A stretch of 64,000 nt of DNA, taken from contig JARUPZ010000035.1 of the NCBI GenBank assembly GCA_031213475.1, positions 1,534,032 to 1,598,031 on the forward strand. The letters are read 5' to 3'. The notes beneath the pieces were generated by a model, which made no database searches, was not told the DNA's origin, and saw only the letters and a program-made list of their open reading frames with translations. This document shows, one piece after another, positions 1 through 64,000 of this stretch. How positions within the stretch are numbered: the stretch's first letter is position 1; each line of letters opens with the position of its first letter. The position numbers and the translations under genes are program-made. The stretch comes from Nereocystis luetkeana. Its lineage: Eukaryota > Sar > Phaeophyceae > Laminariales > Laminariaceae.

Positions 1-3000
1 AATTTTGAGCTGTTGCAGTCTCGCCTCCTGAAGGAGGTCGGCGGCTTCCTCCACGACTTCGGGGTGACGGACAGCCACTACGTCTTCTACAGGGTGAGGA
101 GGAGAACCGTAGCACTGCCGTGCTAGCGTGTGTGGACGTACGTTGTGCTTGTCGTACCCAGGACGGCAGCATGTGAATTGTTTGCGTCGTCTGCTCGGCT
201 TGCGAGTGCCGCATTGCGATGTACCATCTCTGTGTCGTAGTTTTTGTGACCGCGGCGGAGCCTGTACCTCTCTTGGGATTGAAGAATCGGCACCCGGACG
301 CTGGATGTTGCTTGGATGTCGACGAGTAAAAGAACGGTTTCGTGTGAAGAACTCAAATAGTATGCTCGTAGCGCGAGTTCTTTTTTCGTTTCTGTGTGTG
401 TTATGTGCGTGTGTGTGCGTCGGCCGTCATCCCGATTTGTGCGTCGCGGGTGAAGGTGTTGCTGGTGGTGGTGGTGGTGGTGTTGTACTCCGCGAAGAAC
501 CGCCTCAAGAAGAGGTTGGACCCAGAGAACTTGGACGAACCAGAACATCCGAGTGCTGGGGAGGGCCGATCGGTCGGAGTGCTGGCCTGGGGAGGTTTGG
601 ATTGCCTGACCCCCCGGGGTAGTCGGAAACGCCAATTTCCGGTATTGCGGGGGACCGTAGTAAACGGGACCAAATTATTGTTGGTAACAATAGGAAAATA
701 TGTAGGTTTTTGTGTGCACCGTAGGTCCTATTTACTATGGCCCCCCGTAATAGTTACCAGGTATGGTATTGATGTTGGTAGTAAAAGTATCAGCAATTTT
801 ACTATTACGGGGGACCATAGTTAACAGGACCGAATATTGTGAGTAAAAATGGTTTAATATATAGGTTTTTATGTATATCATAGGTCCTGTTAACTATGGC
901 CCCCCGTAATAGTAATCGGTGGCGGTATCATAGTATTGTCTGTAGTAGTATTTGACTGGTTTGCCCCCTAAAACGTGGGATCGGTCCTGAAAGGGTTGGA
1001 GAGACAACGAGCCCAGAAGAAACGAAAATCGCAATCACACCTGTGTGCGAGGACTCTACGCTCCCTTTATCTTGACCCCCCTCAGTACCGCAGTAGTCCC
1101 GACTCGAGGACAAACCACTCTAATTCCGAGCGGTTTGTCCCCAAAACGGGACTGCGGCGCTAAAAAAAAAGTGTTATATCTTGCATGCGTCTCAAGGTAC
1201 ACAAACAAGTGTTCTGTTTTTTTTTTTTTCGTCTTGCCCGTGTGTCTTTACCCTGGGGCACCTGGCACATCTCGTGTATGCTGTCTTTTGTCTCATCAGC
1301 AGATCATTAATACCGTTATTCCTGGTATGTACTAGTATATATTGCGTTGCACCTGGTATCAGCATGGCACACAGGGGGCAAGTGTGGGTCCCGGCCGGGC
1401 TCCGTGGCGCGTGCTCTGGACGTCGCCAAAATCTTGCAAGTAAATCGCAGGGAGGCCTTCCGCTGCCCCTTTTTTTCTTCTACTTTTTTTTTTTTTTTCT
1501 CGTGTTTTCACCCCCGCTGCTGTGCTCTGCTGTTCCTGAAATTGCCACAGCCCACAGAAGGCCTATAAGGCTTGGCACAACATCCGCGCTTCAAGATTAT
1601 TGCCTTTTTTGTGACAACCATGTGTGGTCCTAGGATCCTACAGCAGTAGTAGGAACCGAGAGGTGCAACTTGAGCTCTTTTTTTTTTTTTTGGTCAATCT
1701 ACTTTTTGTTATTTCGTACGTGTAAAGTGCTGTGTACTTATCAGGTAAGCTTTATATTTCGACGTTGTGGCGCCTATGGTACGACAGTGTTGAGCCACTA
1801 CTTCAAGGTCTTCTTTTTGTGACAGCCACGGACGAAGCCTCTTGTGTGTGCGCGCGTGGGTATGCTCATTTGGGCGTGCCATCCTGAAGGCAACGCGCTG
1901 GAGATTCCAACCCACCCTACTTACTCCCTCTCAAATTCGAAAGCACCCACGCATACAGCAAGGGGCGTTACAGCGGCGGCGTTACAGCAGCAGCGGCAGT
2001 AGTAGCGGCAGTAGTAGCGGTACGCACCAGCGGAGCTCACACAGGCTCAATCAAGTAGACACCTGGTGGGAACGCCTCCTCTGTTCTCCCTTTTCGACTC
2101 GCGACCGCCCACCCCGAAGATAATTTTGTCATATGTGGGTATGCTGCGTATATCTTGACGACATACCTTGTATCAGTATCTCATACCAGTCTTGTCCCTA
2201 AACACGAAGACATGCTGCATATTAAACAGTCACCAGAAACGATCCCTACATTCAGAGGCAGTGGTATATTGTATATACTAGTATATACCTGGTACTAGCT
2301 AGGCATCTTGCATCTGCCTGCATAACTTCTCCCAACTTTATCTTGTGTCTCCTATTTCGTCCCAAAACTGTTTTTTTTTTTTTTTTTTTCATCTATTTAC
2401 GGGGGACCATAGTTAATAGAAGCTACGACACATACAAAAACCTACCATATTTACCTAATTTTTTTCTAGCAATATCTGGTCCTGCTTTCTATGGCCCCCC
2501 GTAATAACATGCCTGGTATTGTTTTAATCGCCACAGGGGCCTGTGTCTGTGAAGCCTCTGATGTGGGTGCTGGGCCTGGCCACAATGGGAGGCTCTTTGA
2601 AGTGGGAGGGGGACAGCAAGCAGGCCAGCATTTACCTCGTGCCGCGAGACCCTTCGAAGGAGATGAAGGTGATGATCTTTTTGTCGGAGGGCGGCTGTGG
2701 CGGGGTGGTGTGGAGAAGTGCGAGGAGGTGTTGGTGGTGTTGGTCTCTAGGGGGGGGGGTGGGAGGTGCCTGGGCGGTTGTGGTGGTGGTAGTTTGTTTG
2801 TGCACTTGGTGGTATTGCGGGGGACCATAGTAAATAGGATCAAGAGTTATTGAAAAAAAAAAGAGGTAAATATAGAGTTTTTTTTGTGTTACCGTAGGTC
2901 CTATTTACTGTCGCCCCCCCCCCGAAAATAAGTGGTTTTGGTGTTGGTGTTGGTGTGGTTGCGTGTTCCTTTAGGGTATTATTGATGCTGAGTGTTGTTT

Positions 3001-6000
3001 TTTTTTATTTTGTTGGTGTCGAGCAGATGTATGCGCGGACGGGTACGTGCACTCTTCACGCTGTGCAATTCAGCAGTTCATTGTCCTTCTGTTGGTTGTT
3101 GCTCTTGTTTTTCGTTCGCAACATAGCTCCATTGTCTGTTTTTTTCGTCATATAGCCCCTCCTTCCCTCCCTCCCTCCCTCCCTCCCTCGCCCCCTCCCC
3201 TTTGATTTTTCTCTTCCCCCCCGATTTCTCTCCCGTCTTATCCGGTCCGTTTTCGCGTTCCATGTATGTTCGCCTATTTTGCAGACGATTACGATCCCCG
3301 CCGGCTTCTGCTTCCACATGGCGAACGCCTACGACGACGCAAAAACCGGGGAGGTGCGTGTCCCCCCCCCCCCCCCCCCCCCGCCCCCCTCACTCTGGAA
3401 GTCCTGAAAATAATAAACTACTGTAGTTTGACACAAGCGGTTAGTGGTAGGATGCAGCTCACCACCCCTTCACCCGATTTTGCCGACCACGTGACGTTTC
3501 GGTTCGCGCTTGCTGCAGCAAGCAAATGTTTGCCTGGTCAGTGAAATCCCGGCGTGCTCCGTCCCGGCATTGTGTGCGTTGTAGGGATGCGAGGGTCTCT
3601 TCATGGTCATACGACTACGCCCAAGCATGACATTATGAGTACACCGCCCCCCCTATAGGTTGGGTTGGCGTCGGTTGGCGACGACTCCGTGAAACACGCC
3701 TTTCGCTGCGTGAGCTGGACAGTCAGGGTACCGTTGTCTGCTTGTTTGTTTGTTTTTTTTTCGCGGTTAAGGCTGGGGGTGATCGTATCACGTAGTGTGT
3801 ATGTGGCGAGGCATCCTCGAGGCTGTTACGTAGTGAACCTATCGCTGTCTCTGGAAGTGGTCCACACCAGAAAATAAATCAAGTAATTGAAGCTCATGTG
3901 CTAAAAAATACGCCTCTGAAGCGGTTTTTAGTAAAGATGCTGCTCATCCCTCATGCGACTCACCCCACGCCTAACGGCGCTTCGCGCTTGGTGCCAGCAA
4001 TGTCTATCTGGTCGGTGAAAACCCGGCGTGCTCCGTCCCGGCAATGTAGGGATGCGAGGGTCCATGGTCATACGACTACGGCCATTCATGATACTGAGTA
4101 CACCCCCTCCCCTGCGCGCCCCCTTGTTATATATGTAAGGTTGGGTTGGCGTCGGTTGACAACGACACGGTAAAGCAAGTATTTCACTACTTGAGCTAGA
4201 CAACCAGGGTACCATTTTTAGTTTTTTTTTCTTTGTTGGCGATCGGTCACAGCTGGTGGTCGAGTGAGATCATTAGTGCGAGGTGAAAACCCTTTACTCC
4301 GCACAAGGGGAATGATCGTATCACGTCTTGCTTATGGTAAGGCAGGCAGTTAGTAGTACTCCCATTGCTGCCTCTGGAAGTGGGTACACCGGAAATTGAA
4401 TTCACTCATTGAAGCCGGTCGCCCCGGTGGTTCAAGTGGTTAACCTAGAATTCTACTTGTGTTTGAGTCCTGGGTTCGAGCCCCAGGTGGGTCGGACATT
4501 TGACAAAATTTGCAAAAATAAAAATCAAAAGGATTCAATTGTTGAGAGCGCCTTGCAGCGTGGGTAGGCACAATTCGATGCGAGTCGACGAGGGAAGAAA
4601 AGGCTGAAATCTTCTCGCGATAAAAATGGAGGCACCTACCGTAGCGGAAAGGGGGTCGAAGAGCCTGCTATGTGACCCCGGATCTGAGTTACGAGTTGGA
4701 AGGAGAGAGAGAAGAAGATGTGCGAAGATAATAAATGGGATGAGCAAAAAAACAAATTGAAGCTGTCGTCCGTATGCGAGTCCGCCTCGCACGCGGTTCT
4801 TAGTAAGATGCAGCTCACCCTTCATGCGACTTGCCGGACACGTCACGGTGCTTCGCACTTGGTGCAAGCATTGTCTGCTTTTCGGTGAAAACCCGACATA
4901 CTCCGTCCTGGCATTGTAGGGATGCGGGGGTCTATGGTCATACGACTACGGCCATGCATGACATCGAGCACATCTCTCCTATCGAGTGCACCCCCCCTAT
5001 CCCCCCCCCCCCCCCCCTCGCTCACGCCGTCGTATTTGTCGGGCTGTCGTTTTTTTGTTCCCTGTGTATTTGGTGGGCCCGGCCTGGCGCGAGACAAGTG
5101 CCACTATGGTCGTAAATATAGTAACAGCATACAATCTGACGTGAGAATCAAACGGAGATTATTTTATCGGCCAGATTGTTGGGCGGGTGCTCGTGGCGGG
5201 AGGGAGGGAGGGAGGGAGGGAGGGAGGGAGGGAGGGAGGGGGGAGGGGTTTAGGTTCACATGCCGTGCGCGTACTGGTTGCTCGAGGTTTGTTCGATCTG
5301 TGTCATGGCGTCGCCTTTCGTTGTTAGGTTGTATCAACTCTGTCCGGGAATGTCAGGAGAACTCAGGTTACTGTTTACGGGACCATAGTAAATGGGACCA
5401 AATATTGTCAGTAAAAACAGCGAAATATATAGAATTTGTGTGTGTAACGTAGGTCCTCTTTAATTTGGCCCCCCGCGATAAACCAAACCGTAATTTTGTT
5501 GCCGAACAGGGTGTATGACGTATTCATTTTCGTTTTCTGGGTGTTCCTTCTCTCTTATCCTCCTGTGATTGCGATTTTTTTTTTTTTCAATCTTCTCTCG
5601 CCACCTCTCCTCTCGTTTCCTCTCCTTCCCTTCCCTTCCCTTCCCTTCCCCTTTCCCCTCTTCCTGTGGCCCTCCCAGGTGGTGGTCGATCTTGTTCTGG
5701 CGTCTTCCCTTGTCCTTGAAACCGACGGCGACCCGAACGTTCCCGCGTGGGACACGGTTGGTGAGTCGCGCCTTGCTATACCCCTTGTGGGAGTTTCAGG
5801 ACGGGGGAAAAACAAAAAATGTTCCACGTGTCGGACCGATCCCCGATCTAGATCATGCAGATCATGTAAACCCCAGCTTGCCGTTGTGAGATGCTGTGCC
5901 GGCTCTGTACACCACCTGCAGTACTTGCCCAACCCGGGGAACATGTCTTTAGGTCATGCAAACTTTACAGGTAGACCATCTGGGTTTTTTCAAGAATTTT

Positions 6001-9000
6001 CGGGAGATGAGAAGGCCACAGGTAAATGCTTCCGACTACTGCAGGTTTGCCTCGACTAACAAGCTGCTTGGAAATAGTGTGGGGTCCTTTTTTTTTAGTA
6101 TTGTGGGGGGCCATAGTAAATGGGACCTACGGTACACACAAAAACCTATACATTTACCTACAATCACTAACACTATTTGGTCCTATTTACTATGGTCCCC
6201 CGAATTAGTTTGAGATATGAGACCACGTGTGGAGAGATAATAAATACCACGTAAAATGGCGTCGTCACGGGTTGGTCTTGAAAATGGGTGTACCACCCGG
6301 GTGATAGAATATCACACCCCCTTGGGGCGAATTTCTTCCCTGATTTTCCCCCGACAGCCGGGAAGCTTGCACCTGCCAAGCGACGCGCCTACGGGAAGGC
6401 CTCGACGAGATAGTTCCGAAGCCGCCATTTTTCGTTATTGTGTACGTGCTCGTACCCCCCCCCCCCCCCGCTATTATGTGTAGGTTGGATTGGCGTCGGT
6501 TGGCCACGGCACTGCAAAACATGCCGCTCGCTTGTACGCGAGCTGGACAACTAGGAGTGCCGTTTTTTGCTTCGTTTTGTTTTGGCGGTCGGTCACAGCT
6601 GGCGATCGAGTCGTAGATCATTTTTCATTTCGTGCGGGGTGGAGAGTCTGTTTTCCGCGCAAGGAGGATGGTCGTATCACGTACCTGCTACAGTAGTGTT
6701 TTATGGTCAGGCACCCACGAGGCGGTCACATGGTACTGCCATTGCTGTCTCTGGCAGTGGCTACACCGGGGAGTAAATCATCTCCCTGAAGCCGTCATCC
6801 ACGCGCAAGTCCGCCTCAGAGGCGGTTCATAGTAGGATGCAGGTCACCCTTCATGCGACTCGCCGAACACCTCACGGCGCTTGGCGCTCTTGGTGTGAAA
6901 ATTCGACGTGCTCCGTCCCGGCGTTGTAGGCATGCGAGGGTTTATGGTCGTACGACTACGGCCATGCATGACATCGAGTATACACCCCCCTCTGCCCGTT
7001 TGCCATGGAGAAATCACTAGTATACTACTATGTAGAGAGAAAATAATTAGTTTTTGTATGTCCTGGAGATATTACGACGCGGCGCCCGCGGAAGGCGAAA
7101 CACTCACGGAGGGGTATGACAAAAACAAAAAAGCGGAAACGTGTAAGAAAATGCAATGGGAAGAGCGTACCGTATTTAGCGGGTCCAGGTGTTGGAGGTG
7201 TCTCTTGTAGGACTAGGAACGGTCGGTGCTCCCGTCTTGACAGGGTTGCATGGTCAACGGACAATGAACGAAGACAAGCGACAAATGAGTACGCCCCCCC
7301 CCCCCTCCCCTCCCGCTATCATAGGAGATAGATGGTGGCCACAGGCGACGGAACAGGGAAGGGATACGCAAGATTTTGGCGAAACCAACCCACCAGCTAT
7401 GTTGTATATGGAAAAAGCGCACCGCAACGAGCGGGCCCAACTGTTAGAGGTGTTTCTATTAGGAGCAGGAACGGTGCTCCGTATCTCGAAAGTATATGTC
7501 AAATGACCTAGGGCAAGAAACGAATGAGTACCCCCCCCCCCCCCCCCCCCCACGCCCACCCCCCCCCCCCCCCCACCCCCCTGAAAAACGACGGCATCTG
7601 TGCCTCGGTAGAATTTTCGAAAATACCCACGAACAGGATGAATCGGTACCGGCTGGAGACGTCGTCTCCACAGGGCTCCGTAGTGGACTGCAAGCCCTTG
7701 TACCCCGGGCATGTGGATTTTCCGGTTGTGAACCCCAAGGTGAGGCATGCGATGGATGGATGGATGGATGGATGGATGGATGGATGGATGGAGGGATGGA
7801 TAGAGGGATGAATGGATGGAGGAATGGGTGGGTTGTAGGTGGGTGGGTGGATGGATGGATGGGTGGATGGGTCGATTGAGGGATGGATGGATGGATGGAC
7901 GGATGGATGCGTTTGCTGTTGGTGGTCATGTGCCATCCGTCCATCCACCCAAGAAGCCCACCCACATCCGCCTACCCCCCTCCCGTGCACACTCACCTAC
8001 GTACCACCCATCCACGCACCCACACGCACACGCACACGCACACCCACCCTAGCACACAGATACTCTCATATAAACGCCAACCCACCTGCCCCCCCCTCCC
8101 CCCCCCATATTATATACCTGGTATATATAGGTTGGGTTGGCGTCAGTTGGTGACGACGCTGTAAAACACGCCTCTCTCCCCCTACGTGAGCTAGACAACC
8201 AGGGTGCCGTTTTTGTCTCTGGCGATCACCACGGCTGGCGGTTGGGTCAGATTTTTCGTGCCGGGTGGAGAACCTCAGCTGCGCACAAGGGGATTGGTCG
8301 TATCGCGTAGTGTTTGCGGCAAAGCACCCACGAGGCAGTTACATGGCAACCCCATTGCTGTCTCTGGAAGTGGTCACACCAGAAAATAAAACAATTCGTT
8401 CGAAGATGTTCACCCATGTGCATGTCCGCCTCGAAGGTGGTTCTCAGTAGAGGATGCTGCTCACCCTTCATGCTATGATGCTCGCCGAACACCTCACGGC
8501 GCTTCGCGAAGCTTGGTGCAAGCCATGCCTGCCTGGTCGGTGAAAACCCGAGATGCTCCGTCCCGACACTGTCGGGATGCGACGGTCTATGGCAATACAA
8601 CTACGCTCATGCATGACATGAGTACCCCCCCCCCCCCCGCACACCTGTTGATGTTGGCGTCGGTTGGCAACGACGCTCTAAGACTCACCAACCACTGCGT
8701 GAGTGCTAAACACACCAAGAGATAGTTTTTGTTTCTGGCGGTCACCATGGATACTTATCGTTTTACTGTAGATCGTTTTGGGCGGGGTGCAGAACCTTAA
8801 ATCCGCAAAAGGGGGGGATAGTGTGCATGTGGCCAGGTACCCAAGAGGCTGTTAGATAGTATACCCATTGCTGTCTCTGGAAGTAACTACACCGCAGGAA
8901 AAAAAAAGGTTTTGCGACGCTGTCATCCATTATGCGTTGAAAGCACGCACGAGGTGCCAAAGTCCGCCTCGCCTCACGAGCGATTATTAGTAGGATGCAG

Positions 9001-10861
9001 CTCACCCTTCGTGTGACTCACCGAACACCTCACGGTGCTTGGTGCAAGCAATGTCTGCCTGGTCGTTGTGTCTGCCTGGTCGTTGAATATCCGACGCCTT
9101 TCGTCCCGATGCAAGAGTCTATGGTTATACGACTACGGCTATCCATGATAGTGGGCACACCCATTGACCCAACTCCTACCTCCCCCTCATACGACTACGA
9201 CCATGCATGATGAGTACACCCCCCCCCACCTACCTGTCTGCCTGGTCGGTGAAAATCCGACGCGCTCTGTCCCGGCATTGTAGGGATGCGAGGGTTTATG
9301 GTCATACAACTACAGCAATGCATGAGATCGAGTACATCTCTCCTATCGAGTACACCCCCCCCCCCCCCTCCCGCAACTTACCTCTCCGTATTGTTTTGTT
9401 GTTGACACGGCTGCGCCCATCATCCAGGTTTCGTGTCAAGAGCACCGCTACATATGGACGAGCTGTGGTTCTTCTGATGGTCCTGAGGCGTGTCCCGTAC
9501 AGGGAGTGGTTAAGATTGACACGGTGGAAGGAACCAGCGAGAGGTGGCTGCCCGATGCGCACGAATTTTTGGGCGAGGTGTGTACGGCATTGATGCGATG
9601 CGGTGTGGTGTGGTGTGGTGTGGTGTGGTGGGGTGGGGAGGGGATGGGGAGGGGGTGCTTTGGTGTGGTGTGGTGTGGTGTGGTGTGGTGTGGTGTGGTG
9701 TGGTGTGGTGTGGTATGGTATGGTATGGTATGGTACGGGTATGGGTATGGTATGGTATGGTATGATATGGCATAGTATTGTCTGGTGTGGTATGGTATGG
9801 TATGGTGTGGTATGGTATGGTACGGGTATGGTATTGTCTGGTATGGTATGGTATGGTGTGGTGTGATATGGTATGGTATGGTATGTCTGATGTGGTACGG
9901 TATTGTGTGGTTTGGTGTGGTGTGGTGTGGTGTGGTATGGTATGGTATGGTATGGTACGGGTATGGGTATGGTATGGTATGGTATGATATGGTATAGTAT
10001 TGTCTAGTGTGGTATGGTATGGTATGGTATGGTGTGGTATGATATGGTATGGTATGGTGTGGTATGGTATGGTATTGTCTGGTATGGTATGGTGTGGTGT
10101 GGTATGGTATGGTATGGTGTTGTCTGATGTGGTATGGCATTGTGTGGTGTGGTGTGGTGTAGTGTGGTGTGGTGTGGTGTGGTGTGGTATGGTGTGAGTA
10201 TGGTATGATATGGTATGGTATGTGTGGTGTGGGTATGATATGATATTGTATGGTGTGGTGTGGTATGGTACGATATGGTCTGCCGTGGTGTGATACTATT
10301 CTATACCAGGTATTATATGCTATGATATGATTTTGTAATTCTCACAATAACTCTCAAATCAAGGAGTCCGTGGCCACACAAAGGTGCTCGAGTTCTATTG
10401 ACAGGAAAATCCGAATAACAAAAAGACTTACAGTAGAACTCGGCCACGTTATGATGTGACTCATTCATTTTTCTCATTTACTTTTTTTGCAGACTTCATT
10501 CAATATCTTCGTTTTCTTCTTTCTCTGTCTTCTTCTTTCTTTTCTTTGATTCTCCCCCCCCCCCCAAAAAAACCCCCCTCAAAATCGCCCTTTTTTTTGG
10601 TCGTTTAAAAAACAAACCAAAAAAAAACAAACACACACACACTTGACACGATCTATACGTACGCGACGGCAGCCGACCTTCATCCCTCGCAAGGGAGCAA
10701 AGCCCGACGCCGACGAGGACTCTGGCTACATCGCCAGCATCCTGGTCAACGGCCGCGACCACCGCAGCGAGATCGTCATCCTGGACGCCGCCAAGGTGTC
10801 CAAGGGCCCCCTGTGTCGCCTGCCCCTCAGGGGGTTCGTCCCGCACATGTTGCATGGGTGA
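1..10861 (+). CDS. Carotenoid cleavage oxygenase (CCD/RPE65 family), C-terminal ~280 aa, 5' partial
   Basis: Seven exons join in phase: 1-93, 2537-2668, 3285-3353, 5679-5760, 7612-7739, 9428-9577 and 10673-10861. Members of this family are iron dioxygenases that cut carotenoids or related polyenes. The first exon holds the third iron-ligand histidine ([14 protein letters not shown]). Exon 3 holds the FxFHxANAY segment, exon 5 the xFPxVNP segment, exon 6 HRYIWTS and a KIDT-W-GE block, and exon 7 the FIPR, DEDSGY and VPHMLHG blocks with the last histidine. Every junction has GT and AG, and phases agree, including the single phase-1 junction between exons 4 and 5. The upstream exons lie outside the window. 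The TGA at 10859 directly follows HG, but GTGAGA at 10858 could be a donor, so a last short exon may exist, perhaps in the N gap at 11568. Two family second-shell glutamates appear as aspartate (NAYDD, VDFP). Introns are full of poly-C repeats. The family call is strong; the substrate is unknown. Confidence 0.9.
643..752. repeat. TA-flanked MITE, family 1 copy 1
   Basis: Foldback element with near-perfect terminal inverted repeats of about 30 bp (family termini TATTACGGGGGACCATAG and its complement). It is of the GTAAAYRGGACC subtype and lies in intron 1 of the carotenoid oxygenase gene. Confidence 0.9.
803..911. repeat. TA-flanked MITE, family 1 copy 2
   Basis: Second copy, 50 bp after copy 1, of the GTTAACAGG subtype. 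Both ends read TATTACGGGG and CCCCGTAATA, so a TA duplication borders a roughly 105-bp hairpin. Confidence 0.92.
1088..1162. repeat. piggyBac-like foldback MITE, family 2 (worn copy)
   Basis: Inverted arms around GTCCCGA..GGACAAACC and GGTTTGTCCCCAAAACGGGAC identify it as family 2 (best copy at 51902-51998). The outer TTAA ends are not preserved here. Confidence 0.75.
2285..2293. repeat. TA-flanked palindrome TACCTGGTA (example)
   Basis: First of about forty exact TACC(A/T)GGTA nonamers in the window. It sits in TA-rich sequence, as many of the others do. See the findings for the footprint hypothesis. Confidence 0.85.
2396..2507. repeat. TA-flanked MITE, family 1 copy 3
   Basis: Family 1 termini with a diverged left arm, placed just upstream of the acceptor of the carotenoid oxygenase second exon (2537). 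Confidence 0.85.
2813..2930. repeat. TA-flanked MITE, family 1 copy 4
   Basis: GTAAATAGG subtype with an expanded C run in the right arm. It lies in intron 2 of the carotenoid oxygenase gene. Confidence 0.85.
3436..3655 (+). repeat. Poly-C-terminated repeat (R1), 3' half
   Basis: Shares with the other R1 copies GGATGCAGCTCACC, CCGTCCCGGCATTGT, CATACGACTACG and the end GAGTACA followed by a C run. The 5' half is missing. Confidence 0.85.
3657..4112 (+). repeat. Poly-C-terminated repeat (R1), near full length
   Basis: About 455 bp from GGTTGGGTTGGCGTCGG to GAGTACACCCCC. It is adjacent head to tail with the preceding partial copy. No coding frame spans it. Confidence 0.88.
4137..5018 (+). repeat. 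Poly-C-terminated repeat (R1) split by a SINE
   Basis: The two halves of one R1 unit (4137-4415 and 4756-5018) are separated by a SINE at 4416-4755. The octamer ATTGAAGC is duplicated on both sides, and intact R1 copies (for example at 50677) carry it once. Confidence 0.9.
4416..4755 (+). mobile_element. tRNA-derived SINE, full-length copy S1
   Basis: A 340-bp element. Its first 80 bases resemble a tRNA: a box A-like TGGTTCAAGTGG and a box B GGTTCGAGCCC that matches the Pol III consensus, with a T-arm CTGGG/CCCAG. The body contains TTGAGAGCGCCTTGCAGCG and GAAAAGGCTGAAATCTTCTC, and the tail is A-rich (AAAAAAACAA). It is flanked by the 8-bp direct repeat ATTGAAGC at 4408-4415 and 4756-4763, inside an R1 repeat. 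Other copies are at 25459, 32246, 43745, 52248 and a fragment at 61676. The head looks closest to a tRNA-Leu type by its GGTGG..AGTGGTTAA pattern, which is only a guess. The mobilising partner would be a LINE; none with a matching tail is visible. Confidence 0.88.
5190..5240 (+). repeat. (GGGA)n microsatellite
   Basis: Uninterrupted GGGA repeats running into a G tract, in intron 3 of the carotenoid oxygenase gene. Confidence 0.95.
5373..5480. repeat. TA-flanked MITE, family 1 copy 5
   Basis: GTAAATGGGACC left arm and a decayed right arm ending CCCCCCGCGATA. It lies in intron 3 of the carotenoid oxygenase gene. Confidence 0.8.
6099..6206. repeat. TA-flanked MITE, family 1 copy 6
   Basis: Arms GGGGGGCCATAGTAAATGGGACC and the complementary GGTCCTATTTACTATGGTCCCCC, in intron 4 of the carotenoid oxygenase gene. 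Confidence 0.88.
6482..6990 (+). repeat. Poly-C-terminated repeat (R1), full length
   Basis: Full-length copy. At 6682-6695 it reads TACCTGCTACAGTA where copies at 3790, 8300 and 50580 read a plain TA, a small TA-flanked insertion. It ends in ACACCCCCC. Confidence 0.88.
7160..7312 (+). repeat. Second poly-C repeat (R1'), copy 1
   Basis: Shares GTTGGAGGTGTCTCT, GGAACGGT..GCTCC, GCATGGTCAA and the end AATGAGTACGCCCCCC with copies at 7416, 49325 and 50376. Its 3' end (GAGTAC then poly-C) matches R1, although the bodies differ. Confidence 0.8.
7416..7575 (+). repeat. Second poly-C repeat (R1'), copy 2
   Basis: Same family as 7160-7312. The C run after GAGTAC extends over about 40 bases with few interruptions and ends about 40 bases before the acceptor of carotenoid oxygenase exon 5. 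Confidence 0.8.
7751..7920 (+). repeat. (GGAT)n microsatellite beginning 12 bp after a splice donor
   Basis: About 40 imperfect GGAT/GGGT units start shortly after the donor at 7740. A CCAT/CCCA-rich stretch with CACACG repeats follows at 7935-8050, so the intron RNA could fold on itself. Confidence 0.95.
8129..8640 (+). repeat. Poly-C-terminated repeat (R1), full length
   Basis: Full-length copy ending in GAGTAC and a C run. Its start abuts TATATACCTGGTATATATAGG, a TA tract carrying one of the TACCTGGTA palindromes. Confidence 0.88.
8651..9185 (+). repeat. Poly-C-terminated repeat (R1), diverged
   Basis: Follows the previous copy head to tail. Its 3' end is duplicated and decayed (CTGCCTGGTCG appears twice) and it lacks a clean C tail. 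Confidence 0.8.
9188..9370 (+). repeat. Poly-C-terminated repeat (R1), two 3' pieces
   Basis: Two truncated 3' ends in series, each finishing ATGAGTACAC or CGAGTACAC followed by a C run. Confidence 0.82.
9601..10275 (+). repeat. (TGGTA/TGTGG)n pentanucleotide satellite
   Basis: About 670 bp of TGGTA and TGGTG units starting 24 bp after the exon 6 donor of the carotenoid oxygenase gene. Long open frames here in several phases are artefacts of the repeat. Confidence 0.96.
10335..10475 (-). repeat. RepA repeat with (AAC)n-type end, worn copy
   Basis: Matches the better copies at 35436 and 54930 over GGAGTCCGTGGYCACACAAAGGTGCT and the CTCACAATAACTCTC end. The microsatellite tail is not preserved. 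Confidence 0.7.
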
Positions 10862-11346
10862 GAGTAGGGACAGACTGACGGTAGCTCTTGTTTTTTATTG
10901 TTGGTCGGGTTCATTCACGTGCATGCGCGGAATGGGGGGGAAGGGGAGTAGGAAGGGCAGACGGGGTTGGGGGGGGGGGGGGGGGGGGGGCAGAGTCCTC
11001 GTTTGTTCTCGCCTTGGTCGTTCGGCCGTCGACCACGCACGCCTCTCGAGACGGAGCATCGCTCCTACTCCTGGTGGAGACAACGTCCAACTTTTTGGGG
11101 ATCTCATTATTTCCGGTTTTTTTTTTTTTTTTTTTTTTTTCCCCAGATGTTGCATTGAGTTGGCTTCGCCCACGTACCGTATCCCCTCTTTTTTTCTGGT
11201 TCGCCTTCTGTAGCCACGATCTACCTGGTATCGCTCATGACAGCGATCGTTCTTTTTTAGCTTTTTTATCTACAGTAGTGTGTGCTAAATTTCTCGGTGT
11301 CTTTTTCGTCTATTTTCCTCATCTTCTCCAACACATCCTGTTCTTC

Positions 11347-11460
11347 TACTACGGTGGACCATACCAGGTAGTTTATAGGGCCTATGGTATACATAAAAAC
11401 CTATATATTTAACCATTTTTACTAACAATATTTGATCCTATTAACTATGGTCCCCCGTAA
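11347..11460. repeat. TA-flanked MITE, family 1 copy 7, with a TACCAGGTA insertion
   Basis: Family copies read GGACCATAGTT; this one reads GGACCATACCAGGTAGTT. That is a 7-bp gain (CCAGG plus a second TA) exactly at a TA in the left arm. Confidence 0.9.
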
Positions 11461-11567
11461 ATGTGATAATATTTCACATTTTCTGGGGGCGGGGGGGGGC
11501 GGGGCGGGGGGGGGGGGGGGTTGGAAGGGTAGGGATGGGAGTTGGTGGGGGGTAGGCGGTGGGAAAA

Positions 11568-11667
11568 NNNNNNNNNNNNNNNNNNNNNNNNNNNNNNNNN
11601 NNNNNNNNNNNNNNNNNNNNNNNNNNNNNNNNNNNNNNNNNNNNNNNNNNNNNNNNNNNNNNNNNNN
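11568..11667. other. Assembly gap (100 N)
   Basis: Exactly 100 N, so the true size is probably unknown. The left edge is G-rich (11487-11560), a likely sequencing break. A last exon of the carotenoid oxygenase could be hidden here. Confidence 0.99.
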
Positions 11668-11877
11668 GAACGCCTCTTCGGTGACTTTGGGCTCTACTTT
11701 TTACCATGTCGATGGTTGAAGGGGGGATGAGAACTTTTTCTTGTGGCTTCGGAAATACACGCGCCCAGGCAAACCTACTCGGAATTCGTACGGAGTGTGG
11801 TATGTTTATCTTGCAACTCCAGGGCGGAGTTGATAGTTGTTGTAGTTGGATGTTTTTTTTGCAGGGGTCAACCCTCT

Positions 11878-11958
11878 TGGGGGGCTGCAGTCCCGTTCCG
11901 GGGAACAAGCTACGTAGAGTTTGTGCGGTTTGTCGCCAGCACGGGACTGCAGTCGTAA
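11878..11958. repeat. piggyBac-like foldback MITE, family 2
   Basis: Arms GGGGCTGCAGTCCCGTTCCGG and CAGCACGGGACTGCAGTCGTAAAA, with a diverged loop. Confidence 0.78.
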
Positions 11959-12961
11959 AATGGTGGAGGGATCGGCGGCGACCAAACAGGTCTGTGCCTC
12001 TGGCCTGCATGGTATGATGGCGAACACAGAACGGGGGTAGTGCTGCCGCCCGGGGAACGATACTACGACTGTAAGTGATCATGTACCGGGTTAAACATAT
12101 AGAGACGAGGTAACCACGAGCAGGCATACAGCAGACGGAAGAGCGAGGTAGGTGGCGGGGAAGGGAATGGGCACAAAAAAAATGCGGTATTGCATAGTGG
12201 CAGCGCGGGGGGGGTGAGGTTAGGCGTCGGGGCAGCAGGATACAGACGGGAATGCTGAAAAAAAAGAAGAAGCTGGTACACAAAAAATAATTAAGAGTGA
12301 TTATCGCAATAGAGGGGGGGATGCTGTGGGTTCTTTGAGCCTGTCTGGCTGCCAAGCCGAAGTCGGTGGCAAATCTCAGTGGAACTTCGAGAGACGAGGG
12401 TCACGTCGTCGCTTGGTGGGCCGAAACATGGGGGGCAGAGGAGAGGCTGGAGCTTTTTTGGTTTTGGTGTGTTGTGTGTGTTTGGTTCGGAGAAATTGGC
12501 GGGAGACATGGGCGTGGGCGTGCGCTGCTAGCCTTGCCTTGCTTCCGAGATATGTAATGTCACCCTGAGGGTGACTACTACTAAGAGGAAAACTACGGGC
12601 TTAGTTATCCATTTTAGTGCTGCATCGTGCATGTACCTAAATCTGAGTCTATTTCCAAGTGATTAGTCCCCACAACGGGAAGGTGGTCCTAAACGGGTGA
12701 AGACGCGGGAACGAAAGCAGGAATATGGCAGCAGCAGCAGCAGCAGCAGCAACAAAGGCCACAGTAGGAAAGCCACCGCAGTATGCAGGGCCGTCCTGTG
12801 TCTCGCACCGATTTATAACGTAACCATAACGCATGTAGCGATACCGTACATACACCGTATGTACCTTACCATACCGTAGATATATACCCGGGTACACCCG
12901 TATCACAGAGTATGACCCGTACATGTCATACCATACCTCGTATTTGGCGGGACTCTTCACG

Positions 12962-13135
12962 GATCATGACCCCAACCCGCAGGTCGGGTCAGGAAAATCG
13001 TTTTCGAAGTCTCACGGGACGGGTTGGGTCGGGTCAGGAGTTTTTTTTCAAAAATCCCACGGGTCGAGTCCGGTCACGGTTACCCGACCCGACCTGACCC
13101 GCCAAAGTTGACCCGACCCGACCGGACCCGTTTTT
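12962..13135. repeat. GGGTC/GACCC repeat with internal inversion
   Basis: GGGTCGGGTCAGG units on the left, then GACCCGACCTGACCC on the right, so the tract can form a long hairpin. No gene is apparent. Confidence 0.85.
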
Positions 13136-13667
13136 TGTTCGTTTGTGTGTTATTTTCCTTGTCTTTATTGGCGTTGTGACGTCAGTTGCAATTGTGAGGC
13201 TTTTAAGAGGGACCCGTGAAAAGCGCTCCGGCACGTTATAATCCTCCTCTGCCCAACGGAACGGACTTTTGGGACGCGTGAGCGCGAGAGAGAGGGGTGA
13301 CGGGTAGTACCTGGTTGTAGTCGTTGGGCCGGCTGCGGTTTGTAGCGGGAGTTTGATGGGGGGCGGGGGGGCGGGGAGGGGAGGGAGTACGGGGGGAGGG
13401 GACGGGGAGGAGTTCAAGCAACTCGCTGTGGACGCTTCCGCGAGGGAGTCCTCTTGAGATGAAAAGCGTTTGCCTCCCGCGGAACCGTTTGCCTTTTGCA
13501 GTTTTATATTTTTGCCCTATCCGCCCACGCGCGTGGGGGTGAGTCGATTGCGTTGAGAGGGAGAGATGAGCCACACGGTGACGCTTGTGTACCGTGTGTT
13601 CGTGTGTGCACGTGCGTGTGTGTTCGAAGGTCACAAAATGACCCCCCCCCCCCCCCCCCCCCGCCCA

Positions 13668-13742
13668 CCTATGGTCATACGACTACGGCCATGCATGAGA
13701 TCGAGTGCATCTCTCCTATCGAGTACACCCCCCCCCCCCCAC
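13668..13742 (+). repeat. Poly-C-terminated repeat (R1), 3' end only
   Basis: ATGGTCATACGACTACGGCC through CGAGTACACCCCC. An unrelated C run lies directly 5' of it. Confidence 0.82.
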
Positions 13743-14369
13743 CTGTGCTACTACTATTATTATTATGGTAGTGGGGGTTGCGCTCAACTGCTGAGAAGAG
13801 GTATGATCATGCTAATCTACGGTAGTATGGCTGGGATGTCGACCGATTATTTGAAGGGTTTTACCTAGGGTGTAGTGTGGAATACCACACCCCGTGCGAG
13901 GCGATGCGCATAGAGCGTGAAAGCATAATGCATGTATGTGTCGAGGCTCTGTCTCTTGACTGCACATGCTCTGTGACTGCACATCACAATATATACGTAG
14001 ATGGATCTCAACGCCCATACGCTGTCAGAGCGCCGCGAGCAACAGAGCCTACGGGTGTAAAGGCTTTGAAACATTGATCTGTTACTGTACCAGGTACTTC
14101 CAAATTTGTGGCCACTCCGCCGTTGGAGCGGAGGGGCCAGCTCTAAACCCCCATGGTATACCCAATATCGCTGAAACCCGATGTTTATTTTTTCAACATT
14201 ATTCGTTTTGATATACCCAGCCCACCATGTGGGATTTTGTGTATCGTGCTTGTTGCCTACAGTAGTTTTACCTACCAGGTACATAAGCAGTAAGGGTATC
14301 CACAAGTCCAAAAGCCTCCGTGGTGTATGAAATGCCATACAGCGGCATACGGGTGAGATTTTTTAGCTT

Positions 14370-14428
14370 AGTCTACCCCCCCCCCCCCCCCTCAAAACGA
14401 CTACGGCCATGCATGAGATCGAGTACAA
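14370..14428 (+). repeat. Poly-C-terminated repeat (R1), tiny fragment
   Basis: A C run followed by ACGACTACGGCCATGCATGAGATCGAGTACA, as if a new piece begins after the C tail of another. Confidence 0.7.
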
Positions 14429-14499
14429 GGCCGCGCAGGTGGACAAATTTACGGAGTGCCAGGTATATCGATCAGACTACCATGTCCCTGACAGCAGAC

Positions 14500-14880
14500 C
14501 GAGAGCGTTATAAGGATTACCCTGGGCTGGGTAATCGATCAATATTTTCCCTTTATAGCTCAGCAGGTAACATTACCCTTCTCATTTGGCGTCTCGCCGG
14601 CAGGACACGTGTTCGAATCTCACTTCGAACGTTTCTTAAATGGAAGAAAAAGCGCTCGCGCCTGCCTCCCTGGGCATATGCATCTCTGCCTGGTTCCCCA
14701 GGGATTGAAACGAAGCGGGTAGGTCAGCGTACGGCCGTATGCGGTATACCGGCGCCCCGAAATATCCCGCGGTTCTGAAGGAGGGGCAGGGTGCTATGAG
14801 GATTACCCTAGACTGAGCAATCGATCGACCTTTCACCCTTATAGCTCACAAGGTAACACCTTCACAATAGGCTAATAATG
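14500..14880 (+). repeat. tRNA-like retroposon heads, tandem pair
   Basis: Two related blocks (about 14500-14635 and 14790-14880) share AGGATTACCCT, GTAATCGATC or GCAATCGATC, and TTATAGCTCA. The first has a good box A (TAGCTCAGCAGG, 14556-14567) and box B (GTTCGAATCTC, 14611-14621) at tRNA spacing, but no acceptor pairing, so it is a tRNA-derived repeat and not a tRNA gene. A third trace lies near 51880 (TCTATAACTCGCAAGGC). Confidence 0.65.
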
Positions 14881-15034
14881 TATAGTATACGATACTCGTG
14901 ATGAATGAAGGTGTATCGTTAATTTCTGAGAGGGGGGACATAAATTTGGATGAATTCATCACTCGATTAGATTGGATTGGTAGGTTACAGGAGCAGCAGC
15001 AGCAGTAAGTGAACGCCGCCGTTTCAGGTATATG

Positions 15035-15308
<274 letters not shown>

Positions 15309-18300
15309 CCTCTTGCCATCTGACAATGTGCAGCATGATCTTCAACATGGATCACTCATAACTTTCCCGAAAGAAGAAAACCTCGGAAACAAAAATAAAC
15401 CCATGCACCAAGTCTACCTCCCTTCCGTGCCAACTTTCAGCTTGTCTACTCTATTTGCTGTATTTGCTCCTTCCTTCTCATTACGTTCTATCCTTAAATC
15501 CTAAACTGCATCCAAGCTCCATCCCCACGCCATCGGTGTGGGTCTGTCGTCCCTCCCTCCCCTGTTCCTTCTTCCTTCTTGGCGGTCCCTAAGCTGAAGC
15601 TTGAACCTCGACACCCTCCTCGAAATGGCGACCTGAGTGGTCACCGAGACGATTTGGAGCAGGCGTTCCTTCACTACCCCCTTCCTTGCCATCGACCCAC
15701 CATCCCTCCCCCCCACGACGCTAGCTGCCAGCTGGTCGATGAAGTTGCTGCCCTCTACCCCGAGGCGCCCAAAGCTTTCCACCGCTAAGGTGGCTAGTTC
15801 GTGGCTCCGCTCGTCGAAGGACACATGTCCCGGACGCGCGTAGTGTTGGCGCTTGCGCGCCTCGGAGGTAGAGGCAGCTGATCCATCATGATCAGCGCTG
15901 CCTCCTCGCAGGTGGACCTGCGCTTGCGGGTCTGCATGGGTGACGTCCAGCAGGATGGACTTTTCCCTGTATTCCCTTTTAGGAGCGTCCCGAAGACCTC
16001 CTCTCCTGACAACGATGTCCATCCGCAGGTTCCGGTCTGCAGTGAACGGTTCGCCGCTCTCCACTTGGTGAGGGATTCCCAGCCGCTTCAGCGTGCGGGA
16101 GATCGCGTGAACCAACGGTTGATGTTGGTTCACCTGTGCCCCTGCTCTGGGACAGATGCGTGCGTGGCGTGTGTCTATGTCGACTGCCTCGCAGCAGGGG
16201 CACCTCACCGCCACGTGCTCCTAGATGCCTATGAAGCGCCTTCCCATGCCCACGAACTCCTCTGCTGGTATGACACGGAGCGAGTCTGTTGGCCTCGCCC
16301 GAAGGCAAGCAGTGGCTCCTGCTCCTTGTAGGCTCCTGTAGCGAGCTTTGGCGAAGGCCTTGGTCTCGCTCCCCCCCAGCGGGTCGCCTGGTCCAGGTGG
16401 GCGTGCAATCTCCGGTAGCCCCTCCAGCGAAGCTGTGTGTGCAGCGTGTCGACCCTGATTCACCAGCTTGCCCAACCTCTGTTGAGCCTTCCGGGAGTTG
16501 GTGGTTACGGCATCATGCGCCGCCAGCATGTCGGCTTCAGGGGGCCCTGGGACCAGGCCCCCCTCTGCACCCATGCTCCATTCCAGCCAGGATTCGGGGA
16601 CGATGCCCTCCATCGCTTCTTTTGTCACGCCCCACGTGTCCCTGATCTCTCGCAGGCTGCCCCCGAGCTCAGCAATGATGCTCGAATGAGGGAGACCCCT
16701 CTTTACCCTGTCTCCTAGCGGGCCCGTGAGGTCTGCTAGAACCTCCGGCAGGATGCCCACCCTACTCCCGATGGAGGCAGACATTCGCCTCGCTTCCGTC
16801 GACGGCAGCCCTAACCCTCCTGCTCCCGTCAAAAGGCGTGCTTGGGCTTGTTGGTAGAGTTTTAGAGTCAGTTGGCTGGCCGGGCACCCCTCCTGGAAAA
16901 ACGACTGTGCGTCCGCCGCTCCCGGTAGCTCTAGGATATTTTCGTAGGCCCACTGAGCCCCGTTGTCGGCCCTTCGCCATGCTTCGAGTGACAGCCCCGG
17001 GTCCAGAGCCCTTTCGAGGTAGCCCGTCCGCTGCCCGAGGGATTCGACGGTGATGAGGGCCGCCGCTTGCTTGTCGGGCATGTTAGCGAGGCAGCGTGCA
17101 AGGCGGTCCGCGCCTCCGTCCCTCACTACCTCCATTGCTCGCCCCAGCACGTATTCATCCGAGCCGATCGGGACACCAACCACCGTCACCCCTCCTTCGT
17201 CTGCGATGCGGACGTCAACGCTCTCCAGGAGCGATATCTCCTCCGCCGTCGGGACGTGTCCTTTGGGTGGTAGTGCTACGGTCTTGGCGGGGTTGACCAC
17301 AATGCCGATGTCGTCTAGCTCTCGCCGGAGGAAGGCAAAAGCTCTAATCGTGTTGGCCGTGACCCCCATAAGGCCGAGAGATACATCGTCCATGTAGGCG
17401 AAGGCTTCCACTCCTTCTCCTTCGAACTCCTGTCGGAAACGCTTCAGCCCTGGTCTCAACGCCAGACAGAACATTGCTGGCCCCATGGGGTCCCCTTGCT
17501 GGACACCGCTGGAGCAGGCGATCGTCCTGGTCTCCCCTGAGTCCATCCGGAAATACACGTCGGCGGGTCTTGTGCCGTAGCACTTCGCCACAAACGGCGT
17601 GAGCGCTGGAACGCAGTTGACCGCCTCTTCAAGCACCGCCGTCCTTTTAATCGTGTTGAAGGCGTTGGAGCAGTCCGTTAGGACGACCCAGTTGCCCGTC
17701 TCGTGTAACGTCCTAGCCCTCAGTCCCACATGCTCCACTCCTCCGGGTACTGCGACCCCAAACTGCCTCACCTCTCGGTTGACCTCCTCCAACCGCGGCC
17801 GCCACTGTCGCATAGCCCCCGCGGTGATGAGCCGCCTCCATGTCATGCCCACGCAGACCGGCCGGCACTTTTCCCCCAAGGCAGTGAGGCTCGACTGCAA
17901 GAAGAGCTGCCAGAATTCTGGCGGGAACGCGTCCGGCTCGTCGACGATTCTCCGCCAGAAGGCTGTCATGCCCTTTCCGAACTCTTCCCGCCCGATGTCG
18001 GTGTGGATGATGGATTGCAGGTGCGCAAAGCGTTGACCATCGTTTCCGGGGCCTGAAAGGGCCCTGCGGGAGCTGATGACGTCGAAGAGCACCTCGGAGG
18101 CGTACTCATCGTCAGGGCGCCACGGAGGGGCGTTTCCGTCTTCCACCTCGGTGGCGGTCGCCAACACCGCCGCCGCCGCCGCCGCGGACACTGCGGCGCG
18201 ATCTTCGGAGGGGAACTTGGCCACAAGTGTGCTCCACGTCGTTTCGTTTCCAGCTGATCGTGGCTCTGCTAGCAGGTTCCGAGCTGCCACTTTGACCCAT
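15309..18300 (-). mobile_element. 5'-truncated non-LTR retrotransposon (R4/Dong-like), bounded by (AAT)n at both ends
   Basis: On the minus strand: an (AAT)n tract, then coding sequence from 18300 to the stop at about 15504, a roughly 195-bp 3' UTR ending GATGGCAAGAGG, then (AAT)n again. The reading frame enters directly from the (AAT)n repeat, so the true N-terminus is lost. The protein has reverse transcriptase and a C-terminal restriction-like endonuclease, as in R2/R4/Dong-type elements, which insert at specific sites. Dong is known to use TAA repeats. The 3' end recurs at 18391, 21343 and near 55277. Confidence 0.85.
15501..18300 (-). pseudogene. LINE reverse transcriptase with restriction-like endonuclease, one in-frame TAG
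   Basis: One frame runs from 18300 to about 15504 with a single TAG at 16223-16221. Counting from an arbitrary upstream start at 18488, motif A (VVLTDCSNAF) is near residue 272, motif B (SSGVQQGDPMGP) near 330 and the catalytic YMDD near 366. After the TAG come a CCHC finger (CPCCEAVDIDTRHARIC) and an endonuclease core with DIVV and LLDVTHAD acidic residues, as in R2-type enzymes. The frame on both sides of the TAG is the same, so this is a point nonsense change and not a frameshift. N-terminal fingers are missing because the copy is 5'-truncated. It is probably dead, though YMDD and the endonuclease acids look intact. Confidence 0.88.
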
Positions 18301-18319
18301 ATTATTATTGTTATTATTA

Positions 18320-18390
<71 letters not shown>
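18301..18390 (+). repeat. (TTA)n microsatellite between two LINE copies
   Basis: A 90-bp TTA tract lies between the 5' end of the coding LINE copy (18300) and the 3' end of another copy (18391). Confidence 0.97.
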
Positions 18391-18545
18391 TCTCTTGCCA
18401 TCCGACAATGTGCAGCATGATCTTCAACATTGATCCGGTTCATAACTTTCCCGAAAGAAGAAAACCTCGGAAACAAAAGGAAACCCACACATCAAGACTA
18501 CCTCGTCCCCCTTCTGTGCCAACTTTCGGCTTGTCGAAACGTCGG
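18391..18545 (-). mobile_element. LINE 3' end, second copy
   Basis: About 150 bp matching 15309-15446 (CTTGCCATCCGACAATGTGC, ACTTTCCCGAAAGAAGAAAA). On the minus strand it ends GGCAAGAGA followed by (AAT)n, and the coding LINE follows head to tail. Confidence 0.88.
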
Positions 18546-20027
18546 TTGGGAGTTGGGAGTCAGTAGAGTTTCACGCATAAGGGGGGGGCTGCATTTTTTT
18601 ATTATATAATTTTGTCGAGGATTCAGGTCTGATTGATAGCACGTCTCGCCGTGCCGTGAGCCATTTGATTATAAATGCCCTTCTATATGTTGATGGTATG
18701 ATTGGACTAAGCGCTGCACGTTGTCAGTCACAGATGTGGTCAATGGCATCATAATAATACACAATTAAATACCTGGTGTGCTGTGAATCAGGCAGGTGCT
18801 GCGAATGCAAGGAATCAGCAAATAAATACTCGCGAGTATGTATGTTATGATGATGATGCTGTCTTGAATGAGGTTGAAAGCACGGTAATTACCTACTACT
18901 ACTGGGTTCGGGCACTGGGATGGTATTTGTAGTACTTGGAAGGCGTATCTTAGGTGGAAAACCTTTTCCAGAGAGGCACACGAGCTTGGTCTCAGTCTCC
19001 CCGTGCACGAAAGGAATAAAGCTAGCTGCACTTCTTTTATCTCTAAGTAAACAACACGCACGTGAGCACCAACGAGTACCGACTTAATAGGCAACCTGTC
19101 CACGGATACAAAACCTTAGCATGTACCTGGTACCCGTTTGCGTCCTCAAAAAAAGTTGACGGGTGCCCGTTGAATAGGGGCCCGGTATACTCGTCGGGTG
19201 ACATCTCTAATACACACGACGAACTGATGGTAATTTTGTTAGTTTGATCAATGGTGTAATTGACGTTTTGTGACACGGCTGCGGCGTGTGTTGCGCGGCG
19301 CAGGCGTGCAAGCCCCCCTCAGGCCCCCCCCGGGACGGTCCCCGCCGCCGGAGGCAAAAAAAAATGCGATATATGCGCGAGTATATACGCCCGAACGCCA
19401 ACTAACTAACGAAGTGCGTTTAAGCGCTCCCCGAACCGCGAAAAGGTGTGTATCGAGATATCTGATTCAGAGAACCCAATTTTCTTTTACTACTCGTATA
19501 GGAAAAGGGCCTATAAAAAAAAATGCCTGCGGCGAATTCCAAAAGGGGGCTCAGTTTGTTTTTTTGTTTTTTCGCCAAAGAAAGGCGTATTTATTTGAGA
19601 AACAGTGTTTCATTTTTTTTTTTCGCCTACGACGAACTTTATAACTTTCAAACGCCGGGAAAACTATTTTGGGCCTGCGGCCCAAAAAGTTGCGCGCCCA
19701 AAATCGCGTGTTGCACTGTGCGCGCAACCAGGCCCTCCGTGGCGCTTGTTGCGGAAAACGCCCATTTTGACCCAAATGTTGCGCCAGCGGCAACAACAAC
19801 AAACAGCGCAACAACAGTTAATTGTATCCCTGCTACTACACACGTTTGTATGCTCATATCATGGCACTTTAGTTACAGTAGTAGTAGCGGTTTCATTAAT
19901 AATGGTATGATAAATGTTTCGTCGACTACCGAGAACGATGATGGGCGTGGCAGAATATATACCAGTACCAGGTACCTGGTATGTATTATTATAGAAACCT
20001 CGAAATTTGTCCTCGAGCATGACAGTT
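18546..20027. other. Intergenic stretch without a recognised gene
   Basis: Nothing exon-like recognised. It holds TACCTGGTA at 19124 and the nested TACCAGGTACCTGGTA at 19966-19981. The 19300-19800 part has T- and A-rich blocks alternating with GC-rich ones. Confidence 0.5.
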
Positions 20028-20099
20028 GGAGCTGTGGTATAATGGTTAGAATTGATCCCTGTCACGGATCAGATCCGGGTTCAATTCCCGGCAGCTTCG
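20028..20099 (+). tRNA. tRNA-Asp (GTC)
   Basis: A 72-nt cloverleaf. The acceptor is 20028-20034 with 20092-20098 (six Watson-Crick pairs and one G-U), and the discriminator is G20099. The D-arm loop holds AATGGTTAGA. The anticodon stem GATCC/GGATC encloses the seven-base loop CTGTCAC with anticodon GTC at 20061-20063. The T-arm CCGGG/CCCGG encloses TTCAATT. Box B (GGTTCAATTCC) is intact and TTTTT right after the gene is a Pol III stop. No intron. It reads as a functional gene, unlike the tRNA-like SINE heads in the window. Confidence 0.94.
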
Positions 20100-20101
20100 G
20101 T

Positions 20102-20106
20102 TTTTA
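20102..20106 (+). terminator. Pol III oligo-T stop of tRNA-Asp
   Basis: A run of five T immediately downstream of the tRNA 3' end. Confidence 0.75.
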
Positions 20107-20153
20107 TATTTTGCCCCCTAAGATGATTATAACACAATACTGTACCTGGAACG

Positions 20154-20194
<41 letters not shown>

Positions 20195-21180
20195 GATGTA
20201 GTAGCTGTCTGTGTGCTTTCTACTCCCCTGTCTTGCCATGCCTAGACAGGCTCTTCTCGCACCGTACTCTCCGCGTTAATCGTTGTTGGTGACACACACG
20301 CTTGCTAAATATATGGTATTGCACAAAAAAAACTACGTAAGTGTTGGTGGTGTGTGTGGTGCCTGTAATAAACTAACAAAAAAAGTAAGTGCGTATATAG
20401 AGTTTTCTGTTTATTTCGGGACCTACTTTTTTCTTGTCGGTCCGTGATATCGTTTCATTAAGGGTCGTTATTATCGGAGAGATTTTTTCCCAGAACTTCC
20501 AACTGTTGGAAATTTTGGAAGATTGTATCGAGATCTGGCATAATTTGGGAAATTTAACAGAGCGCTGAGGGGAAAATAACCAGGACAGCTAAATTTCACT
20601 CAACATATATATATATACTGGAGGAGAAAAAACGTCGATAAAAAAATCTGGAAAAAAAAATGGGAATTCTGGGAGAGGATAATCTGAAGCTCTCCGGTGA
20701 AAAACGGCCCAACCAATATAAACCGACACAACATGGCATGAAATACGGGAAGTATTCACCAAAAATCGTAGTGTTCGGGTGGATGTCAGGTACTTACTTA
20801 CGGAATAATACGCGTACATACCAGTAACGATCAATCACGTGTATCCCAACGCACAGCGCGGCCGGGAAGCCGAGAGTTGGCCAAGGCCTCTTCTTGTTGT
20901 GTGTTTTGCTCCAAGTCTTACTTTACTGTAAGTAAGAAGAGTAGTAATAACATGATTTTTGTCTGCTATTAAGATCGATATTCGTCCCGGTAGGCGTCAA
21001 TCGGTTTGGACTGTTTGAGGGGGACAATTGCATATTTATAATATATATATATATATATATACCAGGTATATATACACATATCGGACAGGTCACCGATTCC
21101 CACTTCTTGGCGATCTAAATCTTCGGGGGGCAGATACAGATTCCTGATGTGTGTATTAATGATCTATTATTAATATTATA
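20107..21180. other. Intergenic stretch, AT-rich, no gene seen
   Basis: A 34-bp A run (20158-20191), a small hairpin near 20920 (CTTACTTTACTGTAAGTAAG), and a TA tract at 21040-21070 with TACCAGGTA embedded in it. Confidence 0.5.
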
Positions 21181-21184
21181 GCCC

Positions 21185-21325
21185 ATCCATGCTGCCAGGT
21201 GGGAGCCGCACAATTTGATAGTATGCCTCCTCTGCACGATCTAGGACGTGTTTCCTGAGTTGGATCTATACCATACAGATCCTGTTCAGATCCTGTGCAG
21301 CATCAATCTCATAACGGCGGGCTAG
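21185..21325 (+). repeat. Dispersed repeat R3, copy 1
   Basis: Shares GCACAAT, ATCTWGGACRTGTTTCCTG, GTTGGATCT and CAGATCCT blocks with 54775-54885 in the same order. Nature unknown. Confidence 0.65.
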
Positions 21326-21342
21326 GATATATATACCGATAG

Positions 21343-21492
21343 AGTAGACAAGCTGAAAGTTGGCACGGAAGGGAGGTAGACTTGGTGCATGGGTTTCTTT
21401 TTGTTTCCGAGGTTTTCTTCTTTCCGGAAAGTTATGAGTGATCCATGTTGAAGATCATGCTGCACATTGTCGGATGGCAAGAGAAATAATAA
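21343..21492 (+). mobile_element. LINE 3' end, third copy
   Basis: The plus-strand copy of the LINE 3' UTR ends TCGGATGGCAAGAGA then AATAATAAT. Severely 5'-truncated. Confidence 0.88.
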
Positions 21493-21503
21493 TATATGAT
21501 TTA

Positions 21504-21610
21504 GCCCTTTTAGCACTCACTGCAGTCCCCTTTTAGGGTTTTAGGGGACAAACCATTCAAATTCGAAGGAATTTGTCCCCAAAACGGCACTGCAGTCCTA
21601 CAAAGGTTAA
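21504..21610. repeat. piggyBac-like foldback MITE, family 2
   Basis: Left end TTAGCCCTTTTAG, right end CAAAGGTTAA, with arms CTGCAGTCCCC..GGGGACAAACC and TTTGTCCCCAAAACGGCACTGCAG. Confidence 0.85.
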
Positions 21611-24090
21611 TCAAGTTGGTGATTGACTGTAGACAGACCTCGATCGATCTGTCCCCTGCATTATTATGTGGTAAGTTTGTGTGGACTGTTTTAAGGGGGG
21701 AGATAACTATCCTGATGCGATGCGTAGTATGTCACGTCTAGCGCGTGAGACTCGAGGGAACACCCAGGAGGTGAGCATGGATCACCCGGGCCGGCCGTGT
21801 CCAGGACGATGATGAAAGAAACGCTTTGCCCGCCGCCATAACTATATTATGGTGCAATCAGATTCACGGCGGAGTACGCAAGCTCAGCCCGCGTCTCAAA
21901 CCGACGCGAGCCCATAATATCTCACTGCTGCTGCTGCTGTTGTTGTTTGAGCAATAATAACCGTAATAATACAAAGCGTATAGGTCACGCCTTTATATAG
22001 CGAGAGACTAGAGAAGGGCACACAGACTGTATGTACAGACAAACGGGCACGGGGCATCCGGGCCGTGCTCCGAATCATCACGCAACTTACGTCCCACTTG
22101 TGCTGAGTGTTATGCAACCACCCATCGGTTGCGCAAGCTCAGCCTCGTCACACCAGCAACGCGAGCCGGTCTCACTTTTTGGCACCGTCGATTTTTTTTT
22201 CCATGCTCCCGAGAGTTTTCGATCAACCACTATTAATAGTTTCAAGCCCACCATTCCTTTTTTTCGCACATGGGCTTACATTCGTCTGAAAACGGTGCAC
22301 GGGGGCGATATCCTACGGGTCGATATACCGTAACTTTGCTTGAGCTTCGAGCTGATGTCCTGTGTGGTGGGTTTCCGATGTAAATAGCATGGTTGGAAAA
22401 ATCCGGGGTACCAGGTATGTGCCGTTTTCATGTTTTCTTCTCGGATGTCGACAGGTTAATCCTTTTAGAACTCCAGTCCCGTTTGGGGACACACCAGTCA
22501 AATTCCGAGTAGTTTATCCCAAATTGTCCTCACAACGAGACTGCAGTCCTAAAAGGGGCAAGACTTTTCCCGCCACAGCAGTTATTACGTATTGTTATTG
22601 CCCTCGATGGGATGCATTCGAGCGCTGTTTTCACGTTACACGTCTTCTTTTCGTAAACGCAGTTCGAGTTAATGCGAGTGTCGAGACCAGTCGGCACCGG
22701 CAGAGACGGCACCCCAGCAGGCGGGGTTCGGCTCAGACTGAACGTCTGCTTTTTTTCCTTGGGAAACCAAGAAAGAAAGGCTCGCGCTTCGCGCTCGCTC
22801 GCCTCGTTGACTATATTACAGGACAGAGTGGTATGCCATTGCAGCAGTACGATAGTTGGGCGGGAGCAGGAAACCCCACCCCCAACAGCCACCTATAGGT
22901 TGTGGTTTGCCTGGTCCATACGGCGGTAGTGTACACGGGAAAGCACGTCTGCCGATATCTGTATATCGCAGAATGTCTCCCCTCGCCTCCGAGGAGAGCC
23001 CACGGCTCACGGCTCCGGTTCCGAGCGACGATCGAAGCCGGAAGCCTGTCCGTCCCCACGTACGTCCCCGGCAGTCAGGGGACATGCAGGGTACGTCCCC
23101 GGGTTTGCTATTCGGATGTTGATCTTGTGGCGGGTATGTAGGACACCGGTGCTGTCCCTAGGGTGAGCGTGGTCTTCCGGCTCCGCCTCATGACTGCTGT
23201 TGACACTGGGGATGATATCTTTGGATCTGCAACCCCTAGTAGGAAACTGCCGCCACCGCCGAAAGTAGAAGTGCGTTCACGGCGCGTCCCTCCTTCAAGG
23301 TCCGGTCCGTGTTGTCAGATCACCCGCGGAAAAAATCTCGAAAAAAACTTGTACATTGTCCAGAAACCAAAAACGGATACTATGGAAAATCCAGTGCCGT
23401 TTCCTCTCTCTACTGCTGCTGCTCTTTGTGCTCTCATATCAAAACGCTATATCCAACGACGGAGGACACAGCAGTCAACGGTCTGATCGATCTGATCACA
23501 GACCAATCTGATTGAAGCTCAATCTGGTCAACGACCAATCCAATCCAATCCAATTACCTGGCACAAGCTGATCCGATCTTGAACATAAAATCGATCTCAT
23601 CAACGAAGACCCAATCAATCTGAGCTGAAGATCAATTCGATCAAAGAGCAATCCTATCGAAGATCAATCAAACAACGCCCTCCGCAGCTCGCGACGACAA
23701 CGCACGCACCGTTATATACGGCAACTACACAGCCGCGCATTCTTCCCCTCGGGGACAAAACGCTTTGACCGGCCCAAGCTAGACGTTGACCCTCAACACC
23801 GTAAGTAGTATATTTAGTTTAAAGAGCCCCTGACCGGTCAAAACTACCCCTTGACCGACACAGACGTCAATTAACCCGTAACACTAAAATAATATACTTA
23901 TATGAAGTCTAGAGAGGCGGGGACGGGTCAGGACTAGACCTTGACTGACACAGCCGTCAAGTAATGACGAACACAGCCGCCAAGAAAACTTGACCGACAC
24001 AGCCGTCAAGAAACTCCCAGGACCAAAACCAGTATGGTTACGCAGTCTAAAGATGCCTTGGCGCGTCAAAAGACCCGTCAACCGACATGG
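21611..24090. other. Intergenic stretch downstream of the peroxiredoxin gene
   Basis: No recognised exon. It has a family 2 MITE at 22458-22558, an AATC-rich repetitive tract (23478-23690) and a direct repeat of GACCGACACAGCCGTCAAG type (23845-24010). Two stretches near 21866 and 22117 share GCGCAAGCTCAGCC or GTACGCAAGCTCAGCC followed by GCGAGCC, a small duplication. Confidence 0.5.
22458..22558. repeat. piggyBac-like foldback MITE, family 2
   Basis: Starts TTAATCCTTTTAGAACTCCAG and ends GAGACTGCAGTCCTAAAAGGGG, with arms of about 35 bp and several mismatches. Confidence 0.82.
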
Positions 24091-24094
24091 TCGA

Positions 24095-27000
24095 CTAGAG
24101 GGCGGCGAGGCAGTGTGCGCCCGTGGAGGTTTCGGTGTAGCCGGTACCGTCCTCCAAGAACAGCTTCTCGACCGTTCCGTCGTTCACCTTGATGTTTTCG
24201 CGCCAAGCAAGAGGTACACAGGAATAGGTCGAAGGGAGAGGGGGGGGGGGGCGGTGATGGGAAGGGATGGAGAGACGGAACGGGAGAGGGTATTTTTTAG
24301 ATAATTGCTGAAACTGGTGAATTCTACACAGTAGTAACGACGGCTGCTGGATACGCGTGCAAACGAATCATGACAGCACAAGCTATGATCCCTGGGATGG
24401 GGAGGAATGGTCGTTTCCAGTCCGTCGGTGAAACTGGCAGTCGTCTCCATGATAGAGCAGCATCAACGGTACACGTTGATGACCCTGGGGTGGGGGGGGG
24501 GGGGGGGGGGGGCAGTGGTGCACTCGGTATACGACTTGGTGCCGCATTGAAGGTGTTTGGGGGCATCCATTATTACTAATGAAAACAGTCGGTCATTTAT
24601 CGTCCGTGTATACTGTATTTTGTGCCAGGTACATATAAACCCTTTGAGAACTCCAGAGTCCCGTTTTGGGGACACACCAGTCAAAAAAGGGGACCCAGTC
24701 TTGTCGCGGTTCAAACGTAAACCGCAAACCGTAGTTGGGGGGGGGGGGGGGAGACGAGCCTACCATATGTTGCCCCTGATTTGAGTTACGAATTGAAAAA
24801 TGAGAGGAGGGAGACTACTGTAAGAGACAAGGGCGACAATTACTACTACGGGGGGGCATAGTTAACAGGACCAAATATTGTTAGTAAAAATGGTTAAACC
24901 TAGGTTTTTATGTGTACCATAGGTCCTGTTAACTATGGCCCCCCGTAATAACGACGATGAAAAAGAAAAAAGACGAGAAGACATGAAAGAAAAAAGGAAG
25001 AATTTTTTTTTCGATAGTGATGAGGCGTGCTCGTCTACGAATGATGAACGATCGCCAGCGAGCGCCCGCCCGCTCCTAGATACAGCAGTCAGTGGTTCGG
25101 CCTTGGGCGAAGCAGTCCTTCTTTCTACCACTGCTCTGCTGTACAAAACCTAAACCTCATTCCAATTTATTTTGTCCGCACAACGCTAAAACGGGTTTTG
25201 ACACCCGTTTAGGACCGCAGTCCCGTTGGTGGGGACAAACTAAAAGTTTACTGGTTCGTCCCCAAAACGGGTTAGAGCGACAAGAACTCCAGAACAGGAA
25301 CAACAAAAAGCAAGGACACGTAGCCCCATGTTCATCGCTATCAACAAATACCCTACGTGCCCTGCTCCAAGTTTGTTTCATTCCCCCCGCCCTCTCGTCT
25401 TGAATATGATCCGACTTTTCACCATTATAGCGCAACTACACGGAAGCCGACCCTCTCTAGGACTTTGACTTTATTTGCAAAAATAAAATAAAAAAAAAGG
25501 ATTCAATTGTTGAGAGCGCCTTGCAGCGTGGGTAGAGGCACAATTCGATGCGAGCCGACGAGGGAAGAAAAGGCTGAAATCTTCTCGCCATAAAAACGAA
25601 CGCACGTACGGGTAGCGGGAAGGGGGGAGAAGAGCCTGCTATGTGACCCCGGATCTGAGTTACGAGTTGGAAGGAGAGAAAGAAGAAGATGGGCGAAGAT
25701 AATAAATGGGATGAGCAAAAAAGAAAAAAAGAAAAAAAAAATATATATATATATATCTCCGCGTTATGAGGGGGGGGGGGGGGAGGGGAGAAGACGCTGG
25801 AACCCGACCGTCCAATCTGTGGCCACAGCGGCTGAACGTATCGTTTGCCTGTTGAGCACTTGTGTTCCACGGATGGGTCGTTAGGTCTCGGCACCTTTTC
25901 CCCAATCATTAGCCCGAAGAGAAGAGACGGTACAGGTACGGCTTTCTTTTACGAATGGCCCTGAAATGGTTGAAACGTGAGAGAAACAAAACAGAGGGAA
26001 AACGAGAGAAAAAAAAAAAAACTACAACGACGACCGCCCAAAAGGGAAACCAAAGTGGGAAAAAAATCAAGGGCACCTTCTAGTAAGGCAGTCCCCTTTT
26101 GGGGACGAATCACTCAAATCGCAAGTGGTTCGTCTCCGAAACGGGACTACAGTCTCAAGATGGATAAGAAGGGTGCATGTATCCCGGACGTACCCAGGTA
26201 CCCAACCGAGTAGTCTAATATGGGGTTACCCTACCCGGGTACCAAACCGATTGTGACCAAAAACAATCAGGTTTTTTGGTGGCCGGGTACACATCCCAGA
26301 GTGAACTCTTGGAAATTAGATGCTATATAACCGGTCGTTGGGCGCACGAGCATCAAACAACAGTCACCAATAAAAAACAACGACCACTAAATGAACCAAT
26401 CAACTCATCACCACAATCAACCCGCACTGACCACCCGATCAGCGATCATCCACCTTTATTCTTCAATCAACCACCAACCGCCGAAACAACTACCGATCGA
26501 TCACCACAACAATCAACGACCACCGAAACAACCGATCATCCCCAAAACAACCAACGAACAAACCACGGGGCCAAACAGTGACAAATTATCAACAACCAAA
26601 CCGATCAGCAATGGCAGACTAGAGCAGACCCCCCAACGACACCCCACCTCCAGCCCACTCTCCACCATCGCCAGCGCCCAATCACAACCACCACCCAATC
26701 ACCTATCAACGACCACTCCACCACCGATCAACGACCAACAAAAAATGAAAAACACCAACCAACCAACCGTGGGCCCAATCACAACCACCACCCAATCACC
26801 TATCAACGACCACTCCACCACCGATCAACGACCAACTAAAAAAAACGAAACACCAACCAACCAACCGTGGGCGCAAGAGTGACCCAAGACCGCCAACCCA
26901 TCAACCCCAATCAGCACTCTGGTACACACTAACAGAGCCCCCCAAAGCACCCCCCCCCCCCCCCATTCTATGAGATGCGAGGGTCTACGGTCATACGACT

Positions 27001-30000
27001 ACCGCCATGCATGAGATCGAGTACCCCCCCCCCACCCCCTCCCCCCCAAACTCACGATCATCGCCAGGCGCTTCAGGCGGGTTCCACCGAACTTGCCGGT
27101 CTTGACGCAAAGGCCGCTCGCCTCGGCGAAGTCTCCTCCACCGTCCGCCAGCATGGTCACCTTGTCGGCGGCGTCGAGAGACTTGATCCACCGGCTCATC
27201 ACGAACGCGTCGTTCACGGACAGGCATGCCACCGTGTCCACGCCCTTCGCCTGTTGGTGGCCAGGTAGAGAGTGCGTTGCGGTGCGGTGCGGTGAGGTGC
27301 GCTTCCCGCTACAGTGCGGTCGGTGCGTTTATAGGTTGCGTTGCTGTGCGTTTAGGACGAGCGCTACAACAGGAGTAGCATTTGTTTCGCGTAACCGCTG
27401 CTTGCTGTTTTTTGCGATCCCGTTACAGTGCGATGGGTGCGTTTATAGGGGTTGCGTTGCCGTGCGTTTGGGGCGCGTGCTACGTAGAGGATAGGCAGTG
27501 TTGAAAATCGCGCCAAAAAAGGTGCGCTACGATTTATTGTGCGATACGATCGTCTTGGTAGATTTTTTTTAATCGCGATCGATCGCAAACGAAAAGAAAC
27601 ATTGCACATCGCGAACCCATGGTAAAACTACAGAGTGCCCAATAGTGTCGGTTAGTGTTATCCCTAGCTGCTATTGCAGGGGACCATATTGAATAGGATC
27701 TACGGTACACGCAAAAAAACTATATACGAAGTATTTCGCTATTATTACTAGCAATATTTGGTCCTATTTATTATGGTCCCCCGTAGTAGGGCGTGGGATT
27801 GTTCATCGCGTGGCCCTTCTATTCTTCTCAAAAGCCTGCTTTTGGGTGAGACGTAAAACAGCTTTTATATCCCCTGGCCAATAGGGGGCTGTGTATCGGT
27901 ACAATTTAACGATACTCTATATATAACGTAGATAAGCCGATATATCGAAAACATGTCGGCGAGCGCAGCGAACCGGCGAGCACAGCGAAGCTTCCGCGCG
28001 AAGGAGCGGAAGTTCGCCGTGTGAGCCCCGGAGCCCCCCCCAGGCTGGCGAGGGGGGCCCGCTGTAGGCGCCGCCGGGGGCAGAAAAATTGAGCACTTTC
28101 GCTTCATTTCCCATCAAAATTGGTCCCAAATACGCCATCAAAATTGATTTTGGTATACGAAAACTTGAGAAATAAGTGTGGACAGGGGTTTCCCCTCGCT
28201 CTCCGGGGCGCAAAAAAATAAAAATGATTTTGTTCAGCCAACAAAATTGAGCGAAACCTTCGAAAAACATAACCGGCAATCTATGCGGCTGTGATGTTAT
28301 TTTATGTCATACCAGTATACGTTACTTTTAGATATTTTAGCAGACTGCACGTTGTAGCATACCTTGTACCTGGTACCTATTGATATGTATCTCTGCTGGC
28401 CTTTGCTGGTTTCCATTTAGTTTTTCTGGATGGAAACGTCAAATTAAAAAACAAACTACACAGATATCATAGCCCGCTAGTGGTGGCAACCAACCTGCAA
28501 GCACCTGAATAGTAGCCTAAAATGTACTGCCGATCGAACAAAGTGAGCCGATTCCAACAGCAACAGCAAAACAAGTAGCTAAACATTCCAAGGAAAGAGA
28601 AACACCACTAAGCACCGGCCCTCCTACTGATTGCATCTAGCAGGTGGTACTTTCGCGCTAATTTTAGGACACTACACCGCGTTCCTCCAACATTCGCGCT
28701 GGCACGATAATTTCTTAAGGGCAGACGTCCTCCACTTCTCTTGCCACACCCCAAACGTATACGGAGGTACACGAGAAGCTCGACGTTCTTGCTGCTCGTG
28801 GAATTTCTCGCGGGCACTAACCACGACAAGCCCCGCGATAGAAAACGTGCGCTCGGATTTAGCGCTTGCGACGCTGGAAGGGCAAGCACACGACGAGCCA
28901 GTCCGCTGACCCCTCGGCGCTCATTGGGTGCTACTGACGTGCGTGTGCTTGCTGTCTGCTGCTACGAGTACTGCTGTTGGAGGACGCTGCGTGTGATGCA
29001 GGACGTCGAGACGAGGTGCATATCCCCTGTTTCCCTGCTATGTACGCCTTCCTACTCTGCAGGAACCCCATACCCTAAAATATCGGCTCGGCTTCCCGAT
29101 GTAAAGTATATATCGGATCGTCCGATATATCGAAAAACATCGGTATCGATACACAGCCCTACTGGTCATACTTCGAAGTATGATATTATCGTATCAGCAC
29201 GCGTGTCCAAAAAAAACCCGGGGAACTTCGAAAAAAACGGAGCGATGTTTACGTACGTACCTGGTATATATACCCAAGAAGCGTAAGAGCCCACACCTGA
29301 ACACAAAATATGTGCGCTCGCCTCATTCGGCCATTCGACCTTCCAACAACGCTATTCAGAACTCGTCTCAAATGAGCAGCACCGACCTTGAACTGGTCGA
29401 CGAGGGCGATGAATGAGGGCAGGTGGTCGTCAGTGCAGGTAGGCGTGAACGCTCCGGGGACGCCGCAGATCACAACCTTCTTGCCAGCGAAGATGTCCGC
29501 CACGGAGTGGTCCTATTTTGGAGCAGGAAAAGGAAAAAGAAGGAACAGGGAAGGAAACAAGGAAAGCAGAGGAACAGCCCGGTGTTCAAAGGGGAGGAGG
29601 CGGGGAGGGGGAGGGGGGGGGCTTCGTGGTTCGCTTTCTCGGTCGTCGATGAGCTTTTCGAGATACTCATGTTGGATACGAGTACTCGTGCCAGGTACCA
29701 GGTATTAGATACTTCGCATCATAGATAGGACCGACAAGTATTCAAGCACCCGGCACACAGCGAGGGAGCGATACAGAGAAATAATCACGCCGCAGCATCA
29801 CGCACGTACCCGAAACAGCAGCAGCAGCAGTGTGGGTGGCAGACGATAACCCCACAACAACTCTTGGTATTATACTATTTGTGTACAAGTTAAGCACTCG
29901 TACTGTCTTGCCTTCGTCCCGGGCGAAAATTAAAAAAAAAAAAAAAAAATTGATGTAATAGCAGCACACACAAGCTGTTGGGAGGGAGGTGTCGCCAATT

Positions 30001-31087
30001 TGTCCGACCGAGAAAAAGTACCTGCTGAACCGAACCTCCCCTCTTTCCTCATCATGCCATTTCGTCATCTACGAGTTTCGTCAAGTGTATCACCTGCACT
30101 CGTGCAGACCGAGCGACGCCATTCGCCCCCTGCCCCCCCCACCCCCCCCCCCCCTTCCCCCTGCCTATAAAAAAAAAAACGTTCACGTATCGGACACATC
30201 AACATATAGATCAGATCCCCACTCTAGATCAGAGTCCCACCTAACGATCTACGTACCTAAGATATGTCAGTTCGCGGCGGATATGTACATCCCTGACCTG
30301 TATGTATGATGTGGCTTGTGCCTCCGGGTGTGAGCCGTATATACAGTCTGCATAAAAACCACCTGAACCCCCTTGGTTTGGATCGGATCTGAACTACAGC
30401 AGCAGTATATTATATCATAATATTGATTGTGCTCAAGTTATTGATTGTGCTCAAGAACACGACGGAGATGTTCCATCCAACATTAGGGAGTTCCATTCAT
30501 TCATGTGGGATTATAAGAGCGGGAGATTTACGGTGGATATTCTGCGGGACAAACGGGAGATTTATTGAGCCGGCAACGTGGTGGATAATCGCGTGCATGC
30601 TTCGCCATCGGCTGTCACTCGACAGCTCGGATATAAAATATACAAGAGGAGTTCCGTGTTGTTGTCTGGATGGAGTCAACCACGCGTTCTCGTGCCAGCT
30701 GCGTCTATACCCTTGGAGATCAATCAACACACACACGGATCCTGCACAACAGATCCAAACGGCAGATCAACATACTACATTTTACTCGAAAGCCTAGATC
30801 CTGATCATGACGGCAGATCGAAATCTGTATCATCTAGATCGTGATCTGTCCATATCATCTAGATCGTGATCTGTCTATATCATCTAGATCTGTCTATATC
30901 ATCTAGATCGTGATCTGTCTATATCATCTAGATCGTGATCTGTCTATATCATCTAGATCGTGATCTGTCTGTATTGCGTGTGCGAAAGCATCGCAAGCAG
31001 GCAGCAAACACTCACGGCCGGTCCGCCCTCCCCGAGGATCTGGAAAGAGGTGCCCTCAGGCAGCTTGTCACCCTCCTTGAGCACCAT
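24095..31087 (-). CDS. Type II peroxiredoxin (PRXII/Prx5), 161 aa, four exons
   Basis: Exons on the minus strand: 31087-31016, 29512-29387, 27250-27056 and 24187-24095 (stop TAG 24097-24095). All junctions are phase 0 with GT and AG. The enzyme reduces hydrogen and alkyl peroxides through a cysteine sulfenic acid. The peroxidatic Cys50 sits in PGAFTPTC, and a second Cys75 sits in VACLSVNDAF, 24 residues apart as in plant-type PRXII with an intramolecular disulfide. The RLKRLAMIV strand crosses the last junction into VNDGTVEKLFLEDGTG. Length fits the family (about 160 aa) with no targeting extension, so a cytosolic protein is likely. Introns of 1.5, 2.1 and 2.9 kb hold MITEs, a SINE and minisatellites. 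An upstream exon at 32698-32625 could join in phase but would add an unusual acidic N-terminus. Confidence 0.95.
24230..24255 (+). repeat. G tract in peroxiredoxin intron 3
   Basis: A run of about 12 G in AG-rich sequence, just upstream (on the minus strand) of the last acceptor. Confidence 0.8.
24637..24705. repeat. piggyBac-like foldback MITE, family 2, broken
   Basis: Left arm AACCCTTTGAGAACTCCAGAG and GTCCCGTTTTGGGGACACACC, with only a shortened right arm. Confidence 0.65.
24844..24950. repeat. TA-flanked MITE, family 1 copy 8
   Basis: GTTAACAGG subtype with well-kept arms, in intron 3 of the peroxiredoxin gene. Confidence 0.9.
25205..25273. repeat. piggyBac-like foldback MITE, family 2, shortened
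   Basis: Arms TTTAGGACCGCAGTCCCGTT and GTCCCCAAAACGGG, missing the right outer end. Confidence 0.75.
25459..25740 (+). mobile_element. tRNA-derived SINE, 5'-truncated copy S2
   Basis: Body and A-rich tail match S1 and S5 closely (TTGAGAGCGCCTTGCAGCG, GAAAAGGCTGAAATCTTCTC), but the tRNA-like head is absent. It lies in intron 3 of the peroxiredoxin gene and is followed by an AT dinucleotide tract. Confidence 0.88.
26083..26158. repeat. piggyBac-like foldback MITE, family 2
   Basis: Arms GGCAGTCCCCTTTTGGGGACGAATC and GGTTCGTCTCCGAAACGGGACTACAG. Confidence 0.78.
26340..26885 (+). repeat. Low-complexity CCAA/ACC tract with an internal direct repeat
   Basis: A C- and A-rich strand containing a roughly 65-bp direct repeat (CAATCACAACCACCACCCAA onward) at 26680 and 26777. 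The open frame through it is Thr/Pro/Asn/Gln-rich and lies antisense in intron 3 of the peroxiredoxin gene; I do not call it a gene. Confidence 0.75.
26968..27033 (+). repeat. Poly-C-terminated repeat (R1), 3' end only
   Basis: GATGCGAGGGTCTACGGTCA to GATCGAGTACCCCC. It lies about 20 bp from the donor of peroxiredoxin exon 3, antisense to the gene. Confidence 0.82.
27672..27788. repeat. TA-flanked MITE, family 1 copy 9
   Basis: Diverged arms (GGGGACCATATTGAATAGG; CCTATTTATTATGGTCCCCC) in intron 2 of the peroxiredoxin gene. Confidence 0.85.
27900..29380. other. Peroxiredoxin intron 2, remainder
   Basis: No separate gene recognised. A CCGGCGAGCGCAGCGAA-type stretch near 27957 and TACCTGGTA at 28367 and 29258 are the visible features. 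Confidence 0.5.
30838..30968 (+). repeat. 25-bp tandem repeat in peroxiredoxin intron 1
   Basis: Five to six units of GATCGTGATCTGTCTATATCATCTA, one shortened by 7 bp. The array begins about 50 bp inside intron 1. Confidence 0.93.
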
Positions 31088-32245
31088 TGCCAATCTGTCC
31101 CAACGCAACACAGCAGGCGGGAGCGGGGGGGGGGGGGGGGGGGGGGGGAGGGGGTGAAATGCAAACCGACAGAAAAACGCGCCGTCCGAGTGGTTGAGGA
31201 AAAAGAAGAAGATTTTTTTGGACCGAAAATTGAAGCGAATATCGTAAGAAAAACAAATGTGAAGAACAAAACCAAGACAATATTTGAGTGACCCCTTCGT
31301 GTATCATACAAAAACGCATGTTCTGTCGTCCTCAAGCCGTCCGTCCCTATCGGTTTTTCCGTCCATATTTTTTTTTAACGTTTTGCCGAGTCTTACAAGA
31401 CACATGCTCCCGGGGGGAGACGCTACTGCGGTACGCTTCGAGTACACGCAGAGTTGCACGGGTTTTTTTTTTCTGGATCCGTCTCGCCTTTATTTTAGTA
31501 TTGGGGGATTGTAAGCCGACACAATCGATCTCAAACCCTGTTAATGCAGTGACTGCTGTCTCTACAATAAAAAAAAACACGGAATGCCAGCAGGGTCTTT
31601 TGTTAATGCCAGATTCTGCCAACATTTGCGATCGGGAGGTAAATGCACACCAAGGAAGAAAAACGTACGCGAATCACTGCCGTGGCGACCCAGCTTGGAT
31701 CCTCGTATTGTGAGGGTTGGCCGTGCGGTATGGAACGAGATGCCTTCCTTTCCGCCATGATCCCACCTACAACGCCCAGGGCTCATTTCCAAATAGTGTC
31801 GTAGAGGAGTCGCACAGAAGATCACGTACCGCTGTAGATATGATATGTACCAGATATCTGGTACCAGGTATGTACTACACAATTTTCTTTTTTCGGGATC
31901 ACGGCTGACTTGAATTCTCGGGGGTGTCGTGACCTGAAGAGGGACAACCCAAGAACACAGGCAGGCTTTCGTTCCTCGTGCAGTATCAACTACAGTATAC
32001 ACTCAAACTTGTACTTGAACGTCGCCAACGGGTAAAAACGAAGAAAGCTCTTGAAAAAGATCTTGCGAGAGCTCAAGAAAAAAATATACAGCCGCCGGGC
32101 AAGTAACACCGACCAGCCCAAACGAGTTTCTTCTATATAGATACAGCAGGAGTTCTTTATACCAGCTGCTTTATACGAGTACCGCTTTCCGGCAAGATTA
32201 CTTACTCTTCTTTTCTTCGTATACTCCGTATACCTGGTATCATCA

Positions 32246-32449
32246 TTTTTTTTTCTTCTTTTTTTTGCTCATCCCATCCATTATCTTCGCACATCTTCTT
32301 CTCTCTCTCCTTCCCACTCGTAACTCAGATCCGGGGTCACATAGCAGGCTCTTCTCCCCACTTCCCGCTACGGTACGTGCCTTCATTTTTATCGCGAGAA
32401 GATTTCAGCCTTTTCTTCCCTCGTCGACTCGCATCGAATTGTGCCTACC
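32246..32449 (-). mobile_element. tRNA-derived SINE, 5'-truncated copy S3
   Basis: The minus-strand copy starts at GGTAGGCACAATTCG, within a few bases of where S4 (43745) starts, and ends in a long A-rich tail. Palindromes of TACCTGGTA type lie on both sides. Confidence 0.87.
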
Positions 32450-32624
32450 ACCAGGTATTAACTAGTTTCAGTTATTAATATCAGGTACACCTGGTATACT
32501 CGTACAGCCAGTACAACGAACGAAACACAGTAGAAGTTGATTTTACTCGTGTACTAAATGACAAGAAAAAAACAGCAGGCACAATCGTCGGCTCGGAAAA
32601 ACACGTGTGTAGGCGTTCTCGTAC

Positions 32625-32698
32625 ATATCTCCGGTCCGGGGTTCATCGTCATCATCGGTCTTGGCCTTCTTGCAGACCCTTTGTTCACTGGCGGACAT
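32625..32698 (-). CDS. Possible 5' exon, acidic N-terminus
   Basis: ATG at 32698 opens a frame MSASEQRVCKKAKTDDDDDE and continues to GD. A GTACGA donor at 32624 would join in phase to the acceptor at 31095 upstream of the peroxiredoxin ATG. I do not recognise a family. It may be the first exon of the peroxiredoxin gene, of another minus-strand gene, or chance. Confidence 0.25.
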
Positions 32699-33164
32699 GA
32701 TACAGAGACTCTACGATTCTCTCGGGGTGGAAGTGGCCCTGGTAGAGTCTGCAGTGCTCCTGGCTATATAGAGGTGGGTACCTATGTAGACGGAAAATAC
32801 AAAAAATCGAAAGAAAATACAACAACAAAAATCAAAAACCGGATAACGAGGCGTTATTCTCGAAAGAAAAAAACGTGATCTCTTTACGAGTCGAAAATCG
32901 GGAAACGAGGTGTTATTTTGGCAAGAAAAAAACGGTCTACCAGGTATCATAGGTACTACAAGTGTTCACTGCTCGTTGTCCCGGCCGCGAAAGAAAACTT
33001 CCTGCCGAAGTGAATCACCATCCCAGTTCCCGCCGATAAAACGCCCCAAGAAACTATTTCCTGTTGGGTTATCGGCACCTACCTATGATGTTATACACCC
33101 TCCCTTCTCGTCCATGAAATACGTTGTCTGCGGTGAGACTGTCGCCGTAAACTATAAAAGTCAA

Positions 33165-33490
33165 GGGTACCTGGCCCAGTTTTCGGGACTCGAGTCAACG
33201 AGTCGACAGAGTACCCATCCATTGAGAAGGACCCAGTCCTCAAGAGAGCCTGGGGGCCTAAACGACTCGAGACCCGCCAGTCCAGTCACCAGAATGCCTG
33301 CAGAGGGCCTAAAGTGACTCTCGAGTCCGGTCTGTCCCCACAGCAGTACCCTAGGGCTGAAAGGGCTTGAGCCCCGCCAGTCCACAGGGTGCCCGGGGGT
33401 GTGAAAAGATCGAGTCCTGCCAGTACCCAAGGTGGAAGGGGGCCTGAAAGGACTTGAGTCTGGCCAGTCCCAAGGGTACGAGAAGCCGAT
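33165..33490 (+). repeat. Degenerate ~38-bp minisatellite
   Basis: Recurring GGCCTGAAAGGACTTGAGTC and GCCAGTCC blocks about every 35-45 bp. Frames through it are artefacts. Confidence 0.85.
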
Positions 33491-34075
33491 GTGACTGGCA
33501 CCCGCAGGAGTGCAGGAGTGCATACTATGAGGGGCTATGCATACTATTAATATCATCTGGTCCCTTCCCGTCAAGCGAAAACAGATTTTTCGCGGGTAAT
33601 CACCATCCCGTTCCGTCAAGAAACCAATCAAATATACTGGTAAATGTTTCTGATGTGCCCACCGGAAATTGCCAGCTGCAGTGACTCGCCAACCACATTA
33701 CTTTCCGAGCTCGGATGAAATCTTTCACGATCTTGGTAGACTTTCTACCGCTGCTCTCTGCTCTGCTACATACAACACCTGGTGGTATTTACCAGGGTAT
33801 CATTTATTTCCAGAGTTCGGGCGGAAATGATGAATAATGGGAGGGTGGGGTTGCTATTGTTTACCAGTACTTATTTCTTATCTGAATTCGGGGAGATGAA
33901 AAAGTTGTCGATGCCCGCCCGGCCTTGCACGCACTGCTCTGCTCTGCGTGATGCGAGGCACCACCGACAGTAGTACGGTATGGTTGTAGGATAGATCTTT
34001 GTAATAAGTCCGTGCTCCGAACCGCGTGCCCGTTTTCTGGCACTGATGACGTGATTTCATGCCACTTTTGAACGA

Positions 34076-34132
34076 AAATGTAAGGACCGTTTGATAATAA
34101 TACTAGTGCCTAAACGGTGCTTATATTTGAGT
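34076..34132. repeat. Small foldback repeat, family 3
   Basis: GTAAGGACCGTTTG with CTAAACGGTGCTTATATTT; a matching copy lies at 59346-59403 and half of one near 44136. The arms are about 18 bp. Confidence 0.7.
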
Positions 34133-34149
34133 TCATCGTATTGTATCAT

Positions 34150-35430
34150 GTACCAGGTACAATTATCAAAGCGCAGAACGTGTCTCATACACCAGGTACC
34201 CGTGAGGTACCTGGGAACCGCTACGACCTGGTACCTGGTTGTGTTCGAACAGCCACAACAACACCAACAGGAAGCAAGCCAACACCAAAAACAAACAAGA
34301 CCACCAAGAACAATCACGGCAGCCAAAACAGGGCCCGACGACCGTGTACCGGTAGCCGTACAGCAGCAGTAGCAGTAACCCTCGGATAACCAACAACAGA
34401 TCATTCGCTGCTCTGCTGTTCGTTTCGTCAGTTGGCGTGCATGCCAGGCTCTTTCTTGCTCTCGTTACGAGGACTGCTGCTGCCCTTCGGGGCATATACC
34501 ACTTCCGTTCCCCTCGCTGCCTCGGCAAGGAATGCTGCGAGGCATGCCTTATCAGGCTAATAGCGAGTGGGGTAGGTCTTTCTGGCGGGTGTAAGGTCGG
34601 ACTCACCCTCAAGGAGTGATACCTTCTTGCTGCTGTCTGTGGCCGCGAGGCTCAGGCGGCAGTAGAGTTGGGTCGTACGTGGTGCGTCAGGCACGGAGAC
34701 CTTCGATTCGCGCGTCTTTTTTAGGCAGCTGCGGCAGAGCAGCAATGCTCAATCGGGGTGTCCGTGCGCGGAGGGAGACGCCACCACAGGCCACACTACG
34801 GCACAGTCTATTACGCCGGTAGGAGGCTGGATTCGACGACGAGGGAGGAGGGAGACTGAGCGTCGACGTGCGGGGAACAGACGGATTGACCTCCCCCTGC
34901 GCGAGATTTTTTTTTTTTCAGATCAGAACCGAAAGTGCGAGGAGCATTTTGTTTTTCAGGATGACGGAGAAAGGGAATCGACTGGAAGGGAATGACAACG
35001 AGTGAACGCGCAAAGGAGCGGGTGGATTGGGCCAAGGCGATGAGGCGGCTATGAAGAGCGGCAGGAAGACGGTGCATGGAGACCCATGATCTGCGCGCAC
35101 ACTATCATCACGAGAGAAGCAGTCATAGTTTGTTTTTTCCTGGTATTGTTTTTCACGCGGCAGAATAGTATCTACCGGTACTTGTTATTAACGTCGTCAC
35201 TGGTCTTTGTAGTTTAACGAGTTGTATAATCTTCATGGGGAATAACCCACGCAACTATCAGGGACGTGGTATCATAACTGTGCTGCACAATTTTGTGTCA
35301 GACAGTCCCGGAAGAGATGGCGATGGTTGATATTCGTGTGGTAGTAAGGTTCGATTGCTCCTTTTTCACTGCATATCCGCGAGTCTTGACTTTGACAGCA
35401 CTCCAGATAGCAGGCAGGTGTGTTCCTCTT
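34150..35430. other. Intergenic stretch, no gene recognised
   Basis: Clustered TACCAGGTA-type palindromes and CAA-rich sequence (34240-34390); open frames lack family similarity or splice support. Confidence 0.5.
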
Positions 35431-35435
35431 TCGTT

Positions 35436-35745
35436 TTCACGACTACCGTGCGTTTCGTACGGTGCAGGCAGCACTTCAGACAGCATCCGCTGTAGTCAGC
35501 AGCCACGAGTTGGTTAGTGGTGGGAACGGGGGTAGTCTATGTTATAGTTGAGAGGATATACCCGCGGCCATGTTAGTTCAGTTTGCACATTGGTTTTAGC
35601 TCGTGTGCGCTTTCTTCGTCTCGTGCAATTTGAGGCAGCCGAATTTTGGATTTTTTTTTGTTTTTCGGATCTTCCTAGGGCTCCAGCACCTTTGTGTGAC
35701 CACGGACTCCTTCGTCAGAGAGTTAATGTGAGAACAACAACAACA
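35436..35745 (+). repeat. RepA dispersed repeat with (AAC)n end
   Basis: About 310 bp that matches 54930-55258 in opposite orientation along its whole length (ACTACCGTGCGTTTCGTACG; CCGCGGCCATGTTAGTTC). It ends GTTAATGTGAGAACAACAACAAC. A microsatellite at the same end of two copies, and next to the same terminal bases at 44858, suggests a retroposon tail. Confidence 0.85.
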
Positions 35746-36268
35746 AACAACCAACCTGGACCGAAATATAGGCGGCGTTCGCGGAAACCCGAATACAGGT
35801 AAATAGCAGTATATAGATGTGGATTGCGTTACACGTACGCGTTTGACGCGCCGGAAACGCAAAGAGAGTTTTCGGTGAGGATCACATGCATGCTGGCTTT
35901 TTGACATTCAGGGCCGGTCTTGTCGAGGGCCAAATAAACGAAAAAAAAAACGAAATGAAAAAACGAAAAACAGAACTAAAGAGTACGTGAGTTTTATTGG
36001 TCAAATTGTAAAAATTAGAAGTAGAGATCCCGATACCTCCGTTTTCACATTTCGTTTTTTTTAAGTCCTCTCCAGAGGACTTGAAAAAAAAACGAAATGG
36101 GTGCCAAATAAACGAAATATGGGATACCCAGGGTCGAAGAGGAACATAGAAGGAGTTCGACGCGTTGGGATGAAGTTCCGATAAAGTTTTTGCGACCGGT
36201 TGACAAACGCACGATGGCCGAGGTAGTGCTTGTGGCTGCCACGCGGCTTGTCTGCTGACGGCGCGAGC

Positions 36269-36342
36269 AGATATGGGTAGGGAATCACCATGGGGTGCCC
36301 TCGTAAGATATGGGTAGGGAATCACCATGGGGTGCCCTCGTA
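36269..36342 (+). repeat. 37-bp perfect tandem duplication
   Basis: AGATATGGGTAGGGAATCAC through CCCTCGTA occurs twice in a row without a mismatch, inside the foldback transposon, so it is recent. Confidence 0.95.
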
Positions 36343-36670
36343 AGAAACCGGGGGATCAGGAAGTGGCTGTGGCGGTATATTTTTCGACATGAGTCCCACT
36401 CAACTTCAAACGTCTGCCATCGAACAGCGATGGCCGATACACAAGTTCTAGAGCACTCCGTAGGGAGCGGGTTGGACCACGAGAACCGCCTGCTGTGGAG
36501 GGTGCCTTACGTGTTCGAGTTGTGTCTATCCACCGTCGCTGTCGAGCGCTATCGCCGGGAACCACGTGCTGTGGCGGTTGAGTCATTCTGAAAAATTGCA
36601 CCGCGTAAAAATTCGACTCGGCTTCTTATATTTATCTCGTTTTTTTTTTCGTTTTTTTTGCCCTCGTTAA

Positions 36671-36890
36671 ACCTATGCCAATGGAAACGCGAATTTCAAA
36701 AGTTTTTCTTCAAATATATCGCTTTAAAAAAACAGCCGAAAATTTTCTCGTACCGCCGCTGTGGGAAAAAAAAAAAAAAGTGTGATTTATTCTTTTTTTC
36801 CCCCAACGGCTGCAGGCGGCGCAATTTGTGTTTTTCTGGTCGCAAATTGTCAACACGATGAAGCCGATGTTGGCCCAACATCGGTCCCAG
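36671..36890 (+). repeat. Inner arm of foldback transposon, left
   Basis: From ACCTATGCCAATGGAAACGC to GTCGCAAATTGTCAACACG. It is inverted at 37528-37749 and present again at 63778-64000. Confidence 0.85.
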
Positions 36891-37527
36891 ATTTGCTTTT
36901 TTTGGGCTCTTCCATAAGTTAGGAACTTTTTTTTATTTTGGGTGGCTCATAGGAAGCGAGTTCTGATTTTTTTTGGCGGGTATCTTTGAAATTCAAACTT
37001 TTTATTGCAACTTCGCTGCACCATTGGCATAGGTCTAACTTTTGGAAAAGCCCAAAAAAAGCAAATCTGGGGCCGATGTTGGGCCAACATCGGCTTGAGA
37101 AAAACTCAGGCCGATCTTTGGTGCGAAGCGGCGAGATTCCGAGTCCTCGACAGACATCGATCAACAAAACCAACGATTGCGTCATGAATTCTGAACGGAG
37201 GGCGCTCGTTAGGGGCTCCGACCCACTCTAGGGTCACCGTCTTCACACCATGGCCGGTGTCATGTGGCGGGAGCTGACCAGGCGTGTGATAAAAAAACAT
37301 TGGGCCGCTGGTTTGCACAAAACAGAAGACAAAACTTCTCCATCCGTCTCGAATGGCAAAAAATAGACTTTTTTTCAGGTTTGGGAGGATACCGTAGGAC
37401 GCCGCCGGCAAGCTCTCGCCCCCTAGACCATGGATCCACCTGATATACTCGAGGCTGTCATCTATACTCGTTGGGCTTGCCAGATACCGAGTGGGTTGGC
37501 CGCGGGCTGAGTCTATGTCGAGATCGA

Positions 37528-37749
37528 GCGTCGATCGTCGCACGAGCTGGTTTCGATCACCGTGTTGACAATTTGCGACCAGAAAAACACAAATTGCGCC
37601 GCCTGCAGCCGTTGGGGGAAAAAAAAGAAAAAAACAAACTTTTTTCTCTTTTTTTCCCACAGCGGCGGTACGAGAATTTTTTCGGCTGTTTTTTTAAAGC
37701 GATATATTTGAAAAAAAACTTTTGAACTTCGCGTTTCCATTGGCATAGG
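37528..37749 (-). repeat. Inner arm of foldback transposon, right
   Basis: The inverted partner of 36671-36890, with GCGACCAGAAAAACACAAAT and GCGTTTCCATTGGCATAGGT. Confidence 0.85.
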
Positions 37750-37969
37750 TCTTAGGAACTTTTTTTTTTTCCTAGGTGGCCCATAGGAAAGCGTGTTCTG
37801 ATTTTCTTTGGCGGGTATCTTTGAAATTCAAAGTTTTTATTGCAACTTCGCTGTACCATTGGCATAGGTCTTAGGACTCAACCTGCTGTTATTTGCGAAA
37901 AACGAAAGTCTGTTCGTTTTATTTCGTTTTTTTTTTCGTTTATTTGGCCCTCGATAAGACCGGCCCTCA

Positions 37970-40900
37970 GGGGCAGAGGAAAAAAAATGAAATCCCCCCC
38001 CGCGTGTTTGATTGGAAGGTACCTGGTACAGCAGTACTTATTAGGTACGTACTCGTACGTCAAAATACCCAAAACTGTACCATTGAATACCTGGTACTGC
38101 TGCTGTATGTGTGTGTGTGTTTTTCACATTGAGTGAAGAATACCAGGTACACTGAAATATTACCAATAGAAATACGTACCAGGTACCTGGTAGAAACTCG
38201 TATCAGTATGAGCTAGTCGGTGTTGCTTGCCCCGTGACTATGCACATGTATGATACGAGTCTGCGAGTACTTCTTTTGTTTTTTTGTATTACAAGCAGTA
38301 GACATACCGCATCACCGATACCACCTCAACCACCACCATCACGGCCACCGGCAGAGCTCATGCTCCTTTGACTCGCGCGGTGCACTTCCTCGCGGGGAAA
38401 GCACCACCGACACAGACGGCCACGAGGCGAGCTCCGTTTGCCCTTTGCTTGGGGGGACGAGAGCAAGGTCACGCCAGTTTTTGATGTGGTTTTCGAGTGC
38501 CCTCTTTATCATCACAGAAACTAATTACCAGGCAGGCAAGTATTTTTCCAACTAAAAAAGGCACGTTAGCTGTGAGTTCACCCGATCGGTCGATACTCGA
38601 CTTTGCAAAATGCGTGATAACCATGAGCGCGATTTACCACTGGTGAAAAAAAAAACCTGTATATATTCACCGAAAAAACTCTACTTCGAGCGATGTTTCT
38701 GAGTTTCTGATACAGGATACACTTGTCCCGACCGCCACCTTTAGAGCGAGAGTCGGCTTGCCGTGGCAGTGGAGCGCGCGACTCGTACTCGTCGTGGATC
38801 ACAGGGAGCAGAGAGAGCTCTACAGAGCTTGCATTGCGGGGACTCCAGGACACAAAAGCAGACACTTTGTACTACTACTGCTGTCATGTACCAGGTACCT
38901 GATACCTTGTACTCGTATTGTTTTTGGTTTTCGTGCCTGGTACGTACCAAAGGTGGTATGTACCAGAGGTATGGGCGCTTCGTATGTAGAGCTTGAGTTG
39001 TGGGGACTCTACGGCACAAATCACGCGATACATCAAGCGCGCATATGGGGAAAGGGCACGAGTATAACTACTGCTGTGTTGTACGTGCTCTATACACGTG
39101 GATATGGCTATTGCACGAGTACGAGTACATCAGGGGGGGGGTAGCGACTTCGGAGAGTACTGCACAACCGGAGATATTATTGGACAAAAGGCCGGCTTGA
39201 AGGCATATTATCGGTTCCAGGTACATGCATGTACTATTAATACTACTATGGGCGTTGTCCTCATCACTCACCGAGATGCGCTGTGGATCGAGCGTACGCC
39301 AACCGCCTGTGGGACCGGGAGTGGGTTGTACAGTAGTGCGAGACGAGACCAGGCAAGATAGGACGCGAGCAAGCCGCAGGAAGGAGCGGAGGGACGGACG
39401 AACAGAAGACGGAATGATGTGGAGGGGGGGGGTTGGAGATAGTTGGAGACAGACCACAGGACTACGCAAAGCAAGAAAGAAGCACGACGAAAACACGCCG
39501 CAGTTTACCATCTCCCATCTCCCATGTCCTACATATCTGTACATATTGAGTGACGCGCAGTGTACTTTCGACGAAAACCACACAGCAGTAGTAGTAGTAG
39601 TATTATAGTGTTGTAGTTAGTTGTTTTACCGTGTCGTGGGTTGATGGTTGATAAATTTGATGACGCAGGCAACGAACGGGCCAGGCGTATTATATGTCTA
39701 GGCACAAGAGACAAGGCATGCACCATGCAAGCTGCAGCTCGGGTAATTGGTTGCAAACATACCGTGCAGGTTAGCTTTGACCCACGACGGGGTATGACGC
39801 TAACAAAAATGGAAATTACCGTCATCATTCCATAGTGCGTATTATGTACCCACCATGCACCTGGTAACAAATAATACTGCTGTACGTAGAATATTTTTTT
39901 CCACTCTGGCTGGTACAAGTATATACCTTAAAATAGACGCCAAACTTGGGATTTTCTATTATTATTATTACCTGCACACGATCTACGATTCGATTCACAA
40001 AATCAGCGCCTACGTAGTACCAACGTACCACGTACTATATTATTAATACGTATCAGGTATCACGTACGAAGAACTGGAAGAACTGCAGACCGTAGATTCC
40101 TACTGGTCGATATACGTGCGCAAAAAATTTTTAAGGAACATGCCGTTGTGTCGTGTTGTCGTTGCTTGGCTGTTCTGTTGAGAGCAGGAGAGTACTCATC
40201 AGAGAGGGGAACGAAGGCGAGTTTCCACTCTTTTCCTCTTGCAGCCAACCAACAACAAAACAGCTGCTGCCACTCGTGCATAAGCGCGGTAGCAAAACCG
40301 CGTGCAATTTTCGACACGCGGCTCTATCGCATATTCACTCGGGAGCAATACGTACTTCTGCGATTGCTGGATGAAGGATTTGCCTTGAGTGAGGCCACAC
40401 GCCAGAAAAATGATCATGAGTCACTCTGCGGTGGATGTTCCACGCTTTTTTATTATTGCACATGTTCGGTGCTGCAGCACAGGCCATGGGCTCACCTCTC
40501 GCCAGCCATTGCGCAGTTGGCTACGCCGTGGTAGGGAGACATCATCCAATTGGAGGGCAATGGCAACCCCTGTAAACTGAGATATCGTTGCTGAAGCAAA
40601 AGGAGACAGACGCAAACTACGAGCACCACAGCTATTACATACGACCCAGAACACAAAACCCCTCACCCGGCCCATCGCCGGACCCACGAATCCCTGGGTC
40701 GAGTGCAATGCAATGCACCCCCCCACCGCACGCGCGAACGATGCCATCTTCATGATTTCTTCGCACCGATTGAGATGTGGGAGAGCCTAGTGTCGCGCAG
40801 ATCACAGTCGTCCAGTGGGGTAGGCACTGCAGCAGAGTCAATTGAACAAGAGAGAGCGAGAGCAAGGCACAGACAGAAGGCATCAGAGAGCAGGCAGAAA

Positions 40901-40990
40901 GGACATGCAAATAGATGGAAATCCGGGAACTCGGGCGGCGCGGACTTGTAAGTTACGTTTCGCGTTTTCGTTTCGTAAAATGCGGCATAA
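37970..40990. other. Intergenic stretch rich in TACCWGGTA palindromes
   Basis: Palindromes at 38020, 38088, 38141, 38177-38192 (nested) and 38889 make this the densest cluster in the window. No gene recognised; RNA-gene patterns are not evident. Confidence 0.55.
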
Positions 40991-41085
40991 TAAAAATGGT
41001 AAACGAACACGGGTTGCGGCGCACGCAGGTACGCAGGCACCCTTTGCTGCATGCTACACGCAATACAGCCGGGGGCACCGGAAAT

Positions 41086-44000
41086 ATGGGCGGAGGGACA
41101 CAGACAAAGCGTGTGACAAAGAGAAGGGCCAAGACCGCTGGCCCAACGGTAAATCGCGGCGCCTCCAGGGGAGGAGGAGGAGCAGGAGGGGGGGTTCTAA
41201 AATCAAGAGATTCCTCGTCCCTCCACGCCGCTGATGTCGCGGTGAAAAAAATCGATGTGAGGTTTGGGAACGAAGAAGGCGGAGGGACGCATTTTGGCTC
41301 GGAAGAGAGGTTTGCTTGGCAGAAAGCTCAGTACGCGTCGGACGCGATGTACACTATGCCCGCCGTGAAAGCTCCGCCCTTCAGCTTCGGCACGAGCACC
41401 AGGGCAGACTGGAAGAAGATAATGGAAAACACGAAAGACCTTCACAATCCAAACGGTGAGCTGTGTGAACTACTCGTACTGACTGGTGTCAGCTCGGTCA
41501 GCTTTCTTGTTTTTCGTTGGTTTTCGGTATATCTGCGAGTTATCAGCGCGCTGTGAGAATCACGTAAGCTTTTAAAACACGGAACGTCTGAGGGCTGCGA
41601 CATGCTACGTCACCTCTGGCTAGACTACCGTCGGTCGACATTGAGCAGAGCTGCTGGTGGGGTTCAGTTGTGGTCGTTTGACGGATCACAAAACCACAGA
41701 GTACCAGGTACGTATCGCCACAAGATGCCCCGCGTTTTGAAAAGGACCTTTTGACAACGAGGAAGCACCAAAAAACAGAAAAAAGGTAAAGTTGAGTATC
41801 AACTATGCAATCAGTCGAACTCCCAGCTGACGTCTTTCATAATTTTATTAAAAAGAAAGGTTCAGCAATAAACAGAGCACCGATGATGGGTGCGCGGGCG
41901 GAAACACAGCAATAAACAGTGGAGTGATTCTTATCAGACACGGACGGCACAATGGTGAAGAACGTGCCTTTTGCTGCCAACTAAAGAGGCTAAAAGTCAC
42001 GAGGCGGGTGCAAAAAGTACCCCGTCGAAAGGAAAGAGGTTGCGGCCTTTTTTCCCCATTCCCCCAGTCTGTCAGTTGAGAAAACAGAGAGAGAAAGCGG
42101 CCAACGAATTTGATCTCCTCGCCGGTGTATTCGAAAGAAGAAATCATCGCGACAGCCGTCGACGTAAAACGAACTCACTGAAGGTTTTTCAGCGGATCGC
42201 CCTGGATCATCTGAAATAGAAACACCACCAGGTCTCCGGAGGGGACAACAGAGACACACTACAGTGTACCCTACGTTCAAAGCGGGGGTTTTGCACGAAG
42301 AGGTTTGGGTGTGTAAGTAACGTTCGATGTATATTTCTAGGCCGAAGAAAATCAACTGTAAGCTTATTTGCATGATTCTCCTGTTCACTTTTCACGGTCA
42401 AAAGCAGTCTGGAAACATTAATTGGGGGGCATATACTGTGCTTCAGACTTGAAAAGGGCTGCGGGCAGCATGTCCTCTTACGGCGTGTATCCTACGTGCG
42501 AACCGAGTCTTTTTTTGGCATGATACGGTACCATACACAGGCAAGTTAATGCATATCTCTGGAAGAACCCCATGCCTGCCATGCTCGATCTGGTGATGGG
42601 CTTGAGTTGGCGATACAAACTCCCCCGAGACCTACGTAATGTTCTGCACTACGTAGGCTTGCACTACATAGGCTTTCGCTGCAGGTAGAAACCAGTGATG
42701 ACTTTGTGGCGGGTGCGTGGTGTCTTCCTCCCAAGTCCTCCCATCGCATGGGGTTCCTCAATAGAGTTTCCTGCGTTGCCTCCTCAGGTATCTCTTTCGC
42801 GCTTTGATCAAGGGCGTCATGTATTAGCTATTATCGGTTGCCGTGGTTCATCGCAAGCGATGCGAGTCTCCCCATGTAGCCGCATGTTGTGTGTTTTCTC
42901 GCGGTGAAGACAAGTTGCAGGTAGGTACTTTGTCAAAGAGGGGGTTATGCACAACTACAGTATGGCGTGTAGCATAGATTTGTAGGGGGACAAAGTACGG
43001 CTACGAGTAAAGGTGTAGAAAGCACGGGGTATACATGTTCTGGGCATATTTTTTTTCAGTATGGAGTGCTTATGGTTGGCTTCACGATAACATTTTGTTG
43101 ACGCCGGGGAACGGGGGATTATACAGGCTGCCTGAGGCAGCTCCCTGGTGTTTTGCCGGCCTTCCAGGGCAACACAGCAATACCCGGAGATTGCTTTCCA
43201 GCACTCGACACAAGGTAGTACCGCGGGAACCATATACATACGCGTAATGTGTATTTTGGGTACACGACCACCCCCCCCAGCGTACATATCTTTCAAGATT
43301 GTATACACACGATTTAAGTCTCGTATTAGGCATCTTAGTCTCGTTATGACGAGGTGCTGGGCAAGCCTGCAGCAGCCTCTCCTTGAGTAGGTAGCTTCAT
43401 AGGGCTGAGCTTTCGAAAGCACTTGCCGAACTTCGAAGAGACGCAGTAGTATTTTCTGAGTCATCAACATCTTAGTTGATTTTTTTTTTCTCGGTCGGTG
43501 TTTGTTCCCCCTCATCAACGACTGATCAACATCGAACGTAGTGCGGGAGGCAATAAATATATAGATGAAAGGTGTTTCACGCGACGGGTTTGCAGTACGA
43601 GGCCTTCGAGCAAGAAAGAGCCGACTGTAACAAGAAAATGGCGCTCACTTCTTAGGCTACGCTAAGACTATTGTATTGAGATATCGTTTTCAGCGGCGAG
43701 CGCTGCACTAAACCCTACTGACATGTGATAACCTATACCAGGTAGGCACACTTCGATGCGAGTCGACGAGGGAAGAAAAGGCTGAAATCTTCTCGCGATA
43801 AAAATGAAGGCACGTACCGTAGCGGGAAGGGGGGAGAAGAGCCTGCTATGTGACCCCGGATCTGAGTTACGAGTTGGAAGGAGAAAGGATAAGATGTGCG
43901 AAGATAATGAATGGGATGAGAAACAAAAACAAACTACAACCTATACCAGGTATGTTCAAGGCTGTTCAAGGGTGTGGTGTCACAATAAGGTTCTAAATTT

Positions 44001-44911
44001 TGCTCACATGGGGTGCCCCTTGTTGGTGGGCCCATGCTGTGGCTCACCAGGTACTACTGCTGTAGTCCCTTCAAACGAGTAAAATTCTATTCACGTGAAT
44101 ATAGCGACCGTTGGGGTATCAAATTGAATGTAGTGACGGTCCTTATATTTCCGTATCGAGTTGTATGTACCTTGGGGACTCCAACAACAACTGTAGAAAG
44201 TTACTTGTAACCAACAAACAAGGAACACGCACATGTATGTACACTATGAAACCTCCTCCACCACTATTAATATTACGGAGGGCCATACTCGTAGTAAACA
44301 GGGACTATGGTACAGACAAAAACCCATATATTTCCCAATTTTTATTAACAATATTTGGTCCCAATTTACCATGATCCCCCGTAATAGACATCTACGAAAG
44401 TACAGGTGAATGAGAAACCCGACTTTTAGCTACACCATGTCCACCAACTGCGTCACCAGTTTGTTGTTGAGCAATGCGTCACCCAAGCCTCGCCTGCCCG
44501 GCCCATTCAACCTTTTGTATTCTTCTCGGCCGCGCGCGCCTCGCGCGCACATACAATCGGGGCTTATGTTTTGACCACGGACCAGGTTATATGACAACGA
44601 GTTAAGAGGGGTTCTACGATAGAGGTTCACCCAAATTTTTCTGACTCGCTTGAGGAGCTCCATTCCTCACCCGAAAACTGATTTCAGCCAAATTTAAATT
44701 GCGTCCCGAAGGAGAATCCCATGACCCAAGTATACAAGAAAACAATATTTTCGAAACAAGACTGAAATTTCCGACAATTTTGGGTTAAGGAGCCCCGTTG
44801 TTCAGAAAAAAATTTCAGCGGAAATGTGCTACCTCTATCGTAGAACGCGTCCCAATGTGAGAACAACACAACAACAACGACAACAGTAACAACAACAACA
44901 ACAACAACAAT

Positions 44912-44947
<36 letters not shown>

Positions 44948-47900
44948 AACAACAACAACTACAACAACAACAACAACAGTAACATCAACAAGCAGGAGTA
45001 GTTACACCCCCCCCCCCCCCCCCCCTCGATTTGTTTGCCCTTGTCCAATTGGTGTGCGAAGCCGGCCCAGGAAACTACAAAACGGGGAACGAGTTCGAGC
45101 TGCTGTCGGAGTCACCAAGCAGGAGAGGTGAGGGTTTAAGGTGTTGCAGTGAGAAAAATGATATCACCACGATAGAGCACACCGTCAGCACGGCATCCTT
45201 CTCCACTTAGCAATTGCCAGCGGTTATCAGGCACAAAGTTAGTAGAGCAGGACTGAGACTAAAGGGAGTGCTACCCTGGATTGCAACCCTTGGGTATATC
45301 CGAGGTCCGGGCTTAAACTTCAGAGCCTGACGGACCCCAATTTGCGGCTTTTTTGTTCGAGGCACACCGTAACCACTGAGCTGGCAGTCGGCTCTGGCTG
45401 CTAGCTCGGTGAGTGTGGTGTGTCTCTACTCGTAGCAAGGACTTGTTTCGATTGTCCACGGTCGTGACCGTGTATGAGCGGTACGCGTGGGATGGGGTCG
45501 GGCGATCCGAGCGTGCGGCACGATAGATGGAGTGACGATGAGTGACGCCGTACAGAGGGAGGGTCGTCTCGCAAGCGCGCTTTTGCTTGTCGACAAAGCT
45601 TGACCGTTCCTCCGGAAGGAAGAAGTCTTCGTGCTTCTTTCTCAAACGCGCAATAGTTGAGCTCGAGGTCTCAGCTGGGTGCGAATAACAATAGTTAAGA
45701 CCATCGATGCGGGTGTAAAAACTGCATGTCGCCTTCCTGGCATTGGAACTCTCGACGGTGCAAACGTGCACTCGCATCATTGTGAGCAGGATGCGCTATT
45801 AATAATTGTCAACTCGGAGAAGAGCAAACACGTTGTCACAGAAGCACAACATGTCACAGGAATATAACATCATGTCACAATATACAGCCGCCTGGGGCAC
45901 AGTATGGGGCCCTGCCACATTCGTTATACGCACGTGATCGCCTGAATCTAACAGCTTGGAAAAACTATGAAGTGGCTAAGGAAGGAAGCGAGACTGGTAC
46001 AATAGGCTTCCTTCTCCCGGTTGTGCTCTGGTTTTCTTGTTCTTTCTGGAGCTGTTGGTGATCGTCTTTTACGAGTGAACGACGTTGCAATTTCTGCTGC
46101 ACATTGTGACGCACTGCTGTCAGGTGGCCAACAAGCGTGATATTTCGTATCACATTAATAGTGAGGTTCATTCTGTCCCGAAATATAGGCACCATTTACA
46201 TACTGGTACTAATACGCAAAAAACATTTTTTTGGCACGACCGCAAGGGAAAACAGAATAAATCCAGGCCCTTGTTTTTTTCTTTCCTCGTCAATGGCGAC
46301 AGTTATAACATTCGGCACGGCCGCAAGGGAAAGCATGAGCCTCATGACGGCCTCACCAGGAGTTCTATACAACGTGGACGGCGTGTTCCGAAACGGTCCG
46401 GTGAAAGGGAAGATCCTCCCGGGGTTTAACCTGGACACGCGGAAGCCGCTGGCGGAAAACTTGAAGTCCAAGACCACCGCCATATATTCGCCCAAGCTGG
46501 CGACCAAGGTGCCACCTCTGAGACGAAACGGTTCGATCTTGGAGCGGTTTTTGGTTGGTGACTTGCCGGAGTTCGAGTGTTGCTGTTCGCTGTCGAACCA
46601 ACCACATGAACTCTGAGACCCATACATATCTAGTTGATGTGCCGTTACAACGAACGCGTACGGGTGTAGTGGGTACCGGTCTGACCAGAAAGAGAAGGTA
46701 CATTTCGAGATTTTTGTTGCCATCTGAACGTCCCTTTTATTCACGATCAGACTGGTACCGGTCTCTTAGTTTGGATGCCTATCGGACAAAAGCAATGTAC
46801 GTACGAGGTAGCACCTTTTATTTTTGATGATACCAGTAGGGGGGGGGTATTAGGCTATTATTTTCACTGACGGGCTTAGGACCCTTGATTGGGTGACTCT
46901 TTACTTCACGTTGAAACATACTTGACGAAAATGAGGCACGCGAGCTCGAAGCGCGAACCTTTCTACATACCAGGTAGTGGTTTTCCAAGGGGAAAAAAAG
47001 CCTCTTCATAGCGTGATCATACAATACTAATATGATTTGTGTGACCAGACAAGAAATCCATGGCAGAAATCGAAAAGCGTAAAGACCAGTAGTGTAGCCG
47101 CCCGCGCATTGACTGCAAGAGGATCTGAGCTGCTGAAAAACAAGGCCCTAAAAATGATTGACTCCCTTGGTCACCTCTGAGAATTACGCGGTTTTTCTGT
47201 TCGATTTTTGGTTGGTGCCAACGGATTTCGAGTAACACTAGTCGCCTGTCAACGGAGTTCGGCTAGTACTAGTCACCTACGAGTGCCAGCTAGGCTTAAT
47301 GTAAAGGGATCAGGTCGGGACACTTCCTATCCCTTGTCCCATGTACCACAAATACGATCCCAGTACCAATTACCAGGTAATTCCCGGCCTTTCTGCGGTC
47401 ATTCACATCACGACCATTACTCGAACCCTTTACCACGACGCCTACGTTTGGGGAGAACCCATTTGGAATTGTTGGAGTTGAAGAGGCTTTTTCAGTAAGG
47501 GAAAGGCTTGATTGAACCCCTCTGCCGGACGTTCGGCGGGTCTGTATGTTATGCGTAACCTGCGAAAAGTCTGATGGGTTCATAGGTTATGGCCTGAAAG
47601 TTCCCGTGGGTTCTGCGTATTTTTTTTTAAACATGCACCGTGCTCGCTTCTCCGTGAGCCAGTGTGTCACACAGAAATGATTTTGGTGCATATCTAAGTT
47701 AGCCTATACCTGGTGCAGTATAAACCTCTTATTTTCGCTTGCTACAGTAGTCATATTTAGCAGTGCCGAAAAAGCGGCGGCAGATAAAACGGCCATGCGG
47801 AAAGCTTTCAGCCGAATCAACGTGCAGTCGCTTTGAGTAAGACGCGCCCGGCCCCGTCATCATGGCTTCCGCCATTGCTACTATAGCGGGGGGCCATAGT

Positions 47901-49996
47901 TAAATAGGACCTACGGTACACACAAAAACCTATATATTTCGCTATTTTTAATCACATAATCTGGTCCTATTTACTTTGGTTCCCCGTAGTATTATGGGGG
48001 ACCATAGTTAACTAGGACCTACGGCACACACAAAAACCTATATATTTCGCTATTTTTAATGACAATATTTGGTCCTATTTGCTATGGTGCCCCGTAATAT
48101 TAGTGCGATCTCAGGACACTGACCAAACAAAACGGTGTTTCCCCCCCTGCGCCTTCCCCGGCTCTCTTCCGCGCGCCTCTCTCTGCTCCTGCGAAATGAA
48201 AAGGGCGGCGCTGTCTGGTTCGGCGGGAAAGAGCAGGAGCGATTTCAGGGGACTATTGAGAATATCGGGCGACGCTCACCGGGACCAGTATGTGAGTTTT
48301 TTTTTTTTTTTTCAAGTGCGCGGTCGAACGACGCCGCGCCATTGATGACCGCTGTGTGGGAGTTTTTTACGCGCTGCAGGACAGGGATGCTGATTATTTT
48401 TAGTGGAACTGCGTTTCTACAAATAAGAAAGTTATTTTATAGTAGGTGTCCTGTGCTGCTGTTGATAGTATTGTCGCGACAGTGCTCACGTGCGTCAAGC
48501 ATGTCTAAATTCGCGAATGGAGGCAGGAATTGGGGATACTGCTGTATGGCGATATAATCGCTTACCTTGAGGTCGGTGCAGACAAAATAAGCACCACGAA
48601 ATCACTCGTCGCGCAAAAGGCTCGTAGTTTCTTTCACTCGAAAGGCAACACCTTTTTTTTTATTACGGAAAGCGCCGCATGCTTTCATGCACGCACTCAC
48701 AACACGAGGCACTATCGTAAATGTTAGCCCTTACCCTGGCATAGTTTCCTTCTGTGCATGAAGAAACCACCGCAGTACCAGTACCTCTACAAAAATCAGG
48801 GGCTGAATTTCTCCGACCTTGCCCTGCAGTGTCCCCCACCCCAGAGCGCCGCGTGGGCGCTTTGAGAGGCTTCGGGAGATGACCAGGTCGCCTGGCTGCG
48901 TCTTGCCAACCCTGTCTTGTTCCGTATCGTTCAATTATTCCCCTATTCAATACCAAGTGATGTCGACTCGATGGGAAAGGCAATGCTGCCTGTAACGTGT
49001 GGGCAGTTAGTGGGGGTTCATTCAGGCTAGGCGGGAAAAAGCGGCGGGTATGCGAGCGGACACTTTCGCTGACTCTATAGCGGTGCGGTACGACATACAT
49101 GCCTGCTGACGCCTCTCCTCTCTGAAGTGTTTCACGCTCAATTGTGCGAATCAACTTGGGGTTGTTTTCGACTCCGACACCCGAGCGTCGATTGCTCCGT
49201 GGTGCTGACAACTATCTCCCCACACGACTACGGTCATTCATGATAACGAGTACTGTACAGGAAGGGGTAATATTAGTACATACCTGGTACCAGGGTAGTT
49301 TCTATGTAATATATGGAAATAACGTAGTGAGCGCCCACCTGTTGGAGGTTACTCTGTTAGGAGTATAAACGGTGCTCCGTCTCGAAAGGGAAGCGTGGTC
49401 AGTGGTCAAATGACTAAGGTAAGCAACAAATGAGCACATTACCCCCCCCCCCGGCCTAGCCACACCGGAAAATAAATCAGTCCATAGACGCTGTCATCCA
49501 CATGCAAGAAGATCCGCCTCAAAAGCAGTTCGTAGTGGGATGCATCTCACCCGTCATGCGGGTCGCCCAGCACCTCACGGCGCTTCGCGCTTGGTGCAAG
49601 CAATATCTGCCTGGTCGGTAAAAAAACCCGACGTGCTCCGTCCCGGTATTGTAGAGATGCGAGGGTCTATGGTCATACGACTACGGCCATGGATGGTAAC
49701 GAGTACACCCCCCTCCCACGTGCGGTGGTCTCCCCTCCTCCCTCCCGTGCTGCTGTTTTGGGGTAAGGGGTAGGGTTGGGTTAGATATGTTGGTATCGTG
49801 CACAAGCAATGTCTCTCGCCCGTTATATCGAAGAAGTGGTGAGTTACGTACCCTGACCCTCGTCCCGTGCGTGTCCGTCATTTTCTCACCTGCAGACGAT
49901 GTTGCGAAATATGGAGGCCCTACGGGGCCTAGGTTCTCGTTCGGAGCCTCCCGGAGGGACCGATGGGGGAACGCGAGGATGCCAACGATTGTGTGA
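41086..49996 (+). CDS. PG-rich-repeat (STPGR-type) flagellar protein, 291 aa, five exons
   Basis: Exons: 41086-41455, 45062-45127, 46303-46553, 48204-48291 and 49896-49996 (TGA 49994-49996). The phases are 1, 1, 0 and 1 and join exactly, with codons split over junctions restoring Ala, Val and Tyr. The protein repeats two motif types seen in sperm-tail PG-rich-repeat proteins of axonemes: FSFG/ITFG/VWFG/FSFG segments followed by R-rich stretches (PPFSFGTSTRADW, VITFGTAARES, PRFSFGASRRDRW), and PG turns (AGPGNYKT, SPGVLYNV, SPGPVYDV) plus TAIYSPKL. The SPGPVY turn is only made when exons 4 and 5 join, which supports the model. The N-terminus is basic, with Gly-rich stretches. An in-frame ATG at 40996 is an alternative start. 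A role in cilia is inferred from the family; no enzyme motif is visible. Confidence 0.85.
43745..43937 (+). mobile_element. tRNA-derived SINE, 5'-truncated copy S4 with 15-bp target duplication
   Basis: Flanked by exact direct repeats AACCTATACCAGGTA at 43730-43744 and 43938-43952, in intron 1 of the STPGR-type gene. The tRNA-like head is missing and the tail is AAACAAAAACAAACTAC. Confidence 0.93.
44271..44386. repeat. TA-flanked MITE, family 1 copy 10
   Basis: A diverged copy preceded by CTATTAATATTACGG, so a TATTAATA palindrome overlaps its left TA. It is in intron 1 of the STPGR-type gene. Confidence 0.85.
44858..45000 (+). repeat. (AAC)n microsatellite after a RepA terminus
   Basis: CCCAATGTGAGAACAACA matches the 3' end of RepA (AATGTGAGAACAAC) and runs into about 120 bp of AAC repeats, so it may be the remnant of a short RepA copy. 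Confidence 0.8.
45286..45425 (-). repeat. Possible tRNA-derived repeat
   Basis: The minus strand carries an AGCTCAGTGGTTACGG box A-like stretch and GTTTAAGCCC resembling box B at plausible spacing. There is only one copy in the window and no tRNA fold, so this is weak. Confidence 0.3.
47882..47991. repeat. TA-flanked MITE, family 1 copy 11
   Basis: First of two adjacent copies in intron 3 of the STPGR-type gene, of mixed subtype (GTTAAATAGGACC left, GGTCCTATTTAC right). Confidence 0.9.
47990..48100. repeat. TA-flanked MITE, family 1 copy 12
   Basis: Abuts copy 11, the two sharing one TA (CCCCGTAGTATTATGGGGG). One element inserted at the terminal TA of the other. The pair ends about 100 bp before the exon 4 acceptor of the STPGR-type gene. 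Confidence 0.9.
49325..49452 (+). repeat. Second poly-C repeat (R1'), copy 3
   Basis: GAGCGCCCACCTGTTGGAGG to AATGAGCACATTACCCCC, with a mutated junction to the C run. Confidence 0.8.
49455..49715 (+). repeat. Poly-C-terminated repeat (R1), 3' half
   Basis: Begins at CCACACCGGAAAATAAATCA and ends GAGTACACCCCCC. It directly follows the R1' copy at 49325, in intron 4 of the STPGR-type gene. Confidence 0.86.
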
Positions 49997-50375
49997 CAAT
50001 TCGTATGATACGAAGATTTAGCATTTAGCATTCAGTACTCCTGTAGTACTGCTGTAGTATTACAGCGTAGTTTTGTTGTGTTCACGATCCGGCAGTCGTG
50101 TGCAGCATGAGCTCCGGTCTAGATTGATCACTAGTAAGCATCCCCAGAAAGTAGCATTGTGAAAGTAGAGTGGGTGGCGATATTTATAGTGGTAGTCTCT
50201 CGGCTCCTCCACCTGTACATTTGTGTAAATCGCTGAACCATTTAGAGAAAGCTCTAATATAGTCTATCCTTCATCGTGTTTGTGTGCTTCGGTGAGCAGG
50301 GGAAGGGGCGGGCATGCTACACTTAAGGGTCGTCGATCTGTATTTGAATTCACCCCTCCCCCGTTCCCAATGTAA

Positions 50376-50505
50376 TGAGCGCCCAACTGGTGGAGGTGTC
50401 TCTGTTAGGAGTAGGAACGACGCTCCGTCTCGAGAGGGATGCATGGTCAATGGTCAAATGACTAGGGCAAGCAACAAAGAAGTACGCCCCCCCCCTCCTC
50501 CCCCC
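50376..50505 (+). repeat. Second poly-C repeat (R1'), copy 4
   Basis: The best-kept copy: GAGCGCCCAACTGGTGGAGG to AAGAAGTACGCCCCCCCC. Confidence 0.84.
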
Positions 50506-50527
50506 CCGTTCCCCTTAGTCGCGTTAG

Positions 50528-50935
50528 ATTATCTGTGCGAGGTGCAGAACATTTACTCCGCACAAGGGGAATGATCGTATCACGTGGTGTTTGTGGTAAG
50601 GCACTCAAGAGGCAGTTACATAGTATTCCCATTGCTGTCTCTGGAAGCGGCTACGCCGGAAAGCCAACTAACTCATTGAAGCAGTCATTCATACGCAAGT
50701 CTGCCTCACAAGCGGTTCTGAGAAGGATGCAGCTCACCCTTCATGCGACTCGCCGGACACCTCACGGCGCTTCGCGCTTGGTGCAAGCAATGTCTGCCTG
50801 GTCGGTGAAAACCCGACATGCTCTGTCTTCGGCATTGTATAGGGATGCGAGGGTCTATGGTCATACGACTACGGCCATGCATGACATCGAGTACATCTCT
50901 CCTATCGAGTACGCCCCCCCCCCCCGTGCCCCTTC
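50528..50935 (+). repeat. Poly-C-terminated repeat (R1), nearly full
   Basis: Lacks only the first part and has an intact CTCATTGAAGCAGTC segment that shows the empty site for the SINE at 4416. It follows R1' copy 4, repeating the R1'-R1 order at 49325-49715. Confidence 0.88.
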
Positions 50936-51489
50936 TCAGCTGAAAACCCAGTCCCCTTTTAAGAATGGAAACCGAACACGTACAGTACCGGTACCTGGTG
51001 CCAGGTACCTGGTAGTTACAACCCACGGAGGCGTTTTGATACACCGTATTACTGTAGTTTTGATGGGATGGGGAGCACTGAAAGCGGCGAACTACACGCC
51101 CGTGAGAGAGAGTTTCTAATTCAAATCGGGGGGGGGGGGGGGGGGGGTCTTTTTCTTCACGATTTTGGGAGTAGAGTCGATGGTCGTGAGGCGGGCGAAC
51201 TGCTGGCAGTCCTTCAGTTGAATGTGGATGGTCGGTGTTGTACTGGCTTGCTGTTTATACATATGCACGAAGTACGTATGCTAACAATATATCCTGCATG
51301 TGGCTACGTGTAAGCCCTAATAATTGACCGACTCTTCACTTCTGAGTTCAGAACGATGCAGTTCAAGGCCAGATATTAATAGTACAGACCCCTCATGTGA
51401 CGGGTGGGGGGTGGCGGGTGGGTGTCAAAAGTAGGAGTGGGGGCGGGAGGGGTCCTATCGGTCGGGGGGTTGTTTGATAGTAGTATGCC

Positions 51490-51745
51490 TGGGTATAGGT
51501 TGATTACCGGACAACAAAGGGGCCGTATGGGGCTGGCCCGACTACTGTAATGCAGGTCGAGCTGTAGGTGCGTGCAGTTACTGACAGTCTAGAGTTTGTT
51601 GTCCTATCTTGATGGTTCCCACTGATGATCCCGTCTCTCAGAGAGTTCCGAGAGCAGGGGGATTTTATGTAAATTATTTTTGTTTGGCGCGTTTCATCAA
51701 GAACGCGCCTCCTCGGCGAATGGACGGGGAACGGGATCATGAGTA
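51490..51745 (+). repeat. Dispersed repeat R2, copy 1
   Basis: Matches 54430-54695 in the same orientation: TTTGGCGCGTTTCATCA, CCCGACTA, and AGAGCAGGGGG blocks in order. Its nature is unknown; no coding frame or terminal repeats seen. Confidence 0.75.
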
Positions 51746-51901
51746 CGATGAGACAAGCCCACTTTGAAGGGCTATATGTGCAGGTGCATAGTAATCAGGA
51801 GGGGGTGCAAAACCTATCCAGGAGATTATGATAAATAGATCGAAGATACGGCGCTTAACAACCCACTCCCACACCTCTATAACTCGCAAGGCGAAAGCCG
51901 G

Positions 51902-51998
51902 TTAACCCCTTTAGAACTGCAGTCCCGTTTTGGGGGCAAACTACTTGAAATTTGAGAGGTTTGTCCCCAAAACGGGACTGCGGTTCTAAAAGGGTTAA
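51902..51998. repeat. piggyBac-like foldback MITE, family 2 (best copy)
   Basis: 97 bp beginning TTAACCCCTTTAGAACTGCA and ending GGTTCTAAAAGGGTTAA, with about 40-bp arms (GTCCCGTTTTGGGGGCAAAC; GTTTGTCCCCAAAACGGGAC). TTAA target duplication and CCC..GGG ends are the piggyBac hallmark. Confidence 0.9.
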
Positions 51999-52247
51999 AC
52001 CGACAAAAACTCTGCATCCTACGCTGCAGGAAGCAGGTTTGTCCCGAAAGAGAGACTCGAGGGATCGAACGATACGCGGCATGTAACGTGGCAAAAAAAA
52101 GGTCTTGAAGAAAAGGAACAAAGAGAACTGAACGAACGGCACGACTTCGAGTGACACCGCAATAAGTGCCAGATACGAAGCACGTATATATGAACTCCGG
52201 CCTACCACAGGGGGGGAGAAAGAAGACAAAAAGGAAAGCACACCGAT

Positions 52248-52592
52248 ATTTTTTATTTTATTTTTTCCATCCCATTCATTATCTTCGCACATCTTCTTCT
52301 CTCTCTCCTTCCAACTCGTAACTCAGATCCGGGGTCACATAGCAGGCTCTTCTCCCCCCTTCCCGCTACGGTACGTGCCTTCATTTTTTTATCGCGAGAA
52401 GATTTCAGCCTTTTCTTCCCTCATCGACTCGCATCGAATTGTGCCTACCCACGCTGCAAGGCGCTCTCAACAATTGAATCCCTTTTTTTTTATTTTTGCA
52501 AATAAAGTCAAAGTCCGGCCCTCCTAGGGCTCAAACCCAGGACTCAAACAAGTAGAATTCGAGGTTAACCACTTGAACCACCGGGGCGACCG
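52248..52592 (-). mobile_element. tRNA-derived SINE, full-length copy S5
   Basis: A complete minus-strand copy from the GGTCGCCCCGGTGG head to the A-rich tail, about 345 bp. It differs from S1 by scattered substitutions and a few indels, including a short deletion in the head. Confidence 0.9.
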
Positions 52593-53622
52593 TATACGCA
52601 AGTCAGGAGCCAGGTGCTAAAGGAGGAACAGAGGCGTAACACGAGAACGGGCACGGTAGTAGTCCAGACCCAAGGACGATACGCAACGGGCGATCCTAAA
52701 ATCGGTGGTCTGTGGTGGAACGTTGCAAAGCGGTAGAGAACGAAACACATCGGCGACGAGAACCACCGACCCGAGTGGGAAAGAGAAGGAAGGGCGCTCG
52801 ATAGTCGAGGTAGCCAAACGGTCTCGGGAACTACTTGCACACCACACCCAGTCGAGGGTGGCGCGGAGGAACCCGAAACTAAAATCCGAAAAAATCAGAA
52901 GAAAGGGGGGGGTTCGTGCCGAGGTACAACAAGTAGAAGGAACGAAGAAAACACACCCAATACGCACGTGAAGATCAACCATACGGCCCTATTTCACAAG
53001 AGGAGAAGCCGGGGGCGTGCGATGTCACGTATCATGCTGAAGGACGAGAATATAAGGCAGAAAAAAAAAGAAAGGGGAAGGAGAAGACGGTACTCCCGAA
53101 ACGGGAAAATATGGCATGGTTTGCCTGCCACTCCTTAGCGAGAAGGCGAGGGAGGGGGGCGCGGGGGGGCGGTAGAAAAGCCGAAAAAAATATCCATGAA
53201 AAAACGTCGGCCAGCAGGAAAACCGACGTCCAATTCTCAAGTTGATGACTATAGCCCTTAATGACTGAAGGCAGTCTAGAGGGTAAACTAAACCGAGAGA
53301 AAAGTGCTGGCCCGAACGAAAGAGGTCACAGAGGTGACGTGTAGCACGCAGAAAAATAAAGTGAGAAAAACACAGGCGGGCAACCGAGGAGAAACACGCG
53401 GTAGCCGAAGAAAATGACGGGAGGAAGCGTTCGCGGGGGTGCATAATCCCACAACTCCAACGCTCCAACTATCAACAGACAGCCGGCCAAACGCTGATGA
53501 GATAAATGACCAATGCAGGGGAGGGGGGGGTTCGGGAATGACGACAAAATAAAACATAAAAAAACGCGATAGATACGCAATGAAATGAAAAACAAAGCGA
53601 AATAAACGGCAATTAATTAACG

Positions 53623-53716
53623 CTTTTAGGACGACAGTATAGTCCCGTTTTGGGGGCAAACCTCTGGGAGCTAGTGTGGTTTGCCCCCCAAACGGGACTG
53701 TAGTCCTAAAGGGGTA
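53623..53716. repeat. piggyBac-like foldback MITE, family 2
   Basis: Left end TTAACGCTTTTAGGAC, right end GTCCTAAAGGGG, and arms GTCCCGTTTTGGGGGCAAACC/GGTTTGCCCCCCAAACGGGAC. Confidence 0.88.
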
Positions 53717-53754
53717 CACGCGGCACCGGAACCAAGTGTGGGGGCAAGAAATGT

Positions 53755-54025
53755 GTGGTATAACTACTTAGTCCGGATGCGACGAACGTTTCAGGTCTCC
53801 AGCATTATAAAAAATGCGAGAGATGGCATATAAAGAAATCGTCGAGGCGGAATAATACCGAAAAATAAGTCAAGTTCTAGAAAAGAGCAAGTAACAGCGC
53901 GACACCCGAGCCAAATACAGGGGCGAGCGTTGTGGCGGTATAACTAGTCCGGTCTGACTAAACGTTTCAGGTCTCGGGCAAAAAGATGCGGGAGAAAACA
54001 TGAAGAAATCATCGAGGCGGAACGC
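53755..54025 (+). repeat. Two-unit ~180-bp tandem repeat
   Basis: TATAACTA..GTCCGG, AACGTTTCAGGTCTC, AAGAAATC.TCGAGGCGGAA recur at about 180-bp spacing (units near 53758 and 53938). Confidence 0.8.
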
Positions 54026-54429
54026 CGTAAAGGAAGCAGAGAGGGCTGAAAGAAAGCAGAGGCGTATACCAGCCTATATTCAGAGGTGTATATACGAAAA
54101 TGCGACCATGTACTTAGCTATTTTAGTTTGGGAGAAAGAGAAACAAAAAAAAGAAAAACGTGAGGACCCAGTATTGACTACCATCAGGTATTAATTAATA
54201 CTACTCTGTAGTTACGAACAAACAAAACCAGTTTGTCACTGCGGGGTCGGCAAGTTCGACTCTGCGAGACTCATCGACGTTGCGTAAAACTCCATGCTGA
54301 AGAGCTCTACCTTGGAGCGAGTTTGGAGGCACCAGGAGTTGCGCCCCGCCCCGATGGCTGTAGTGTGGCGGGAAGGAGAGAGCTTAAGCTTGACTGGGCC
54401 GGGACCGTCCTGCCGACGACGCCATATTT

Positions 54430-54695
54430 GATGGTAGGTCTGGTGTATAGGCAGATTATACCGGATAACAAAAGGGGCAGTATGGGGCAGGCCCGACTAT
54501 ACTGTGATGCAAGTCGAGCTAGGCATGTGCAGTTACTCGTAGAGATTGATTGCTGTATTATCTTGATGATTCCCACTTATTTCCTGGCTCTCAGAGTGTT
54601 CTGAGAGCAGGGGGGGGTTATACAAATTATTTTGTTTGGCGCGTTTCATCAGGAACAACACGCCTCCTCGACAATAGAGGGGTAACGGGAGCATG
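54430..54695 (+). repeat. Dispersed repeat R2, copy 2
   Basis: Partner of 51490-51745, followed by a 26-bp tandem repeat of CACAACGGGATCATGAATACC type (54690-54765). Confidence 0.75.
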
Positions 54696-54774
54696 GATAC
54701 CGTGACACAACGGGATCATGAATACCATGACACAACGGGATCATGAATACCATGGCAAAATAGTGTTGTCGGTT

Positions 54775-54885
54775 GGGACCCGCACAATCTGGATGATCTT
54801 GGACATGTTTCCTGGAACCCAGTTGGATCTGCACAATGCAGATCCTACACAAAATGCCTTGACAACGGCAGGTTAGGATCTCCTG
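54775..54885 (+). repeat. Dispersed repeat R3, copy 2
   Basis: Same block order as 21185-21325, about 33 kb away. Confidence 0.65.
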
Positions 54886-54916
54886 ATGATGTCTAGATCA
54901 TGATCTATCCGAGTTT

Positions 54917-54948
<32 letters not shown>

Positions 54949-55258
54949 CTCACATTAACTCTCTGACGAAGGAGTCCGTGGTCACACAAAGGTGCTGGAG
55001 AGTCCTAGGAAGATCCGAAAAACAAAAAAAAACGAAAATTCGGCTGCCTCACAATACACGAACGAGACGAAGAGAGCGCACACGAGCTAAAACCAATGTG
55101 CAAACTGAACTAACATGGCCGCGGGTATATCCTTCTCAACTATAACATAGAGTACCCCCGTTCCCACCACTAACCAACTCGTCGCTGCTGACTACAGCGG
55201 ATGCTGCCTGAAGTGCTGCCTGCACCGTACGAAACGCACGGTAGTCGTGAAAACGTTC
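54917..55258 (-). repeat. RepA dispersed repeat with (AAC)n end, second full copy
   Basis: Inverse of 35436-35745, with (GTT)n at 54917-54946 as the tail on this strand. The two copies are the same length and nearly colinear. Confidence 0.87.
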
Positions 55259-55276
55259 GGTTCGATTCGGATTTGT

Positions 55277-55325
55277 ATTATTATTATGCTTGCCATCCGA
55301 CAATGTGTAGTGTTGTTCTAATAAA
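55277..55325 (-). repeat. LINE 3' end trace
   Basis: TATTATTATTATGCTTGCCATCCGACAATGTG resembles the LINE terminus next to a short TTA tract, then diverges. Confidence 0.55.
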
Positions 55326-55486
55326 CGACTATAATAACAGAAAGTGAAAATTGTGTTGTATACAGGCAGTGCTGCACTCCTACTGCGTACCTGGTATATA
55401 TCTAATGTATTCGTATACGAAAAGTTCTCGAAACGGGTAAATTGCAAAACACGTACCAGGTACCTGGTACGTACGTAAATAAGAAT

Positions 55487-55917
55487 GTATCTGGGTGCAA
55501 CAGGACAACGCGCCTTCCCACAACATCATCGACGACCCTGACATCGTGGCGGCTGGTACGGAGGGTGGGTGGAACATCAGGCTCCGCAACCAGCCGGCCA
55601 ACAGCCCCGACACCAACATCCTGGACTTGGGGTTTTTCAACTCCATCCAGTCCCTCCAAGACCGGACAACGCTGAACACGGTGGATGAGCTCGTGGAGGA
55701 GGTGAAGCGGGTGTTCGCCGCGCAGGATGCCGAAACCCTTGACAGGGTGTGGACGACCTACCAGTCCGTCCTCGAGCAAATCATGCTCGCGAGAGGTGAC
55801 AACACCTTTAAGACGCCCCACCTCAAGAAGCAGACGAACGCCCGTCGTCGTACGTCGATCGCGCGAGCCTTACCTGTTAGCCAGGAGGCGTGGGATGCCG
55901 CTCACCGGGAGAGCTAA
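55487..55917 (+). pseudogene. Mariner transposase fragment (C-terminal third)
   Basis: Covers the second catalytic Asp (QQDNAPSH) to the natural C-terminus (WDAAHRES, stop 55917). About 390 bp are almost identical to the inverse of 56395-56786; I saw one difference. The 5' two thirds, including the DNA-binding domain and first catalytic Asp, are missing. It preserves the authentic C-terminus that the larger copy has lost. Confidence 0.9.
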
Positions 55918-56326
55918 GGGAGGGGGGGTGGGGGGGGGGGGTGGGGGGGGGGGCGCGTTTCGGACTCTTTTCTGGTTTGGTGCCAAGTGGTTTTTACCAC
56001 TGTGTGGTGTTGTGTTCGGTGGGTATACGAGTGCTGTAGATGGTTTCCCTGCTGCTGTACGGGTGTTGGTGTCGCGACGCGCGCCTTCATTGCGTTCGCG
56101 GGGAGTGTGGTGGGACGTGTCGCCGGTGACGCGCGAAGTTAATAAAAAAAAAAAAAAAAAAAAAACGCCTCATGGCCAAATTTTATGGGAAAAGTGAAAA
56201 AAGCGGGGATGGTATCCAGGCATCCCCTGGCCACCCTAGCGATTTTTATGAACTCCCCCCGCCTCAAAATGCATACTGAAACGTTTTCATGCTTGTAATT
56301 GTGCTCTACACACTAATTTCGACTGT

Positions 56327-57988
56327 TTAGGAAACGAGCTTATATTTAGGGTTATTCGAAACGAGCCTATATATAATGTCAGACTTGGTAACAGGTAAGG
56401 CACGCGCGATCGACGTACGACGACGGGCGTTCGTCTGCTTCTTGAGGTGGGGCGTCTTAAAGGTGTTGTCACCTCTCGCGAGCATGATTTGCTCGAGGAC
56501 GGACTGGTAGGTCGTCCACACCCTGTCAAGGGTTTCGGCATCCTGCGCGGCGAACACCCGCTTCACCTCCTCCACGAGCTCATCCACCGTGTTCAGCGTT
56601 GTCCGGTCTTGGAGGGACTGGATGGAGTTGAAAAACCCCAAGTCCAGGATGTTGGTGTCGGGGCTGTTGGCCGGCTGGTTGCGGAGCCTGATGTTCCACC
56701 CACCCTCCGTACCAGCCGCCACGATGTCAGGGTCGTCGATGATGTTGTGGGAAGGCGCGTTGTCCTGTTGCACCCAGACGTCCCGGGGGCCCCCACCCGG
56801 CCACAACGCCTTGATGGCCGGGAAAACATGGTTCAACATCTTTTCCTTGTAGACGACCTTCGTCACCTCCACCATCTTCGTCACGATCGTGCCCGCAGCC
56901 CGGTGCCTACTGCTCCGTTGGGCCCGCACACGCTCGGTGAACGGGAAGATGCCGATCTTCCCGTCGAAGTTGCAGTTGTTGACCGTGTCTCTGCGCGGAC
57001 GCGCGACGGCCGCCAGGAACATCACCTTCTTTATGTCTGACTTGTGTTGCACTTTGTGGACAGGCGGTTGCTCACCCTCGCCCAGGTAGTAGATCTGGCC
57101 CTGTTTCTTGACAAAAAACCATTTCTCGTCCACCATGACGACGTTGTCCATGGTGTCGAACACGCGTGCACCACCATGGCCCTGGCGTACCCATTCCACC
57201 GCCCAATCCAGCCTCCGAGTCTTGGCCTCGGGAGTGAGGAACGGCTTCAGGAATCTAGGCGTCGCACGCATGCCTAGCTTTTTGAGGTTCCTCTGCAGCA
57301 CTTGCTGCGACATTCCCAACTGCGCTGCAACTGCTCTCTGGGTGGTGCGATTTTTGAGTGGTACCTCCAGAAGGGCCTCCTTCGCTTTGTCGAAGTCGAT
57401 GCTTTTCCTGCCAGAATTCCCGAACCGCTTGTTGCGCAAGTTGATGTCGGAGCCGTCAGCATCCTGCTGCTTGTAGCGGTTCCACACGCTCCGCACCTGG
57501 TAGATCGAGCACTCAAACTTTTTCGCCGCTCCAGCCACGTCGGTCTTGCCCAGTTTGCCCTCTTTGCTGCCCGCGAGGAGGTGCTGGACTAGTCGTTGCC
57601 TCTGTTTTTCGTTGAGATTATTGCGGGGCACTATCTGGCGAGCACTTCCAGAAGCTGACATCACCACCACAATATGGGAAGGGCTTGAACCGGTGGCTGC
57701 CGCGCGGGAGCTCTGTTTGCTGGTTGCTGGGGTGGCAGGAGCGAGGGCTTGTGGTGTGCTTTTTCCCAAAAAGCTTGGTTTTGGGAGTTCCAGTGATATC
57801 CACGAATCCAACGTAAAAAACGGGGTCACAAAAAACGTAAAACAGCACAAGTTATGCCGCTTTTTGTACGAAACGAGCCTATATTTAATGTCAGACTCCA
57901 GGTATGTTTCTCTGTTTCGTCGAAACATTCTTGCACGCGATAATTTCAACGGAAGAAGTACGAGTGAGTGCTGCCTGCACAAAGCCAA
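56327..57988 (-). CDS. DD39D mariner-like transposase, altered C-terminus
   Basis: The likely start is ATG 57661, giving about 444 aa. It has two helix-turn-helix blocks (KFECSIYQVRSVWNRYKQQ; RAVAAQLGMSQQVLQRNLKK), then the catalytic triad: VMVDEKWFF, QQDNAPSH, and NSPDTNILDLGFF. There are 39 residues between the second and third Asp, the spacing of plant-type mariners (Soymar-like), and LDLGFF is typical of that group. The first 110 codons of the open frame lie upstream of the likely start. After ARALPV at 56395 the sequence leaves the family and reads through a 29-bp repeat, so the normal C-terminus (kept at 55880-55917) is replaced. No terminal inverted repeats were found. Probably non-functional or at least immobile. 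Confidence 0.88.
   Translation of the reverse strand: MALCRQHSLVLLPLKLSRARMFRRNRETYLESDIKYRLVSYKKRHNLCCFTFFVTPFFTLDSWISLELPKPSFLGKSTPQALAPATPATSKQSSRAAATGSSPSHIVVVMSASGSARQIVPRNNLNEKQRQRLVQHLLAGSKEGKLGKTDVAGAAKKFECSIYQVRSVWNRYKQQDADGSDINLRNKRFGNSGRKSIDFDKAKEALLEVPLKNRTTQRAVAAQLGMSQQVLQRNLKKLGMRATPRFLKPFLTPEAKTRRLDWAVEWVRQGHGGARVFDTMDNVVMVDEKWFFVKKQGQIYYLGEGEQPPVHKVQHKSDIKKVMFLAAVARPRRDTVNNCNFDGKIGIFPFTERVRAQRSSRHRAAGTIVTKMVEVTKVVYKEKMLNHVFPAIKALWPGGGPRDVWVQQDNAPSHNIIDDPDIVAAGTEGGWNIRLRNQPANSPDTNILDLGFFNSIQSLQDRTTLNTVDELVEEVKRVFAAQDAETLDRVWTTYQSVLEQIMLARGDNTFKTPHLKKQTNARRRTSIARALPVTKSDIIYRLVSNNPKYKLVS
56357..56385 (+). repeat. 29-bp direct repeat flanking the mariner, left
   Basis: CGAAACGAGCCTATATATAA then TGTCAGACT, in the same orientation as 57869-57897; a partial third copy lies at 56331-56350. 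Confidence 0.9.
57869..57897 (+). repeat. 29-bp direct repeat flanking the mariner, right
   Basis: Differs from the left copy by one base (T for A in the TATATWTAATG part). Direct, not inverted, so it is not a mariner terminus. Confidence 0.9.
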
Positions 57989-58153
57989 AAGGTCTGCGCA
58001 GCTTGGTGATCAACTGGCTCTAAGCCTTGAGGAGAAGATACGCGTTATCGGACAGACAGAAACGGCGGGAAAGCAGCAAGTACACGTAGCTTATTGAACG
58101 TAAGCTTCGACTTCGCAACTTTCGTACTTTATGCTGTTTCGTTTTTAGTTCGA

Positions 58154-58216
58154 CCAATGAAAATGGCTGGCCAATCAGAATCTGCCGCGCGGGTTTATCC
58201 GCAGCGGGTTTTATAG
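58154..58216 (+). promoter_or_regulatory. CCAAT boxes, ERSE-like site and TATA-like box of the disulfide isomerase gene
   Basis: CCAAT at 58154-58158 and 58171-58175. The second is followed after exactly nine bases by CCGCG (58085-58089 offset, that is 58185-58189), one mismatch from the animal ER-stress element CCAAT-N9-CCACG. TTTTATAG at 58209-58216 could serve as TATA. The ATG follows at 58406. The assignment rests on position and pattern only. Confidence 0.5.
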
Positions 58217-58405
58217 AGAAGGACAACATTTTTTATCGATTTCTCTACTTCGTTTTCTTCTCCAGGAGCCGGCGCGTGCACGGTGCTCAATCCACTCCCA
58301 CAGCAACCTGCTGTGCTGCAAATCGAATAGGACAAGTGCTGTCGCTTCCTTCACAACGTCTTCACCTCCCGTTCAACCCAGCTTGCTACCGGTCCGGCAT
58401 CGCCA

Positions 58406-58586
58406 ATGAAGTTTTTTGGGCTCAGGAGTGCGGCCGTTCTGGCCGCACCGTTGCTCCTTTCGCTCTCGGAGGTGGCTCGTGCGGCTGATGTCGCGACAGA
58501 GGATGCCGTGCTTGTGCTGACCGCAGACACCATCGAGCAGGCCGTCAAGGACCACTCGCACCTCGTCGTAGAGTTCTACGCCCCCT
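58406..58586 (+). CDS. Protein disulfide isomerase, first coding exon (60 aa), 3' partial
   Basis: ATG 58406 opens a hydrophobic signal peptide (about residues 1-26, ending ARA) and the start of a thioredoxin fold: VLVLTADTIEQAV..HLVVEFYAP. The exon stops after T58586, phase 1, with consensus donor GTGAGT. The next exon should begin GG to restore the Trp of the WCGHC active site. PDIs form and exchange disulfides in the ER lumen. No exon beginning with an active-site CGHC appears up to 64000, so the first intron exceeds 5.4 kb and the rest lies outside the window. A stop arises soon after the donor in frame. An ER thioredoxin-family protein is near certain; which PDI subtype is not known. Confidence 0.88.
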
Positions 58587-59345
58587 GTGAGTGGACCTGT
58601 CTGGGATTCGTGTCACCTGCCGCTCGTACGAGCAAGGATATCTTGCGCGCTTTGGTAGCTCTGCAGATGGCGTGTATTCCTGCTTTTTTCTTTCTCTCCG
58701 CTATCTCACGCCCCCCACAGAATTGATGCAACCATCACACAGAATGTCCGTAAATGTAAGAACCATTTACATTTGCATACCAATACTCCAACAGTGCTTA
58801 AATTAACGAACAGAGGGGTGATTTTCAGCATGAAGAATAAACGCAGCAGTCATTTATTATGACAATTCGGACGGTAGGTACGTACAGCGTACGAGTAAGA
58901 GACAGCAGTAGAGACAAGAGCAGGATTGGACTTTGTTTTGTACCTGCCATACAAATACCGGTACCCCCTGGTACATGGGATACCTGGGGATCGTACGGAC
59001 CAAGTACACGATTCTCTAGGAGCTGAGGGATTGCGCGGGAAGTCGGCGAAATCTGTGATCTGAGATTCGCGCACAAGAACCCATTAATAGTACCTGATAC
59101 TGGACTGCTGTGAACGTCTACTCTTACCCTCACGGCAGTACCCTCCCTCCCGCCGTTAAGACTTTCGTTGATTTTACCCTTCCGCACCGTGCCACCCTGC
59201 GAACGACCCCCTCCCCCCTCCCGTCTCGGTCTCCAAGACGGCTGTTTGCCCTAGGTTGACAGGTCGTAAGTACCCAGAGGCAATTGACACTACAGCAGTA
59301 GGTTGCACCCGTCTCATGTAGCAGGTATCATATGCCACTCTGGGC

Positions 59346-59403
59346 GGAAATATGAGGACCGCTTGGTATTCATATTCATTTCTAAACGGTCCTTATATTT
59401 TCG
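59346..59403. repeat. Small foldback repeat, family 3
   Basis: AATATGAGGACCGCTTGG with CTAAACGGTCCTTATATTT; partner at 34076-34132. Confidence 0.72.
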
Positions 59404-59702
59404 ACAGGTATCCGACGTCCCCGGTGGCGTGGTGGGTGGTCCGCGTGCCTATCAAGATCAATTTCGTGGGTTCAAGTCTCACCGAGTGCATGCTCGTAGG
59501 GACTTTTTCTTGCATAAATTGATTATTAATAGCGGAAAGCGCGAGAGCTTGAGTTAGCTGCATTCGATGAAAATCGACGAGCAGTGGGAATGCTGAACCC
59601 TATGCGCGACAAAAAGTAAAGATATGTACCGGGGGGGAGAGGGAGAAGGGACGACACCTGTGACCACGGCTTGCCCAGAAGATCGCCGAGGGTAAAACCT
59701 CC

Positions 59703-59811
59703 TATTACGGGGGGCCATAGTTAACAGGACCAAATATTGTTAGTAAAAATGGTTAAACATCTAGGTTTTTATGTCTACCATAGGTCCTGTTAACTATGGC
59801 CCCCCGTAATA
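59703..59811. repeat. TA-flanked MITE, family 1 copy 13 (reference copy)
   Basis: The best-preserved copy: 109 bp, TATTACGGGGGGCCATAGTT at the left and AACTATGGCCCCCCGTAATA at the right, arms of about 30 bp, and an AT-rich loop. Confidence 0.95.
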
Positions 59812-60519
59812 GTACGAGTTAGGCTGGAAAGTAAAGAGTGATGATGAAAAAAACAAAGAAAAAAGTGGTTATATCATGCTTACACGATTATTAACATCAA
59901 TACTAAGGTTGCTTGGTATAATTCGGCACTTGATGGTGTTTTTTATGTTCAGGGGCAATCGGCTGGAAAAACCTCAAGCTATTATATACCCGAACGGCAA
60001 GCAGTATGCAGCAGCAGTAGTACCAGTAGCAGGGGTGGTAATTACCCTGGCCTGATCCGATTGCTCACCCACAATTTCGACTTTTCCAATTACTTACGGG
60101 TAGTTAGTTACCTTGAGACCGGGGATGATTCGTTTCATCCCCGGGATAAAAAATGGAGGCGTGACGAATAGCATATGATGACGCCAAAACAAGAGGAAGC
60201 AGATGTTCCTGGAATGTGCTGGCGCTTTAGCTCAATATACAGGTCTACGCACGAGTTTCTACCCGTTGTATGCAGCTCCTTGGTTGTCATATTTTGATAC
60301 CTGGAGTAGGTACCTCGGATCCGATGCCCGATAGTCGTACAGCAGTATACATAGTACGACACAATAATCAAATTCCAGATACAAATCTACGCACGGCGTG
60401 TGTGTCACAAGGCGAAGCGCGACACATTGACGGCGAGCTCAGAGACTACATACGTCAAAAGAACTGATCATTTTCAGGGATCTTTACGGTTATCCGTCCG
60501 TGCACGGTGCGGTATGTCC

Positions 60520-60915
60520 AATTCGAAAATCCTACGGTCCGGTTCGGTGCGGTTTAAAAAAATCGGAAATCTTACGGTCGGTGCGGTTTTCAGGTATTGT
60601 CAATCCTACGGTGTGGTTCGGTGTCGAGATATATCCTACGGTGCGGTTCGGTGCGGTTTTCAAAAATCGGAAATCCTACGGTACGGTTCGGTGCGGTTTT
60701 CAGATATTGTGAATCCTACGGTGCGGTTCGGTTTTGTGATAAACCCTACGGTGCGGTTCGGTGCGGTTTTCAAAAATCGGAAATCCTACGGTGCGGTTCG
60801 GCACGGTTTTAGAAAATCGGAAATCTTACGGTGCGGTTCGGTGCTGTGATGTATCATACGGTCCGGTTCGGTTCGGTTCCCCGTTGAATCGGTTTTTCTA
60901 CGGTGCGGTTCCAGT
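60520..60915 (+). repeat. GGTGCGGTTCGGTGCGG minisatellite, block 1
   Basis: Units of roughly 55-65 bp: ACGGTGCGGTTCGGTGCGGT then TTTCAAAAATCGGAAATCCT. The open frames repeat IGNPTVRFGAVF-type peptides and are not genes. Confidence 0.92.
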
Positions 60916-61675
60916 CCCCGTATAGGGAAAACCGTACAACACACGCTTTTCTCTACGGTGCATCGTATATATAAACCGTACTAAACCGCGGTTTCGTACG
61001 GTTCTCAGGCTTTTATCGGGGCACTATGACGAAACCGCTGTTTCTCTACGGTGCACCGTATGAATGGACCGTACAAAACCGCGGTTTCGTACGGTTTCTG
61101 ACGCATTTTCTCGGGGCTCTACGTATCGCAAGCGAGCGCTGCTGCACAAGCAAGCTCTGTTGCAAGCAAGCGCTGCCGCAAGCAAACGCTGCTGCAAGCA
61201 AGTGCTGCTGCAAGCAAGAGAGCCACCTCAAGCAAGCGCTGCTGCAAGCGCTGTTGCAGGCGCTGCTACTGCTTGCAGCTGCTGCTGCTGGTGCAAGCGC
61301 GCGCACCCTTGCCGCCACGCTCCTCCTGTGATCTTCGCCGCTCCGATCCCTTCTCGGGTAGAGAGGACAACAAAGAAGGGGGGGCGATATTCTGGTTGTG
61401 GCGGCGTTGCTTGCACAGCGAGTATCGAGGAGCGCAAGTTAGATCGCACGTCTGTCTGTCTGTCTGTCTGTTGGTGCTGGCTGCTGCTTACTGCTTCGCA
61501 GCTTGCTTGCTGCTGCTGCTGCTGCTGCTGCTGTGCTGCAGGTAGGTACTGCTGCTTGCACGCTTTCTGTTCTGCTCGTTGGATGCTGCAAAAGTGCTGC
61601 CGCTGCTGCAAGTGTTTATTTTTCAAACATGAGAATCCAATATATACCAATTTTTCGTCTCCGATTATGCGCAGG

Positions 61676-61726
61676 TAACCGTAGCGGGAAGGGGGTAGAA
61701 GAGCCTGCTATTAATATGTGACCCCG
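61676..61726 (+). repeat. tRNA-derived SINE fragment S6 with TATTAATA insertion
   Basis: GTAGCGGGAAGGGGGTAGAA through TGTGACCCCG matches the SINE body. Five other copies read GCTATGTGACC; this one reads GCTATTAATATGTGACC, so TA has become TATTAATA. Confidence 0.85.
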
Positions 61727-62194
61727 ATACACACAAAAATAATATGCTCAGGCACCCTAATGTTTCTGATCATTTTTTTAGTTTTTACAGATACCCTATT
61801 TTTTTCTGGCCTTTTAATATGTCCTATTTTCCGGCTGGTGTACTTCCAGAGACTCGGAATATATCAGGTACCTGGTATAATATACCATGAATATAAAAAT
61901 ATACCTGGTAAACAATTAACCTTAAACAATGCCAGTAAACTTTTTGTTGGTGTTTCAACCACGAATGAATATTCAAAATATGAAATACCATAAGATCAAC
62001 CAAGCCAGCGGGATCACTTTTGACACGAAACCGTGCCGAAACCGTCATGAGCCGTGCGAAACCGTGACCCTGTTGCACCGTTCCGCGACCGATGGAACGG
62101 CGGTTTTTCTACGGTTTCAAGTTAACCGCACCGTTAAAAAAACGATCTACCTGGTAACGGTTTTTGGCACCGTCTCTTGGCGCACACGGTGCGG

Positions 62195-62475
62195 TTCGGT
62201 TTCATGATATTTCCTAGGGTGCCGTTCGGTGCGGTTTTCAAAAATCAGAAATCCTACGGTGCGGTTCGGTGCGGTTTTCAGATATTGTGAATCCTACGGT
62301 GCGGTGCGGTTTGATAAATCCTACGGTGCGGTTTTCAAGAATTGGAAATGCTACGGTGCGGTTCGGTGCGGTTTTAGAAACTCGGAAATCTTATGGTGCG
62401 GTTCGGTTATTCTTGAAATCCTACGGTGCGGTGCGGTGCGGTTAATCGCACCGAACCGATAGGAAAAACCGCACC
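62195..62475 (+). repeat. GGTGCGGTTCGGTGCGG minisatellite, block 2
   Basis: Same unit as 60520-60915, separated from it by about 1.3 kb. Confidence 0.92.
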
Positions 62476-62636
62476 GTAAAGAACCCTGATAATTTTGGCT
62501 GGGTTTGTGTTGAATACATGTAGGCATTTACTGAGGGGGACAGGGGACGCCAAATTTTACCTCAGATTCTAGATGTTCTAACCTCGCACTTCAGTTACCG
62601 GAAATTACCTGTTACCCACACCTACCATCCTTGTAA

Positions 62637-62746
62637 TATTTCGGGGGACCATATCTAATAGGACCTACGGTACATATAAAAACCTACACATTTACCTAGT
62701 TTTACCAACAATATTTGGGCCTATTTACTATGGTCCCCCGTAATAT
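62637..62746. repeat. TA-flanked MITE, family 1 copy 14
   Basis: GTAAATAGG-type right arm. The right TA continues into TATTAATAGTAG, a TATTAATA palindrome overlapping the end. Confidence 0.88.
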
Positions 62747-62951
62747 TAATAGTAGTAGTGGTCCCAGTAGTGCCGGTATATGCCAGCCAGATAAACCGGC
62801 TCTACTCCGGATTGGGGGATATATAGGTTTGAGTATGGGAATGAAACTGTGCCAGCCCGAAGTACCGACAGCAACTACTGAGGGACCACTCCTGCTGTCG
62901 GACCAGGCACTGCTTCAGTTTGTCACCTGACGCCGCCGGCCTCGTCGTGCC

Positions 62952-63060
62952 TATTACGGGGGACCATAGTTAACAGGACCTATGGTACACATAAAAACCT
63001 ATATGTTTAACCATTTTTAGTAGCAATATTTGGTCCTGTTAACTATGGCCCCACGTAATA
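62952..63060. repeat. TA-flanked MITE, family 1 copy 15
   Basis: GTTAACAGG subtype, 109 bp, one mismatch in the right C run (GGCCCCACG). Confidence 0.93.
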
Positions 63061-63777
63061 GGTAGGGTTATGCTTATTTTTCATCACAAGTTGTGTTTGT
63101 TGTGATGTTTGGTACAGCGGTACTGGACATACTCGTAGGGCTACCCTATGTAGGGCGTACGTACGATTTACATGAAGACGTGTATAGCCGCAACCAGATT
63201 CATCTCGTTTAAATAGGATACGACCACAGGTATACCTCAGGCGCAGGAGGAAAACACTGGTATGTTGTGATCGTGTTGTTCGAACTTTGTTTTGTTGCAG
63301 TTTTTTCCGCATGGATACATGGATACAGCAGCAGCACAAGTCGTGGAAATAGGAAATACCTGGTATGCGACTACAGCAGTGCAGTTTCCAGTACCAGGTA
63401 TACCGGTATGATATACAGCCAGTTTATGATATCGTCTTGCTGTGCTGCTGTACCGGTGCCTGTACACTGCTGTAAAACTGCGCTGTGCCAAGTAAACCAG
63501 CAGTAGTACGTAGGGGGCTCCCAACCATGCCGGTTTAAAAATGCCACTGCTATCAATAAACAAATGGTGAAATTGCTGGCACGACTGCTGTGACCCTCGA
63601 TATTGCCGGTTACCCTCCCTGTTTAGGCGTCCACGTCAGTAGAACTCCTAGCCTTGCTCCCCAGCGCTTCGTTGTAGATGAGAGAGGAGAGACATCAAGC
63701 AGTTCAGTATGGTGCCAGCAACCACACCCCTCCAGCCTATACTCTACCACTGTAAAAAAAACGAGCAGTATGTAAGA

Positions 63778-64000
63778 CCTATGCCAATGGAAACGCGAAG
63801 TTCATTTTTTTTTTCAAATACCCTGGTATATATTTCCTTCAAGAACAGCCGAAAATACCGCCGCTTTGGGGAAAAAAGAGAAAACATGTTTGATTTTTTC
63901 TTCTTTTTTTCCCAACGGCTGCTGGCGGCGCAATTGTTTTTTCTGGTTGCAAATTGTCAACACGCTGATAGAAACCAGCTCGTGCGACGATCGACGCTCG
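63778..64000 (+). mobile_element. Arm of a second foldback transposon, cut by the window end
   Basis: Matches 36671-36890 from ACCTATGCCAATGGAAACGC to TTGTCAACACG and continues into the sequence found inverted at 37528. It carries TACCCTGGTA at 63819-63828 where both other copies have a plain TA. Confidence 0.85.

Follow-up and report, generated by a model that had tools for sequence, protein, structure and literature searches.

The window, a stretch of 64,000 nucleotides from Nereocystis luetkeana with protein matches indicative of a brown alga, contains 41 exact copies of the palindrome TACC(A/T)GGTA, 22 as TACCAGGTA and 19 as TACCTGGTA, while the same exact count gives none with C or G at the centre. 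A first-order Markov model predicts 0.43, and this is the most over-represented 9-base odd palindrome in the window. The initial annotation had put the number at about forty against roughly 0.5 by chance, and its example positions are correct within one or two bases (63390 is 63392, 55453 is 55454). The start of its range, 2285 to 63828, corresponds to the site at 2286, with another site preceding it at 755; its end does not stand, since 63828 is a near-match and the last exact site is 63392–63400.

The sites are exact, unstranded matches scattered along the window. Single TACCAGGTA copies lie at 755–763 (within a repeat), 10304–10312, 11362–11370 (within a MITE copy, with bare TA in a paralogue), 14088–14096, 14273–14281, 21060–21068, 22409–22417, 29696–29704, 31862–31870, 32938–32946, 34151–34159, 38141–38149, 38889–38897, 41702–41710, 43736–43744, 43944–43952, 46968–46976, 47371–47379 and 63392–63400. 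Single TACCTGGTA copies lie at 2286–2294, 8115–8123 (where the TA stretch is shorter in paralogue L026, with a 13-base gap), 11222–11230, 19124–19132, 28367–28375, 29258–29266, 32231–32239, 38020–38028, 38088–38096, 49281–49289, 51006–51014, 55388–55396, 61869–61877, 61902–61910, 62148–62156 and 63357–63365. The nested form TACCAGGTACCTGGTA, in which two sites share a TA, occurs at 19966–19981 (19966 and 19973), 38177–38192 (38177 and 38184) and 55454–55469 (55454 and 55461).

Mobile elements share this DNA. A Tc1/mariner-like transposase of 424 amino acids, from the candidate parent family discussed below, is encoded on the minus strand at 56390–57661 and combines DUF7769, an HTH_Tnp_Tc3_2-like stretch and DD39D spacing. 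The 5' end of its element, also on the minus strand (57869–57904), reads TACCTGGA followed by GTCTGACATTAAATATAGGCTCGTTTCG. A second TIR on that strand, TA-CCAA-GTCTGACATTATATATAGG at 56357–56390, is interpreted as one terminus of a partial copy on the plus strand, the other terminus being lost. That second copy (55490–56388, plus strand) is 5'-truncated, and its first 395 bases form a 99% inverted repeat of 56384–56778. The TIRs of the window element are imperfect, and one element end is preceded by TACCTGG; both this end and the transposase had escaped the initial annotation. Three MITE copies lie on the plus strand. The copy at 11346–11460, with TTACGGGGG ends, carries TACCAGGTA where its paralogues have TA; the copy at 44271–44387 carries TACTCGTA at the same TA (44286–44293); and the copy at 62951–63060 has a bare TA at the corresponding place.

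The excess extends throughout the 465-Mb genome, the comparison that had been set as a test of the earlier reading. TACC(A/T)GGTA occurs 182,395 times and its reversed control 1,744 times, an excess of about 105-fold, with one site every 2.5 kb or so. The central preference is also genome-wide, with 10,882 C/G-centred copies (reversed control 1,899). Within the window, 3 of the 41 sites fall in internal repeats and the flanks are mostly unrelated, so a duplicated block is not the source of the excess. An artefact of composition or microsatellites is ruled out by the Markov expectation, the reversed-pattern control and the unrelated flanks.

Where they can be compared, paralogous sequences support the earlier proposal that the palindrome is an insertion at TA. 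An alignable paralogue was available for 11 sites, and in 4 of them the palindrome, hereafter the scar, faces a bare TA; among 131 control TA-N5-TA sites the figure is 1 (Fisher p = 1e-4). At L011, one of the four, the paralogue is also without two further bases; at the remaining seven sites the paralogues are identical or differ by substitutions or other indels. Scars also occur within mobile elements, at 11362 in the window and at L030:269. The suggestion that a second event can re-use the TA of the first, based on the three nested pairs in the window, is supported genome-wide: TA-sharing pairs number 15,917 (reversed control 2), which is 12.7 times the approximately 1,258 expected from site density, an expectation that uses an extrapolated total number of TAs. 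The four A/T orders are unequal among 59 listed pairs (23, 17, 14 and 5), and slippage may therefore have produced some of them. A search outside the genome found the 16-base nested form on one viral contig as well.

Known transposons provide a framework for these structures. Sleeping Beauty forms an A:A mismatch between two 3' overhangs, plant mariner-like elements are of the DD39D type, Mos1-type mariners end in CCA and usually leave TACCATA, and the Minos footprint is TAC(GA/TC)GTA. The Minos-type word is enriched in the algal genome too (82,203 copies; reversed control 9,641) but is distinct from TACC(A/T)GGTA. Mos1-type mariners share the CCA terminus and the TA target; their scar, however, keeps three bases, and TACCATA plus TATGGTA show a modest excess in the alga, 65 against about 42 expected. 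According to PMC2642840, mariners cut two or three nucleotides inside their ends in vivo. The Sleeping Beauty and Frog Prince footprint, given as C(A/T)GTA in PMC3878927 and PMC7827188, has the same layout of TA, end remnant and TA, with one ambiguous central A/T. It equals a 3-nt overhang, whereas the five bases of the algal scar, should they derive from the CCA family, exceed one overhang, and fill-in would be needed. Osmar5, Ppmar2 and Stowaway MITEs likewise target TA and leave varied end remnants of 1–4 bases, and re-insertion at an old footprint is reported for Stowaway (PMC9632168 and PMC1925063). The plant mariner-like systems share with the algal family a DD39D-type transposase, the TA target and end remnants, but in the alga one five-base product dominates. 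Five bases also lie above the 2–4 reported for Tc1/mariner remnants in PMC7913693, a range and not a definition. Non-canonical footprints that vary in size are also produced by other mariner transposases (PMC3770610), so remnant length alone proves little. A search of open PMC papers found none containing the TACC(A/T)GGTA nonamer and, among the matches listed, none describing footprints of this kind from a brown alga.

The best candidate for the parent, as judged from sequence, is the DD39D mariner-like family with TA-CCA-GTCYGAC ends. Its putative catalytic triad, chosen by motif from the sequence, is D178, D300 and D340; 39 residues separate the last two. The window transposase matches DUF7769 at 39.1 bits (cut-off 27) and HTH_Tnp_Tc3_2 at 26.2 bits, under the cut-off of 31.5; Pfam DDE_3 (PF13358) has no match in the whole genome. 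It is 39% identical over 95% to a Trifolium 'mariner transposase'. Four copies (L032, L059, L060 and L061) have TA-CCAGTCCGAC at both ends (TA-CCA-GTC), with TIR and TA target duplication present. The TIR pattern hits the genome 55 times and its reversed control never, and 44 of the 55 hits are TACCAGTC; because the pattern requires TACC, it misses ends such as those of L033 (TACAC...) and the L031 5' end (TACTGGTA). Transposase pieces at 60% identity or above occur in at least about two dozen places, and pattern-matching ends number at least 55. A family this small today beside 182,395 scars implies either that most events are old or that the copies are very restless.

The ends of this family vary between TA and GTC and are alike from GTC inward, and six of them are located in the TA of a scar. 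Three ends reading TACC(A/T)GGA-GTC, four identical ends reading TACCTG-GTC and one reading TACTGGTA-GTC have no simple account in the model. No pair of paralogues was found in which one carries the element and the other a scar, and the duplicated flank of copy L033, as a natural comparison, gave nothing on footprints.

The scars and the insertion sites of the CCA family share an unusual flank, a TA at positions −7/−6. This dinucleotide is present at 8 of 31 previously unseen family ends not abutting a scar (p = 0.0012) and at 69 of 248 scars, proportions that do not differ (Fisher p = 1.0), against a background of 2,282 of 31,768 TAs (7%). The comparison was framed after about 19 termini had been inspected by eye, eight of them with the TA (a script counts 8 of 16 there), and the prediction was written down before the new ends were scored. 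All distinct new flanks, 34 from 39 loci after five with duplicate flanks were collapsed, give 11 of 34 (p = 1.6e-5), or 10 of 33 (p = 7e-5) without L099, which repeats the L063 flank of the earlier set; 8 of 31 is the like-for-like figure, leaving out L099 and two scar-abutting ends. Other words carry the TA at 5 of 122 (TATTAATA), 21 of 257 (TACWGTA) and 6 of 112 (TAC(GA/TC)GTA) sites. For flank matrices built from 32 CCA-family ends, including L099 and excluding the two scar-abutting ends, the highest score falls on CCWGG scars (z 5.6), followed by CCAG (3.1) and CCGG (2.4). In a comparison not predicted beforehand, matrices from 37 MITE ends gave their top score on TTAA (z 7.1) and also scored on CWG (5.6) and CAGCAG flanks (3.9), which shows that flank matching is not one-to-one.

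These observations suggest, with a probability of roughly three in four, that TACC(A/T)GGTA is the repair scar left by excision of a DD39D Tc1/mariner-like element ending TA-CCA-GTCYGAC, and we infer that all the sites arose by such excision. The cut position, overhang and repair path of this model are those described for related elements. The transposase would cut 3 nt inside each end, by analogy leaving a CCA 3' overhang on both flanks. Two such overhangs could not pair, and the host would join them with their terminal A's opposite each other. Filling in GG on each strand would then place CCAGG over CCAGG with A opposite A at the centre, and this pair would be resolved to CCAGG or CCTGG by mismatch repair or by replication. 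The five-base remnant would thus consist of CCA from one side and GG from the other, with CC(A/T)GG equivalent to CCA and TGG overlapped by one base; one end alone could not supply CCAGG because the fifth TIR base is T (CCAGT). The model would also yield TACCAGTA/TACTGGTA and TACCGGTA as minor products, and these words are likewise enriched. Under the same rule, the TTA overhangs of a MITE family ending TTA-CGGGG would pair by their last two bases and produce TATTAATA; the presence of this word beside the TTA-CGG family suggests that a scar can exceed one end's remnant.

The initial annotation also read the palindromes as excision footprints. Abundance, re-use of TA and, where testable, Tc1/mariner-type TA insertion uphold that reading, while the parent it envisaged, ending in CC(A/T)GG and bounded by TACC(A/T)GG termini, does not emerge from the sampled sequence. 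The search there listed 128 single TACCWGG ends and 139 TA-flanked pairs, allowing up to 2 mismatches in 16 nt, and yielded no repeated TIR family of this kind. Four of the 139 pairs start with CCWGG: three are scars (L018, L024 and window 38177) and the fourth is a lone CCTGG-type pair, L016:3710-5803, with 2 mismatches in 16. It is unlikely, then, that the scars are footprints of a different, now rare or extinct, Tc1/mariner-like family that ended in CCAGG and cut 5 nt inside, although a rare family could escape such a sample. Its 5-nt overhangs would self-pair except at the central A:A, just like the CAG of Sleeping Beauty, giving TACC(A/T)GGTA directly through four base pairs, and the other enriched TA-flanked words (CAG, CGAG, CAGCAG and TCA) are also self-annealing, at 3–6 nt. 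Yet the flank fingerprint is already matched by the family ending CCA-GTCYGAC, and the TATTAATA case suggests that the whole remnant need not come from one end.

Explanations that dispense with excision fare worse. A perfect dyad at such density, with fewer transitions at the inner CCWGG than at outer positions, is what a selectively maintained site, bound by a dimeric protein such as a regulator or chromatin factor, might look like. This is very improbable, however, for a word that is an insertion at TA in four of 11 testable sites, lies in places inside mobile elements, nests far beyond expectation and has several TA-X-TA counterparts that behave alike. HIP1 is a family of cyanobacterial iterated palindromes, and a comparable palindrome spread by slippage, gene conversion or templated repair, with no transposon, could explain why the direct tandems CCAGG-CCAGG and CCTGG-CCTGG make up 40 of the 59 listed nested pairs. 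Such spread does not explain why the 41 window sites have mostly unrelated flanks, why insertion is specific to TA or why the target fingerprint of a transposon family is matched, and it is the least credible of these accounts.

Excision of the CCA-ended family would have consequences for how transposition is counted. Cut-and-paste activity is usually judged from the elements that remain, whereas scars count departures. With a few dozen visible copies and about 180,000 apparent scars, it would become possible to measure directly how many excisions took place, how old they are, which targets were chosen and how the breaks were repaired, and the suggested host repair rule is terminal-mismatch fill-in. 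We somewhat favour reading the genome as a fossil record in which a single low-copy family accounts for about 180,000 scars, alongside tens of thousands of further ones. Scars would be assignable by flank signature even without the parent, and end-joining in this lineage would keep whole 3' overhangs and fill in opposite a terminal mismatch, leaving footprints larger than the overhang.

The single-mismatch neighbours of the scar show their largest excess for transitions at outer positions, as in decay. Transitions at the inner C/G are rarer than at neighbouring C/G positions (5 versus 23), and the inner C to G transversion is common (10 versus 3.2 expected); neither is predicted by plain neutral decay. 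Words of the form TA-X-TA are over-represented when X is self-complementary, and at 3–5 bases more so than with AT, CG or GC flanks. A general excess of palindromes is ruled out, as AT, CG and GC flanks show little; the exception is a fully complementary six-base X in AT flanks, which is 2.1-fold enriched, like the 2.2 for TA. Further putative footprint words beside TACAGTA include TACGAGTA and TACAGCAGTA.

The palindrome TACC(A/T)GGTA occurs as 41 exact matches in the window, the central base being A in 22 and T in 19, against 0.43 expected under a first-order Markov model, in agreement with the initial estimate of about forty sites where chance would give about 0.5 per 64 kb. The C- or G-centred form has no exact match in the window, and only 3 of the 41 sites lie in DNA repeated within it. 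The best named protein matches for the ORFs of this stretch (C35:1534032-1598031 of a 465-Mb genome) come from the brown algae Scytosiphon, Ectocarpus, Ascophyllum, Laminaria, and Pylaiella. Genome-wide, the excess over control is confirmed: 182,395 sites, about one per 2.5 kb, versus 1,744 for the reversed pattern, with 10,882 versus 1,899 for the C/G-centred form.

At 4 of the 11 sites where paralogues permit comparison, TACCWGGTA is an insertion at TA. In a multicopy MITE family (about 110 bp), the copy at 11346-11460 carries TACCAGGTA in place of the TA that other copies have in ...GGACCA|TA|GTT, and the copy at 44271-44387 has TACTCGTA at that same TA. A controlled comparison scored every site of the fetched sample with an alignable paralogue by the sequence of that paralogue. 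Such paralogues existed for 11 of 134 TACCWGGTA sites and for 131 of 600 sampled TA-N5-TA controls; a bare TA faced 4/11 sites versus 1/131 controls (Fisher p = 1e-4), which supports the excision-footprint proposal. Among these four, the L011 paralogue is short of two more bases, and the site at L030:269 falls within a copy of a transposon. The remaining outcomes, whose classes can overlap, were other indels (6 sites), identical sequence (2), and substitutions (2). A MITE copy at about 27710-27740 reads TACGAAGTA where others read TA, a further, rarer five-base remnant.

The candidate parent is a mariner-like family represented in the window by a minus-strand transposase at 56390-57661, with DUF7769, an HTH_Tnp_Tc3_2-like stretch, DD39D spacing, and relatives ranging from brown algae to plants. 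With 99 of 139 candidates scored, transposase pieces of at least 60% identity occupy at least about two dozen genomic places, and matching pieces number at least 104 altogether. Five element copies were fetched first and further ends afterwards. A genome-wide search for TACC, up to six free bases, and GTCYGAC... returned 55 matches (control 0). The parent had been expected to end in CC(A/T)GG; instead, 44 of the 55 read TA-CCA-GTCYGAC, and four loci (L032, L059, L060, L061) do so at both ends. Other ends read TACC(A/T)GGA|GTC (three: window, L029, L062), TACTGGTA|GTC (one, L031), or TACCTG|GTC (four, all identical); our guess is that elements may have inserted into an old scar here, with faulty gap repair afterwards. 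The main weakness of this parentage is that the family is small today relative to the number of scars. In one copy, L033, the target DNA is directly duplicated on either side of the element over about 150-160 bp, far more than the TA duplication. In the region G000:C29, 3.89-5.05 Mb, there are distant transposase relatives spaced ~82-90 kb from one another, with wider intervals of ~104 and 201 kb, on the plus strand first and then the minus, an arrangement resembling a series of very large repeat units. The ends of a further locus, L057, we take to be similar to plant Stowaway elements.

A CCAGT end is unable by itself to leave CCAGG. If the cut position is borrowed from relatives, two CCA overhangs could align with their terminal A's facing each other, and fill-in would yield CCAGG on each strand with A:A at the centre, a mismatch whose repair would leave A or T there. 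Overhangs overlapping by two bases would give TACCAGTA/TACTGGTA or the mixed TACCGGTA. With tandem repeats masked, the sample holds 130 five-base forms, 37 of TACCAGTA plus TACTGGTA (10.6 expected), 18 of TACCGGTA (5.4 expected), one six-base TACCATGGTA, and 65 three-base TACCATA/TATGGTA (~42 expected). The cut is given as 3 nt for Sleeping Beauty (PMC7827188) and two or three nt for mariner in vivo (PMC2642840). Footprints are put at 2-4 bases (PMC7913693), or 1-4 for plant elements (PMC9632168, PMC1925063), and Hsmar2 is among the elements with non-canonical footprints of different size (PMC3770610); judged by these lengths, a product of uniformly five bases would be unusual.

The flanks provide a fingerprint for testing the candidate parent. 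Scars have a TA seven bases ahead of the target TA, and it was set down before fetching that the candidate family must have it too, at -7/-6, over a background of 6-8%. The 39 further ends gave 34 distinct flanks, 11 with this TA (p = 1.6e-5), or 10/33 (p = 7e-5) without one flank already seen. Leaving out also two scar-abutting ends, because the adjoining scar's own TA produces the signal, gives 8/31 (26%, p = 0.0012). The figure is 69/248 (28%) for scars, nested ones excluded, and 2,282/31,768 (7.2%) for background. TACCGGTA has it in 10/36 and TACCAGTA/TACTGGTA in 11/72; TATTAATA (5/122), TACWGTA (21/257), CGAG/CTCG (6/112), TSA (14/203), and CAGCAG (3/56) are near background. In matrices of full 12-base flanks, 32 family ends score best with CCWGG (z 5.6), followed by CCAG (3.1) and CCGG (2.4). 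The 37 MITE ends score best with TTAA (z 7.1), yet also with CWG (5.6) and CAGCAG (3.9). C at -1 occurs in 25/37 MITE ends, 61/124 TATTAATA sites, and 6,358/32,052 background sites, a match with no advance prediction, the flanks having been seen first.

Scars are themselves re-used. Nested TACCWGGTACCWGGTA occurs 15,917 times genome-wide versus ~1,258 expected from density, using a TA number extrapolated from the sample, which supports the suggestion that a second event used the TA of the first. Six element ends lie directly in a scar's TA (TACCWGG-TA-CCAGTCYGACA), three of them among the 55 end-pattern matches (~0.4 expected); at L059, the adjoining scar is itself inside a MITE. Among 59 plus-strand pairs listed, the orders are unequal (CCAGG-CCAGG 23, CCTGG-CCTGG 17, CCAGG-CCTGG 14, CCTGG-CCAGG 5), so some pairs may be slippage copies. 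The nested footprint at 19966 has a tRNA-Asp gene (20027-20100) nearby.

TACCWGGTA is one member of a set of enriched TA-X-TA words. In the fetched sample, X with self-complementary outer bases is in excess 2.2-fold (3 bases), 2.9-fold (4), and 4.2-fold (5; 1.8-fold without CCWGG), versus ~1.1-fold for non-complementary X. AT, CG, or GC flanks instead of TA give mostly 0.8-1.6-fold, with one higher value of 2.1-fold (AT, six bases, fully complementary). TAC(GA/TC)GTA, the footprint of Minos, is enriched here too (56 versus 11 expected in the fetched sample; 82,203 versus 9,641 for the reversed pattern genome-wide), and TATTAATA reaches 62 versus 1.8 in that sample. TACWGTA is likewise enriched (130 versus ~47, same sample) and equals the footprint described for Sleeping Beauty (PMC3878927). 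A six-base word, TACAGCAGTA/TACTGCTGTA, occurs 29 times versus 0.9 expected in a 282-kb sample (window, L001-L004, and L007-L028), mixed forms being rare (1 and 4), and is possibly a footprint with two A:A mismatches. A tandem GGTATGGTATG-type repeat at ~9700-10300 raises counts of TACCATA-like words.

Single-mismatch neighbours of the scar sum to ~92 above expectation versus ~130 exact sites in the sample, and the largest excesses are transitions at outer positions, which suggests that scars built up over a long time and not in a single burst. At the inner positions, C/G transitions (2 and 3) are surprisingly low in number and C to G changes (10 versus 3.2 expected) surprisingly high. The window also contains a minus-strand reverse-transcriptase ORF (RVT_1, 16221-18488) with relatives in Ectocarpus and Scytosiphon, and a long inverted repeat (36674-37747) whose perfect stretches of 16-18 nt, including CCGCCGCTGTGGGAAAAA, adjoin TA.
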